Below are positions 1 through 64,000 of a stretch of 64,000 nt of DNA, piece by piece. Source of the DNA: Crambe crambe. Taxonomy: Eukaryota > Porifera > Demospongiae > Poecilosclerida > Crambeidae. The position numbers were made by a program, and so were the translations under genes. The stretch is from positions 5,841,488 through 5,905,487 of the forward strand of contig OZ004585.1 in NCBI GenBank assembly GCA_963924555.1. The letters are read 5' to 3'. Below the pieces are notes generated by a model that saw only the letters and a list, made by a program, of their open reading frames with translations, searched no databases and had not been told where the DNA came from. Numbering within the stretch: the first letter of the stretch is position 1; each line of letters begins with the position of its first letter.

Positions 1-730
1 TTTGTGAATTCTTTTTGCAGGAGGTGGTTAGTGCTGTACATCTATAGCTTCTTTTTTTCTTGAATTAATTACACATACCAGTTAGCTATACGATTAGCTA
101 AGTTCATAAGAGTGTAGTCTCAGGCCTGGGATACAAGTGGGAGAGGCAAGCCGAAGTTCAATCATCCTTACTTCATGAAATTTATAGCTCTTGTGTTGCA
201 ATGTTGGATGATAATCAAGCCTGGTAAACAATTTAGTGAGACTAAACTCTTTAGTTTACTCAATCAGCCTGCTAGCTTTCTCTCTAAATAATGCACACCT
301 TATGGACACTCGAGCATTACTTACCATTCAAAGTTTAAACAGTTACAGCTAATAACGTTATCAGCTTATTTTTGTTCTGACCTCAGAAGAAATGAACTTC
401 GAAAGTGATCGAGTCCTGGCAACTTCGTTGTTTACGCATGCACGTTATGTTTAATGGCTTCTTCGTCTACTGTACAGAGACAGCGGCTTTTTTTCTGAAT
501 GAACTAGAGGCTAAACCAATGAGACGTGGACCTGGTCCGAATAAAATGGAACACATTCATATATAGAACACGGTCCAAGCGCGGCCCAATTTTTCTCCGG
601 ATCATGCCGATTAAGAACCTGAAGAATAAGAAATCGTGAAAAAGGTATTCCTCTGTGTTAAGTCTTTCAGCCTCCAAATTCTCCTACAACTTATTGTTTT
701 CTGAGAAAATCCAACTTCATTTTGTGTTAG

Positions 731-787
731 CCCTATGGAGGGTCATAGGTCATCCCTACGTAGAGAGTGCTATCGCGCTCTCTGATA
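731..787 (-). repeat. Terminal hairpin end of an X-family repeat
   Basis: Carries CATCCCTAC followed by a hairpin of AGAGAGTGC and GCGCTCTCT and then GATAA. Only the last 55 bases or so match X elsewhere; the upstream sequence differs, so distinct elements share this end. A mirror copy lies at 8914-8970. Confidence 0.6.
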
Positions 788-1313
788 ACACAAGAAGCTG
801 TTTGGCTCAATAGGCCCAACTGTGCTGATGGAGGATGCTAGCTATGGCAAGGAATCTAGTGTTAAAATAATAAAACATTGACATTTTGATACCACTATGC
901 ATGTGCGAGAAGCTATGCTGGAGAACCTGAACTAAACCGCTGGCTCAGGTCACTTGAAATTCTACTTGTGAATGAATGTAGCTAATTAGCTAACAAGTTA
1001 TGATTCTAAATTCTACATTGCACTGCACACTCACATGATACCTGATTCTAGAAATTTATTAGTCACATGTTTACTGTGTCGGTTAACTAGCTAGCTATCG
1101 TTTTATGAATAGTATTGCTTAGTTATACTTTGAACTGGCTGTGATAACAGGATAATTTCTAAAGAAACTTTAATGCTACATGGCCAATGTTATGTAAATC
1201 ACATGGCCATGCATGTTTATCGAGTTATGTAAATCTTTCCTCAGAAAACATCCTCCAAAATATCTTGTTTTTAGTAACAACCCAACATGCTTACATACAT
1301 AAAATCATAAAGA

Positions 1314-1584
1314 GAGAAAAAAAAGAGTGATAGAAAAAACATTTCCATGAAATGAAATAGGGATGACCATTACTAAACTATAGGGTAGGGATGAAGGATG
1401 GAAATGGGATCAATCTTCGTTCTGTATACAATCCCTAAATATACGTACATCCTGGCCATTAGCTAGCTACTGCTCTATAATCTGAAGAGCTACCCGACGT
1501 ATATGTAGGAATTGATATACAGAATAATGATCGATCCCATTTCCCTTACCCTTATTTCCTCACTTTTTTAAGCAATGCATGCAT
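1314..1584. mobile_element. Foldback element, MITE-3 type (left arm)
   Basis: Contains the MITE-3 signature: ACATTTCCATGAAATGAAA, then AGGGATGA, GAAATGGGATCAATC and TCTGTATA on one side, with their inverse on the other side around an AT-rich loop. It is more diverged than the copies at 31756 and 39305. Confidence 0.65.
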
Positions 1585-1810
1585 TTCAGCAGCTATACAT
1601 CTAGTTTTTGATAGGCAAGGAATCTAGTGTAAAATAATACATTAACATTCTGATACCACAAGCTATGTGTGAGAAGCTGTGCAAGAGAAAGTTATCAACC
1701 TGCACTAGCCATTCCCCAACATTCTCATCAAACTAGCTACTGGCTCAGGATGCTTGAAATTCTCTGCTGACAACTTGAGAATGACTCCACATTGCACTGA
1801 CTCATATAAT

Positions 1811-2517
1811 TTGAGAAAAGGGACCGCTTCACGCAGGATATAATTAATTTCTTGAGATATGCGCGTTTGAAGTTAGCCTTAGGATTTTTTTATCCACTTC
1901 TTTTTTATTGCCTCCACAATATCTTCAGTACTTTGTCTAACTTCCTGTCGAATTTCAGGAAGTGGGAAGGCTAGCGAGTTGAAGTCAGCTAGCTACCTCA
2001 CCCGGAACTTATTTCACATCCTACGTGCCCAAATTTTAACGTTCAATTACGGAGGACATAAGAGCATAGTGCGCGAAAATAAAGGAAAATCCACGCATAA
2101 TAATAAAAATTCATAACATCGATGATTTCTACTGAATACACAACTTAGGAAGAGGCTGTGGTAGGAGCCATTGACTTCACAGGTCAGAAAATCCCGATCT
2201 GGAGGTGTTCATTAATTTTGTGTCCTTCAACCCCAGGCCTGTTGACAATGAAAAATAAAAAAATACTACCAGTGTCTAGATTCCAACCCAGGGTAAGTGA
2301 GAAAAATTGAACGATGTCATACGGAATCACGTAGAAGTTCAACGTTAAGACGCGGTTTATTGCAGAATGCTTACTCAATCTTTCTCTGAGGCGATGCACT
2401 TCAATTCAGCGCTTATAGCTCCGTGGTGGTTTAACATCCAACTTCAAACGTAGTAAGGCAATGGGCTACTAATAACTCCATTTTGAAATTATGCATGAAG
2501 TGGTCCCTTTTCTCAAA
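1811..2517. mobile_element. TIR element, left-arm copy
   Basis: Starts with TTGAGAAAAGGGACC and ends with the inverse GGTCCCTTTTCTCAA, giving terminal inverted repeats of about 25 bases. A longer diverged relative with the same interior lies at 40897-41926. It is a non-autonomous DNA transposon; the superfamily was not determined. The 71-codon frame inside it is not a gene. Confidence 0.7.
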
Positions 2518-2792
2518 TTCGGTCACATTATGCTGACGCATGATTCTAGATTCTAAAAATTTATAAGTCACATGTTCTATTCTATCAGTTAACTAGCTTG
2601 CTATTATTTTTGTGATTCATTCAGTAGTGTTGCTTTGAGTGACACTGCTAACAGGAACCACAATGCCAAATGGCCATGGATAAATGGAGACTCTTTTGTA
2701 TAGAGATCATATTGAGATAGCTGCTATATTATAGTACTTAACTAGCTACATACTATAAATCCTATTGTACAAGTAGGACATTGCATACATAC

Positions 2793-3105
2793 CATAAAAC
2801 GTGATAGCCCTCGAGTATTCTTCTCTAATAATGCAGCGAACACTTGCCTCGAAATCTTCAGTTATGTTATATGTGAAATACTCCTCATTTTTGTCTGTAG
2901 ACCGAATTCTGATAAGCATACCCATACTGTCATTAATCTCAAATCTTGCATCAGGACGAACCAAACCATCAATTGGATCACGACACTCAAATCTGAACAC
3001 ATTTGGAGCTTCCCTTCGTGAAGGAAAGTAGAATTCCAGAACAGGAATCCCCGAGACAGTATAGATGGAGCACAAAATTATAGTGCTAATAAGCAAAGAG
3101 ACCAT
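2793..3105 (-). CDS. First exon of an Ig-type receptor, left-arm copy
   Basis: Mirror copy of the exon at 6596-6908. It encodes a signal peptide followed by the first extracellular module of the receptor family that also includes genes A, B and C in this window. It reads leftward toward the window edge, so any downstream exons would lie outside the window. The exon ends in phase 1 at a GTATGT donor, as do its paralogues. The open frame continues upstream to a further Met at 3249, but the signal-peptide Met chosen here matches the paralogues. Whether this copy is expressed cannot be told. Confidence 0.7.
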
Positions 3106-4035
3106 TCTTGCCTGAAGATCTGAAAGTACAATTTGATTGCTAGCTACATTACCGTAATAGGATGTTTTGAATTGGGAGATAATATTATTATACAATTGAT
3201 TGAGCTGAATACAGTGAGTTCTAAAGTTCTGCATGTAAAAAGTGTACATTATATGTTAGCATGTCCTTAATTGCACTGAGTGCAGTTTGCGCCCTATATT
3301 CCGGAATATGAATTTTACCATTACTGAAACAGCTTACTTCTTCCAAAACACTCTTTCTAGAGAAGATGGGTATAATTATAGACATGAGACATAGCTACTT
3401 TATTGTACATTTATCTTGTTGATGTCTTGATGTCATGAAGGCAATCTGTGTATCACAACTTCTATTCTGAAGTTTGACACTGACTGCTCTAATAATAGAC
3501 ATGGCATTCATGGTTGAAATAAATTAAGGACATCATAAAAGTGAAAGAATGATTTTTAGATAGCCCATTAGCTGCCACTATTGTTTTATTTATCCCAGTT
3601 CATATTACCAAAAGTATTATTATCGTGAAAGCTTATAACCAGGTGAAGGATGTCATGAAAGAGCTTCGTGCTGTTCGTGCAAGTGATGGAATGTTACATT
3701 CTTGTTACACTCAGACAGAATCTTTATAATGATGTAGGTGTAGTTCCTCAGGTCCTCCGGACAACTGCTCGTCAGTAGCTAACATCGTGATAATGTCGGG
3801 CATGATTCTGTGGAGGAATACTATCGGTGAACTATAATTATTATTATTGCCTTTATTAGATCGCCTAGTACAACAAATGGAAGAGAGATTCAAACATTAG
3901 TTGCTAAATTGATTAATCTTGTACCTTCTGTAATTGCTACTCTACTAATATATCATAATTATGAGGATGTCACGAAGATGATTTGCCAAATCCTGCTGTA
4001 ATACTGTATATGGGTGCTAAGTCAGATCATACTCA

Positions 4036-5665
4036 AAATTGTCCATCAGACTCTCACTGATACATAATTGTATTTTTTAAATGTATGCTAGAAAATTTAC
4101 CAGAGGTCTTCACAGAATTGTGTGCACGAGTCTTTTATTATACAAGCTTATTTTAATTATGGCATATGGCCATGCACATACAGTTATTTATGCAACTCTG
4201 GTGGTCTCTCACAAGTAATTGCAACTACGTACAATTGTAGCTAGCTAATCAATATTGTAACAATAATTAAAATTAATGGTGATATTGTCTGAGTATGATG
4301 AAAACTAATATAAAAAAAAAACCTAATCAGGATGGCTATAGCTTTATAGTTACAATGAATCCTCTGTACAAGATTTCAATGTTAGAAAAATTTGAATGAG
4401 TAAATTTTAGCAGGTGTATGATGATGGAGGACTTCAGAGAGTGCAAGAGAGCAATGAGGGAGGGGCAGGAAATAAAAAGTTTGGGCATATAGTTATAAAC
4501 TATACATGCACAGTATGAACACTGTCAATCATATTATAGCTACGTAGGCAATGCAGTAACTATTATGAACAGAACATGTTCCCACTTGCTGTTGTAGCTA
4601 CATGCATATTGTATGATAAGATGTGCCTGTACCCGAATATAAATCTGATAAAACAAGCTATGCATTGTTTTTCTAGATCTTGGTATTGGATTTGATGCAT
4701 GTTGTCTAAAGAATGCAGATTATGGATGCATTAATTATACCACAACAATGACCACTCATAAATATTTTTTGACCCTTATGACCCATGTCCAAAGGGTAGC
4801 TACTAGGATATATTAAAGTAGGCTCTGTTGATGTTATAGGACTAACCCCTCCCATTGTTGGGATAAGTGTGGAGGCTACACTACTAGGTGTTGTGGAGTC
4901 GGGTCTAATGTACGTAGCACCTACTTCCGTAATATCACTAGCACTCATTACTGTTTCATGGGTACTCCTCTCTCCCCTTCCACCATCAACGCTCTCTCCG
5001 GCTCCATCTGTGGCTTTTTTGGATGAGGTTTTGACTTAGAAAAATTTTCAGACTCCATCGACCTACCTTTGAACCAAGTTGTGTGCATGCCCATGGCAAT
5101 AGGAGAAGAATGTTCCCAGGCCCTTTGTTTGTCTGAAAACGAGTTAATAAAGACAGAACCAAGACCCCTTCACTGGTAGCTCTGAGTTAAGCTTAGGTAT
5201 AATTAAAAATGTATGTTCTCTAGCTACACACAGAGGCCAAGGAGGATGAGTGCATATACTGAATAAGAATTAAGCAGATATAAAGTGAAGCTGTAGTGTC
5301 TCTATGAAGGCTGGCCAGGGACTCAAGGAGCTTCATCTAACATACCACTGTGAAATACATCTCTCTAATGGCCACCTGTCAATTATCCATCATCTCTCTA
5401 CAGTTACTTAATCAGTTTTCTTAAACTTGTATAATGGCTAATGTTAATTCTTTTATTATCAAAGGACTGATCATCATACTCAGATAACAGAGCAATTAGT
5501 TAGACCATTAGTTTAAATGTTGTTGTTTTTTTGGTAATTATAGCTATGTGGTTGCAATCACTTATACCAGAGGTGTGTCAATTATTCTATAATTAGAGAA
5601 TCAGAGATTTTGGGGCATATAGCTAATTATATGTGACAGGATTTGACCAAAGACGGTATTATCAG
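4036..5665. other. Palindrome spacer, no confident gene
   Basis: This single-copy spacer separates the arms. Its right half (about 4985-5415) is a diverged reverse-complement copy of 52661-53075. An open frame on the minus strand (4706-4948) has Ser/Thr/Pro-rich composition but no recognisable domain. The minus strand also reads a possible short first exon ending in a GTAGGT donor near 5068. Nothing else was recognised. Confidence 0.6.
4985..5415 (-). repeat. Duplicated segment shared with 52.7 kb
   Basis: The reverse complement aligns over about 430 bases with 52661-53075. Shared landmarks include GTAACTGTAGAGAGATGATG, CATCCTCCTTGGCCTCT and ACAACTTGGTTCAAAG. Divergence with several indels shows an older duplication than the palindrome. 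In this copy the match ends near a GTAGGT splice donor, so it could be a promoter plus first exon; it could equally be a dispersed repeat. Confidence 0.7.
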
Positions 5666-6595
5666 TGAGTACGATCTGACTTAGCACCCGCATACAGTAT
5701 TACAGCAGGATTTGGCAAATCATCTTCGTGACATCCTCATAATTATGATATATTAGTAGAGTAGCAATTACAGAAGGTACAAGATTAATCAATTTAGCAA
5801 CTAATGTTTGAATCTCTCTTCCATTTGTTGTACTAGGCGATCTAATAAAGGCAATAATAATAATTATAGTTCACCGATAGTATTCCTCCACAGAATCATG
5901 CCCGACATTATCACGATGTTAGCTACTGACGAGCAGTTGTCCGGAGGACCTGAGGAACTACACCTACATCATTATAAAGATTCTGTCTGAGTGTAACAAG
6001 AATGTAACATTCCATCACTTGCACGAACAGCACGAAGCTCTTTCATGACATCCTTCACCTGGTTATAAGCTTTCACGATAATAATACTTTTGGTAATATG
6101 AACTGGGATAAATAAAACAATAGTGGCAGCTAATGGGCTATCTAAAAATCATTCTTTCACTTTTATGATGTCCTTAATTTATTTCAACCATGAATGCCAT
6201 GTCTATTATTAGAGCAGTCAGTGTCAAACTTCAGAATAGAAGTTGTGATACACAGATTGCCTTCATGACATCAAGACATCAACAAGATAAATGTACAATA
6301 AAGTAGCTATGTCTCATGTCTATAATTATACCCATCTTCTCTAGAAAGAGTGTTTTGGAAGAAGTAAGCTGTTTCAGTAATGGTAAAATTCATATTCCGG
6401 AATATAGGGCGCAAACTGCACTCAGTGCAATTAAGGACATGCTAACATATAATGTACACTTTTTACATGCAGAACTTTAGAACTCACTGTATTCAGCTCA
6501 ATCAATTGTATAATAATATTATCTCCCAATTCAAAACATCCTATTACGGTAATGTAGCTAGCAATCAAATTGTACTTTCAGATCTTCAGGCAAGA

Positions 6596-6908
6596 ATGGT
6601 CTCTTTGCTTATTAGCACTATAATTTTGTGCTCCATCTATACTGTCTCGGGGATTCCTGTTCTGGAATTCTACTTTCCTTCACGAAGGGAAGCTCCAAAT
6701 GTGTTCAGATTTGAGTGTCGTGATCCAATTGATGGTTTGGTTCGTCCTGATGCAAGATTTGAGATTAATGACAGTATGGGTATGCTTATCAGAATTCGGT
6801 CTACAGACAAAAATGAGGAGTATTTCACATATAACATAACTGAAGATTTCGAGGCAAGTGTTCGCTGCATTATTAGAGAAGAATACTCGAGGGCTATCAC
6901 GTTTTATG
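6596..6908 (+). CDS. First exon of an Ig-type receptor, right-arm copy
   Basis: The 104 complete codons start MVSLLIST and run through a hydrophobic signal peptide of about 20 residues, then PVLEFYFPS. The module has two cysteines (FEC and VRC) about 55 residues apart and the family-typical stretch YFTYNITEDFEASVRC. The same signature occurs in gene A exon 1 ([12 protein letters not shown]) and gene C exon 1. It ends in phase 1 at a GTATGT donor, which is compatible with the second exon of gene B at 28108. No other first exon was found upstream of gene B, so this may be its start across a 21 kb repeat-filled intron. That joining is inference; an orphan exon is the alternative. Confidence 0.7.
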
Positions 6909-7183
6909 GTATGTATGCAATGTCCTACTTGTACAATAGGATTTATAGTATGTAGCTAGTTAAGTACTATAATATAGCAGCTATCTCAATATGATCTCTA
7001 TACAAAAGAGTCTCCATTTATCCATGGCCATTTGGCATTGTGGTTCCTGTTAGCAGTGTCACTCAAAGCAACACTACTGAATGAATCACAAAAATAATAG
7101 CAAGCTAGTTAACTGATAGAATAGAACATGTGACTTATAAATTTTTAGAATCTAGAATCATGCGTCAGCATAATGTGACCGAA

Positions 7184-7890
7184 TTTGAGAAAAGGGACCA
7201 CTTCATGCATAATTTCAAAATGGAGTTATTAGTAGCCCATTGCCTTACTACGTTTGAAGTTGGATGTTAAACCACCACGGAGCTATAAGCGCTGAATTGA
7301 AGTGCATCGCCTCAGAGAAAGATTGAGTAAGCATTCTGCAATAAACCGCGTCTTAACGTTGAACTTCTACGTGATTCCGTATGACATCGTTCAATTTTTC
7401 TCACTTACCCTGGGTTGGAATCTAGACACTGGTAGTATTTTTTTATTTTTCATTGTCAACAGGCCTGGGGTTGAAGGACACAAAATTAATGAACACCTCC
7501 AGATCGGGATTTTCTGACCTGTGAAGTCAATGGCTCCTACCACAGCCTCTTCCTAAGTTGTGTATTCAGTAGAAATCATCGATGTTATGAATTTTTATTA
7601 TTATGCGTGGATTTTCCTTTATTTTCGCGCACTATGCTCTTATGTCCTCCGTAATTGAACGTTAAAATTTGGGCACGTAGGATGTGAAATAAGTTCCGGG
7701 TGAGGTAGCTAGCTGACTTCAACTCGCTAGCCTTCCCACTTCCTGAAATTCGACAGGAAGTTAGACAAAGTACTGAAGATATTGTGGAGGCAATAAAAAA
7801 GAAGTGGATAAAAAAATCCTAAGGCTAACTTCAAACGCGCATATCTCAAGAAATTAATTATATCCTGCGTGAAGCGGTCCCTTTTCTCAA
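7184..7890. mobile_element. TIR element, right-arm copy
   Basis: Mirror of 1811-2517. It was present before the arms were duplicated, because both arms carry it at the same relative site. Confidence 0.7.
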
Positions 7891-8116
7891 ATTATATGAG
7901 TCAGTGCAATGTGGAGTCATTCTCAAGTTGTCAGCAGAGAATTTCAAGCATCCTGAGCCAGTAGCTAGTTTGATGAGAATGTTGGGGAATGGCTAGTGCA
8001 GGTTGATAACTTTCTCTTGCACAGCTTCTCACACATAGCTTGTGGTATCAGAATGTTAATGTATTATTTTACACTAGATTCCTTGCCTATCAAAAACTAG
8101 ATGTATAGCTGCTGAA

Positions 8117-8387
8117 ATGCATGCATTGCTTAAAAAAGTGAGGAAATAAGGGTAAGGGAAATGGGATCGATCATTATTCTGTATATCAATTCCTACATAT
8201 ACGTCGGGTAGCTCTTCAGATTATAGAGCAGTAGCTAGCTAATGGCCAGGATGTACGTATATTTAGGGATTGTATACAGAACGAAGATTGATCCCATTTC
8301 CATCCTTCATCCCTACCCTATAGTTTAGTAATGGTCATCCCTATTTCATTTCATGGAAATGTTTTTTCTATCACTCTTTTTTTTCTC
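8117..8387. mobile_element. Foldback element, MITE-3 type (right arm)
   Basis: Mirror copy of 1314-1584, inherited with the palindrome arm. Confidence 0.65.
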
Positions 8388-8913
8388 TCTTTATGATTTT
8401 ATGTATGTAAGCATGTTGGGTTGTTACTAAAAACAAGATATTTTGGAGGATGTTTTCTGAGGAAAGATTTACATAACTCGATAAACATGCATGGCCATGT
8501 GATTTACATAACATTGGCCATGTAGCATTAAAGTTTCTTTAGAAATTATCCTGTTATCACAGCCAGTTCAAAGTATAACTAAGCAATACTATTCATAAAA
8601 CGATAGCTAGCTAGTTAACCGACACAGTAAACATGTGACTAATAAATTTCTAGAATCAGGTATCATGTGAGTGTGCAGTGCAATGTAGAATTTAGAATCA
8701 TAACTTGTTAGCTAATTAGCTACATTCATTCACAAGTAGAATTTCAAGTGACCTGAGCCAGCGGTTTAGTTCAGGTTCTCCAGCATAGCTTCTCGCACAT
8801 GCATAGTGGTATCAAAATGTCAATGTTTTATTATTTTAACACTAGATTCCTTGCCATAGCTAGCATCCTCCATCAGCACAGTTGGGCCTATTGAGCCAAA
8901 CAGCTTCTTGTGT

Positions 8914-8970
8914 TATCAGAGAGCGCGATAGCACTCTCTACGTAGGGATGACCTATGACCCTCCATAGGG
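8914..8970 (+). repeat. Terminal hairpin end of an X-family repeat (mirror)
   Basis: Right-arm partner of 731-787, with the same TATCAGAGAG hairpin at the end of otherwise different sequence. Confidence 0.6.
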
Positions 8971-9709
8971 CTAACACAAAATGAAGTTGGATTTTCTCAG
9001 AAAACAATAAGTTGTAGGAGAATTTGGAGGCTGAAAGACTTAACACAGAGGAATAACTTTTTCACGATTTCTTATTCTTCAGGTTCTTAATCGGCATGAT
9101 CCGGAGAAAAATTGGGCCGCGCTTGGACCGTGTTCTATATATGAATCTGTTCCATTTTATTCGGACCAGGTCCACGTCTCATTGGTTTAGCCTCTAGTTC
9201 ACTCAGAAAAAAGCCGCTGTCTCTGTACAGTAGACGAAGAAGCCATTAAACATAACGTGCATGCGTAAACAACGAAGTTGCCAGGACTCGATCACTTTCG
9301 AAGTTCATTTCTTCTGAGGTCAGAACAAAAATAAGCTGATAAGGTTATTAGCTAAACTTTGAATGGTAAGTAATGCTCGAGTGTCCATAAGGTGTGCATT
9401 ATTTAGAGAGAAAGCTAGCAGGCTGATTGAGTAAACTAAAGAGTTTAGTCTCACTAAATTGTTTACCAGGCTTGATTATCATCCAACATTGCAACACAAG
9501 AGCTATGAATTTCATGAAGTAAGGATGATTGAACTTCGGCTTGCCTCTCCCACTTGTATCCCAGGCCTGAGACTACACTCTTATGAACTTAGCTAATCGT
9601 ATAGCTAACTGGTATGCGTAATTAATTCAAGAAAAAAAGAAGCTATAGATATACAGCACTAACCACCACCTGCAAAAAGAATTCACAAAAATAATAGTTA
9701 GGCCTAGTA

Positions 9710-9960
9710 TTATAGATAATAATGAGATGGATATGACCTGCAAATTACATACCAAGTAGAAACACTTTCTGTCTCTTCATCCTCTCTAACATGAGTACTG
9801 TTTCTCCTTTGCCTGGTGTTGGGATTGTACGAGTGCGAGATATATCTATGATTTACATTGGAAGATGCTTTCTCCTTAATCTCGGGCTTCTTGTCAAACT
9901 CTGGTACATGTTGCTTCAAAATTGCAACTCCATGTTGACATACAAGAACACGTGCAAGCA
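9710..9960 (-). CDS. Possible minus-strand exon, unknown protein
   Basis: The minus strand encodes a hydrophilic, charged stretch containing KQHVPEFDKKPEIKEKASS and REDEETESVSTW, which ends at a GTATGT donor near 9753. The composition looks like coding sequence of a disordered region, and no domain is recognised. Adjacent sequence (10.0-13.0 kb) contains degenerate tandem copies of what looks like the neighbouring exon, so the locus may be a decayed gene. The 5' limit is uncertain. Confidence 0.3.
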
Positions 9961-10004
9961 GAGTTCAGCTTTCTTCTGTAGCGATAGCAGTAAGCCTTGA
10001 TTGC

Positions 10005-10985
10005 AGACAGAGGTGAGACTCCGCTAAGCAGTGTGTAAAGGCATTATGTGGCTCAAGTGATCTAGTCAGCTTTTACCATCATGTAATTGTACTACCGTTG
10101 CGTCTCATGTTGACGATCTTTACCATATAATCAAGCAGATTCCTTTAGCTTTGATTGCAGACAGAGATGAGACTCTGCTAAGCAGTGTGTACAGGTATTA
10201 TGTGGTTCAGGTGAGTATCTAGTCAGCTTTAACTCATCCATATTAATAAACATAGGTGTGGGGGTACAGCCCACCTTAAGCACCCCTAAACATATAGCAA
10301 CTTCAAGACGTGAAGTGTAATAACTTGTTAACTTCCCAAGAATACATGATTAATAAGCAATTTATCAGAAGGACAGATGAACTGAACCAAAATGAAAGTG
10401 CAAAACAATTTGTTTCTGTAAATTCTAGATGTTTACAATAATAATTAACTAATTATCAATAGGATTCAATCAGGGTAGAAACTTCTACGCAGAATTTCCC
10501 AACTCCCCCCAAAAAATCATCATCACATGCACAAACCAATGTTTATAATATTGGTGACGTAAACCCAGATTTGCCTCCAAATTTAAATTTTCCCGGGGGA
10601 GCATGTCCCCGGACCCCCCTAAATGGCGCACTTTGTGCTCTATGTAGCCTAGCTACTGCCCCCCTAACCAAAATTATCTTCCTACGCCTATGTAATAGCT
10701 GACACTTAAAGGTCATAATCAGCTGCTTGTATCGAAATGTTTACTTTCTTTTATCAGGTTATGGCTTTCAAGCTTCAATAATCTGTGACTTGGGACAGTA
10801 GAGTTGTGCTTCCTGACCTTTCACCTGTTTAAAAATAATATTTTTTATGATCAAAATAATTATTGCCTCGACTCAGTGACACATCTGTAGCTAATGTAAA
10901 TTAAAAGCATAGCTACATTGTAAGAAGTAAACTCTTATTGTCTGTTTCCACTTGGTATGCGGTTGACTCTTGTTACATGCCAAGT
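10005..10985 (-). repeat. Degenerate gene-derived repeat unit 1
   Basis: Contains TTGATTGCAGACAGAG..GAGACTC and CATGTTGACGATCTTTACC twice. After an inserted element at 10255-10688 it continues with GTTATGGCTTTCAAGCTTCA and CTGTGACTTGGGACA. The same order recurs at 12.2-12.7 kb and in part at 12.8-13.0 kb. The minus strand reads short coding-like stretches, suggesting duplicated and decayed exons. Confidence 0.55.
10255..10688. mobile_element. TIR element GGTGTGGGG, TA target
   Basis: Flanked by TA on both sides. The left end GGTGTGGGGG and the right end, read inward as GGCGTAGGAAG, form imperfect inverted termini. The interior includes C-rich and G-rich tracts. A short relative with cleaner termini lies at 53905-54097. 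A TA duplication would suit a Tc1/mariner-related MITE, but the class is inferred. Confidence 0.5.
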
Positions 10986-11025
10986 AGAAAAAAAAAAGAA
11001 ATACGTAATGTAATCTAAATAAATG

Positions 11026-11381
11026 AGAGTTCTTCTAAATGAAAGAGTGATGTAGGCTGGAGTACATGAGTATAAAAAGTACTGAAAGAAGGTGCTGGCT
11101 ATGTACTGCACTTACTCTGCTAACTGTCATAAAATTGACATAAACCCTACATCGTTGCTGCCATATTATCCTTTTTGGCTACACATTGCAGCGATGTAGG
11201 TTTTATGTCAGTTTTATGACAGTTAGCAGAGCACAGTGACTAATGCAGTCCATGCAACGATGTAATTCTGTGACAGTTAGCAGAGCAAATGCAGTACATA
11301 GCCAGCACCTTATTTCCGTACTTTTTATAGTCATGTACTCCAGCCTACATCACTCTTTCATTTAGAAGAAATGTCACTTGT
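11026..11381. mobile_element. Foldback element ending in CACTTGT
   Basis: A long hairpin. The left TTCTTCTAAATGAAAGAGTG and right CACTCTTTCATTTAGAAGAA arms pair for about 60 bases, followed by inner pairs around GCTGGCTATGTACTGCA and CTACATCG. The right end TGTCACTTGT matches the termini of MITE-1 and MITE-2. A half copy lies at 32005-32247. Confidence 0.75.
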
Positions 11382-11589
11382 TCGCACACTTATTTCAAGG
11401 GGCGTGGCTAAGGATGTCAAGAATGACCCTTTACCAAATAATTTTACCACGACTCAGCAAGACAGCTTTTTTTCAGTGTATAGACTGTGTCCATGAAGTT
11501 TTTTAGCGATTTAATGTTGTCAACAAAACGTTGTCTACGAAGTGTATAAACTAACTGTGCTGTCTATGAAGCGTTCGAGAATTTTGAGT

Positions 11590-11845
11590 CATTCACGAAG
11601 GCACTCGAATGGTAATTGACAGTTAGGACTTGAGCTGTACTTCAATTTGAACAATACCATTCTTTACCTGAGGTGTAGAGCTTCAAGATGGTACCGAGAT
11701 CGTAGATATAGGATTAAGCAGTCGGGAGTTGTGGCTGTCAAGTGTCCACGAAGGCACTCAGACGGCAATTGACAGTTAGGACTTGAGGTTTACTTTAATT
11801 CGTAGATATAGGATGAAGCAGTCGGGAGTTATGGCTGTCAAGAAG
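11590..11845. repeat. Short tandem duplication
   Basis: ACGAAGGCACTC..AATTGACAGTTAGGACTTGAG and GTAGATATAGGATNAAGCAGTCGGGAGT occur twice head to tail (about 11595-11745 and 11750-11845). The second copy is shorter and runs into the microsatellite. Confidence 0.7.
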
Positions 11846-11926
<81 letters not shown>

Positions 11927-11946
11927 GTTATTTTTATTATTATTAA
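11846..11946. repeat. (ATT)n microsatellite
   Basis: Nearly pure ATT repeat of about 33 units. The poly-Ile frame across it is not a gene. It abuts an X-family terminal hairpin at 11958-12008, matching the association of X with (TAA)n elsewhere. Confidence 0.95.
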
Positions 11947-11957
11947 TGAGCGTGGGT

Positions 11958-12008
11958 GTTTTACGTGTCAAGCCTACATAGAGAGTGCTACCACACTCTC
12001 TGATAAAT
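11958..12008 (-). repeat. X-family terminal hairpin
   Basis: CCTACATAGAGAGTGCTACC followed by ACACTCTCTGATAAATAA, without the rest of the X body. Confidence 0.6.
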
Positions 12009-12029
12009 AAATAATCTAGAATTTAATAC

Positions 12030-12700
12030 TCAAAGCGTGTTTCTTCCCTGAATACCTCAGCACTTTGCTGCCATCACAGATCTCTAAAGCAACTTTGTCC
12101 TTCTTCATGCTATTATATTAACTTAGAGCACCTAACTCTACTTCGTTTTGGACTGCGCATCAGGTCAGAAATTGTACTACCGTCTCCATGTTGACGATCT
12201 TTACCATAATTATAATTTAAGAACATGTGCAAGCGGAGTTCTCTGTAGCGGCAAGCCTTGATTGCAGACAGAGACGAGACTCTGCTAAGCAGTATGAATT
12301 AGCAGGCATTATAATGTTGTTCAGGTGAGTATCTAATCAGCTTTAACTAATAGCTGATATAAAGCAGCTAGGTCATAATCAACTGCTTGTATTATGGAAA
12401 TGTATCAGGTTATGGCCTTTCAGCTTCATATGGAAATATTTCCTATCTTTTATCAGGTTATGGCCTTCCAGCTTCAATAATCTGTGACTTGGGACATTAG
12501 TGAGAGAGTAGAGTTGTGCTTCCTGACTTTTCACCTGTTTGCTTACTAGCAAAATAATATTTTTATTGATCAAAATAGTTATTGCCTTAACAGCTTGACA
12601 CATCTGTAATATAAAAAAAAAGAGCATACATTGTAAATATGAAGTAAACTCTTGTTATTTTTTTTTTCTACTTGGTGTGTGGTCAACTCTTAATAAATAA
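12030..12700 (-). repeat. Degenerate gene-derived repeat unit 2
   Basis: Begins CAAAGCGTGTTTCTTCCCTG, contains CTACTTCGTTTTGGACTGCG and the two motifs of unit 1, and ends near GTGTGGTCAACTCTT. Unit 3 follows directly in the same orientation. The open frame at 12379-12627 (minus) is a shadow of this repeat. Confidence 0.6.
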
Positions 12701-12704
12701 ATAA

Positions 12705-13010
12705 TTAATAATCAAAGCGCGTTTCTTCCCTGAGTACCTCAGCGCTTCATTGCCATCACGGATCTGTAAAGCAACTTCGCTCTTCTTACTTAAAGCGCCT
12801 AACTCTACTTCGTTTTGGACTGCGCATCAGGTCAGAAATTATACTACCGTCTCCATGTTGACGATCTTTTCCATACAGTTTAAGAACACATACAAGCAGA
12901 GTTCTTTAGCTAGTAATTGATTGCAGACAGAGATGAGACTCTGCTAAGCAGCAGTGTGTACAGGCATTATGTAGTATCTAGTCAGTTTTACTATCATCGG
13001 TAATTGTACT
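12705..13010 (-). repeat. Degenerate gene-derived repeat unit 3 (partial)
   Basis: Head-to-tail copy of the start of unit 2, at roughly 85-90 percent identity by eye. It breaks off before the downstream half. Confidence 0.6.
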
Positions 13011-13059
13011 ACTGTCTCCATGTTGACGATCTTTACTTTGCAACACATGCAATAGTGTG

Positions 13060-13257
13060 GCATAGCCGACCCTTTCTTTTCTTGGGGGCGGGGGAAGGAG
13101 AAAGGGTCTGGTGACTCTAGCAATAATGACTTGTGTCGCGCATGAATAACAACGTGCCAATAAGATCGCTTGGATCCATCATATGATATAGCCATAAACT
13201 TGCGTTTCTAAAATCATCCGCTTTTTGGAGCCTACCCCTTGCTTTTCTATGGGATCG
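13060..13257 (-). mobile_element. Fragment of the GTAGTCTG-type TIR element
   Basis: Matches one half of the nested element at 22285-22861: TAGCCGACCCTTT, then GGAGAAAGGGTCTGGTGACT, GACACAAGT in inverse, and the segment ending CTTTTCTATGGGATCGAT. It is truncated at its right side. Confidence 0.65.
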
Positions 13258-13269
13258 ATTGTGGCTGTC

Positions 13270-13425
13270 AGTGTAAAAGTTCTGTTTGGTTTAGGCAGTG
13301 ATGTGGGGATTATAATTGGAGGTAGCATAATTTTGATGTTTGTTCACAGAAACTGCTATAGGTAAAAGTACAGACTAACCCTACATGGCCTTTTTATTTA
13401 GCATAAATTTTTTTCCTTTCACTTG
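13270..13425. mobile_element. Half copy of the MITE-4 foldback
   Basis: Matches the right half of 40024-40325, including GTTTGTTCACAGAAACTGCTA and the end CCTTTCACTTGT. The similarity continues downstream into GGTTGGCACG..CGTACATGCATG, as it does at 40380-40405, so a longer segment was duplicated. Confidence 0.7.
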
Positions 13426-13730
13426 TTTATATATTTTTTATTTAGAGATAGCTAGCTAGGTAGGTAGTGGTTGGCACGCGCGTACATGCATGTGATCTTG
13501 ACAGACGCTCGCACGTGACAAATGACGTCATTAATTTCAAAATGGCTGACATCATATCGTTTTTAATGAAAAGTCGTTCGATATGACTGATTATTTCGGA
13601 GGAAAACCGTGTGGATAACGATGATAAAAGCACATTGTGTGATTATAACTGCACAAGTTGATATCATATGTGTTACAGCCGTCAAAGAAGATGAATCTGA
13701 TTATGATAATGATGAACGATTCATAGATTT

Positions 13731-13826
13731 AGACGGCGGCTGGTGCCAATTGTTGATGCTGTTCTGGAGGAGTTTGAGCAGACATATCATCATCTTCTGC
13801 AGTGTTTTCCAGATGTAAGAAGTTAA
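13731..13826 (+). other. Possible short coding exon
   Basis: After a TTTAG acceptor the frame reads RRLVPIVDAVLEEFEQTYHH and then LLQCFPD up to a GTAAGA donor. The composition is protein-like but no family is recognised. It stands alone, and the surrounding 13.43-13.9 kb otherwise shows nothing clear. Confidence 0.25.
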
Positions 13827-13915
13827 TTTGAGCCTGTAGCAAGAATAGAAGAGATACAGAGAGTCCAGTTTGTATTGTTCTAATGAGAGAAGCCACGCCC
13901 ATTCTGTACTAACCC

Positions 13916-14410
13916 TACATAGAGAGTGCTACCGCACTCTCTGATATCAGAGAGTGCGCTAGCACTCTCTAAGTAGGGATGGCGGGTTAAAGGTCATAGG
14001 ACTGTATAAACTAAAAACTCTTCTTTCTCTTCTACCCTTACTCTATAGGTTCTCAGAAGGCTACAGTGAATTATTATATCTACAAAGAAGAGAGGAGAAT
14101 GTTCAAAAGCCAAAAATTCATTCGCTAACATAAGAAAAAAACGAGTTCTAAAATTGACTTTTGTTCTATTTCTTTATCAGAGAGTGCGGTAGCACTCTCT
14201 AAGTAGGGATGGCAGGTCAAAGTCCATAGGACAGTATAAACTAAAAACTCTTCTTTCTCTTCTACCCTTACTCTACAGGTTCTCAGAAGGCTACAGTGAA
14301 TTATTATATCTACAAAGAAGAGAGGAGAATGTTCAAAAGCCAAAAATTCATTCGCCAACATAAGAAAAAAACGAGTTCTAAAATTGACTTTTCGTTCTTT
14401 TTCTTTATAA
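13916..14410 (+). mobile_element. X repeats, two head-to-tail copies plus an end
   Basis: A reversed terminal hairpin (13916-13946) meets X copy 1 (13947-14176) back to back. Copy 2 (14177-14405) follows directly, joined through TTTATCAGAG. Each X starts TCAGAGAGTGCG..GCACTCTCT and AAGTAGGGATGGC and ends TTCTTTATAA, about 230 bases. It is followed by a (TAA)n-like run. The 115-codon frame on the minus strand crosses two copies and is not a gene. Confidence 0.75.
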
Positions 14411-15661
14411 TAATCAGGATAATAATAATAATAATAAGATCGACGTACCGGCTTACTGGCTATAGTCATCAAAATTCTGCTTTGGCCATCTGTTAGAGCG
14501 GCACCTAGAGGCTGATCTTTTGCTATTAGTTTTGACTAAGGCTCTACTTCACTATTCGATAGCACTCGGAACACAGCTGCTAATCTTTCTACGCCATTTT
14601 GAAGGGGGCGGGGCTTATGGGCGGAGCCACGTAAGCTTAAGTTTAGCTATAGCCAAGGTCTTCATTCATTATCTGATGATGTTCCAGTCACTCCTTGCTG
14701 AATTACAGTACAGATGCTCATCCTATAGTAGCATTATAGCCAGTACTTGGCTGTAGTGTAGTCAGCTCACTTCACCATGCCGTGTACATGTCATTTACAT
14801 TGCTGTTGCTGTAAAGTTTTACAGTGCCTCCAACCTGTAAACTTTGATTTCAGTATAAATTGTCTCATTTTCAGTATTTTTACCATGAATTTCAGTATTT
14901 TCAGCCATTTTTAAGTAACACTAATATAAATTGTGTATAGTGAATTTGCTTAAATTTCAGTATTTTTGGAAAATCTTCAGTATTTTTGGTCAAATTTCAG
15001 TAAAAATACTGATAAATCAGTATGGTTGGAGGCTCTGGTTTTATATCAACAAAACTTAAATAGCTAAACAAATTCTTCAACCAGAGACACTGTATGTACC
15101 TACAAAAGAGGTTTATGTAGAGCTGGCTTTGTATAGTACTGTACTGTAGCCTCCCTCATTCAACTTCAAACACTAAGAAAAAGGATAGAAACAAGTGAGC
15201 GTAAAAAATAAAAAGGTTAAGTAGGGATAGCCTAAAATCTAGCTGGGCTATCTATAATGTGCTGCAGCCTCGTATGAAAAAAATCTTCGCGATATTACCT
15301 CATAAAAGGGGTGGGGCAATTAATAGCAGTTCTCCTCATATAACACCTGCACAGGATGTGGCCATTTGATGGCATCCACTATTATGATCACTACACCAAA
15401 TGCATAAACTCCCCATACTCCTCCCTCAAGCAAGACATACGTACCATCTCAATAATTATTTCAGTGATCACATAGCTATGTAACAATTAGCTAATGCTGT
15501 TCACTTTTTAAAATGTTCACTCCTTTCAGTACTCCATTACACTGCAGATGATCATCCTTCAAACTCTCCTCCCTGAACAGAATGAAATACTGATCATTAG
15601 TTCAATCAAGGAAGCCTTTAGTGTCTATCAATTTTCATAATCACAAAGAAAAAGAATGCAA
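14411..15661 (+). mobile_element. Y repeat module, copy 1, with embedded MITE-2 half
   Basis: Y begins AAGATCGACGTACCG next to (TAA)n. It includes GCGGCACCTAGAGGCTGATC, a GC-rich box GGGGCGGGGCTTATGGGCGG, a half MITE-2 (near 15195-15295) and a tail ending AAGAAAAAGAATGCA against a MITE-1. This copy has an extra internal tract with repeated TTTCAGTATTTT (14815-15040) that is absent from the other copies. The 78-codon frame repeated in Y copies is not supported as a gene. Confidence 0.7.
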
Positions 15662-15787
15662 ACAAGTGAATGCAAAAAATTTCTTCGAAATAAAAATGTG
15701 AAGTAGGGATGCTATTATAACTGCAGCTTCATTATGAAAACCAAGTACTGCAGCATCGAAGCAGTATGGCCCAAAAATCTAGCTGGA
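15662..15787 (+). mobile_element. MITE-1 left-arm fragment
   Basis: ACAAGTGAATGC start, cut off after CCCAAAAATCTAGCTGG, where an X copy begins. Confidence 0.8.
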
Positions 15788-15788
15788 A

Positions 15789-16586
15789 TCAGAGAGTGCG
15801 CTAGCACTCTCTAAGTAGGGATGGCGGGTCAAAGGTCATAAGACTGTATAAACTAAAAACTCTTCTTTCTCTTCTACCCTTACTCTACAGGTTCTCAGAA
15901 GGCTATAGTGAATTATTGCATCTACCAAGAAGAGAGGAGAATGTTCAAAAACCGAAAATTCATTCGCTAACATAAGAAAAAAACGATGTCTAAAATTGAC
16001 TTTTGTTCAATTTCTTTATAATAATAATAATAATAATAATAATAAGGATAATAAGATCGACGTACCGACTTACTGGCTATAGTCATCAAAATTCTGCTTT
16101 GGCCATCTGTTAGAGCGGCACCTAGAGGCTGATCTTTTGCTATTAATTTTGACTAAGGCTCTACTTCACTATTCGAGCACTCGGAACACTAGCTAATCTT
16201 TCGACGCCATTTTGAAGCGCACGTCGCTAGGGGCGGGGCTTATGGGCGGGGCCACGTATAAGTGCACGTGTGGCTACAGTACAGCCTCGCCTCTAACTAA
16301 GCTTAGCTAGGTCTTCATTTAGCTAGCTATTTATTCTTATCATCTGATGATGTTCCTGACACTCCTTGCTGCATTGCAGTATAGATGCTCATCCTATAGT
16401 ACTATTATAATTCTTGGCTGTAGTGTAGTCAGCTCACTTCACTATGCCATGTACATGTCATTTACATTGCTGTTGTTGTAAAGTTTTATATTAAAATAAT
16501 AGACAAAACTTAAATAATTAAATGAATTCTTCCAGAGACTGTATGTACCTTACTTTCAACTTCAAATACAAAGAAAAAGAATAGAA
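15789..16586 (+). mobile_element. X copy and diverged Y copy 2
   Basis: X occupies 15789-16018, followed by (TAA)n and a shortened Y (16030-16586). This Y has an extra GCGCACGTCGCTAG before the GC box, a subtype also seen at 45811 and 46522. Confidence 0.7.
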
Positions 16587-16847
16587 ACAAGTGAGCGCAA
16601 AAAATTCCTTCTGAATAAAAAGGTTAAGTAGGGATGGCCTAAAATCTAGTTGGGCTGTATAATGTACTGCAGCCTCATATGAAAACAATCCCTACTTTTA
16701 CAACGGCCCATAGCTAGCTATAGGTAGTGGATGTAAATGTAGGGATTGTTTTCATATGAGGCTGCAGTACATTATACAGCCCAACTAGATTTTAGGCCAT
16801 CCCTACTTAACCTTTTTATTCAGAAGGAATTTTTTGCGCTCACTTGT
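16587..16847. mobile_element. Complete MITE-2 foldback
   Basis: Termini ACAAGTGAGCG and its inverse CGCTCACTTGT. The arms of about 110 bases are almost perfectly complementary around a loop containing TAGCTAGCTATAGGTAGTGG. Total 261 bases. Confidence 0.85.
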
Positions 16848-17324
16848 CAGAGAGTGTGGTAGCACTCTCTAAGTAGGGATGGCAGGTCAAAGTCCATAGG
16901 ACAGTATAAACTAAAAACTCTTCTTTCTCTTCTACCCTTACTCTACAGGTTCTCAGAAGGCTACAGTGAATTATTATATCTACAAAGAAGAGAGGAGAAT
17001 GTTCAAAAGCCAAAAATTCATTCGCCAACATAAGAAAAAAACGAGTTCTAAAATTGACTTTTCGTTCTTTTTCTTTATAATAATAATAATATCAGAGAGT
17101 GCGGTAGCACTCTCTAAGTAGGGATGGCAGGTCAAAGTCCATAGGACAGTATAAACTAAAAACTCTTCTTTCTCTTCTACCCTTACTCTACAGGTTCTCA
17201 GAAGGCTACAGTGAATTATTATATCTACAAAGAAGAGAGGAGAATGTTCAAAAGCCAAAAATTCATTCGCCAACATAAGAAAAAAACGAGTTCTAAAATT
17301 GACTTTTCGTTCTTTTTCTTTATA
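16848..17324 (+). mobile_element. Two X copies in tandem
   Basis: X copies at 16848-17081 and 17092-17324 are separated by a short (TAA)n and are nearly identical to each other. The first begins exactly at the end of MITE-2. Confidence 0.8.
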
Positions 17325-18389
17325 ATAATAATAATATTAATAATAATAATAAGGATAATAATAATAATAAGATCGACGTACCGACTTACTGGCTATAGTC
17401 ATCAAAATTCTGCTTTGGCCATCTGTTAGAGCGGCACCTAGAGGCTGATCTTTTGCTATTAGTTTTGACTAAGGCTCTACTTCACTATTCTATAGCACTC
17501 GGAACACAGCTGCTAATCTTTCTACGCCATTTTGAAGGGGGGGGGGCGTATGGGCGGAGCCACGTAAGCTTAAGTTTAGCTATAGCCAAGGTCTTCATTC
17601 ATTATCTGATGATGTTCCAGTCACTCCTTGCTGAATTACAGTACAGATGCTCATCCTATAGTAGCATTATAGCCAGTACTTGCCTGTAGTGTAGTCAGCT
17701 CACTTCACCATGCCGTGTACATGTCATTTACATTGCTGTTGCTGTAAAGTTTTATATCAACAAAACTTAAATAGCTAAACAAATTCTTCAACCAGAGACA
17801 CTGTATGTACCTACAAAAGAGGTTTATGTAGAGCTGGCTTTGTATAGTACTGTACTGTAGCCTCCCTCATTCAACTTCAAGCACTAAGAAAAAAGGATAG
17901 AAACAAGTGAGCGTAAAAAATTTCTTCAAATAAAAAGGTTAAGTAGGGATAGCCTAAAATCTAGCTGGGCTGTCTATAATGTGCTGCAGCCTCGTATGAA
18001 AAAAATCTTCGCGATATTACCCCATAAAAGGGGTGGGGCAATTAATAGCAGTTCTCCTCATATAACACCTGCACAGGATGTGGCCATTTGATGGCATCCA
18101 CTATTATGATCACTACACCAAATGCATAAACTCCCCATACTCCTCCCTCAAGCAAGACATACGTACCATCTCAATAATTATTTCAGTGATCACATATGTA
18201 ACAATTAGCTAATGCTGTCCACTTTTTAAAATGTTCACTCCTTTCAGTACTCCATTACACTGCAGATGATCATCCTTCAAACTCTCCTCCCTGAACAGAA
18301 TGAAATACTGATCATTAAATAAATTTAGTTCAATCAAGGAAGCCTTTAGTGTCTATCAATTTTCATAATCACAAAGAAAAAGAATGCAA
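17325..18389 (+). mobile_element. Y module copy 3
   Basis: Long-form Y, with a half MITE-2 at about 17907-18005. The GC box here reads GGGGGGGGGGCGTATGGGCG. It ends against a complete MITE-1. Confidence 0.75.
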
Positions 18390-18838
18390 ACAAGTGAATG
18401 CAAAAAATTTCTTCGAAATAAAAATGTGAAGTAGGGATGCTATTATAACTGCAGCTTCATTATGAAAACCAAGTACTGCAGCATCGAAGCAGTATGGCCC
18501 AAAAATCTAGCTGGAATATGTATTATAACTGCATGCAAGAGAGTGAATTTAGTGAAGTGACCCTTACCCATCATCAAGTACGAGATACTATTCCTACTTC
18601 ACTCCCTTGGCCCTTGATCATGGGAGTGAAGTAGGAATAGTATCTTGTACTTGATGGTGGGTAAGGGTCACTTCACTAAATTCACTCTCTTGCATGCAGT
18701 TATAATACATATTCCAGCTAGATTTTTGGGCCATACTGCTTCGATGCTGCAGTACTTGGTTTTCATAATGAAGCTGCAGTTATAATAGCATCCCTACTTC
18801 ACATTTTTATTTCGAAGAAATTTTTTGCATTCACTTGT
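18390..18838. mobile_element. Complete MITE-1 foldback
   Basis: Starts ACAAGTGAATGC and ends GCATTCACTTGT. Arms of about 210 bases pair almost perfectly around a loop with TTGGCCCTTGATCATGGG. 449 bases in total. It is followed by TAATAATAA, a typical target. Confidence 0.9.
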
Positions 18839-19879
18839 TAATAATAATAATAAGGATAATAATAATAATAAGATCGACGTACCGACTTACTGGCTATAGT
18901 CATCAAAATTCTGCTTTGGCCATCTGTTAGAGCGGCACCTAGAGGCTGATCTTTTGCTATTAGTTTTGACTAAGGCTCTACTTCACTATTCGATAGCACT
19001 CGGAACACAGCTGCTAATCTTTCTACGCCATTTTGAAGGGGGCGGGGCTTATGGGCGGAGCCACGTAAGCTTAAGTTTAGCTATAGCCAAGGTCTTCATT
19101 CATTATCTGATGATGTTCCAGTCACTCCTTGCTGAATTACAGTACAGATGCTCATCCTATAGTAGCATTATAGCCAGTACTTGGCTGTAGTGTAGTCAGC
19201 TCACTTCACCATGCCGTGTACATGTCATTTACATTGCTGTTGCTGTAAAGTTTTATATCAACAAAACTTAAATAGCTAAACAAATTCTTCAACCAGAGAC
19301 ACTGTATGTACCTACAAAAGAGGTTTATGTAAAGCTGGCTTTGTATAGTACTGTACTGTAGCCTCCCTCATTCAACTTCAAGCACTAAGAAAAAGGATAG
19401 AAACAAGTGAGCGTAAAAAATAAAAATGTTAAGTAGGGATAGCCTAAAATCTAGCTGGGCTATCTATAATGTGCTGCAGCCTCGTATGAAAAAAATCTTC
19501 GCGATATTACCTCATAAAAGGGGTGGGACAATTAATAGCAGTTCTCCTCATATAACACCTGCACAGGATGTGGCCATTTGATGGCATCCACTATTATGAT
19601 CACTACACCAAATGCATAAACTCCCCATACTCCTCCCTCAAGCAAGACATACGTACCATCTCAATAATTATTTCAGTGATCACATATGTAACAATTATCT
19701 AATGCTGTTCACTTTTTAAAATGTTCACTCCTTTCAGTACTCCATTACACTGCAGATGATCATCCTTCAAACTCTCCTCCCTGAACAGAATGAAATACTG
19801 ATCATTAAATAAATTTAGTTCAATCAAGGAAGCCTTTAGTGTCTATCAATTTTCATAATCACAAAGAAAAAGAATGCAA
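18839..19879 (+). mobile_element. Y module copy 4
   Basis: Near-identical to copy 3 but lacking X in front; it follows a MITE-1 directly through a (TAA)n run. Confidence 0.75.
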
Positions 19880-20321
19880 ACAAGTGAATGCAAAAAATTT
19901 CTTCGAAATAAAAATGTGAAGTAGGGATGCTATTATAACTGCAGCTTCATTATGAAAACCAAGTACTGCAGCATCGAAGCAGTATGGCCCAAAAATCTAG
20001 CTGGAATATGTATTATAACTGCATGCAAGAGAGTGAACTTAGTGAAGTGACCCTTACCCATCATCAAGTACAAGATACTATTCCTACTTCACTCCCATGA
20101 TCAAGGGAGTGAAGTAGGAATAGTATCTTGTACTTGATGATGGGTAAGGGTCACTTCACTAAGTTCACTCTCTTGCATGCAGTTATAATACATATTCCAG
20201 CTAGATTTTTGGGCCATACTGCTTCGATGCTGCAGTACTTGGTTTTCATAATGAAGCTGCAGTTATAATAGCATCCCTACTTCACATTTTTATTTCGAAG
20301 AAATTTTTTGCATTCACTTGT
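19880..20321. mobile_element. Complete MITE-1 foldback
   Basis: 442 bases with termini as in the family. The loop has lost a few bases compared with 18390-18838 (CTCCCATGATCAAGGGAG). Confidence 0.9.
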
Positions 20322-20642
20322 ATGTATTATAACTGCATGCAAGAGAGTGAACTTAGTGAAGTGACCCTTACCCATCATCAAGTACAAGATACTATTCCTA
20401 CTTCATTCCCATGATCAAGGGCCAAGGGAGTGAAGTAGGAATAGTATCTCGTACTTGATGATGGGTAAGGGTCACTTCACTAAGTTCACTCTCTTGCATG
20501 CAGTTATAATACATATTCCAGCTAGATTTTTGGGCCATACTGCTTCGATGCTGCAGTACTTGGTTTTCATAATGAAGCTGCAGTTATAATAGCATCCCTA
20601 CTTCACATTTTTATTTCGAAGAAATTTTTTGCATTCACTTGT
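20322..20642. mobile_element. Partial MITE-1 fused to the previous copy
   Basis: Starts inside the left arm at ATGTATTATAACTGCATGC immediately after the end of the previous copy, then continues to a normal right end. It probably arose by unequal exchange or hairpin-induced rearrangement. Confidence 0.8.
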
Positions 20643-21383
20643 AATAATAAGGATAATAATAATCAGATCGACGTACCGACTTACTGGCTATAGTCATCAA
20701 AATTCTGCTTTGGCCATCTGTTAGAGCGGCACCTAGAGGCTGATCTTTTGCTATTAGTTTTGACTAAGGCTCTACTTCACTATTCTATAGCACTCGGAAC
20801 ACTGCTAATCTTTCTACGCCATTTTGAAGGGGGCGGGGCTTATAGGCGGAGCCACGTAGGCTTAAGTAAGTTTAGCTAGCCAAGGTTTTCATTTATTATC
20901 TGATGATGTTCCAGTCACTCCTTGCTGAATTACAGTACAGATGCTCTCGCATCCTATAGTAGCATAGCATTATAGCCAGTACTTGGCTGTAGTGTAGTCA
21001 GCTCACTTCACCATGCCATGCACGTCATTTACATTGCTGTTGCTGTAAAGTTTCATATCAACCAAACTTAAATAGCTAAACAAATTCTTCAACCAGAGAC
21101 ACTGTATGTACCTACAAAAGAAGGTTTATGTAGAGCTGGCTTTGTATAGTACTGTACTGCAGCCTCCCTCATTCAACTTCAAGCACTAAGATAGAAACAA
21201 GTGAGCGTAAAAAATTTCTAAAGGTTAAGTAGGGATAGCCTAAAATCTAACTGGGCCTCATATGAAAATAATCTTCGGGATATTACCTCATAAAAGGGGT
21301 GGGGCAATTAATAGCAGTTCTCCTCATATAACACCTACACAGGATGTGGCCATTTGATGGCATCCACTATTATGATCACTACA
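20643..21383 (+). mobile_element. Y module copy 5, first part
   Basis: Diverged Y, interrupted at the sequence ATCACTACA by the 2.7 kb transposon. The Y sequence resumes at 24069 and runs to 24376. Confidence 0.7.
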
Positions 21384-24064
21384 CAGTCGTTACGCAACCA
21401 AACCGGAAGTCAATTGAGCCCCACTGAAATTTAATTTTACCGGAAATGTCAATTCTTGCCGTAGGTGCACGGTGAATCAAAACAGCACCTCTAGAAAACG
21501 TTTTCTTATTCCGTTACCTGTGCATTCTTGGACTTGAAATTTGTTAGCGAGGACACACAACCTTCCTAGTACACTATTAACGCACTTAATCGCTTACAAC
21601 TGCCAAAATCCACTTGCACGGGCACCAAGCACGCAACATACCTGTTTTGAAAGGATGTACTAACTAGCGTGGTATAATATTTTTCGACACAGATCTAAAG
21701 CTTTACTTTCTCCAACACTATTCAGACATCCTTAGCTTACAATCATCAAAGTATGGACTTGTGCACGATCGGCAGCAGTGTACTTAGCGCGTGCAAAGTC
21801 CAGCTGCATTCACTGTGTGTATGTAGGTTGATAAGTAGGTAAACAATCCTATTACTTAGTATTTCAACTGCTGCTGAGTGTATTCTGAGGGAGAGAAGGA
21901 ACAAACGAATATACATGGTAATATTTTATCATTAAAAAAGGTTATCAGTGTACTAATACATATAGCTATATGCAATGACAGAGCAGACCACCAGCCTCAC
22001 AGAAGCCTGCTACCTCTGCCATGGAAAAATCCATCTGAATACGCCATCCAAGTGGAGGGTTACAGGTACATATCAAGCCTTGATGTCCCTGAAGATGGAG
22101 TAATCTGTCAAACCTGCAGAAGGGATATAACAAGGGTAGTACTTGCAGATCCTAGCCATACACCTAGGTGGCTGGTTACTTTTCCAAAAACAAGGACATA
22201 ATTGCATAAATCAGCCTTTATAGTGCCAGAGAGTTAAGGCTATTTCACCTCAAAAATCTGATCATGGCCTTAGAAGCTGATCCAGTAGTCTGGTGTAGCC
22301 GACCCTTTACCTTCCTTTTCTTGGGGGTGGGGGGAAGGAGAAAGGGTCTGGTGACTCTAGCATATACAACTTGTGTCATTTTTGAACATTACATCATGGC
22401 AATCATAAACCGTGTGCAAGTAATTTGCGTGAAAAGCAGTAGTTAGAGAAAGGAGAATTCTTGGAGAGTCTAAGAAATGGGGATCAAGTGACAAGAGCCT
22501 TGGAGTCACAACAGTGTTTGAATAGTACGTCCCATACACCTAATGCTCGCTCCCCTAGCCTCATAATGCCGTATAAGTCAATTGATCCACCTGCTGATAA
22601 CTTCTCATCTCACTTGAAACAGCTAGCTACAGCCACGATCGATCCCATCAAGGGCTTATCGAGTCGATCTTGATCCCATAGAAAAGCAAGGGGCAGGGTC
22701 CAAAAAGTGGTAGAAACAAAAGTTTATGGCTATATCACATGATGAATCCAAGTGTTGTTTTTCATGCGCGACACAAGTCGTTGATGCTAGAGTCACCAGA
22801 CCCTTTCTCCTTCCCCCGCCCCCAAGAAAAGGAAGGTAAAGGGTCGGCTACATCAGACTACTGATCCAGAGCTAGGCAAGCTCACACCATCAGAGTTACC
22901 CCATGTTCTTCAGACACTGTTGGTATGTACTGGCTGTGATTATGTGTCCTTTTTCAGTGGGATAGGTAAAGCCACTTTTCTGCTTCCTTATTACTAGAAG
23001 TACTGCTTCAGGAACCTTTTTTATAACTTTAGTGTCCAAAATGGGCACAAGGCGAACCAACTAGCCACTGGCTAATACTAAAGCTGCCTAAGGGTTACCC
23101 TTAAACTGGAAGTCAGGCTATTTGGAATTCCTACAATTAGTGGGTACGGTGTACTTCAAAAGGTTTTATTACACAATGTCCGGCCACCCACTACTCTATG
23201 TTCAATAACCTGGGATTGTCGGTGGAAGAACAGCATCATAAATGGCTTGATGACATCCGTGGTTCAGAACAAAATTTGAAAATGGGATGACAGCCTCCAA
23301 TGAAGCACTGGAAGAGATCCTGCTGGGTTCTGCACCTGTGGGGACAATACTTCAGTCACTATCATAATTATTACAGATGGTCCATAAAGAATAACTCACT
23401 CGCTGTAGTGTGAGACACTAATGAAAACATCAAGACCATCAGGAATAGACTTGAGAGTTTGATAAGAGGTTACAGGTGTGCGAACCAATTGTAGAAAGAA
23501 GGCGAACTCTTGCTCAGCTGGATATGAATGCAGAAACTGCTGCAACACCACAGAGAGAGATCATGATGTTGATATTATGGACTTCGTTTTTTAAGATGAA
23601 ATTGACTTTGAAAGTGAGGATGATAGATGGATTTATTGTAGCTCTATTATTATTATCATTCTGTAATCTCGTGGATTATATTTTTCGACACCTATACATC
23701 TACTTTAAAATGACATATCTACTGCTAAAATAACTATCTTTAACATACCTGGTTATTGAATTGTGCACGCTTTCCAATGTTGTCCTAGAGCGCGCTTTCC
23801 AACGAGACCCAAGTACAGCTCTTTAATCCATCTAACAGAAGTTCCCCGTTAAAAACAGAGTGCCCAGCTATCTACACTCCATAAACACATAGCTTGTTTT
23901 TACAGCTTTCCTGCATAGGTACTTCAAGCGTGGCCACTGAAAACTGCTCTAAAGGAGAGTAGAGAGGCTAGAACTACCTACCACTTCTTCAACAAAAAAT
24001 TGCCCACGTGGCAAGTCAAATATGACGTCATAAAAAATTAAAATTTAAGGTTGCGTAACGACTG
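21384..24064 (+). mobile_element. Academ-like DNA transposon, degraded
   Basis: 2681 bases bounded by CAGTCGTTACGCAACC and its exact inverse, with TACA on both sides; removing the element restores the Y sequence seen in other copies. Inside, the plus strand retains pieces of one protein in order. These are a Cys motif GVICQTCRRDITRV followed by TPRW (about 22100-22180), VCTGCDYVSFFSGIGKATFL (about 22920-22985), EEQHHKWLDDIRG (about 23230), a Cys-rich stretch with CRNCCNTTERD-like coding, and an acidic end. GCDY..GIGK resembles the helix-hairpin-helix region of XPG/FEN1 nucleases. XPG-type nucleases and 3-4 bp target duplications are known for Academ transposons. Several stops and frame breaks show it is inactive. 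The family name is inferred from memory of these traits. Confidence 0.6.
22285..22861. mobile_element. Nested TIR element, TGATCCA target duplication
   Basis: Starts GTAGTCTGGTGTAGCCGACC and ends with the inverse (GGGTCGGCTACATCAGACTAC). Inverted repeats are about 75 bases, flanked on both sides by TGATCCA. Excision of the element plus one flank rejoins the host transposon frame as EADPELGKLTPSELPHVLQ, which confirms the boundaries. A related fragment is at 13060-13257. The superfamily was not determined; a duplication of about 7 bases is visible. Confidence 0.8.
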
Positions 24065-24068
24065 TACA

Positions 24069-24376
24069 CCAAATATGCACAGCCACTGCATAAACTCCCC
24101 ATACTCCTCCCTCAAGCAAGACATACGTACCATCTCAATAATTATTTCAGTGATCACATAGCTACATAACAATTAGCTAATGCCGTTCACTTTCTAAATG
24201 TTCACTCCTTTCAGTACTCCATTACACTGCAGATGATCATCCTTCAAACTCTCCTCCCTGAACGGAATGAAATACTATAAAATTTGATCATTAAATTAAT
24301 TTAGTTCAATTAAGGAAGCATTAGCTATACCTTTAGTGTCTATCAATTTTCATAATCACAAAGAAAAAGAATGCAA
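24069..24376 (+). mobile_element. Y module copy 5, second part
   Basis: Resumes with CCAAAT after the duplicated TACA. It carries a small extra piece (ATGCACAGCCACTGCAT) not found in the other copies, and ends at a MITE-1 left arm. Confidence 0.7.
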
Positions 24377-24581
24377 ACAAGTGAATGCAAAAAATTTCTT
24401 CGAAATAAAAATGTGAAGTAGGGATGCTATTATAACTGCAGCTTCATTATGAAAATCAAGTACTGCAGCATCGAAGCAGTATGGCCCAAAAATCTAGCTG
24501 GAATATGTATTATAACTGCATGCAAGAGAGTGAACTTAGTGAAGTGACCCTTACCCATCATCAAGTACAAGATACTATTGC
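24377..24581 (+). mobile_element. MITE-1 left arm
   Basis: Left arm only, running to GATACTATT and then joined to an X-family terminal hairpin fragment (GCTACCGCACTCTCTGATA). Confidence 0.8.
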
Positions 24582-24639
24582 TACCGCACTCTCTGATATC
24601 ACATATATGTGTCATAATGCGCATGCTCCACTTGTAATC

Positions 24640-24950
24640 AAGCTAGATTGTTTTCTACAGCCTTTTATCATAGAGGGGCTAGGCTTATCTATGTGGATTG
24701 TATGCATCTCAAGAAACTTCTGTCCCTGCATACACATAAAAGAATGAACTCTTGCATTTATGCTTATATACATAAGAGAGAGAGAGAAAAAAAGACCAGA
24801 AACATGTAAGGGGAAAAACATTTCTGTGAAATGAAAAGATGACCATTCCTCAAAAAAAATTATAAAAAGTAGGTAGAAATGGGATCGATCTTTGTGCTGT
24901 ATAGCTATCTAGCCAACAATCCCTACATTATTGCAGCGAGCGAGCTGACT
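24640..24950. mobile_element. MITE-3 half with flanking shared segment
   Basis: The segment TGCATCTCAAGAAACTTCTGTC matches the inverse of 39610-39645. It is followed by AACATTTCTGTGAAATGAAA and GAAATGGGATCGATC, the left half of MITE-3. The preceding GGGGCTAGGCTTATCT recurs at 26735. Confidence 0.6.
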
Positions 24951-24977
24951 CTCAAGTCATGACTCATTGAAATTTTA

Positions 24978-25000
24978 AATATATATATATATATATATAT
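24978..25000. repeat. (AT)n microsatellite
   Basis: About eleven AT units. Confidence 0.9.
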
Positions 25001-25560
25001 GTTCAGCCCCAATGCTGAATTTGTCCCGTTACGTAACGGGACGCCCGTTACATAACCGGATGCCCCTTTGCTGAACGCAATAATTATGCCACGTAACTGG
25101 ATGCCCTGTTGCTGAACTATGCACAACGGGCCAGCTGGCCTGGTCAGTTGCACAATGGGTCGCTACCCTGTAGTCTCGCGAGCCAGAACGGGTCTGGCTT
25201 GCGAGTACCCTGGCCTATACGGGTTGGCTGTCCCGTTATTTAGTTTGCTGCCTGTCACCTCAATCACATCTGGTAACGTGGCTTCAGCTGCCCTGCCTGT
25301 TATGCAACGGGTCAGCTGCCCTATTGTGCAACTGGTCAGCAGCCCTGTTGTGCAACGGGTCAGCTACCCTGTTGTGCAACCTACCCTTTAGTCTCGCGAG
25401 CCAGAACGGGTCTGGCTCGCGAGACTATAGCTAGCTATCCTGGCCTATACAGGTCGGCTGTCCCGTTATTTAGTTAGCTGCCAATCACATTTGCCCTATT
25501 GGATAACGGGCTTCAGCTGCCCTGTTATGCAACGGGTCAGTTGCACTATTGTACAAGTTA
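25000..25560. repeat. GC-richer degenerate minisatellite with Cys-Gly-Ala style palindromes
   Basis: Many variants of CAACGGGTCAGCTGCCCTGT and CGTTACGTAACGGGACGCCC alternate. Two near-identical blocks (about 25160-25260 and 25385-25480) each begin with a hairpin AGTCTCGCGAGCCAG..CTGGCTCGCGAGACT. The block is clearly richer in G and C than its surroundings. Open frames across it are not credible genes. Confidence 0.6.
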
Positions 25561-25630
25561 TCCTGTTAATCAAGCCATCTTGTGAACTTTTTTTTATCAC
25601 CTACAGAAGAATACGTATAAGATCAATTTT

Positions 25631-25704
25631 GAGGGTGGGGCAATTCTGTCATCTAGGCCGACTGGAATATATATTTTTTATCGTGTCAGAATCGCCCCAC
25701 CCTC
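25631..25704. repeat. Small hairpin GAGGGTGGGGC
   Basis: GAGGGTGGGGCAATTCTG pairs with CAGAATCGCCCCACCCTC around a 35-base AT-rich loop. It is probably a miniature foldback element. Confidence 0.6.
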
Positions 25705-25749
25705 ATGATTGCCCCACCTTACCCTAGCTAGCTTCCTTTAATTAAGTTA

Positions 25750-27150
25750 ACTAGGAATCGCTTATAAAGCGTTGTTGGGCGAGCGAAGCGATGTTGATAA
25801 TGTGAAGTTATGTCCTCATGCACATATTTGTAAATTATTGGGTGTGACATGCAGTGGGAGGGCACATGCATTTCTTTCGTCCAGCCTAGTTCTTATCTCT
25901 TTCTCTGTCTCTTTTTTTTCTTTTTGGTGGCTCCATACTATAGTAGCTAATCGTCAAATTCACAAGATTAGTTTTTGCTAATCAACATTAACATGAGTCT
26001 TTGTTGTCGCTTAGCAATTGATTCAGCGCATGCGCAATGATAATTTTTTGACGTACGTATATATATATATATCTCGAGCTCCTGTTGACATGACCAGAGA
26101 GTGGCTCACTTCGCTCACCAACTATACCTGCTTATACCTTGTACGTTTATATTTGCTTCACAGTACATACCTTTTGGGTCAAAAATCTTGCATACGTCTT
26201 CTTGCAGGCCAGCATGAAGACTGTCAATTCCATGAATATAGAAATAAGGGCTGAATCATAACTGCATCTTTGCCTTACTTTTTTACTCTCACCACTAAGA
26301 TGTCTCTGAGACCAGCTTCAGGCAAATCCAACAATTGAAGTTTGTTAATCTTCACTCTATAACTGAAGTTTCTATCTTTTTACCTCCATGGACCCTTCAT
26401 ATAATTTACTAGCATAATATTATTTATACTATGACCCCAAAGCATTTCTTTTCTTTTTTGCGTTTTCAGGGTGCATGCAGGCCCTCCATGATGATGCAGC
26501 TGCAGGAGTGATGCACAACGTGCAACATAGGCGCACGAGTTTAGAGCATGCATTTTACAACCGGGCAAGTAGGAGTGGTCCAGTTACGTAATGGGGCAGA
26601 AGTTCAGCATCCGTGCGGAACATGATCTAGGTCTACACTCCAAAATGCCCCAGGCGTACGTACGTGTCATGCAATAGTAGCGCCCTGCGCGTGCATTTAT
26701 GCACATGTACATCGCTTTGTTTATAGCACGGTGGATAGTATGGCTAGGCTTATCTAAGTGGATTGTAGGAAATAGACATATCTTTGTGGTAACTACATAG
26801 CATGCAACTGCCTGCCACTTACATAACTCAACAGCAAAGCACAAATGAACTATCAGCTCATCATCTCTACAGCCTTTTGGGCAGCAGGCACGAGAGGCTT
26901 CTTGTAGGCACTAGGCTGATCTAAGTGCTTTGAGGTAAGAATTGCAATTTTCTATGCATGCAGTAGCCTGCCACTTACATATAAACTCACATCAAAATCT
27001 TCTAAGGAGTTGAAAGTACAAATAAGAATAGCTATCAGCACAAAAGCCTATAGGAATACTTGCTCGCTCGCTCGCTGTGACTCAAATGTTGTACATTGCC
27101 CTAGTTATACGTACACTATAATCTGAAGCTACCCGACGTATATGTAATAG
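25750..27150. other. Intergenic, fragments of dispersed repeats only
   Basis: Repeated phrases GGCTAGGCTTATCTAAGTGG (26735), CACTAGGCTGATCTAAGTG (26905) and GCCTGCCACTTACATA (26813, 26968) show short dispersed repeat fragments. No supported exon was found. The gene-like frames here overlap these repeats and have no splice context. Confidence 0.5.
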
Positions 27151-27152
27151 TT

Positions 27153-27259
27153 AGAACACGGTAGTCTTGTGATTATGGCCAATAAACAACCGAATCCGAG
27201 GGCGCAGCCCGAGGATAAGGTTGTTTATTTGGCCATAATCACCAGGACTACCGTGTTCT
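27153..27259. mobile_element. Foldback element AGAACACGGTAGTC
   Basis: AGAACACGGTAGTCTTGTGA pairs with the inverse end at 27259, and the arms continue through GGCCAATAAACAACC. About 107 bases with a short GC-rich loop. Confidence 0.75.
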
Positions 27260-27960
27260 GATTGTTATATATCCCCAGGGCGCACGATTTCATTGGTCGG
27301 TCTGTAGCTAGAGCGTAGCTACCCCTTAGTTACGAAACAAAACGAAAACTCCTGCCATGGCTTGTCCCTGTCCTGTGATGTGCCGTTGTTCAGACGCCAA
27401 CTCTAGCCTCGTGCTCTCAAGCAAGACTACGAACTACGAGGCTCCTCCCATGCCCACCACACCCAGCTATTAACGAGTTCCTCCACCCACGTTTTGTGTT
27501 TGCTAGCGACAGCGAATCTAGCGGAAGGTATGACGCCAAATACCAATGGGCCTTAGAAATAATTTCTTCTTGTGGAAAAAAATGAAGTTTCCTTGTGACC
27601 CAGCACCAGATGACTTCTTCATTTTCCAACAATCAGCTATAAACTACCCAGAGACAGAAATAGATTCTAGTTAATGACAATGTTATAGACTGATCGTTAA
27701 CTTCATAATCATCTTCTTCCAACAGTCAGCTATAAACTACCAACATGATACAGAAACAGAAATAAACTCTTTAGTAATAGCTAGGTAATGACAATGTTAT
27801 CAGATCATTATCTCATAGATTATCATCTTCCAACAGTCAGCTTCAGAAAACCTAAAACTGTTGTTATTCATAGCCTGGGGAACAGTGCGTTTATGAGTCT
27901 TAATGCACTTTACCCTAAGGGAGGGAATTTATGACAGTAAGAGCACTTTTCTCTATGGGA
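27260..27960. other. Intergenic, no gene recognised
   Basis: A phrase (CCAACAGTCAGCTATAAACT and CAGAAACAGAAATA) occurs twice with variation at 27630-27780 and again in part at 27830, a small local duplication. Nothing else was recognised. Confidence 0.4.
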
Positions 27961-27969
27961 GTAAAATTA

Positions 27970-28100
27970 ATGTATTAGGTGGGATATATGTATGGATATA
28001 CGGAACAAAGATCAATTTTCACTCCCTACCCTTGTTTCCTTACTTTTTTGAGCAATGGTAATCCCTACATTCTTTTTCATTTCACATGTTTTATCCCTTA
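27970..28100. mobile_element. MITE-3 right half abutting a splice acceptor
   Basis: Contains CGGAACAAAGATCAA, CCTACCCTTGTTTCCTTAC, AATCCCTACATT and TTTCATTTCAC as in 31890-31985. It ends about 8 bases before exon 2 of gene B, so part of the acceptor region is transposon-derived. Confidence 0.65.
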
Positions 28101-28107
28101 TATGCAG

Positions 28108-28496
28108 CTATCCCAACAGTGTCTAATCATAATACAATTACTGATGCATTCTGTGATAATACATATGCAATGTTAATGTGCCCCATACCACTGCCTACTG
28201 TACGCAGTTCATACATTATAATGTGGGAGCAACTTGTGGACTCAACTCCAATGCAAATAATGAATGATTCAGAGTCAAGAAGATACATACTCTCTCAAGA
28301 TAACAGAACCCTTTCTGTATTGATATCGAACTGCACTGATCAGATGGTATTTCGATGTAAAGTAATAATGCAACGTTGCTCTGATCCTCAACGCTGTCCA
28401 TTGGATACAATAATTGTGGGACCACTTATGGAATTTCTTATACTAGGTACACAACTATACTAGTTATGATAGTACAAGCTAGGTAGATTTGACTTT

Positions 28497-28529
<33 letters not shown>

Positions 28530-31500
28530 GGGGGGAAGAGAGCCTGGTATCCACTGTTTGCGCATGCACAAATTTTTTCTCAGAAATCTGGGAATCAGGA
28601 TATTAACTCGGATATTTCCGCTACGCGATCAACCAGTACTATTACAGCAATGTTGCATGTTATCGATAGTTTTACTCCATGCTCCTTCGTTTCTCTTTTA
28701 GCAGCTGCTCTTTGTTTCTCCTTGGAGAAACTTGAATAAGGAACAATGTATAGCTGTCAAAACAGTCTATGATGGGAAGGATGTTTTGTTTTTCTACCAA
28801 ACTGGTTATAGAAAGATCTGTTACCAGAATCTCCCCTTCATGGTGATGCTGGTGAAGCATAGTGCAGTACTGGTTGCCTCTCCACTAGTTGCTCTGATGA
28901 TCGACAAATGATGCTGTGGCCAGTACTATCTCGCTTCATCAGCCAGGTCAGATAGCCTTCTCTTCTGTGCCCCTGAACCCCTTGTTATGTCCTGGAGGAT
29001 CTAAACATTCTAGACAGATTGCTAGCACTTCTCATCAAAACTTATCATCGCATGATTAATCATAATATAATAAGGGCGAGCGAAGCAACAACTTTAAATG
29101 TTGCATTAAGAGTTGCATGCCCTCTTCTCATAGAGTCTATAAGCCCTATCCCTCTCATTTCTTTTATCAAGCCTTGACCATCTCTGTTCCGCTGATTCAG
29201 AGCTTCTGCCTTTATCCTTCGGTCTAACATTGCTCTTTCTTGCTGCTCAGTTTTGGAGCAGCTTCACTTTCCATTATTTGCTAAAAATTAGCTATTTCGC
29301 GCATGCGCAGTATTTTACCCTCGGGGCTTGATATTGTATTTAATAATTGCACCCTTCAGTATGGAATACCATGATGTATTACACACGAGGTAGGCAATAA
29401 TTATTTCCTGAGGCCACAGACTGAGATTCCCCACTGAGGGTGTAATAAATCATGGTATTCCATGGACTGAAGGGTGCTTTATTCTATAGCTATCTAAAAT
29501 GAGTTAACTAAAAAGATAAGCATAGAGCCTCTACAACTACAGTCGAACCTCGGTTATCAGGACACCTTTGTCCAAACTTTTCTTCCAGGCTGCCAGATAA
29601 GTGAATTAGTCCAGATAAGTGAAATGCATTAATAATTATAGTGTTGTGGTTATGCTGTGTTGTATTATGGGCTAGTACTAACAGCCTAGAACAGTGAAGA
29701 TACTTGTTATGTAGTTGCTAATTATGTGCCTGTGCAAAGCAATCTCAAAAAAAATTCTCAAACCATTTTTAAAATCTGTATTTCCAAATCCGGATAAACG
29801 AGGTTCTTGGATAAATGAGGTGCGGAAAACCATTACACTGTGCTATTATAGCAATGTGCAGCATTTGACAGTGAGCAAGTGAGCAATTCAAGTAGCTGAT
29901 AGCTAGGCTCCAGTGCTGTCAGAGACAAGGATCATGTCAGAGACATGCAAGAGTCATGTAATTGGTGGTTCCAACCGGGAAGCTCCATACATAGAAAGCT
30001 ATAAGTGCTTACCACTAGCACTTAGATAAGCCAAGCACCTACAATCTACTTAATAAGCCTTAAGACAAGAACTAAAACCGTAGCAATAATTTATGCACAT
30101 GCGCAGACATGTAATATGAGCACATGTCACATGGACTAATCAAATTGTCTCATTTTAAAGAGCAATAATTAATTATATAGCTAATTAGTTATAATTATAT
30201 TGCTATACTATCCAGTTTGTACAGAGGCTTGCTTCACTCGTGATTATAATTCAAAAAAGGCGCATACACAAACAGTGAATACCTTTCCCCCATCCCAAAA
30301 ATAAAGGAAAGAGGCTGGGTTCAAGTTTAATAGCTAGGTAGCTTCTAACACCTAGCTGTATAGCTATGATGATGAATGAAGCCATAACGCATAGCAGTAA
30401 AACATAGGAATAAGGAATGTATAATTATGGCTCCAAGTAGCTATAATCAGCACATATTATTTCAGAGAGGAGTGAAATATCAGTGTTTCCATCAACTCAC
30501 AATACAACAAATGGTGACACAGCTATATTTCAGTGCAATGCTATGGGAAGTAATATCATTTTGAGATGGATATTTAACGGATCATCTTGTGGTCCTGATA
30601 GCTGTGAACAGAATGGGATTTCTATAAATGAAACTCAAAGTATGAATAGCAATAGCTTCATCATAAACACTACCTTGGAGATCAAGACTGGTGAGGTTCA
30701 TTCTGTTATAATGGAGAAGAAAATCTACGCTATTAATTGTATAGCAGAACAAAATCTGCAGATGAATAATGCTACTGTTACATTGATTGTAAATCCTCGA
30801 CAGGAAAGGAGTACTACCATAGGTAAGTGTGATATTCATAGTCGTTATAAAACTATGATGCTACAGTTAATTATGTTGAAGTGGATTGTAGCTAATAGCT
30901 AGTTCTTAGTGTGTTGTATGAACTTCAAAATTCAGTTCCAACATTGATTTTCAAGTGATATTCTCTCTTTTAGCTTAAATATAGAGGGCCTGGGAGGACG
31001 AGGGTACCATCATGCCCTCTGTGTGATGATACCCTTTTATCCCCCCACCCTGTTTTTTCATCAACTTTATTCATAGCTGGCTATTTTTTCATTGAACTTA
31101 TATTTTTGATTTATGATTCATCAAAATTAATTTTTCTAGCAACATCAACTCAACCAGATTCACCAGCTTCTCCAGAAAGTATGTACTTTTTACCATGAAT
31201 TTGGTTATGTCATGTTCAGCAATAAAGAAAAGGGGAATGGGGGGGGGGGGGGGGAGGAGGGTGAGTGTCCCCCACACCCTTGTTGTTGTTGTTTTTTCCG
31301 TTGAATTTGCATAATCATAGCTATTTTTTGATTTATGATTCATCAAATTCTTCAAGCAACAACAACTCAATCATTAACATCGGATTCACCAGCTGCATCA
31401 GGTATATACTTTTTACCATAATAAAGAAATTAATCACTAAATCACCCACTGTACAAAGTAGTGTAAAAGCTAAGCTGTAATAACAAGAATAAGTTAATTA

Positions 31501-34500
31501 GTATGAAAATTTGCCCAATTTACAGTGTCATGATGTGGATAAACAGGCACAAATTTTTGCTTACAGGAGTTTTTATAGTTACAGATTTTGCTCTAGAATA
31601 ATGTTCCTCCTCCACCACCAAGATAATAGCTATGCTATGAAGTCCAATTACATTGACATTATAACATTCACTCTTATTTACAGCTAGCCTCATTCCCAGG
31701 CTCTAAAATTTCACAGAGGCCGACAAAAGAGCCTGGTACTTACTGTTTGCACATGCGCCAAAAAGTAAGGATGGAAATGGGATCAATCTTTGTTCTGTAT
31801 ATCCAGCCAACAATCCCTACATATAATTATATCGGGTAGCTTCAGATTATAGTGCAGTAATGTACGTATATATAGGGATTGTTGGCTGGATATACAGAAC
31901 AATCCTCATCCCTACCCTTGTTTCCTTACTTTTTCGAGCAATGGTCATCTCTACATTTTTTTCATTTCACAGAAATGTTTCTTCCCTTATAATAAATCAA
32001 GAGAAAAACCATTTCTTCTGAATGAAAGAATGATGTACGTAGGCTTGAACACATGACTATAAAAAGTACAGAAACAAGGTACTGGCTATGTAGCTACTGC
32101 ATTTGCTCTGCTAACTGTCACAGAATGGACAAACCCTACATCGCTGCATGGACTGCATTTGTCACTGTGCTCTGCTGTCATAAAATTGACATAAAACCCT
32201 ACATCGCTGCAAGGTGTAGCCAAAAAAGGATAATATGGCAGCAGTGATAATTGCTTATTACAAGCTATATTTTATTACACAAATTATTTTTAACATGAAA
32301 TTATGGTATATAAGTTACTTTTTTATCATAATAAATTACCCCTGTACAAAAATAGCATAAAAGCTAAGCTGTAATAAACAAATTAACATGAAAATTTGAA
32401 ACTTAGCTACAGTAACATGATATGGATAAACAGGTACAAATTTTAGCTTTAGGAGTTTACATTATTTATCATCCTGAACTAGTTCAAAATAGTTATTTCA
32501 TCAGTTGTCATCTGTTATCAATAATTCTGAGTATTATTAAACTCTGTGCTTTCACTATAAGTTACAATTTATTCAATCAGTGAAGAATAAACCTAAAGCC
32601 AGTCCAGATGATTATGTTAAGGCCATATTCCCTCAGTATTCTCCACACCTTCAAAATAAACTTTAATTTTGAGTTTGATTTCAACATGAAACTTTGGTAT
32701 TTAATCATAACTAATTGACTATATGGCTGAAACCTTCTCATTGTTGTAGCTCACTGAGTGTCTGCAATAAGTACTTAAGTGTGTAATAATTATGTAGTTT
32801 AGACAACAATTTTCGAGGAATTTGATGTCATGTGACCAGCAATAAATTATTTATTGTTTGTCACATGACTTATGACTAATCAGATCTTCTGAAATGTGTA
32901 ATTTAAAACACAATCTTATTGCAAACTTGAGGAACTGTGCTGAAGTAGACAGTGGAAGATCCACTAAGACTACCGGTATGAATTTCCAGCCTCAGTCCCT
33001 AGCACCTATGGCAGTGCTTACTGTGAGAGAGGAATTTTAACGAATTTAGCATTTCACTAGTTACATTTGATTCAGGAATTTGCTTCATTAATTTTTTTGA
33101 ATATCATTGAACTTGATCAATAATTGTATTCTAACGTGTATCAGAGCTTGCTATAGGTACTATAGTATGGTGAGGCATAGGAGTGTATGGAATCTGATTA
33201 GACCCAAGTCATGTGACCAGCAAAAAAAAACTTATGACAAGCCAAACTAACCTTGTGTCTTTTAAACTCAGATGATGCACATGGTTACGCCTTCAGCTTG
33301 TGCATTATTAACCTCATGCACTATTGCATCATCCTCGTGTGCACACATTAAAAGACTTAAAGTTAGCTAAGTATGTTATTACAGAGTAGCACCCCTCATT
33401 CGACCCCCTATTGTGGCTAACTTCGCTCACAATTAAACAAACACTTGAACAGACCATAACGAATTGAGCAATATCTTTTAATCCTGGTGCAGCTGTTTAC
33501 ATACGGTAGGCTGCAAAAAAAAGTTCCCGTTCCGTCCACGTAGAACTGGCGTTGCACGCCTTGACCGTTGCCGTTTTCACACAGTCCCCCGTGCGTTTAA
33601 TTTTCTACACCGTTTAACATCAAGCGTTGCACGCCTGTTCAACGTTCACGAAGAAACGGTAAGAAGTATAGCCATGTACGTACGTAGGTGAAAAAACGTT
33701 ATTATAAAACGTAACCCTAAGCCTAAAAGCTTATAGAACTATGCGTAGCTATCTCTCTAGGCTGACTAGCTATCTCTCTAAGCTGACTAGCTTATGTTGG
33801 CACTAGAGCTAGCTAGCTAGCTAGTTCTGCACTTACAGCTAGCTATAGTATAACACCACCATGATGTTCTATTATCAGTGAGATGAAACTTTACAGACAC
33901 GATGAAGGCAGAAGAAATTGTACCACCACTAGCATGCACAAGTCGATATCTAGCTACGTAGAGCTCAAGGCCTTCCTCGGAGACTGCCTGCAGGTCATCT
34001 CGCTGTCGATCTGCTGCTGATGAACGTTTTTGCTGGAATAACTGCGTGCTTTCATACCGTAAAAACGTTTAGTAATTTCGAACCCAACTACGTACGTTTA
34101 ATTGGGCCGTTCAACGCAAACGCCTGCTTTGCGTTCATAAAGCGTTCGCACACGGTTTTTTTTACAACGCTTGAGCGTTCTACGGACGTTGTACGGCAAC
34201 GCAACGGAAACTTTTTTATGATGAAGACCGTAAAATCATCTTGTCAAATTCACTAGGCAAAACCGTTCATAGCTATTATTTATGCCTTCATTATAGGGTC
34301 ACAATTCACAATAATTGGAGTTGGAGTGGGAATTGCAGCTATTTCATTGATCGCAGTCATAATAACGATAATAGCTGCAAAGATCAGAATAAATATTATT
34401 CAAGTTCGCACTTCATCTCTAAAAGAGACTGGAATGCTACCAACATATTCCATAACAGAAGAAAACCATCTTCACTCAGTACTATGTGTAACTGTTGAAC

Positions 34501-35347
34501 AGCCATGTGTAAATGTTGAACAGAATGAACAATCAGATGAAGAAAAGCAAGAAGTTGAAATAAGTAATGATGATCCAAATTACAGCACTGTAAGATCACT
34601 AAAAGGCACACCAAGCAATAAACGTCCAGCATTTGTTCTACCACATATGGATGCTGGGTATGATCTATTACATATATAGTGCCTGCATGTGATGTTACTT
34701 CATTTAATTTACATATGTATTCATGTATCATATTCTGAAAAGTAGTGCACACAGAAGAGTAGGTCTGCATGGAGAGCTGATCTTGAGTAGCTACACATTT
34801 CTTAATATAACCCTGGCTGCCATGCAGCTGTGTTAGTGCAGCTCTAGCTTCTAGCGTTGGTGTGTGCAATGATTAAAACAAGGACTGAAGCAAGCCCCTA
34901 TATATAGCTAGACAGTATAGTATTTGCATGGTTTTGAATTTTCTCTCTTAAGTGCTCCATGCTCATATGTACATCACATTCAAGTATGCAGTATAACTAA
35001 TTGAATTGTAGGTACTGTTATTAAAATCACATCTAGCTATAGTTCTAGCTCAATTTTTTATGTTTCTCAGGTTAGGACAAGAATCTAGGAATGCTCAGGT
35101 TCAGTCAAACTCAGCCAAAAACAAAGCAGAATCCTCACCAGAGAAAGTAATGTATGAGGAAATCTTAGATCACCCTAACACATACAACATTGTAAAGTGC
35201 CCTGCTTATGCAGTATCTAATGAAGTGGCTAATCCTTGTCATCATGAGTATGAAGATATAAAACTTTGCAGTTATCTAGGTGTCCATGACGATGATGATA
35301 AAATCCAACAATGTTTAGCCCATGGAGTGAATGATGAAAGAAATTAA
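28108..35347 (+). CDS. Gene B: Ig-type transmembrane receptor with tyrosine-motif tail
   Basis: Exons by eye: 28108-28446, 30466-30822, 31140-31178, 31357-31401, 34297-34657, 35071-35347; all junctions are GT..AG and frame-compatible. Exon 2 of the family (first listed) has the Ig pattern Cys..IMWEQ..LSVL..FRC. The next exon has FQCNAMGSN, LRWIFNGSSC and NCIAEQN. Two short Ser/Thr/Pro exons form a stalk. The fifth starts with a membrane span (FTIIGVGVGIAAISLIAVII, then TIIAA) followed by basic KIRIN. The cytoplasmic tail of about 190 residues has no kinase but has PTYSIT, NYSTV, MYEEILDHPNTYNIV, EYEDI and SYLGV. YEEI is the known preferred Src-family SH2 ligand, and YEEI-x6-YNIV is close to an ITAM (YxxL/I-x6-8-YxxL/I). 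The signal-peptide exon is missing locally; 6596-6908 fits in phase. The likely role is surface recognition with phosphotyrosine signalling, by inference. Confidence 0.75.
28490..28540. repeat. Poly-T/poly-G homopolymer run
   Basis: A T run followed by about 20 G and a further G-rich stretch inside the first long intron of gene B. Frames across it are artefacts. Confidence 0.9.
29349..29477. mobile_element. Foldback element GCACCCTTCAGT
   Basis: GCACCCTTCAGTATGGAATA and its inverse near 29477 pair for about 38 bases with small mismatches, through CCATGATGTATTACAC. It lies in an intron of gene B. Confidence 0.75.
29540..29823. mobile_element. Tigger/pogo-like MITE, diverged
   Basis: The left end CAGTCGAACCTCGGTTATC is a typical pogo/Tigger-type terminus. 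The right end carries the inverse in degraded form (CGGATAAACGAGGTTCTTGG). The interior is not coding. Limits are approximate. Confidence 0.5.
29830..30465. other. Gene B intron, nothing recognised
   Basis: AT-rich intron sequence with one GATAAGCCAAGCACCTACAA phrase related to the 26.7 kb repeats. Confidence 0.4.
31756..31992. mobile_element. MITE-3 foldback, well preserved
   Basis: GTATATCCAGCCAACAATCC on the left pairs with GGATTGTTGGCTGGATATAC on the right around an AT-rich loop holding TCGGGTAGCTTCAGATTATA. The right end is TTTCATTTCACAGAAATG. Confidence 0.8.
32005..32247. mobile_element. Half copy of the 11.0 kb foldback type
   Basis: Shares CATTTCTTCTGAATGAAAGA, GACTATAAAAAGTACAGAAA, GCTGGCTATG-like and CCCTACATCGCTGCA with 11026-11381. 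The right arm is missing. Confidence 0.65.
32250..33512. other. Gene B intron, no further feature
   Basis: AT-rich. TAAATCACCCACTGTACAAA at 31440 and AAATTACCCCTGTACAAAAA at 32334, with following AAAGCTAAGCTGTAATAA in both, reveal a diverged internal duplication of about 130 bases. Confidence 0.5.
33513..34220. mobile_element. CpG-rich TIR element in the last long intron of gene B
   Basis: The left end GCAAAAAAAAGTTCCCGTTC and right end, read inward as ATAAAAAAGTTTCCGTTGCG, are inverted. The interior is unusually rich in CG and ACGTT words and contains GCGTTGCACGCC twice. It ends about 75 bases before the membrane-span exon. The superfamily is unknown. Confidence 0.5.
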
Positions 35348-36222
35348 GACAGTGATTGCAGCTAGCTAGCTACATACATTATTTAGCTATCAATGTCTAC
35401 GGTTTTAAAAGTTCAGAATAAGGGCTTAGATACAGTATACCAATTAATAGCTATTACCCAAACCACACTTACTTACACACATAAGTTACATTATGATTTC
35501 TGCAACTGCATGCTATATAGGCCAGGTTAGCAGTTAAGTGCTGTCAGGAAAGTTTCAAATGGAATACATAAATTTTTGATCCAAGAACTTTCTGGTCCTA
35601 GAACAACATGAAAGACGCTTTCCCTGGGATTGGTAAAGGGTTTGGCTTGTGAGAAAAAAAAATAAATTGATACATGTAACTATAGCTATAATTCACAATA
35701 ATAGCTAATAGCTATTTCATGAATTACATAAACAATAGTATAGGCTAAGGTTGAGCTACATGTAGCTGCTATATGCATAGTGATTAGGAACTTGAAATAG
35801 TGTGGTTGTTTGTGCACTTTAAAATTGTACAGCATGTTTGTACTATAGATACTGTAGACTGTTCAGGCACAATAGTTAAAATGTCTGCTGTTATACACAA
35901 ACAATGGGTTACTGTACAGGCTATTATGAAGAGTGTTGTTGTGTATATACATAGCTATAGTTATTATCTCTAACTACGTACGTAGCTGTTCAATATCAGT
36001 TTATCCATCACAGCAGTCCTCATGTGTATATCTTGGGACTTTTGGATCTGTTCTTAATGATGACTGCAACCATACCCACTATTATTGGAATACTAAATTG
36101 TTATCATTAGCTATCTATCCACAACAACTCCCAATCCAAAATATCCAATTGGCTATAAAGCTAATATATGTACATATGTATAAAGCATCAATTAGTTCCA
36201 GATCTTCAAGCAAGAATTTGTC
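35348..36222. other. Gene B 3' flank and gene C upstream region
   Basis: About 875 bases without repeats or exons that I recognise. The final 30 bases (CAGATCTTCAAGCAAGAA) match the sequence in front of the first exon in the palindrome arms, so the upstream region was duplicated with the exon. Confidence 0.4.
35661..35666 (+). terminator. Candidate poly(A) signal of gene B
   Basis: AATAAA 314 bases after the gene B stop codon; position only, no transcript evidence. Confidence 0.3.
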
Positions 36223-38595
36223 ATGGCATATTTGCTTATTAGCACTCTATTGTTGTACTCCATTCATATTGTCTTGGGGACTCCTGTTCTGGACTTCTAC
36301 TTGCCTTCACCAAGGGAAGCTCCAAATGTGTTCAGGCTTGAGTGTCATAGTGTACTACGTAGATGGTGATTCAGCTGTCCCTGATGCAGGATTTGAGTTT
36401 ACTGACAGTATGAGTGTACTTATCAGAAATACATCAACAGATGTCAATGAGGACTACTTCACATATGACATAACTGAAGATTTTGAGGCAAGTGTTCGCT
36501 GTATTACTGGAGAAGAATACTCAGAGGCTGTCATGTTTTATGGTAATTACATCCAATGTTAAGAGTTACCTGTACAATTATGACACAATAATATTCTTGA
36601 GAAGTCTCATGTATGTAGTTAACATTGGATATTGAACTCTTTGTAGCTCTCACTGTTCAAAGTGACAACCACTACACAAAGTTCTTCATTTGTCTATCAC
36701 TATTATTAAATGAAGAACATTGTATATTATTAATAATGTAGATATAGAATTCATTTTTACCATTATCTCAAAGGGGTAGCCCAAGATATCTGCCAACTGA
36801 CTGGTATTTCATTCTACGTAGCTATTAGCTAGATACAATAAACATGGAAAATGAAATAAGAAATTTCTACATAGCTACATGGTTGCTAAAATGGACAATC
36901 TTGGGGAATTTCTAGTTATCATGGAAAAATTAGCATTATATTGCTGCTATTGATAACCAAGTAGTCATGTAACATTAAAGGGATGATCATAATTATTATA
37001 CAACACTTTATTATTGAATAAGAATTTCCACTAGGACTATAGCTTTGGAACCACCAGGGCACTTGAGGACAATTCAGTGCATATGTGCTAAAAACCCATG
37101 AGCCTACTTCGGGGAGTAGTTAGAATTTATGATTTGGTGTGACAAAAAATTAACTTGACACTGACCACACCTCATACTAAAAAAGCTTTGTTTCCATGAA
37201 ATTTTACTGGGGCAAGTGCCTCAGTTGCCCTAATGGTAGCTACTCCTCTGTACTTACGTAGCTATACATTAATATACTTGGAGGTCAGTGATGATCTTTA
37301 CTATAACTATAGTGAAACATTCAGGCTATGCAATTATTAATTCAGTTTGTAGCATCCATGCCATATAGCTACAGTTATGATGCTTAATCTTAATGCAGCT
37401 ATCCCAACAGTGTCTAATCAAACTACCATGACTGGTGCATTCCGTGATGATACATATGCAATGTTGATGTGTCCCATACCACTGCCTACTGTACGCAGTT
37501 CATACACTATAAGGCCACTATTAATAGAATGATTGTTTCCTGTCCACCGCCCGTATATTGAAAATGTCACCGCATCAAAAAATATTATTACTGCCTAGCG
37601 CCTGCCATTGCTCATGCGCGCAGTAGAGCGCGCACATTTGGCTTCACATGTACATGCAGCTCTTTTTGGGAAAGCCCGTGGTGAATGACTAGTCTCGCGG
37701 GCCGCGAGACTATAGTGAATGATGAAGACAGGACCCTTGAGACAAACAACGAAGCAGTAATAGAATAATTATAATAACCACCCGCCCGCAGCACTTGTGG
37801 ATGTTTTCTTGGACAGGAAACTAGGATTCTATAAATAGTGGCCTAATATGGGAGCAACTTGTGGATTCAACTCCAATACAAGTAATGAATGTTTCAGAGT
37901 TAAGAGGATAGCTATGTGCTCTCTCAAGATAACAAAACCCTTTCTGTACTGATATCAAACTCTACTGATCTTCAATGTAATGTAATAATGCAACGTTGCT
38001 CTCAGCGTTGTCCATTGGATACAATTGTGGGACCACACATGGAAGTTCTTATAATAGGTAAGGTAAGATCATACAAGATTTAGAGCTAAAAGAATTTATT
38101 ACACAAATAAGGTAGCTATTATAGATAATGAAGCATGCATGCTACACCTTCACCTAAGGGAATAACTTTATCAAGGCTACAAGGCTATACAAGTATAATT
38201 AATATGTGATTCCTTATGTATTATTTTAGAGAGGAGTGAAGTATCAGTGTTTTCATCAACTCAGAATATAACAAATGGTGACACTACAATGTTTCAGTGC
38301 TATGCTAAAGGAAGTAATATCAGTGTGAGATGGATGTTTAATGGATCATCTTGTGATCCTGATAGCTGTGAACAGAATGGGATATCTATAAAAAGTACAG
38401 ATAGCAATAGCTTTGTGATCAACACTACTTTAGAGATCAGGAGTAGTGAGCTTCATTTGGTTATAATGGACAAGAAAACCTACACTATTCAGTGTATAGT
38501 AGAACAAAATCTGGGCCCCATACAAATGAGTGGAACTATAAATGCTACTGTTACTTTGACTGTACTTCCTCAACAGGCAAATAGTGTTATGATAG
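36223..38595 (+). pseudogene. Gene C: broken paralogue of the receptor family
   Basis: Three family exons in the right order: 36223-36542 (signal peptide starting MAYLLISTLLLYSIHIVLGT, then first module), 37399-38057 (second module, interrupted), 38230-38595 (third module, intact, ending in phase 1 at GTAAGT). Exon 1 changes frame near 36345, so the signal peptide and YFTYDITEDFEASVRC lie in different frames. Exon 2 is split by a 331 bp MITE and in addition has a stop and a 4-base length change just before CTCTCTCAAGATAAC. No membrane, tail or kinase exon follows before unrelated repeats. It is closest to gene B by eye ([27 protein letters not shown]). A pseudogene is the best reading; sequence errors alone would not explain the MITE. 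Confidence 0.8.
37513..37843. mobile_element. PIF/Harbinger-type MITE inside gene C exon 2
   Basis: Starts GGCCACTATTAATAGAAT and ends ATTCTATAAATAGTGGCC, with inverted similarity continuing to TTTCCTGTCC. It is flanked by TAA on both sides. Removing it and one TAA restores the exon sequence CACTATAATATGGGAGCAAC, as in gene B. A 3-base TWA duplication and GG termini are typical of PIF/Harbinger (Tourist) elements. Confidence 0.85.
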
Positions 38596-39304
38596 GTAAG
38601 TGTGACAATAATATCCATTCCTTTGTATGCTTGTAGCTGTGGGTTCAGTGGATCCATGCTCTTTGAAATGTACATAGCAATACTCAATAATTATCCCTAT
38701 AGCTATCATCTCCATCTCATTAGCCTGCATGGTCATCACAATACATGCATGGCGTTATATTGAAAATATTTCCCAAAATCCTTCGGTGTATATTGCATGA
38801 GGTTATACGTAGGAGCTGATCTTCAACATCCAGTAATGTATTGAGTCTTTAAACTTCAGTGCTCTCTCTGATTATGAATAAGCATGTAGTTCAAATTCAG
38901 TAGTATTAATAGATACAGGCTAACAAACTCAATAATCAAGGTCTCATATACAGTTCTACCAGAAATCAAGTTCTAGCTAGCTGCTTTCCTGTCTAGCAGA
39001 ATGTTCTCACACAAATAATTGACACACTAAAAGGGGGGAAATACATTCATAAAATAACTGATGCATGCAGTTAATTAGAGTTCAAAGGGAGAGCTATATA
39101 TCTTCCAGGCATGTAGTGCATGGTTTACTTTGATATGCAGGATTAGCTATATCCTAAGACTTGAATGTTAAGATTCTAATTCACTCACATTCACTCAACT
39201 GATTGATACCATATGAATGAGGCTAAAAAATCACCAAACACTATTCCATTAGCAAATTTTTCATCCTTGCATTTTGGAGGTGGCACATCATTAAATTAAT
39301 AATA
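38596..39304. other. Intergenic, nothing recognised
   Basis: AT-rich sequence after the last recognisable gene C exon; no further family exon in any frame. Confidence 0.5.
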
Positions 39305-39570
39305 AGGGAAAAAAATTTCCGTGAAATGAAAATGACCATTGCTCAAAACAGTAAGGAAACTAGGGTAAGGAGTGTAAATGGGATCAACCTTTGTTCTGTA
39401 TATCCACCCAACAATCCCTACATATATGGTGTACATACGTATATGGTAGAGATTGTTGGCTGGATATACAGAGCAAAGGTTGATCCGATTTCCACTTCCT
39501 ACCCATAGGCTAGTTTCCTTACCATTTGAACAATGGTCATCCCTACATTTTTTTCATTTCACGGAAATGT
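39305..39570. mobile_element. MITE-3 foldback, nearly complete
   Basis: AAATTTCCGTGAAATGAAAA on the left pairs with the inverse at 39550-39570. Inner arms include GTTCTGTATATCCACCCAAC and the inverse. The loop is short and AT-rich. Confidence 0.85.
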
Positions 39571-39903
39571 ACTGGTCTTTTTATGCAAAAGTGCAAGAGT
39601 TCATTCTTCTATGTGAATGCAGGGACAGAAGTTTCTTGAGATGCATAGTTCTCCAATACCATAGCAGCCCAATGATCAGCGAGTCAAGGCTTGAAATGTT
39701 GACTTGGAGGTCGAGGATGTAGATGAATCTGAAATAGAGTCTACCAAGATGGACTATAATCCTAGAATTTGAGTAGTCTATGATCTAGAGCTTAGCTGGC
39801 TGAGTAATAATTGGACATCAAAATTACATGCGCATGCATATTATTAAAAAATGGCTTCCAATAATTTAGTCGAGTACTGTGCTCCATAGTGTCTCCTTTT
39901 TAC

Positions 39904-40012
39904 ATTGACTCTTTTGAGGATTGACGATTACAAAAGATCGTAGTTGGAGTGGATTTATCCAGAAATCATAGCTGTAGCTTGAGTGGTTCGAGAGATATAG
40001 TTGTCTAAGGAA
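39904..40012 (+). repeat. Segment repeated in inverse at 50937-51045
   Basis: AGAAATCATAGCTGTAGCTT and GAGTGGTTCGAGAGATAT match the inverse of GAACCACTCAAGCTACAGCT and neighbours at 50.95 kb. Both copies abut transposon ends with TAA runs. Confidence 0.7.
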
Positions 40013-40023
40013 AATAATAATAA

Positions 40024-40325
40024 TGAAAGGAAAAAATTTATGCTAAATAAAAGGGCCATGTAGGGTTAGTCTGTACTTTTACCTATAGCAGTTTCTGTGA
40101 ACAAACATCAAATTATCCTACCTTCAAAACATCAATGCCTCCCACCAAGCTGCTTTAATTGTTCATGTCAGAGTAAAAGTTCTGCTTGGTTTAGGCAGTG
40201 ATGTAGGGATTATTATTGAAGGCAGCATAATTTTGATGTTTGTTCACAGAAACTGCTATAGATAAAAGTACAGTCTAACACCACATGGCCTTTTTATTTA
40301 GCATAATTTTTTTCCTTTCACTTGT
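40024..40325. mobile_element. MITE-4 foldback
   Basis: GAAAGGAAAAAATTTATGC pairs with GCATAATTTTTTTCCTTTC, and the arms continue through GGCCATGTAGGGTTAG and CAGTTTCTGTGAACAAACAT. The right end CCTTTCACTTGT has the CACTTGT terminus of MITE-1 and MITE-2. Confidence 0.8.
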
Positions 40326-40896
40326 TTGTTTACTTTTTATATGACCTCATTTTTTATTTAGTAGCTAGCAAGCTAGGTACTGGTTGGCACGTGCGTACAT
40401 GCATGTACAGCCATAGATACTATAGACTACGTAACCGGGATAGGAAACCGCATCAACCCGTGTACAAAAATTACGGGCACACAGTGTTACGATTTCTGCG
40501 CATGTGTGGAGCCATAGTAACAGGTGAAAGAGAGACAAGTATTCCAGCTCATTTCCTCCAGGTAGGTGAATGGCGAATGAAAACCAGATAAAAAGGAGGA
40601 CTTATGTAGTGACTATGATATATTACAATTGTGCATGCAATATTCTGCATGGTCCTGGTTAAAACTGGGTATTGTTCTGGATGCTTAGTGAAATTAAGCT
40701 AAAACTCCCTCTAGTTAGCTATTTATAAAGCAAAATACGGGTTTTAATCGTCATATTGATTGCTTTTAACCCCATGAATGGGAATTCTATCAGTAATAAA
40801 GACATACTATTGTTCCTGCAAACATCTTCACTTCTCCTTGCATATTTTTAATGTCCCTCTTTTGGAAAGAGCACTTGTTATTAATGTGACTCAATT

Positions 40897-41926
40897 TAGG
40901 AAAAGGGTGCACTTCACGCAAGATAAATTTTTGAGATATGCGCGTTTAAACTAGCCTTAGGTAAAAAAATTATTTTTATCCACTTCTTTTTCCTTGCCTC
41001 CACAGTATCTTCAGTCCTTTATCTAACTTCCTGCCAATTTCAGGAAGTAGGAAGGCTTTGAAGTAGGCAAGCGCTCGAGTTGAAGTGAGCTACCTCACCC
41101 GGAACTTATTTCACATCCTACGTGCCCAAATTTCAATCTTCAATTACGGAGGATGTATGAGCATAATGCGCGGAAATAAGGGAAATTCCCCACACAACAA
41201 TAAAAATTCATATTGATGATTTCTACTGAATACAAAGTAGCTACACAGATATTTAGCTAGCTACAGATAGGAAGAGGTTGTGGTAGGAGCCATCCAACTT
41301 CATATGTCAGAAGATCCAGATATGGAGGTGCTGGATGAATTCTATGTCTCCTTCAACCCCAAGACAGTAGTCAAACACAGCCAGATCCTACCAGTGTCTA
41401 GATTCCAACTCAGGCTAACACCACTTCCACAGGAATCAACCAATACAGCAGAGATAGGATCATAAAACTTACAAGTACTATTAAAACTACTGATGTACAA
41501 ACATCTATCTACCCAAACTTTACCTGATCATTATTCAGAACTTGTTCCATATCTAGCATGCCTCAGATAACCCAAGCGCTCAAAGATAACGTAGTAAAGC
41601 TAAGTCTACTTCTTCTCCACACAGCTGCTACACGTACACGAGGTGAGAAAAATTGAATGATGTCATCGCGTTATACGGACTTACGTAAGGATTTACGGAG
41701 CATTGGGTATTGACCGGAAGTTCAATGTTTAGACGCCGTTTATTGCAAAACGCTTATTCAATCTTTCTCTGGGGTGATGCACTTCAAGCACTTCAAGCGC
41801 TTATAGCTCCGCGGTGGTTTAAGATTTAGCTCAAGCGTAGTATCGGTGAAATTTTAAGGTAATGAGCTATAGCGTGGTATTAATAACTCGATTTTAAATT
41901 TTTGCGTGAAGTGCCCCCTTTTCCTA
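40897..41926. mobile_element. Long form of the TTGAGAAAAGG TIR element
   Basis: Related end to end to 1811-2517, with termini AGGAAAAGGGTGCACTTCAC and inverse. It carries about 320 extra internal bases, including a 61-codon frame (41280-41465, SEDPDMEVLDEFYVSFNP) whose flanks match the short form. That frame may be a remnant of an original coding region or captured sequence. Confidence 0.65.
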
Positions 41927-42068
41927 TAGCCTGTCACAGCAATTATTTCAGAAGTAACTTCTTATGTGTGTGGGAATCTATAAGAAGTATTCAACCAAGT
42001 AGTTAGCTGATAGAAATAAATTAGTTCTTGTGTGGGCTACTTTAATAGTGTAACTTTTTTAGTTGCAG

Positions 42069-42190
42069 GCACAATATATTCATGGTCAGCTTAGAATGCC
42101 ACAAAAACTTAGATTTGAGTCCAAGAAACATTTACAAAGAGTGAAGAAGAGGAAGCTTGCAGAATCTGAAGTATTGATGTATACAGAGTA
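42069..42190 (+). other. Possible exon remnant
   Basis: After a TTGCAG acceptor the frame reads AQYIHGQLRMPQKLRFESKK and then HLQRVKKRKLAESEVLMYTE before a stop. The basic, protein-like composition suggests a gene fragment of unknown family. No partner exons were seen in 41.9-42.5 kb. Confidence 0.25.
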
Positions 42191-42520
42191 CATATATTAT
42201 ACGTAGGCTGCAGAAGTAAGGGTATCTTTTCCTTTACCTCCTCAATTGTTGCGGATTTGGTGTCACTCGAAGAACACATGGAAGGGATATCTCTTCCATA
42301 AAGTGTACTGATTCCATGGAAGACATTCTAGTATTTGCCTAGCTAACCATCAATGTTCACCCCCTTTCAGCTAAGGCTACCATGCATTTGAAAATATATA
42401 GACAAAAGAATTAAGGTGGAGTCTCAGCTATAACGGTGTTTCGGTGTAAGTGCTCCTAAACTTACCAGTGCGAAAGCTGTTATCAACCTGCTTTCTACAT
42501 TCCAAAAAAATAGTGGGAAA

Positions 42521-42818
42521 TTCGAGATACTATTCCTACTTCACTCCCTTGGCCCTTGATCATGCATGGGAGTGAAGTAGGAATAGTATCTTGTACTTGA
42601 TGATGGGTAAGGGTCACTTCACTAAGTTCACTCTCTTGCATGCAGTTATAGCTAATACATATTCCAGCTAGATTTTTGGGCCATACTGCTTCGATGCTGC
42701 AGTACTTGGTTTTCATAATGAAGCTGCAGTTATAATAGCTATAATAATTATTATGTGCTAAATTTGTGGTCATCCCTACTTCACATTTTTATTTCGAAGA
42801 AATTTTTTGCATTCACTT
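42521..42818. mobile_element. MITE-1, loop and right arm, with a small insertion
   Basis: Begins inside the left arm at GAGATACTATTCC. The right arm carries an extra 35-base stretch with TAATAATTATTATGTGC before CATCCCTACTTCAC. Confidence 0.75.
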
Positions 42819-43852
42819 TTTTGCATTCTTTTTCTTTGTGATTATGAAAATTGGTAGACACTAAAGGCTTCCTTGATTGAACTAAATTTATTTAATGATC
42901 AGTATTTCATTCTGTTCAGGGAGGAGAGTTTGAAGGATGATCATCTACAGTGTAATGGAGTACTGAAAGGAGTGAACATTTTAAAAAGTGAACAGCATTA
43001 GCTAATTGTTACATATGTGATCACTGAAATAATTATTGAGATGGTACGTATGTCTTGCTTGAGGGAGGAGTATGGGGAGTTTATGCATTTGGTGTAGTGA
43101 TCATAATAGTGGATGCCATCAAATGGCCACATCCTGTGCAGGTGTTATATGAGGAGAACTGCTATTAATTGCCCCACCCCTTTTATGAGGTAATATCGCG
43201 AAGATTTTTTTCATACGAGGCTGCAGCACATTATAGATAGCCCAGCTAGATTTTAGGCTATCCCTACTTAACCTTTTTATTTGAAGAAATTTTTTACGCT
43301 CACTTGTTTCTATCCTTTTTCTTAGTGCTTGAAGTTGAATGAGGGAGGCTACAGTACAGTACTATACAAAGCCAGCTCTACATAAACCTCTTTTGTATGT
43401 GCATACAGTGTCTCTGGTTGAAGAATTTGTTCAGCTATTTAAGTTTTGTTGATATAAAACTTTACAGCAACAGCAATGTAAATGACATGTACACGGCATG
43501 GTGAAGTGAGCTGACTACACTACAGCAAAGTACTGGCTATAATGCTACTATAGGATGAGCATCTGTACTGTAATTCAGCAAGGAGTGACTGGAACATCAT
43601 CAGATAATAAATGAAGACCTTGGCTATAGCTAAACTTAAGCTTACGTGGCTCCGCCCATAAGCCCCGCCCCCTTCAAAATGGCGTAGCAGTGTTCCGAGT
43701 GCTATCGAATAGTGAAGTAGAGCCTTAGTCAAAACTAATAGCAAAAGATCAGCCTCTAGGTGCCGCTCTAACAGATGGCCAAAGCAGAATTTTGATGACT
43801 ATAGCCAGTAAGTCGGTACGTCGATCTGATTATTATTATTATTATTATCCTT
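42819..43852 (-). mobile_element. Y module copy 6, reversed
   Basis: Reverse complement of the long Y form, ending at the (TAA)n run against a MITE-1. It lacks the CTGCTAATCTTTCTACG stretch before the GC box. Confidence 0.75.
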
Positions 43853-44301
43853 ACAAGTGAATGCAAAAAATTTCTTCAAAATAAAAATGTGAAGTAGGGA
43901 TGCTATTATAACTGCAGCTTCATTATGAAAACCAAGTACTGCAGCATCGAAGCAGTATGGCCCAAAAATCTAGCTGGAATATGTAATATAACTGCATGCA
44001 AGAGAGTGAACTTAGTGAAGTGACCCTTACCCATCATCAAGTACGAGATACTATTCCTACTTCACTCCCTTGGCCCTTGATCATGGGAGTGAAGTAGGAA
44101 TAGTATCTTGTACTTGATGATGGGTAAGGGTCACTTCACTAAGTTCACTCTCTTGCATGCAGTTATAATACATATTCCAGCTAGATTTTTGGGCCATACT
44201 GCTTCGATGCTGCAGTACTTGGTTTTCATAATGAAGCTGCAGTTATAATAGCATCCCTACTTCACATTTTTATTTCGAAGAAATTTTTTGCATTCACTTG
44301 T
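43853..44301. mobile_element. Complete MITE-1 foldback
   Basis: 449 bases. Inserted at the junction of two reversed Y copies, one ending in (TAA)n. Confidence 0.9.
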
Positions 44302-45343
44302 TTGCATTCTTTTTCTTTGTGATTATGAAAATTGATAGACACTAAAGGCTTCCTTGATTGAACTAAATTTATTTAATGATCAGTATTTCATTCTGTTCAG
44401 GGAGGAGAGTTTGAAGGATGATCATCTGCAGTGTAATGGAGTACTGAAAGGAGTGAACATTTTAAAAAGTGAACAGCATTAGCTAATTGTTACATATGTG
44501 ATCACTGAAATAATTATTGAGATGGTACGTATGTCTTGCTTGAGGGAGGAGTATGGGGAGTTTATGCATTTGGTGTAGTGATCATAATAGTGGATGCCAT
44601 CAAATGGCCACATCCTGTGCAGGTGTTATATGAGGAGAACTGCTATTAATTGCCCCACCCCTTTTATGAGGTAATATTGCGAAGATTTTTTTTATACGAG
44701 GCTGCAGCACATTATAGATAGCCCAGCTAGATTTTAGGCTATCCCTACTTAACCTTTTTATTTGAAGAAATTTTTTACGCTCACTTGTTTCTATCCTTTT
44801 TCTTAGTGCTTGAAGTTGAATGAGGGAGGCTACAGTACAGTACTGTACAAAGCCAGCTCTACATAAACCTCTTTTGTAGGTACATACAGTGTCTCTGGTT
44901 GAAGAATTTGTTTAGCTATTTAAGTTTTGTTGATATAAAACTTTACAGCAACAGCAATGTAAATGACATGTACACGGCATGGTGAAGTGAGCTGACTACA
45001 CTACAGCCAAGTACTGGCTATAATGCTACTATAGGATGAGCAGCTGTACTGTAATTCAGCAAGGAGTGACTGGAACATCATCAGATAATGAATGAAGACC
45101 TTGGCTATAGCTAAACTTAAGCTTACGTGGCCCCGCCCATAAGCCCCGCCCCCTTCAAAATGGCGTAGAAAGATTAGCAGCTGTGTTCCGAGTGCTATCG
45201 AATAGTGAAGTAGAGCCTTAGTCAAAACTAATAGCAAAAGATCAGCCTCTAGGTACCGCTCTAACAGATGGCCAAAGCAGAATTTTGATGACTATAGCCA
45301 GTAAGCCGGTACGTCGATCTTATTATTATTATTATTATCCTGA
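44302..45343 (-). mobile_element. Y module copy 7, reversed
   Basis: Near-identical to copy 6 but with the complete GC-box region (GGCCCCGCCCATAAGCCCCG on the plus strand). It meets an X copy at 45344. Confidence 0.75.
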
Positions 45344-45810
45344 TCAGAGAGTGCGCTAGCACTCTCTAAGTAGGGATGGCGGGTCAAAGGTCATAAGACT
45401 GTATGAACTAAAAACTCTTCTTTCTCTTCTACCCTTGCTCTACAGGTTCTCAGAAGGCTACAGTGAATTATTACATCTACAAAGAAGAGAGGAGAATGTT
45501 CCAAAACCAAAAATTCATTCGCTAACATAAGAAAAAAACGATGTCTAAAATTGACTTTTGTTCTTTTTCTTTATAATAATCAGAGAGTGCGCTAGCACTC
45601 TCTAAGTAGGGATGGCGGGTCAAAGGTCATAAGACTGTATGAACTAAAAACTATTCTTTCTCTTCTACCCTTGCTCTACAGGTTCTCAGAAGGCTACAGT
45701 GAATTATTACATCTACAAAGAAGAGAGGAGAATGTTCCAAAACCAAAAATTCATTCGCTAACATAAGAAAAAAACGATGTCTAAAATTGACTTTTGTTCT
45801 TTTTCTTTAT
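45344..45810 (+). mobile_element. Two X copies in tandem
   Basis: 45344-45577 and 45580-45810, of the GCGCTAGC hairpin subtype, almost identical to each other. Confidence 0.8.
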
Positions 45811-46271
45811 AATAATAATAATAATAAGGATAATAAATATAAGATCGACGTACCGGCTTACTGGCTATAGTCATCAAAATTCTGCTTTGGCCATCTGTTA
45901 GAGCGGCACCTAGAGGCTGATCTTTTGCTATTAGTTTTGACTAAGGCTCTACTTCACTATTCGAGCACTCGGAACACTAGCCAATCTTTCGACGCCATTT
46001 TGAAGCGCACGTCGGTAGGGGGCGGGGCTTATGGGCGGAGCCACGTAAGCTTTTCAGTTTAATCGTTTAGGTAGCTAATTTTATTCTTATATATCTGATG
46101 ATGTTCCAGTCACTCCTTGCTGAATTACAGTACAGATGCTCATCTTATAGTAGTATTATAGCCAGTACTTGGCTGTAGTGTCTCAGTTGAAGTGACGGTC
46201 ACTACTGCCATTCAATTCTTTACATACACAAACTTACATTCAACTTCAAGCAATAAGAAAAAAGGATGGAA
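45811..46271 (+). mobile_element. Y module copy 8, short subtype
   Basis: Short Y with GCGCACGTCGGTAGGGGGCG before the GC box, ending at a complete MITE-2. The pair Y plus MITE-2 is repeated at 46522-47240. Confidence 0.75.
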
Positions 46272-46521
46272 ACAAGTGAGCGTAAAAAATTTCTTCTAAA
46301 TAAAAAGGTTAAGTAGGGATAGCTTAAAATCTAGCTGGGCTATAATAATGTACTGCAGCCTCGTATGAAAATAATCCCTACATTTACACCTGCCAGGTAG
46401 TGGATGTAAATGTAGGGATTATTTTCATACGAGGCTGCAGTACATTATTATAGCCCAGCTAGATTTTAAGCTATCCCTACTTAACCTTTTTATTTAGAAG
46501 AAATTTTTTACGCTCACTTGT
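46272..46521. mobile_element. Complete MITE-2 foldback
   Basis: 250 bases; arms nearly perfect, loop ACACCTGCCAGGTAGTGG. Confidence 0.9.
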
Positions 46522-46978
46522 AATAATAATAATAATAAGGATAATAAATATAAGATCGACGTACCGGCTTACTGGCTATAGTCATCAAAATTCTGCTTTG
46601 GCCATCTGTTAGAGCGGCACCTAGAGGCTGATCTTTTGCTATTAGTTTTGACTAAGGCTCTACTTCACTATTCGAGCACTCGGAACACTAGCCAATCTTT
46701 CGACGCCATTTTGAAGCGCACGTCGGTAGGGGGCGGGGCTTATGGGCGGAGCCACGTAAGCTTCTCAGTTTAATCGTTTAGGTAGCTAATTTTATTCTTA
46801 TCTGATGATGTTCCAGTCACTCCTTGCTGAATTACAGTACAGATGCTCATCTTATAGTAGTAATATAGCCAGTACTTGGCTGTAGTGTCTCAGTTGAAGT
46901 GACGGTCACTACTGCCATTCAATTCTTTACATACACAAACTTACATTCAACTTCAAGCAATAAGAAAAAAGGATGGAA
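46522..46978 (+). mobile_element. Y module copy 9, short subtype
   Basis: Tandem duplicate of copy 8, differing by a few bases and a small deletion of ATAT before CTGATGATG. Confidence 0.75.
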
Positions 46979-47240
46979 ACAAGTGAGCGTAAAAAATTTC
47001 TTCTAAATAAAAAGGTTAAGTAGGGATAGCCTAAAATCTAGCTGGGCTATAATAATGTACTGCAGCCTCATATGAAAACAATCCCTACTTTTACAACTGC
47101 CATAGCTAGCTATAGGTAGTGGATGTAGATGTAGGGATTGTTTTCATATGAGGCTGCAGTACATTATTATAGCCCAGCTAGATTTTAGGCTATCCCTACT
47201 TAACCTTTTTATTTAGAAGAAATTTTTTACGCTCACTTGT
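46979..47240. mobile_element. Complete MITE-2 foldback
   Basis: 262 bases with a loop like that of 16587-16847 (TAGCTAGCTATAGGTAGTGG) rather than that of its tandem neighbour, so the duplication was followed by exchange or separate insertion. Confidence 0.9.
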
Positions 47241-47247
47241 TATTATT

Positions 47248-47696
47248 ACAAGTGAATGCAAAAAATTTCTTCGAAATAAAAATGTGAAGTAGGGATGCTA
47301 TTATAACTGCAGCTTCATTATGAAAACCAAGTACTGCAGCATCGAAGCAGTATGGCCCAAAAATCGAGCTGGAATATGTATCATAACTGCATGCAAGAGA
47401 GTGAACTTAGTGAAGTGACCCTTACCCATCATCAAGTACGAGATACTATTCCTACTTCACTCCCTTGGCCCTTGATCATGGGAGTGAAGTAGGAATAGTA
47501 TCTTGTACTTGATGATGGGTAAGGGTCACTTCACTAAGTTCACTCTCTTGCATGCAGTTATGATACATATTCCAGCTCGATTTTTGGGCCATACTGCTTC
47601 GATGCTGCAGTACTTGGTTTTCATAATGAAGCTGCAGTTATAATAGCATCCCTACTTCACATTTTTATTTCGAAGAAATTTTTTGCATTCACTTGT
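47248..47696. mobile_element. Complete MITE-1 foldback
   Basis: 449 bases. TATTATT separates it from the preceding MITE-2. Both arms share the same variant (TCGAGCTGG and its inverse CCAGCTCGA), showing arm-to-arm copying or an inherited variant. Confidence 0.9.
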
Positions 47697-48023
47697 TTGC
47701 ATTCTTTTTCTTTGTGATTATGAAAATTGATAGACACTAAAGGCTTCCTTGATTGAACTAAATTTATTTAATGATCAGTATTTCATTCTGTTCAGGGAGG
47801 AGAGTTTGAAGGATGATCATCTGCAGTGTAATGGAGTACTGAAAGGAGTGAACATTTTAAAAAGTGAACAGCATTAGCTAATTGTTACATATGTGATCAC
47901 TGAAATAATTATTGAGATGGTACGTATGTCTTGCTTGAGGGAGGAGTATGGGGAGTTTATGCATTCGGTGTAGTGATCATAATAGTGGATGCCATCAAAT
48001 GGCCACATCCTGTGCAGGTGTTA
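47697..48023 (-). mobile_element. Y tail fragment, reversed
   Basis: Tail third of Y in reverse, cut at CCTGTGCAGGTGTTA where an X copy begins. Confidence 0.75.
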
Positions 48024-49305
48024 TCAGAGAGTGCGGTAGCACTCTCTAAGTAGGGATGGCAGGTCAAAGTCCATAGGACAGTATAAACTAAAAACTCTTC
48101 TTTCTCTTCTACCCTTACTCTACAGGTTCTCAGAAGGCTACAGTGAATTATTATATCTACAAAGAAGAGAGGAGAATGTTCAAAAGCCAAAAATTCATTC
48201 GCCAACATAAGAAAAAAACGAGTTCTAAAATTGACTTTTCGTTCTTTTTCTTTATAATAATAATAATAATAAGGATAATAATAATAATAATAAGATCGAC
48301 GTACCGACTTACTGGCTATAGTCATCAAAATTCTGCTTTGGCCATCTGTTAGAGCGGCACCTAGAGGCTGATCTTTTGCTATTAGTTTTGACTAAGGCTC
48401 TACTTCACTATTCGATAGCACTCGGAACACAGCTGCTAATCTTTCTACGCCATTTTGAAGGGGGCGGGGGTTATGGGCGGAGCCACGTAAGCTTAAGTTT
48501 AGCTATAGCCAAGGTCTTCATTCATTATCTGATGATGTTTCAGTCACTCCTTGCTGAATTACAGTACAGATGCTCATCCTATAGTAGCATTATAGCCAGT
48601 ACTTGGCTGTAGTGTGGTCAGCTCACTTCACCATGCCGTGTACATGTCATTTACATAGCTAGCTGTTGCTGTAAAGTTTTATATCAACAAAACTTAAATA
48701 GCTAAACAAATTCTTCAACCAGAGACACTGTATGTACCTACAAAAGAGGTTTATGTAGAGCTGGCTTTGTATAGTACTGTACTGTAGCCTCCCTCATTCA
48801 ACTTCAAGCACTAAGAAAAAGGATAGAAACAAGTGAGCGTAAAAAATAAAAAGGTTAAGTAGGGATAGCCTAAAATCTAGCTGGGCTATCTATAATGTGC
48901 TGCAGCCTCGTATGAAAAAAATCTTCGCGATATTACCTCATAAAAGGGGTGGGGCAATTAATAGCAGTTCTCCTCATATAACACCTGCACAGGATGTGGC
49001 CATTTGATGGCATCCACTATTATGATCACTACACCAAATGCATAAACTCCCCATACTCCTCCCTCAAGCAAGACATACGTACCATCTCAATAATTATTTC
49101 AGTGATCACATATGTAACAATTAGCTAATGCTGTTCACTTTTTAAAATGTTCACTCCTTTCAGTACTCCATTACACTGCAGATGATCATCCTTCAAACTC
49201 TCCTCCCTGAACAGAATGAAATACTGATCATTAAATAAATTTAGTTCAATCAAGGAAGCCTTTAGTGTCTATCAATTTTCATAATCACTAAGAAAAAGAA
49301 TGCAA
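48024..49305 (+). mobile_element. X copy followed by Y module copy 11
   Basis: X 48024-48255, (TAA)n to 48293, then a long-form Y with half MITE-2. This is the same order as 17092-18389. Confidence 0.75.
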
Positions 49306-49754
49306 ACAAGTGAATGCAAAAAATTTCTTCGAAATAAAAATGTGAAGTAGGGATGCTATTATAACTGCAGCTTCATTATGAAAACCAAGTACTGCAGCAT
49401 CGAAGCAGTATGGCCCAAAAATCTAGCTGGAATATGTATTATAACTGCATGCAAGAGAGTGAACTTAGTGAAGTGACCCTTACTCATCATCAAGTACGAG
49501 ATACTATTCCTACTTCACTCCCTTGGCCCTTGATCATGGGAGTGAAGTAGGAATAGTATCTTGTACTTGATGATGGGTAAGGGTCACTTCACTAAGTTCA
49601 CTCTCTTGCATGCAGTTATAATACATATTCCAGCTAGATTTTTGGGCCATACTGCTTCGATGCTGCAGTACTTGGTTTTCATAATGAAGCTGCAGTTATA
49701 ATAGCATCCCTACTTCACATTTTTATTTCGAAGAAATTTTTTGCATTCACTTGT
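49306..49754. mobile_element. Complete MITE-1 foldback
   Basis: 449 bases; termini and loop as in the family. Confidence 0.9.
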
Positions 49755-50460
49755 ATGAGGAGAACTGCTATTAATTGCCCCACCCCTTTTATGAGGTAAT
49801 ATCGCGAAGATTTTTTTCATACGAGGCTGCAGCACATTTTAGATAGCCCAGCTAGATTTTAGGCTATCCCTACTTAACCTTTTTATTTGAAGAAATTTTT
49901 TACGCTCACTTGTTTCTATCCTTTTTCTTAGTGCTTGAAGTTGAATGAGGGAGGCTACAGTACAGTACTATACGAAGCCAGCTCTACATAAACCTCTTTT
50001 GTAGGTACATACAGTGTCTCTGGTTGAAGAATTTGTTTAGCTATTTAAGTTTTGTTGATATAAAACTTTACAGCAACAGCAATGTAAATGACATGTACAC
50101 GGCATGGTGAAGTGAGCTGACTACACTACAGCCAAGTTCTGGCTATAATGCTACTATAGGATGAGCATCTGTACTGTAATTCAGCAAGGAGTGACTGGAA
50201 CATCATCAGATAATGAATGAAGACCTTGGCTATAGCTAAACTTAAGCTTACGTGGCTCCGCCCATTAGCCCCGCCCCCTTCAAAATGGCGTAGAAAGATT
50301 AGCAGCTGTGTTCCGAGTGCTATCGAATAGTGAAGTAGAGCCTTAGTCAAAACTAATAGCAAAAGATCAGCCTCTAGGTGCCGCTCTAACAGATGGCCAA
50401 AGCAGAATTTTGATGACTATAGCCAGTAAGTCGGTACGTCGATCTTATTATTATTATTAT
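49755..50460 (-). mobile_element. Y module copy 12, reversed, truncated
   Basis: Begins inside Y at ATGAGGAGAACTGCTATT directly after a MITE-1 and runs to the (TAA)n end. Confidence 0.75.
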
Positions 50461-50921
50461 AAAGAAAAAGAACGAAAAGTCAATTTTAGAACTCGTTTTT
50501 TTCTTATGTTGGCGAATGAATTTTTGGCTTTTGAACATTCTCCTCTCTTCTTTGTAGATATAATAATTCACTGTAGCCTTCTGAGAACCTGTAGAGTAAG
50601 GGTAGAAGAGAAAGAAGAGTTTTTAGTTTATACTGTCCTATGGACTTTGACCTGCCATCCCTACTTAGAGAGTGCTACCGCACTCTCTGATAAAGAAAAA
50701 GAACGAAAGGTCAATTTTAGAACTCGTTTTTTTCTTATGTTAGCGAATGAATTTTTGGCTTTTGAACATTCTCCTCTCTTCTTTGTAGATATAATAATTC
50801 ACTGTAGCCTTCTGAGAACCTGTAGAGTAAGGGTAGAAGAGAAAGAAGAGTTTTTAGTTTATACTGTCCTATGGACTTTGACCTACCATCCCTACTTAGA
50901 GAGTGCTACCGCACTCTCTGA
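50461..50921 (-). mobile_element. Two X copies in tandem, reversed
   Basis: 50461-50691 and 50692-50921, joined by CTCTCTGATAAAGAAAAAG. The 171-codon plus-strand frame simply runs through both copies. Confidence 0.8.
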
Positions 50922-50936
50922 TTAATATTATTATTA

Positions 50937-51045
50937 GACAACCATATCTCTTGAACCACTCAAGCTACAGCTATGATTTCTGGATAATTCCACTCCAATT
51001 CTACCAACTACTATCTTTTCTACTCGTTGATCCTCGAAAGATCGT
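50937..51045 (-). repeat. Segment repeated in inverse at 39904-40012
   Basis: Reverse-complement partner of the 39.9 kb segment, next to the end of two X copies. It is followed by a piece of MITE-3 loop and arm (51048-51105). Confidence 0.7.
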
Positions 51046-51216
51046 CAGGTAGCTTCAGATTATAGTGTAGTAATGTACGTATATGTAGAGATTGTTGGCT
51101 GGATATACCTTTGATTGCTCTCAGGGTGAGATAATTTTCAAAATTCTCTTCTTGCTGCAAAATAGCTTCTGTCTTATAAACCTGCTCTAGGAACTTGCAC
51201 TGCTGAATCACTAGTC

Positions 51217-51795
51217 AGGGCTGGATCCAGGATTTTTAGATAAGTGGGGTTGCAGGACTAAGAGTACAAACACTGGATCATGAGGAAGGACCATAGTTAT
51301 TTGGAGAACCCATGTGGGCTTCACTGGTACTCAAACTCAAAGTGACACATACAAGGTCACACCTCAAATTACGGCACTGTTATGTATCTAATGTGTGACC
51401 TTGAAAATGTAAGCCAAACATATCTTCGAAGTGATGTGCATGGTCACAAGTGTGATCGTAAAAGGAAATCACTGTTAGTATGCACCAAGTTATCCAATGT
51501 GTGACCTTGAAAGTGAAAGCCAAAATGGATGTGTCATAAGACTGTTTCTTTCTTTGACCGTAGCCTTAGATGATATAGTAAACGCATTACGTAGTTCCTA
51601 GTTTAGTTAGCCCACACATGTAACATGTTCTCTCTTCTAATTACACTACTATTTTAGAGGAGAAACACAAGTTGTCAAAGAAAAATAGAATAGCTAAGCA
51701 AGTAGCTAGGTATGGTCAAATTGCATTTTTATTTTATAATAGTAAAAGGGGGGGGGATTGCAACCCCCACAGCCCCACCCCTGGATGTGGCTCAG
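51217..51795. mobile_element. Possible TIR element GGCTGGATCCAGG
   Basis: AGGGCTGGATCCAGGATTTT at the left and CCCCACCCCTGGATGTGGCT at the right are partial inverses, with AGTGGGGTT and AACCCCCAC inside. This style of terminus is common in marine invertebrate MITEs. Limits and class are uncertain. Confidence 0.4.
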
Positions 51796-51799
51796 AATC

Positions 51800-52660
51800 T
51801 TTCCCCCTAAGACAGTTGAATACCTCCACACTTTTGGGGGGCGGAAGAGACGCCAGAGAAAACTGATCTTGTGGGATGAGATTGGAGTGATGTTTTGAAT
51901 TTTCTTGCCGAATTCACCTTGGAACTGACAGTCTAATCGCCACCGTGAAATATACGGAAATTTAATTACGCGATGACGTCACGCCGGAAGTTATAATATT
52001 GATTCCGGAAGTATCACTAATTCATCGTCTTTCTTCAGTGCCATTCTTGTTTTTCTGTATTTGAAGAAAGAGAAAATTACTTCAAGCTTCAGTCAAAAGG
52101 TAGGGAAGTAGGTTACCATTGTGTTTGTACTGCCTACATAATTCCTCAGAAAATATTATGCGTTGAAGTACATAGTGTAGCTTAACCATTATGTTCATGT
52201 TTACAATAAGGACTATCTTTTTTCAAGAAAGAAGCTTGGACACAAAAGGTCTTAATGTCATTTCACACCCTATTGCATGTAGAAGTTACATACACAATTG
52301 CAGCATGTAGCATGCTCTATTCAGCAAATGGCCCACCATCCAATATGTGACCGGCTCTGGGAAAACCCTCCATCCGGTGAAAATAAAAAAAAATTTGTTA
52401 TGGTAAAATTTATTATCTATGGCCCTTTGGCTCTTTATTGCGCAAATTTCAAAGCTATAGCTTTTATGACGCCTGAGGAACAGCTCTTAGAAAGATCGAG
52501 GTAGCGTCCATTAACGTTATTGTTTTTTCGAGAAAAGCTGACTAAGCAACGTGAACATTATTTTCTTTTCGATCACCATTTTGTTTATTTTGTCACTTCA
52601 GAAATAATTGGTTCAAGCTTCTCTCTGATAAACTGCCCAGGAATCTCATTTTTAATAAGT
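51800..52660. other. Intergenic, nothing firmly recognised
   Basis: Contains ACGCGATGACGTCACGCCGG near 51970, which loosely resembles transposon-end sequence. No exon or RNA gene is supported. Confidence 0.4.
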
Positions 52661-53075
52661 AACTGTAGAGAGATGATGGATAGTTGACCGGTGGCCATTA
52701 TGTATTTCACAGTGTATAAAAGTTGGTATGTAGATCAAGCTCCTTCATCTCCATACAGACACTACAGCTTCACTTTAGCTATATGTCTTTAAGGCTTCTT
52801 CTGATAAGGATTCAGTATAATGTACTCATCCTCCTTGGCCTCTAGCTCTGTGTGTAGCTAGCTAGAGAACATACATTTTTAAGCTTAACTCAGAGCTAGA
52901 TTTGCTTACCAGTGAAGGGGTCTTGGTTCTGGCTTCACTAACTCGTTCTCAGACAAACAAATAAAATGAAAGGCCTGGGAACATTATCTCCTATTGTCAT
53001 GGGCATGCGCACAACTTGGTTCAAAGGTCAATATGGAGAGTCTGAAAATTTTTCTAAGTCAAAACCTCGTCCAAA
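52661..53075 (+). repeat. Duplicated segment shared with the palindrome spacer
   Basis: Partner of 4985-5415 in opposite orientation. In this copy the GTAGGT donor after GGTTCAAAG reads GTCAAT, so the possible splice site is not conserved. Confidence 0.7.
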
Positions 53076-53201
53076 AAAAAAATTCGCCAGAGCCGGTCAC
53101 ATATAGCTAACTTATGAAACAACATCAATAATATCGGTGTATAGAAGGCTATTATTAGTCACTTTCTTGCTCTGAGTCACAAAAAAACATGGCTTAGAAT
53201 T

Positions 53202-54714
53202 TCATTGATCATCTTCAATGTCTTCTTCATCACTTGTTTCAGCCATTTCCTTTTTATTGTCATTCATTTCTTCCTGGTGATATGTGTTAGCACACCCAGT
53301 GCATTGGCAACCAGGGCCACATTTGCTATGATTTTTTTCTGTATTTGCATCTCAGTGTTGTGCAACTTGTTTTCACTTGCAGCCTTTCAAGACATATACT
53401 CAAGTCTTCTATTGGCCTATTGGCCTTGGCAATGTTGCCATCGGTGTCCCACACCACATCAAGTTTTCCCTTTTCCATCCATACTCAACAAGTGCTGCAT
53501 CATAATAATTGGCTATATAGAATGGCAGGTGTTAGCTAGCAATCTTTATAAATGTAGCTAGCTATAATGAAGCTGCATGCAATCAACCAAATATAATATA
53601 GGTTTGCCCCAAGCTGCATAGCTATGTACATACTACATACCTGGTAACTCAATCAGTTGCCAAGTGACACAACTCCAAAACCCATAGACATTTATGCCAG
53701 TGGAGCCTCAGTGCATCAGTTGTAGGAACATTATGATTCTCTAGATCTGCCTTCATCCATACTCTTCTTTGAATAATGTCTAGCCATTCCTTACGTTCAA
53801 CAACTTGAACTGAAAGATGATTGCGAGTATCATTGCATGCCACAGCTCCTAAATTATTCAATATCTTCACCAGCTCAAGACTACCTCCATGACAAAGGAT
53901 CATAGGTGTAGGAAGGGGGGGGGGGGGGGGGGGGGGGGGGAGGGGCAAGTGTAATACTGTGAGACTGTAACAAGTATGCACCTTGCAAAACTAGGTACAT
54001 ATTTACCATGCTCACTGTTGTCATAATGCCTTAAAAAGAAACAAAATAGATTGTGGGGGCAATGCCCCCCTTGACCCCCCCCCCCCTTTCCTACACCTAT
54101 CACAGTTATCATGCCACATCTAGATGTGATGGAATTTTCATGAGAGGAAAGCTCACTCACCACACTCTCCATGCTTGTATACATACTTGACATGCTGCTT
54201 GTGGGTTTTGCCTGCTCAAACACAACCTTGGAGTGCTTGAGTTGTACGACTACATTGCTGAAAAGCTTGTAACAGTGACTACAGATGGTACTTGATGCAG
54301 TGAGTGCTGATGTTTCAATACATATGGTGGTAAGATACGAGTTAACCAGGTCTGGTTCAGGGCAATGTCTGGTGTGCATTTTGGTTTGCTGTTGCAGGAT
54401 GAGCATGCATGGCTGCGGGGCATATAGTGCATTTTGCATGTAGTTGTAATGACCCTTGCACAGTGGAGTGTCCTGCTCAGAACCAGAGATAATATGCTTC
54501 CCAAGTATATGGATTGAAGGGATGTTGGTGAAGCCATCTGTGTTCGTCTGTATGTATCCTCATTATACCCAGCCACCCCACAGTATCCCTTCTTGCTAGT
54601 AAGTTTGTCTCTCCATCTGGGGTTGAAATTATTGGTGCCTACATTTCTGGTGGCTTGTCTATAACATGCATGGCATATGCAGGACATGTTATCAAGTTGT
54701 TGCTCCTCTTCCAT
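53202..54714 (-). pseudogene. Second Academ-like coding region, degraded
   Basis: The minus strand keeps the same order of landmarks as the 21.4-24.1 kb transposon. They are CICHACYRQATRNV followed by NPRW (about 54680-54610), SSTICSHCYKLFSN, LCHGGSLELVKILNNLG (about 53890), KEWLDIIQRRVW (about 53770), VVWDTDGNI (about 53450), CTTLRCKYRKK and KCGPGCQCTGCANT (about 53400-53270), then an acidic end EEDIEDDQ with a stop at 53202-53204. Cys-rich CXC-like ends and the XPG-like core are shared with the other copy, although GCDY..GIGK was not found here. Frame breaks and an inserted 193-base element make it non-functional as one frame; some gaps could be introns. No terminal repeats were identified. 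A host-domesticated gene is the alternative. Confidence 0.55.
53905..54097. mobile_element. MITE GGTGTAGGAAGG with TA flanks
   Basis: GGTGTAGGAAGGGGGGG and the inverse CCCCCCCTTTCCTACACC bound 193 bases, flanked by TA. A long G run (about 53915-53944) and C runs lie just inside the ends. It splits the Academ-like frame. Confidence 0.75.
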
Positions 54715-54719
54715 ACAGG

Positions 54720-56787
54720 AACAAACCAGCTCAAATAGTAGCTATATTGTGGATAATAAAGAGAGCTATGATGAACTCTTAAATAAATAAGTAGCTATTA
54801 TATATAATAGCTAGCTAAGTGCATTGCATGCATATCATAAGAAACCAAACACTACTTCAAAAACACCTCTGGCCTATTATAGTTAAGGAATTTTGCAGCT
54901 AATTTTCTCAATGTAGGAATATGGGACAATTAATATCTATTGGTGTTTAATACTGCAGCTATTTGCCTACTTATCTTACCTGTGTGAAAGTGCCAAGAGG
55001 ACTATTCAGCAAATGGCCCAAGGTTGAAGGATTATGCCCTTCAGAACTGTTAGTAGCTATAAATGTCGCCTGGTTTGTGGTAGAAATCCCTAACTTGAGC
55101 TACATTTGCAGACTATTCAGTGCAGAAAGTTTCGCGATTTTGGTCCTTAGCAACTGAACGATTCGCGAATTAATGAGATTCATAACGATTTAGTATACGG
55201 AAAACCGTAAATTAAAAGGAGTGGCTAGTGCAATTAAATTTGTATTGTTCCTATGGGCACTTCCGGTAGGCGGCGACTAGACTGCTGATCCAGTGATGAG
55301 ATCATTGGCTCTGTTAAAATCCAGTTTTCTGAGCCATACAGACAGACCACGAATACTTCACTGGATGAGAGCGGGTTCTGCTCACCAAAAGCTAGCTATA
55401 CCATTAGCTCAGTGAGCAAATAAGGCTTTATCATGCCTTACAGCTACATGTATCTACACTCCACAATTACAAACACAAAGCTTGTTTTTACAGCTTTCCC
55501 GCATAGGTACGTACTTCAAGCATAACTGCTCTAAGGGAGGGTAGAGAGGCTAGAACTACGTACGTACCTACCTTATAGACTAAATTTTAGTGATTTTTGT
55601 TGATTTTGGCGATTTTGAGGAGCAGCTCAAGAAAAATGATGCAAATCAAGTCTGGCATTGTTTAACATCACAATATACAATCGGATTTGACCATGATTCT
55701 GGTTATGGTGGATACAGAAATGGAGATGACCAGGCATAAGCATATAATTACTATATAATATTGGCATGATTAGAATGTTATGAGTTCAGAGGTCAGAAGT
55801 AAAAGTTACAGGTAGCCAGTAGCCATGATTTCTTCAAAGAGGTTAGCAGGAGGAGTACAGTAGATCCATCAATAAGCCCACTTATACCAGGAGCCAGTAG
55901 TAGATAGAAAGTTTGAAGATATCATGGAAAATATTTAAGAACTCGGCTCCTCCAGCGATGAAGAATCTGAAATCTCTAGCTAGCGAGACATGTGGGTGTG
56001 GTCAATCATTACGTGAAAATTACAAAAATTGGCTAAAATGAGTACCCGTTAACAAAATATAAGGTAAGTTATTGGTCACATGAGCTAGTATGAATTGCCA
56101 CGTGATAGGAAACACATACGTATGTCCTTAAATCTTAAGGACAGTCCTTAATTATCCAATGGCTTGCTACTGCCCTATTAAATTTGTAAATTGTCTAGCA
56201 AGCTAGCAGTTGTAGTTATAGCACATTATAATATTATGGTAAATATGTAATGCATGCTCTTTTGGGCATGTGCAAGCAATTGTATTGCATAATTCCATTA
56301 ATGAAGGTGTGGTTGGGGGTGTGGTGATTAAAATATAGATGGGTGTGGTTTATGTCCTTACAGCATTTTTGGAATGCTGGAGCCTATGGAAACATCTTCT
56401 TAGGGAATAGCCTTTCTGATTCTGATGCTACTGGACTCCATTAGTGTGAGTATACAGTCCCTCCCTTTCCAGGAGCCATGGAAATGTTTTTCCCTTTTCT
56501 TTTATGAATCAGCGCACAGCTACTAGTATACATGCCTGTGTGTATGCTTACAGTATCTCTATACTCATGCATGAATAGTCCACTTGCAAAAGTAAATTAA
56601 TGTAAACACAAGTTGCTAGTTTACACTAACAATCCCTAAAATCCTTACCGTTACCATCCCCAACAATAATTATGCCGATTCCTTCCTATTAAATAGTAAG
56701 AACTCTCTAGACTAGGGAGACACAGAGATAGATAGCAGCTATTATTATTTGCTAGATACGTAGCTAGCTATATAGATAATAATTATT
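54720..56787. other. Intergenic with one transposon-related fragment
   Basis: 55445-55570 (ATCTACACTCCA, GCTTGTTTTTACAGCTTTCC, GTAGAGAGGCTAGAACTA) matches 23865-23990, the 3' non-coding part of the Academ-like transposon. 55905-55980 reads an acidic SSSDEESEIS frame like the end of that protein. The rest shows nothing recognisable; no TATA box is evident before gene A. Confidence 0.5.
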
Positions 56788-59700
56788 ATGATGGCATTAG
56801 GGCTTATATTTTGGAGCTTCATGATCCATATGGTTTTAGGCACTCCTACTCTGGACTTCCATTTGCGTTCAAAATTTGATCTAATTGTAGTACGATTTGA
56901 ATGCATAAACAATGATGGTGAACCTGACTCCACTGCGAGATTTGAGTTCCGCAATAGTACAAGAGATTTGATTGCACAGCGAGGTACTGATGCTAGTCAA
57001 AACTTTCTGACCTACAACATTACCGAAGATTCTATTATTCGATGCATAGTAGGGGAGGAACACTCAAACGAATTTATATTTGCTGGTAAGGACACTATGA
57101 GCTAATAACTATCCTCATCAGGCAGTGCCTGCCTTACATCACCCAACATGTGATCATGTACATAGCTACTTAAATGGGAAAAACTAAAAGGAAAGTGGGA
57201 TAGATATATATAGCTACGTATGGGAGTTGCCTCAAATATTTCAAACACCTTAGCAGCCACTCAAATTGAATGACTAATACACATTCTTACTGTGGCTTGT
57301 TGCTGCAGGTACATTAAGGATAGGAAATTTGCATAATAATTCTTGCTCCTATGTGTGCCTGTGAACTGTGTGGAAAACTGATTGGGTTATAATTACTACT
57401 CTGTAGCTTTTTACACTCATTTAATAACAAACCGTTAGATTCTCAAAATACGTAGAAGTAGAGAGTTGTTGTAAACTATACAGTCAGCAAACTCCCAAGT
57501 ATATGACACTTAAAAAAACTTTTTGAATAATCATGCAAAACTGAGAATAGTGACTAGCTAGCTAGCTACTGTTCTAGATCAAAAGCCTGGATGATAATCA
57601 TGATGTTTATGTGTACATTGTTTGAAGAAATGACACATTCAGATGGACAGGTTCATTAATGTGTGGGGTGTATATGGTTCATTAATGTGTGACAGCACAC
57701 TGGCATATACTGGATTGCAATCTCTGTCATGAGAAAGGTACTCCAATTATTATGCCTAGAGTATTATCGTAATTTACAACTCAATCTCTGAACTTATATT
57801 ATAGCCTTCTCTGTCAATGGAGTTTGTGTATCTGATTGATATGAAACATTTGTCTGTACATAATATAGTATTAGCTATTATGAAATAATGATGAAAATAA
57901 CTTTGCAATACATATTCAAAAGCCACAGCAGGAGGACACAGATTATATAGCTACATGAATATTCGTAGTTCCTATTGTGTATGCAGTATAATTGTATACA
58001 CACTAGCTAATGTGATCAACTCTGATTGTGCTGCCTATGCTTATTTACCTTCTCATGCAACTTATAGGGAGTTTGTTTGCATAACTTATGCTCCATCATA
58101 TAACTGTATATCCGTATAATTTCATGCTATACATGCCACTAGTAACAGCATACATGTCTCTGACATGGAATAAAACATTAATTTTAGCAGTTATGCTTCT
58201 ATTGTTGCCAGTGCAATCAACTGGCCTGCATGCTTCAGCCAGCTCTGAAATATCTCATCCCTTAGAATGGGATTTGTCTACCTATAAGTAACATCAAATT
58301 CTGAATCCTTAATTTCACTTAGCTATTGTTCTGTTCAGCTTATACTAGGGCCAACTACTACTAGCACTATTATTGCTGCAGCTATTCCAACTGTGTCAAA
58401 TCAAACTGTGTCCATTGGTGCATTCCGTAATACATCTGCAATGTTGATGTGCCCCATACCACTGCCTACTCTACGCAGTCTTTACACTATTATGTGGGAA
58501 CAAATAGTGGACTCAACTCCAATACCATTAGATACAGGAAGATATATACTTTCTCAAGATAACAGAACCCTATCCATATTAGTGTTAAACTCTTCTCAGA
58601 CGGTATTTCGATGTAAGTTAAATTTGCGACAGTGCTCACCATCTAGACCTGAGAACTGTTTACTATTTGATGTGGAAGGACCTTTCATGGAAATCAATGT
58701 TTTGAGTAAGCTCATGATACATGTATGCAATACGTACTAACACATTAAACCTATGATTTCAGAGAGAAGTGAAATAACTGCTTTCTCTTCATCCCAGACA
58801 GTAACAAATGGTGACATTGCAATATTCCAGTGCAATGCTAAAGGAAGTAACATCAGTTTGAGATGGAATTTTAATGGATCATTTTGTGGTCTTGATAGCT
58901 GTGAACAGAATGGAATCTATATAGATAGGACTCAAGACACAAACCTCATGATCAATTCCACATTAGAGATCAGGACTGGTGAGCTGCACTCCATAATAAT
59001 GGAGAAAATAAACTACACTATTCAGTGCATTGTGGAAGAAAATCTGGATTCTTCATCACTTATGATAACAAGGACATTGACTGTGGATCCTCAACAAGTA
59101 ACTGAATCAGATATTGGTGAGTAAATTCTGCTTGTTTGCATCTGCAAAATGGTCATTCATAAAATCATTAATTTTTAGGAGTCACAACTACTTTCATTTC
59201 ATCTTCTGATACAAATGTATCTACAGTGGTTGCCAATGACAGAGTCAGCTCTTCAACTATGAATGTTTCCAGTACTGCTAGTGAAAACTTAAGCTCTTCA
59301 ATTACGGCTATCATAATTTCAGTCCCTGTTGTCGTTCTACTATCAGGAATGTTGATTGGAATAATTCTGATTATCTATTGGACAAAAAGAAAACGAGCCA
59401 AAAAATTTGACACTGAATTAAAAGAGAAAAAGTAACTTTTTAAATAATATCAGTAATGAGGACCTAGCTGCATGGAGTCAGCTAGAGTAGATATCATCTC
59501 AATAGGAAGATGGTCAGGTCCCAATAGCTTCATGTGGTGCTTAATAGAGACCATGATGGTCATTTTGGATGTCTGGATAACCTGTTAGCCAATTAATTGT
59601 AAATCTAGAATATACATTTTATCACATACATCCTTTTTTCAGGTCACTAAATATAAAAAATGAATGTCCACAGCATAATTATGGTATGAAATAAATACGT

Positions 59701-62039
59701 AAGATAGTTAGCTACATAATCTATTTTCTTATAAAAAAATGGTATTAACTCTAGCAAAGAATGCAGCATTGAGAGTTGAAACTATTGGATCTTCTGAATT
59801 GTATGCTAAAAAATTTCTTGACTCAAATTTGCTGATACCTGGTCGTCACATTCAGCTAAATCATACGATTGGTCAAGGTTGTTTATTATAAGAGGACTTA
59901 CAATGGAAACTCCAGTAAAGGATACCCCTCACAAAGTAGTATCTTTGAAAGAGGACAATCTCTATACAAAGAATAAAAGATCTTAAGTGTGTCCATTATT
60001 TGGAGATATTCCACAGTAATCTATTTGAAATTAACTAGGATCCTGCAGATTATACTCAAAAAATTTTCACCAAGATTCTATCCTCAGATTCTCACTCAAA
60101 CCCTACTGTTATTCTACAGTATGCAGTGGAACCTCTGATTTAATTGCTACGTAGTTTTCAGTACAGTACACTTGTTTTGATAAAACTGTACACTTACTAA
60201 TAGGCTGAAGACTGACATTTCTAGTGAACCCAGAGATTGAGAACCCAAGCTCAACCCACATTTACATAATTCCTGTCTGACCTAAGTGCCAAGAATCTCA
60301 GCCTAAAGTTCTTAGATTCCAGTTGTTCTCTAACATAATCTACAGGAGCTTACAGCACTATATCTATAATTTCATAGGTGAATTTGGATTGGTATATAAA
60401 AGTTATCTCACAGGCTGGCAAGGAAGGACTACAGCAGAAGTTGTAGCTGTCAAGACTCTGAAAAGTAACAACTGCATTAGTCATTATGACAATCCATTAA
60501 AATTAGGCATTTTAATTCATTAAAGATTGGTAGCTAAAAACTAAAATACTATTGTGATGATGAGCTATAAAATTGCTGTGCCTATTATACTTCATAATAC
60601 GAAGAGGTACATGTGGGTAGCTATATACGTACTTACCTCCAACATTACTTTCCATGCCAATAATTAAGTCATGTGTACACAGGTTTTTATTCAGCCAAAA
60701 ATATTGAAGACCTGATAGCAGAAAGTGAAAGAATGAAGAGATTCAACCACCCAAACGTTATGGGTTTAATTGGAGTTTCTATTGATGTGGGAGAAAGGCC
60801 ATTTATTGTCATGCCTTTTATGGCAAATGGCTCTCTCCTGACTTACCTGAAGAAGAATAGATCCCAATTCATAGTAGAAGAAGATGCTGGAAAAGAAAAG
60901 GTAATTAAATATATATACAGTAGCTAGCTGCAATTAGCTATTATAATTTTTTTCCTTCAAGATTGAAGATGCCCAAAGGAAGTTACTATCAATGTGCCTT
61001 CAAGTTTCAAAGGGAATGAAGTATCTTGCCAAACACAAGTTTGTGCATAGAGACCTAGCAGCCCGCAATTGCATGTAAGTTGCTAGCTATATGAATTATT
61101 TGTTAGAGTGTAATTTTTAGCAAAATTAATCGTATAAAAATAGTCAGTCCTTGAATCTCATTCAGGATAGATGATAAGTTCGTGATCAAGGTGGGAGATT
61201 TTGGCCTCTCTGAAGAAGTATACTCCACAAATTACTTCAGACAAGGGGAAGGAGCTTCAGTAAAGCTTCCAGTCAAATGGATGGCCTTGGAAAGTCTTCT
61301 TGATGGGATCTTCTCTGAAAAAACAGATGTAGTAAGTAGCTATATAGCTAGACAGTATTACTATGATATGAGTGGGTGAGTACAGTTCTTTGAAAAGGTC
61401 ACATAATAAACAGAGAAGGGGGCAGTTCCTCTCTCTCCTTCTCTCCAAGAAAATTCAGCAAAGAGTTGCAATCCTTCTCACTCCAGACTCTCTCTGTCCA
61501 AGAACTGATAATCCATGTTCATTAGTGCAGTCATAAGCTATAGAACTTAATTGCACCTGGGCAGCAGGTGAAATTGTGGCCAGCTATAAGATTATTTTGC
61601 ATAATTATAAATCACAGTGGTCATTTGGAGTAACTTGCTGGGAGATATTCAGTCTTGGCCACACCCCATACCCTGCTGTTGATCCATTTACACTGATTAA
61701 ATATCTTAAAGATGGAGGGAGATTGGAGAAGCCCAACAATGCAGGTTGCAGTCATCAAGTGTAAGTTTTGTGTGTGCATGCATGCATGCACTTGAAAGCT
61801 ATACTGACATAGAGAACTAGCTAGCTAGTTTGCCTGGCATACATTAGCTATATCAAAAATAATGGGTGACTTTATAACATAATTCCTATAGGTATGACTT
61901 GGTCATTCAGTGCTGGGAAGAATCACCTGAAAAACGACCTTACTTTGAAGATTTGGTAAAAGAAATTAACATACTACTTGAAGAAGTAGCTGGATACCTT
62001 GAATTCTCAGCATTTTCTGGTAAAGGTCCAACTGCATAA
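56788..62039 (+). CDS. Gene A: receptor tyrosine kinase with Ig-like ectodomain
   Basis: Twelve exons give one 755-residue frame: 56788-57085, 58382-58705, 58763-59116, 59179-59431, 59643-59683, 59755-59877, 60378-60464, 60683-60900, 60962-61074, 61166-61331, 61618-61760, 61892-62039. Signal peptide 1 to about 20. First module to 99; Ig-like second ([20 protein letters not shown]) and third ([23 protein letters not shown]) modules to 325. Ser/Thr stalk; membrane span about 369-392; basic stop KRKRAKK. Kinase: GQGEFGLV (463-470), VAVK Lys490, MPFM hinge with Met537 gatekeeper, HRDLAARN (595-602), DFG (615-617), loop [24 protein letters not shown]. All catalytic residues are present. [20 protein letters not shown] and the hinge resemble Met/Axl kinases. 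It should phosphorylate tyrosines at the plasma membrane after ligand binding; the ligand is unknown. Confidence 0.9.
58154..58287 (+). other. Possible alternative first exon of gene A
   Basis: Inside intron 1 a frame starts [20 protein letters not shown], a textbook signal-peptide pattern, then [19 protein letters not shown]. It reaches a GTAACA donor at 58288. An acceptor CTACTACTAG ending at 58364 would join it in frame to [13 protein letters not shown], the start of the second module, giving a receptor without the first module. The evidence is sequence logic only. Confidence 0.35.
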
Positions 62040-62469
62040 CTTTAGCTAGCAGGAGTGCATTATACAAACAGTTAGCTACTCCACACACATTAGCTATTTT
62101 GAGTGTCTTATAACAGTTATATCATTATAAGCTTTAAGTCAGACTACTTGCTAGCTATAGCTAAAAAATTTTTTCGTGGTCATGAAAATTACAGTGTAAA
62201 GGAGGCTGTGAGCCTGTGACAGAGTCTGAGGCAATGTGATCTCCATTCTTTCATTGCTGTGGAAGGGTAACATGGACATACGAAGTTGCTACAGTTTGTC
62301 ACTGCATAGCTATGCATGTATCAAAGCTTGGATGATAGCTAAGTTCCTCTGCTTAATGGTATAATTCCGGTCACTCTTTATGACTGTCCCTCAAAACACA
62401 GATCTCAGGTTATGATTCAAATTCTGTAGAATGTAGTTTGTAATTAAGAATAATTTAAAGTGTACAGCT

Positions 62470-62475
62470 AATAAA
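62470..62475 (+). terminator. Candidate poly(A) signal of gene A
   Basis: AATAAA about 430 bases after the stop codon of gene A; position only. Confidence 0.3.
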
Positions 62476-62736
62476 TCAAATTCATAAGGCAATTCCAGTT
62501 GGCTAATCTATTTTGCAGTTAAAGCTTATTTGCACCTGAAGATTAAGATTTCATCTGTGATCATAACTAGCTATTATCAGTGACAAAAAAATTTTATGGT
62601 GTCAATTATTTCTGTCAGTTTTTCATTTTTTAAAATCTGTTTCGAATAGTGCAACAATCTATTTTAGTTCATTTTCAATGATTATTTTTACTATTATTAT
62701 CACTTACATTGAATGTAGGTGTTATCATGACAGTGA

Positions 62737-62791
<55 letters not shown>
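62737..62791. repeat. (TAA)n microsatellite
   Basis: About 18 ATA/TAA units without an adjacent X or Y copy, unlike the (TAA)n runs in the repeat nests. Confidence 0.95.
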
Positions 62792-63609
<818 letters not shown>

Positions 63610-63654
63610 ATACAGCTTGAACATTGTGAGCTATCGTACAACTAGCAACTTACC

Positions 63655-63845
63655 GATGTTGTGGTGTAACCAGCATAATATGCCGCAAAGTATCCAAATA
63701 AGGGGCTCAAATGAAATGCAGGACTCTTTCCTGCAGTATATGGCTCTTTCTTCACTCCTGCTTAGCTGCTGCCATTGCTTCAGTTCCTTTCTCACATCGC
63801 AGCTGCTGAATTTCAAAACACGCCTCACAGCGTCCTGGATCAGGT
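63655..63845 (-). CDS. Possible minus-strand exon, unknown protein
   Basis: Between a CCACAG acceptor and a strong GTAAGT donor (minus strand) the frame reads DLIQDAVRRVLKFSSCDVRK, then ELKQWQQLSRSEERAIYCRK and a more hydrophobic end PLIWILCGILCWLHH. Open throughout and bounded by good splice sites, but no family is recognised and the partner exons would lie beyond the repeat or outside the window. Confidence 0.35.
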
Positions 63846-64000
63846 CTGTGGACTATACGTAACATAAGTCCAACTAATGTAGCTAGCTAGCAGTGAAGGA
63901 GGCGTACAACTCTAAATAAAGCATACCTTAAGGGGGCGTGCCATGGGTGTGACATCACCGTCGTAAACATTGACTTATAGCCGGCGAGAAAGTTACGGCT

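What the first reader, a model, noticed from the sequence alone, without database searches (positions are those of the whole stretch)
28108..62039. One ectodomain family joined to two different signalling ends
Genes A and B share the order signal-peptide module (located remotely for B), Ig-like second module (CPIPLPT..MWEQ..FRC) and third module (SCEQNGI), with the same phase-1 junctions. A then has a complete tyrosine kinase; B has a kinase-free tail with at least five Tyr motifs. Together with pseudogene C this looks like a tandem, birth-and-death receptor cluster in which a kinase receptor and a possible substrate or co-receptor recognise related ligands. Exon shuffling is easy because all ectodomain exons are symmetric 1-1.
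Basis: partly seen in the sequence, partly recalled or inferred. Interest (0 to 1): 0.8.

Follow-up and report, generated by a model that had tools for sequence, protein, structure and literature searches.

The report
Sponge receptor cluster with swapped tails
In a sponge, a large neighbourhood of related cell-surface receptor genes shares one kind of outer sensor that is joined to different inner ends, some with their own enzyme switch and some with only docking sites, which suggests that one kind of signal can be turned into different answers.

Summary
Gene A (12 exons, 56788-62039) splices into a 755-aa receptor tyrosine kinase; gene B (7 exons, 6596-35347) into a 576-aa receptor with the same three-module ectodomain and a kinase-free tail. 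B's first exon lies at 6596-6908, outside the given span; a paralogue's spacing supports this. C is a pseudogene.

Of 82 genes anchored on the SCEQNGI module, 70 lie on one contig within 2.2 Mb. By proximity, 26 have a kinase, 25 a short tail like B's, 14 a long docking tail, and 17 none assigned. On the module's tree, kinase and kinase-free ends switched at least twice. Two neighbouring genes agree at 99.3% of 297 module bases but carry different tails. The short-tail exon also sits behind another ectodomain.

Best reading: a tandem Ig-superfamily receptor cluster in which related heads drive an intrinsic kinase or SH2-docking tails. Ligands, transcripts and phosphorylation are untested. Closest known: Botryllus FcoR, Hydractinia Alr, sponge RTK/SAM (recalled). 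New variant of a known kind.

The parts
56788..57085 (+). Gene A exon 1: signal peptide + module 1
   Evidence: hydrophobic N-terminus, in-frame splice
58382..58705 (+). Gene A exon 2: module 2 (1-1)
58763..59116 (+). Gene A exon 3: module 3, Ig domain, SCEQNGI (1-1)
59179..59431 (+). Gene A exon 4: Ser/Thr-rich stalk + transmembrane
59643..59877 (+). Gene A exons 5-6: juxtamembrane (59643-59683, 59755-59877), ends in the glycine loop
60378..62039 (+). Gene A exons 7-12: complete tyrosine kinase ([21 protein letters not shown])
   Evidence: sequence; PF07714 3.7e-84
6596..6908 (+). Gene B exon 1: signal peptide + module 1, 21 kb upstream of exon 2
   Evidence: spacing in paralogue at C8:4850863
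28108..28446 (+). Gene B exon 2: module 2 (1-1)
30466..30822 (+). Gene B exon 3: module 3, Ig domain (1-1)
31140..31401 (+). Gene B exons 4-5: Ser/Thr/Pro mini-exons 31140-31178 and 31357-31401 (1-1)
34297..34657 (+). Gene B exon 6 (T1): transmembrane + first part of tail (NYSTV)
35071..35347 (+). Gene B exon 7 (T2): tail with YEEI, YNIV, CPAY, YEDI, YLGV
36223..36541 (+). Pseudogene C module 1, frameshifted (approximate bounds)
   Evidence: two pieces in different frames, 36256-36345 and 36266-36538
37395..38047 (+). Pseudogene C module 2, split by an insert of about 332 bp (37512-37843) with inverted ends
38229..38597 (+). Pseudogene C module 3, frame open
2797..3066 (-). Module 1 of the mirror-image gene B', which runs out of the window to the left (M2 C8:5831375, M3 C8:5828930, tail C8:5816088, all -; the tail match holds a stop)

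Best explanation
This is a tandemly duplicated cluster of Ig-superfamily cell-surface receptors in a demosponge, very probably Crambe crambe. Shown from sequence: the members share one set of ectodomain exons, and that set stands before different signalling ends (joined at phase-1 exon borders in A and B, the two genes checked). A is an ordinary single-pass receptor tyrosine kinase. B is a single-pass receptor with no kinase and a tail rich in possible SH2-docking tyrosines. A third set has a longer docking tail. Inferred mechanism: related ligands cluster these receptors on the membrane. Kinase-type receptors phosphorylate themselves. Kinase-free receptors are phosphorylated by a partner kinase (a kinase-type sibling in a mixed cluster, or a Src-family kinase) and recruit SH2 proteins, so that one binding specificity can be read out as different signals. 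Duplication, exchange of ends (or gene conversion of heads) and loss keep remaking the set.
For: Intact spliced models. Genome table: 82 module-3-anchored genes; ends by proximity: kinase 26, T2 22, T1+T2 3, T1 1 (its 339-aa frame reads like a long tail), long tail 13, unassigned 17; 70 of 82 on C8:3.92-6.13 Mb. Tree of 49 of 82 module-3 exons: kinase versus kinase-free needs 2 changes, both forced by starred branches; long versus short tail 5 changes on the best tree, of which starred branches force 2-3. Neighbours C8:4189373 (long) and C8:4199569 (short) agree at 99.3% of 297 module-3 bases. Tails look constrained: dN/dS 0.53 over the 15 long tails kept of 18 fetched; YxxPhi enriched in the 5 of 15 long tails tested (0-72 of 20,000 shuffles as high) and in B (94 of 20,000); an ITIM-type pattern in 14 of 15 and YxN in 11 of 15, no chance control. 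Short-tail Tyr kept at 90-100% at four of five sites among 22 distinct rows. Module 3 is Ig: 10 of 10 members scanned match Ig_3, best 6.5e-8. Downstream parts exist: 135 SH2 matches; three open frames on C15 carry SH2 and a tyrosine kinase domain together.
Against: No transcript, phosphorylation or ligand data. End assignment is by proximity (first end on the same strand within 14 kb); search lists were capped, so counts are lower bounds. 17 of 82 are unassigned and at least one of these (C18) has another tail. In long tails Tyr columns are no more conserved than Ser or Ile columns (mean 0.90 against 0.91 and 0.89), and in T2 many non-Tyr columns are as conserved. The T2 tail alone is weakly or not enriched for YxxPhi (839 of 20,000 for one array copy; 5,295 of 20,000 for the C6 copy), and 5 of its 22 rows hold a stop. 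Of 18 long-tail loci fetched, 3 are split between frames and 4 more end early. Canonical ITAM is not met. No gene-wide positive selection (module 3 dN/dS 0.36-0.73 by clade; in close pairs module 3 0.55 and module 2 0.64, with dN>dS in 30 of 259 and 9 of 52 pairs), as one might expect in non-self recognition. Structure prediction never ran.
Confidence: 0.6

Rival explanations
1. The kinase-free members are adhesion molecules or decoys that hold the kinase receptors in check (dominant negative), and their tails carry little signal of their own.
For: Same ectodomain as the kinase receptors; the sponge SAM proteins (recalled) were read as adhesion molecules; T2 tail alone is weakly or not enriched for YxxPhi; 5 of 22 T2 rows hold a stop.
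Against: Tail tyrosines are among the conserved columns; the open long tails have dN/dS 0.53 and are strongly enriched for YxxPhi; the T2 tail was kept behind another ectodomain.
Confidence: 0.2
2. The cluster is an allorecognition or immune receptor complex with activating and inhibitory members, as in Botryllus fuhc and Hydractinia Alr. This is about the ligand and is compatible with the best explanation.
For: Size, copy number, pseudogenes, near-identical heads with different tails, long and short tails nearly alternating in C8:4.14-4.33 Mb; the described allorecognition loci have IgSF receptors with ITIM and YxxPhi tails (PMC12065747, passages).
Against: Paralogue divergence shows no gene-wide dN>dS; alternation is only weakly non-random (p 0.04-0.05); no allele data.
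Confidence: 0.25
3. Gene B is a false join: its tail exons belong to another gene, or its remote first exon does.
For: 21 kb first intron and 3.5 kb from module 3 to the tail (with two mini-exons between); borders chosen by eye; no transcripts.
Against: In-frame splice with no stop over 7 exons; the paralogue at C8:4850863-4832481 repeats the same order and similar spacing, and that at C8:4876781-4870740 has M1-M2-M3-T1-T2 in 6 kb.
Confidence: 0.05
4. Ordinary lineage-specific drift of a receptor kinase family, in which kinase loss left remnants with no selected role.
For: Broken copies are common: of 18 long-tail loci 3 are split between frames and 4 more end early; neutral copy-number change would look alike.
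Against: The kinase-free ends are exons of their own, shared by many genes, with dN/dS 0.53 in the open long tails; they are not leftovers of kinase exons.
Confidence: 0.12

Closest known systems
Botryllus schlosseri fester co-receptors (FcoR) of the fuhc locus
   Same: Large clustered IgSF family (53 loci), type I membrane proteins, tails with ITIM, hemITAM or YxxI/L/V core motifs, genes encoded in pairs (PMC12065747, passages seen)
   Different: Tails described there carry ITIM, hemITAM, core Tyr motifs and in many loci SH2; no kinase domain on these receptors is mentioned in the passages seen; chordate; ectodomain has V-Ig, sushi and C2-Ig; function was studied there, not here
Hydractinia Alr family
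   Same: ITAM/ITIM motifs on candidate allorecognition genes of one locus (as cited in PMC12065747, passages)
   Different: No kinase-ended sibling that I know of, and an unrelated ectodomain (both recalled); cnidarian
Geodia cydonium RTK and sponge adhesion molecules (SAM)
   Same: Sponge Ig-like ectodomain with and without a tyrosine kinase end (recalled; only a passing mention of a Geodia Ig-like adhesion molecule was seen, PMC11999971, passages)
   Different: Few genes described; no cluster or multi-Tyr tail known to me (recalled); sequences not compared here
Vertebrate paired receptors (KIR, LILR, SIRP; recalled)
   Same: Closely related ectodomains with different tails, tandem birth and death
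   Different: Activating members use adaptor proteins; none carries its own kinase domain (recalled)
Met/RON, TAM, RET and ROS receptor kinases
   Same: Kinase domain of A aligns along nearly its full length (E about 1e-60 to 1e-64)
   Different: No orthology claimed; ectodomains not compared

Membership tests
Receptor tyrosine kinase (gene A) | Signal peptide, extracellular Ig, one transmembrane helix, complete Tyr kinase with catalytic residues | tested here: met
   PF07714 3.7e-84; glycine loop, [15 protein letters not shown] present; one strong TM stretch and a hydrophobic start; activity not tested
Receptor tyrosine kinase (gene B) | Kinase domain after the transmembrane helix | tested here: not met
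   no kinase exon between the B tail and 60377; frame ends in a stop at 35347
Immunoglobulin superfamily | Ig domain in the ectodomain (module 3) | tested here: met
   10 of 10 members scanned match Ig_3 (best 6.5e-8; the A copy 2.5e-4, below Pfam's cut-off); profile matches Roundabout (1.9e-7) and, weakly, antibody chains
Immunoglobulin superfamily | Ig fold of modules 1 and 2 | tested here: inconclusive
ITAM receptor | YxxI/L-x6-12-YxxI/L | tested here: not met
   B has YEEI-x6-YNIV (V at the second +3, relaxed match only); array T2 tails have YEEI followed by YSIT or YSFT
ITIM receptor | [S/I/V/L/T]xYxx[I/L/V] in the tail | tested here: met
   one in B (VMYEEI); 14 of 15 long tails (no chance control); binding of SHP phosphatases not testable
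Allorecognition receptor complex | High allelic polymorphism and link to fusion/rejection | not testable with these tools
   one haplotype, no relatives held
Allorecognition receptor complex | Clustered IgSF genes with signalling tails | tested here: met
   (tails by proximity, motifs only)
Geodia RTK/SAM | Sequence homology of ectodomains | not tested
   no eukaryote sequence collection on hand

The most novel reading that the evidence does not exclude
The cluster is the self/non-self receptor complex of a sponge: one Ig-type head family wired to three outputs (own kinase, long ITIM-type docking tail, short YEEI tail), with heads and tails exchanged between siblings. That would extend paired-receptor logic to sponges and add an intrinsic-kinase arm that is not mentioned for the allorecognition loci in the passages seen.
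Probability: 0.22. Interest if true: 0.88.

Novelty: new variant of a known kind. Interest (0 to 1): 0.62.

Why it matters
Sponges reject foreign tissue, but I know of no receptor shown to be responsible (recalled). A cluster of about 70 receptor genes, with closely related heads joined to a kinase, an ITIM-type scaffold or a short tail, is a concrete candidate set. It also shows within one genome how a kinase receptor family and a docking-tail receptor family can share and exchange parts.

Tried and rejected
Tried: structure prediction of modules 2 and 3: each time the machine was busy, so no fold evidence. Strict alternation of long and short tails as a two-gene unit: only weakly non-random (1 long-long neighbour pair, p 0.052; 15 switches, p 0.037; 22 labelled genes of 23, the unlabelled one dropped), so not claimed as a rule. 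Canonical ITAM in the short tail: rejected. Positive selection on the heads: not found gene-wide. B as a false join: thought unlikely. Papers: nine topic searches of the open library listed no paper on this cluster that I could recognise from title and abstract; subscription journals are not held.

Rows kept: M3 all 87; M2 97 of 104; M1 91 entries from 92 of 99 rows; short tail 30 and T1 5 of 81 (rows on C6, C9, C14, C18, C20, C66, long-tail rows and small repeats left out); long tail 18 of 34; kinase exon 36 of 150 (itself 150 of 211 candidates; I kept those on contigs that carry ectodomain modules). Tree: 49 of 82 genes, those whose sequence I held, one of them with a stop. Long tails: 15 of 18 fetched loci, the three split between frames (L095-L097) left out. 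T2 alignment: distinct rows only, the C6 family represented by one.
Full report
What is there. The window is C8:5841488-5905487 of a 143.1-Mb genome in 119 contigs. Eight contig lengths seen here (C6 9.08, C12 7.63, C13 7.57, C15 7.24, C16 7.06, C18 6.57, C20 6.34, C21 5.67 Mb) equal chromosome lengths printed for Crambe crambe odCraCram1.1 to the second decimal. C8 is 9.17 against a printed 9.18, the total 143.14 against 143.20 Mb, and the count 119 against 124 scaffolds (PMC12166358, passages). I therefore take the host to be this demosponge; that is an inference.

Gene models. Spliced by hand, with borders chosen to keep the frame, A gives 755 aa and B 576 aa, both with start codon, GT-AG introns and no internal stop. 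Each has a hydrophobic start and one strong transmembrane stretch. A has a full tyrosine kinase (PF07714, 3.7e-84; nearest solved kinases Mer, Ret, Met and Ros at about 1e-60 to 1e-64, with one deposited EGFR chain, 9p9u, scoring higher at 2.4e-86, which I did not examine). Module 3 is an Ig domain (10 of 10 members scanned match Ig_3). Modules 1 and 2 have no Ig match in Pfam and are called Ig-like only from their Cys/Trp pattern.

B's first exon. It lies at 6596-6908, 21 kb upstream. Its inverted copy at 2797-3066 sits in a palindrome whose arms (1-4035 and 5666-9689) are 99.5% identical; it is the start of a mirror-image gene that leaves the window to the left. The paralogue at C8:4850863-4832481 has the same order with a 10.6-kb first intron. 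B's extra intron length may be due in part to a repeat array at 13946-21384; the paralogue's intron was not read.

Genome-wide count. Searches with modules 1, 2 and 3 found 99, 104 and 87 matches; 76 of the 87 module-3 rows are on C8. I anchored genes on module 3, took the first end exon on the same strand within 14 kb, and obtained 82 genes: kinase 26, T2 short tail 22, T1+T2 3, T1 1, long tail 13, none 17. The single T1 gene (C8:4828771) has a 339-aa open frame that reads like a long tail, so I speak of 25 short and 14 long. In the 2.2-Mb cluster there are 70 genes: kinase 22, T2 22, T1+T2 3, T1 1, long 13, none 9. Among the 17 without an assigned end, one on C18 has a different short tail, and one at C8:5808929 has A-type transmembrane and juxtamembrane exons but no kinase found within reach. 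These assignments rest on proximity, not on transcripts, and the search lists are lower bounds.

Tails. The long tail is one exon; the 15 kept copies (of 18 fetched) are 202-332 aa, transmembrane segment included. An ITIM-type pattern stands in 14 of 15, YxN in 11 of 15 and PxxPx[RK] in 9 of 15 (no chance control). YxxPhi is enriched in the 5 of 15 tails tested (0, 20, 10, 72 and 6 of 20,000 shuffles as high). Mean dN/dS is 0.53, but Tyr columns are no more conserved than Ser or Ile columns. Three further copies are split between frames and four of the 15 end early. B's tail has 5 YxxPhi among 7 Tyr (94 of 20,000). The T2 exon alone is weakly or not enriched (839 and 5,295 of 20,000), 5 of its 22 distinct rows hold a stop, and its tyrosines are 90-100% conserved at four of five sites, as are many other columns. 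T2 also stands behind other exons on C6 (L066, L067; no C6 row in the module searches; no confident Pfam family). What such motifs bind (Src, SHP2, Grb2 SH2 domains) is recalled, not tested.

History. On the tree of 49 module-3 exons, kinase versus kinase-free needs 2 changes, both forced by starred branches; the three kinds together need 7, against a possible minimum of 2 and a shuffled mean of 21.2. Long versus short needs 5 on the best tree; starred branches force 2 (long) or 3 (short). The rows of B's type form one clade, apart from the array's short tails, which lie with the long-tail genes among kinase clades. C8:4189373 (long) and C8:4199569 (short) differ at 0.7% of 297 module-3 bases. 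The trio at C8:4.169-4.179 Mb matches that at 4.534-4.545 Mb in order and spacing, with two of three sister pairs starred, which points to block duplication. Gene conversion of heads could give the same pattern as exchange of tails; I could not tell them apart. Heads evolve under mild constraint; gene-wide positive selection is not seen. Module 1 gave only two close pairs (ratio 0.89).

How it likely works. Shown: same heads, different ends, intact frames in A and B, conserved tyrosines, kinase residues present. Inferred: co-clustering by related ligands, phosphorylation of kinase-free tails by kinase siblings or Src-type kinases (three open frames on C15 hold SH2 and a tyrosine kinase domain), and SH2 recruitment. 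Not known: ligand, cell type, and whether any pair works together.

Against what is known. Allorecognition loci of Botryllus (53 FcoR loci, passages) and, as cited there, Hydractinia have receptors with ITIM and related tails. The kinase-ended siblings are the added feature here. Kinase and non-kinase Ig receptors of a sponge were described long ago in Geodia (recalled). I therefore file this as a new variant of a known kind.

Noticed in passing
window 1-9689: Large palindrome: 1-4035 and 5666-9689 are 99.5% identical in inverse orientation; one arm reaches the window start, and the arms hold divergent first exons of two B-type genes.
   Followed up: partly
window 13946-21384 and 42771-50922: Arrays of repeat pieces of about 0.6-2.6 kb, roughly 88-99% alike, in both orientations, shared by the two places (the 46 longest pairs listed); mobile-element-like.
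   Followed up: no
L066, L067 (C6:7.80 and 7.84 Mb; further matches at C6:5.0-5.14 and 7.74-7.91 Mb): The B-type T2 tail exon stands behind other ectodomain exons in what looks like another tandem family.
   Followed up: partly
C20:3625685-3626509 (L094): A long docking tail of the same family on another contig, with no module 3 found near it.
   Followed up: no
C5:1.468-1.522 Mb, C9:1.487-1.614 Mb, C12:1.75-1.84 Mb: Runs of SH2 matches, on C5 often a few hundred bases apart, as if multi-SH2 genes were tandemly expanded.
   Followed up: no
C16:4.97-6.05 Mb: 26 tyrosine kinase matches in one region, 20 of them in open frames of 525-879 aa, so apparently intron-poor.
   Followed up: no
window 37512-37843: Insert of about 332 bp with inverted ends inside module 2 of pseudogene C, MITE-like.
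   Followed up: partly
L038 (C18:1801195-1804557): A member with a different short tail (TM followed by NLAYGSKP and FAYESPSYGSS), perhaps a fourth kind of end.
   Followed up: partly
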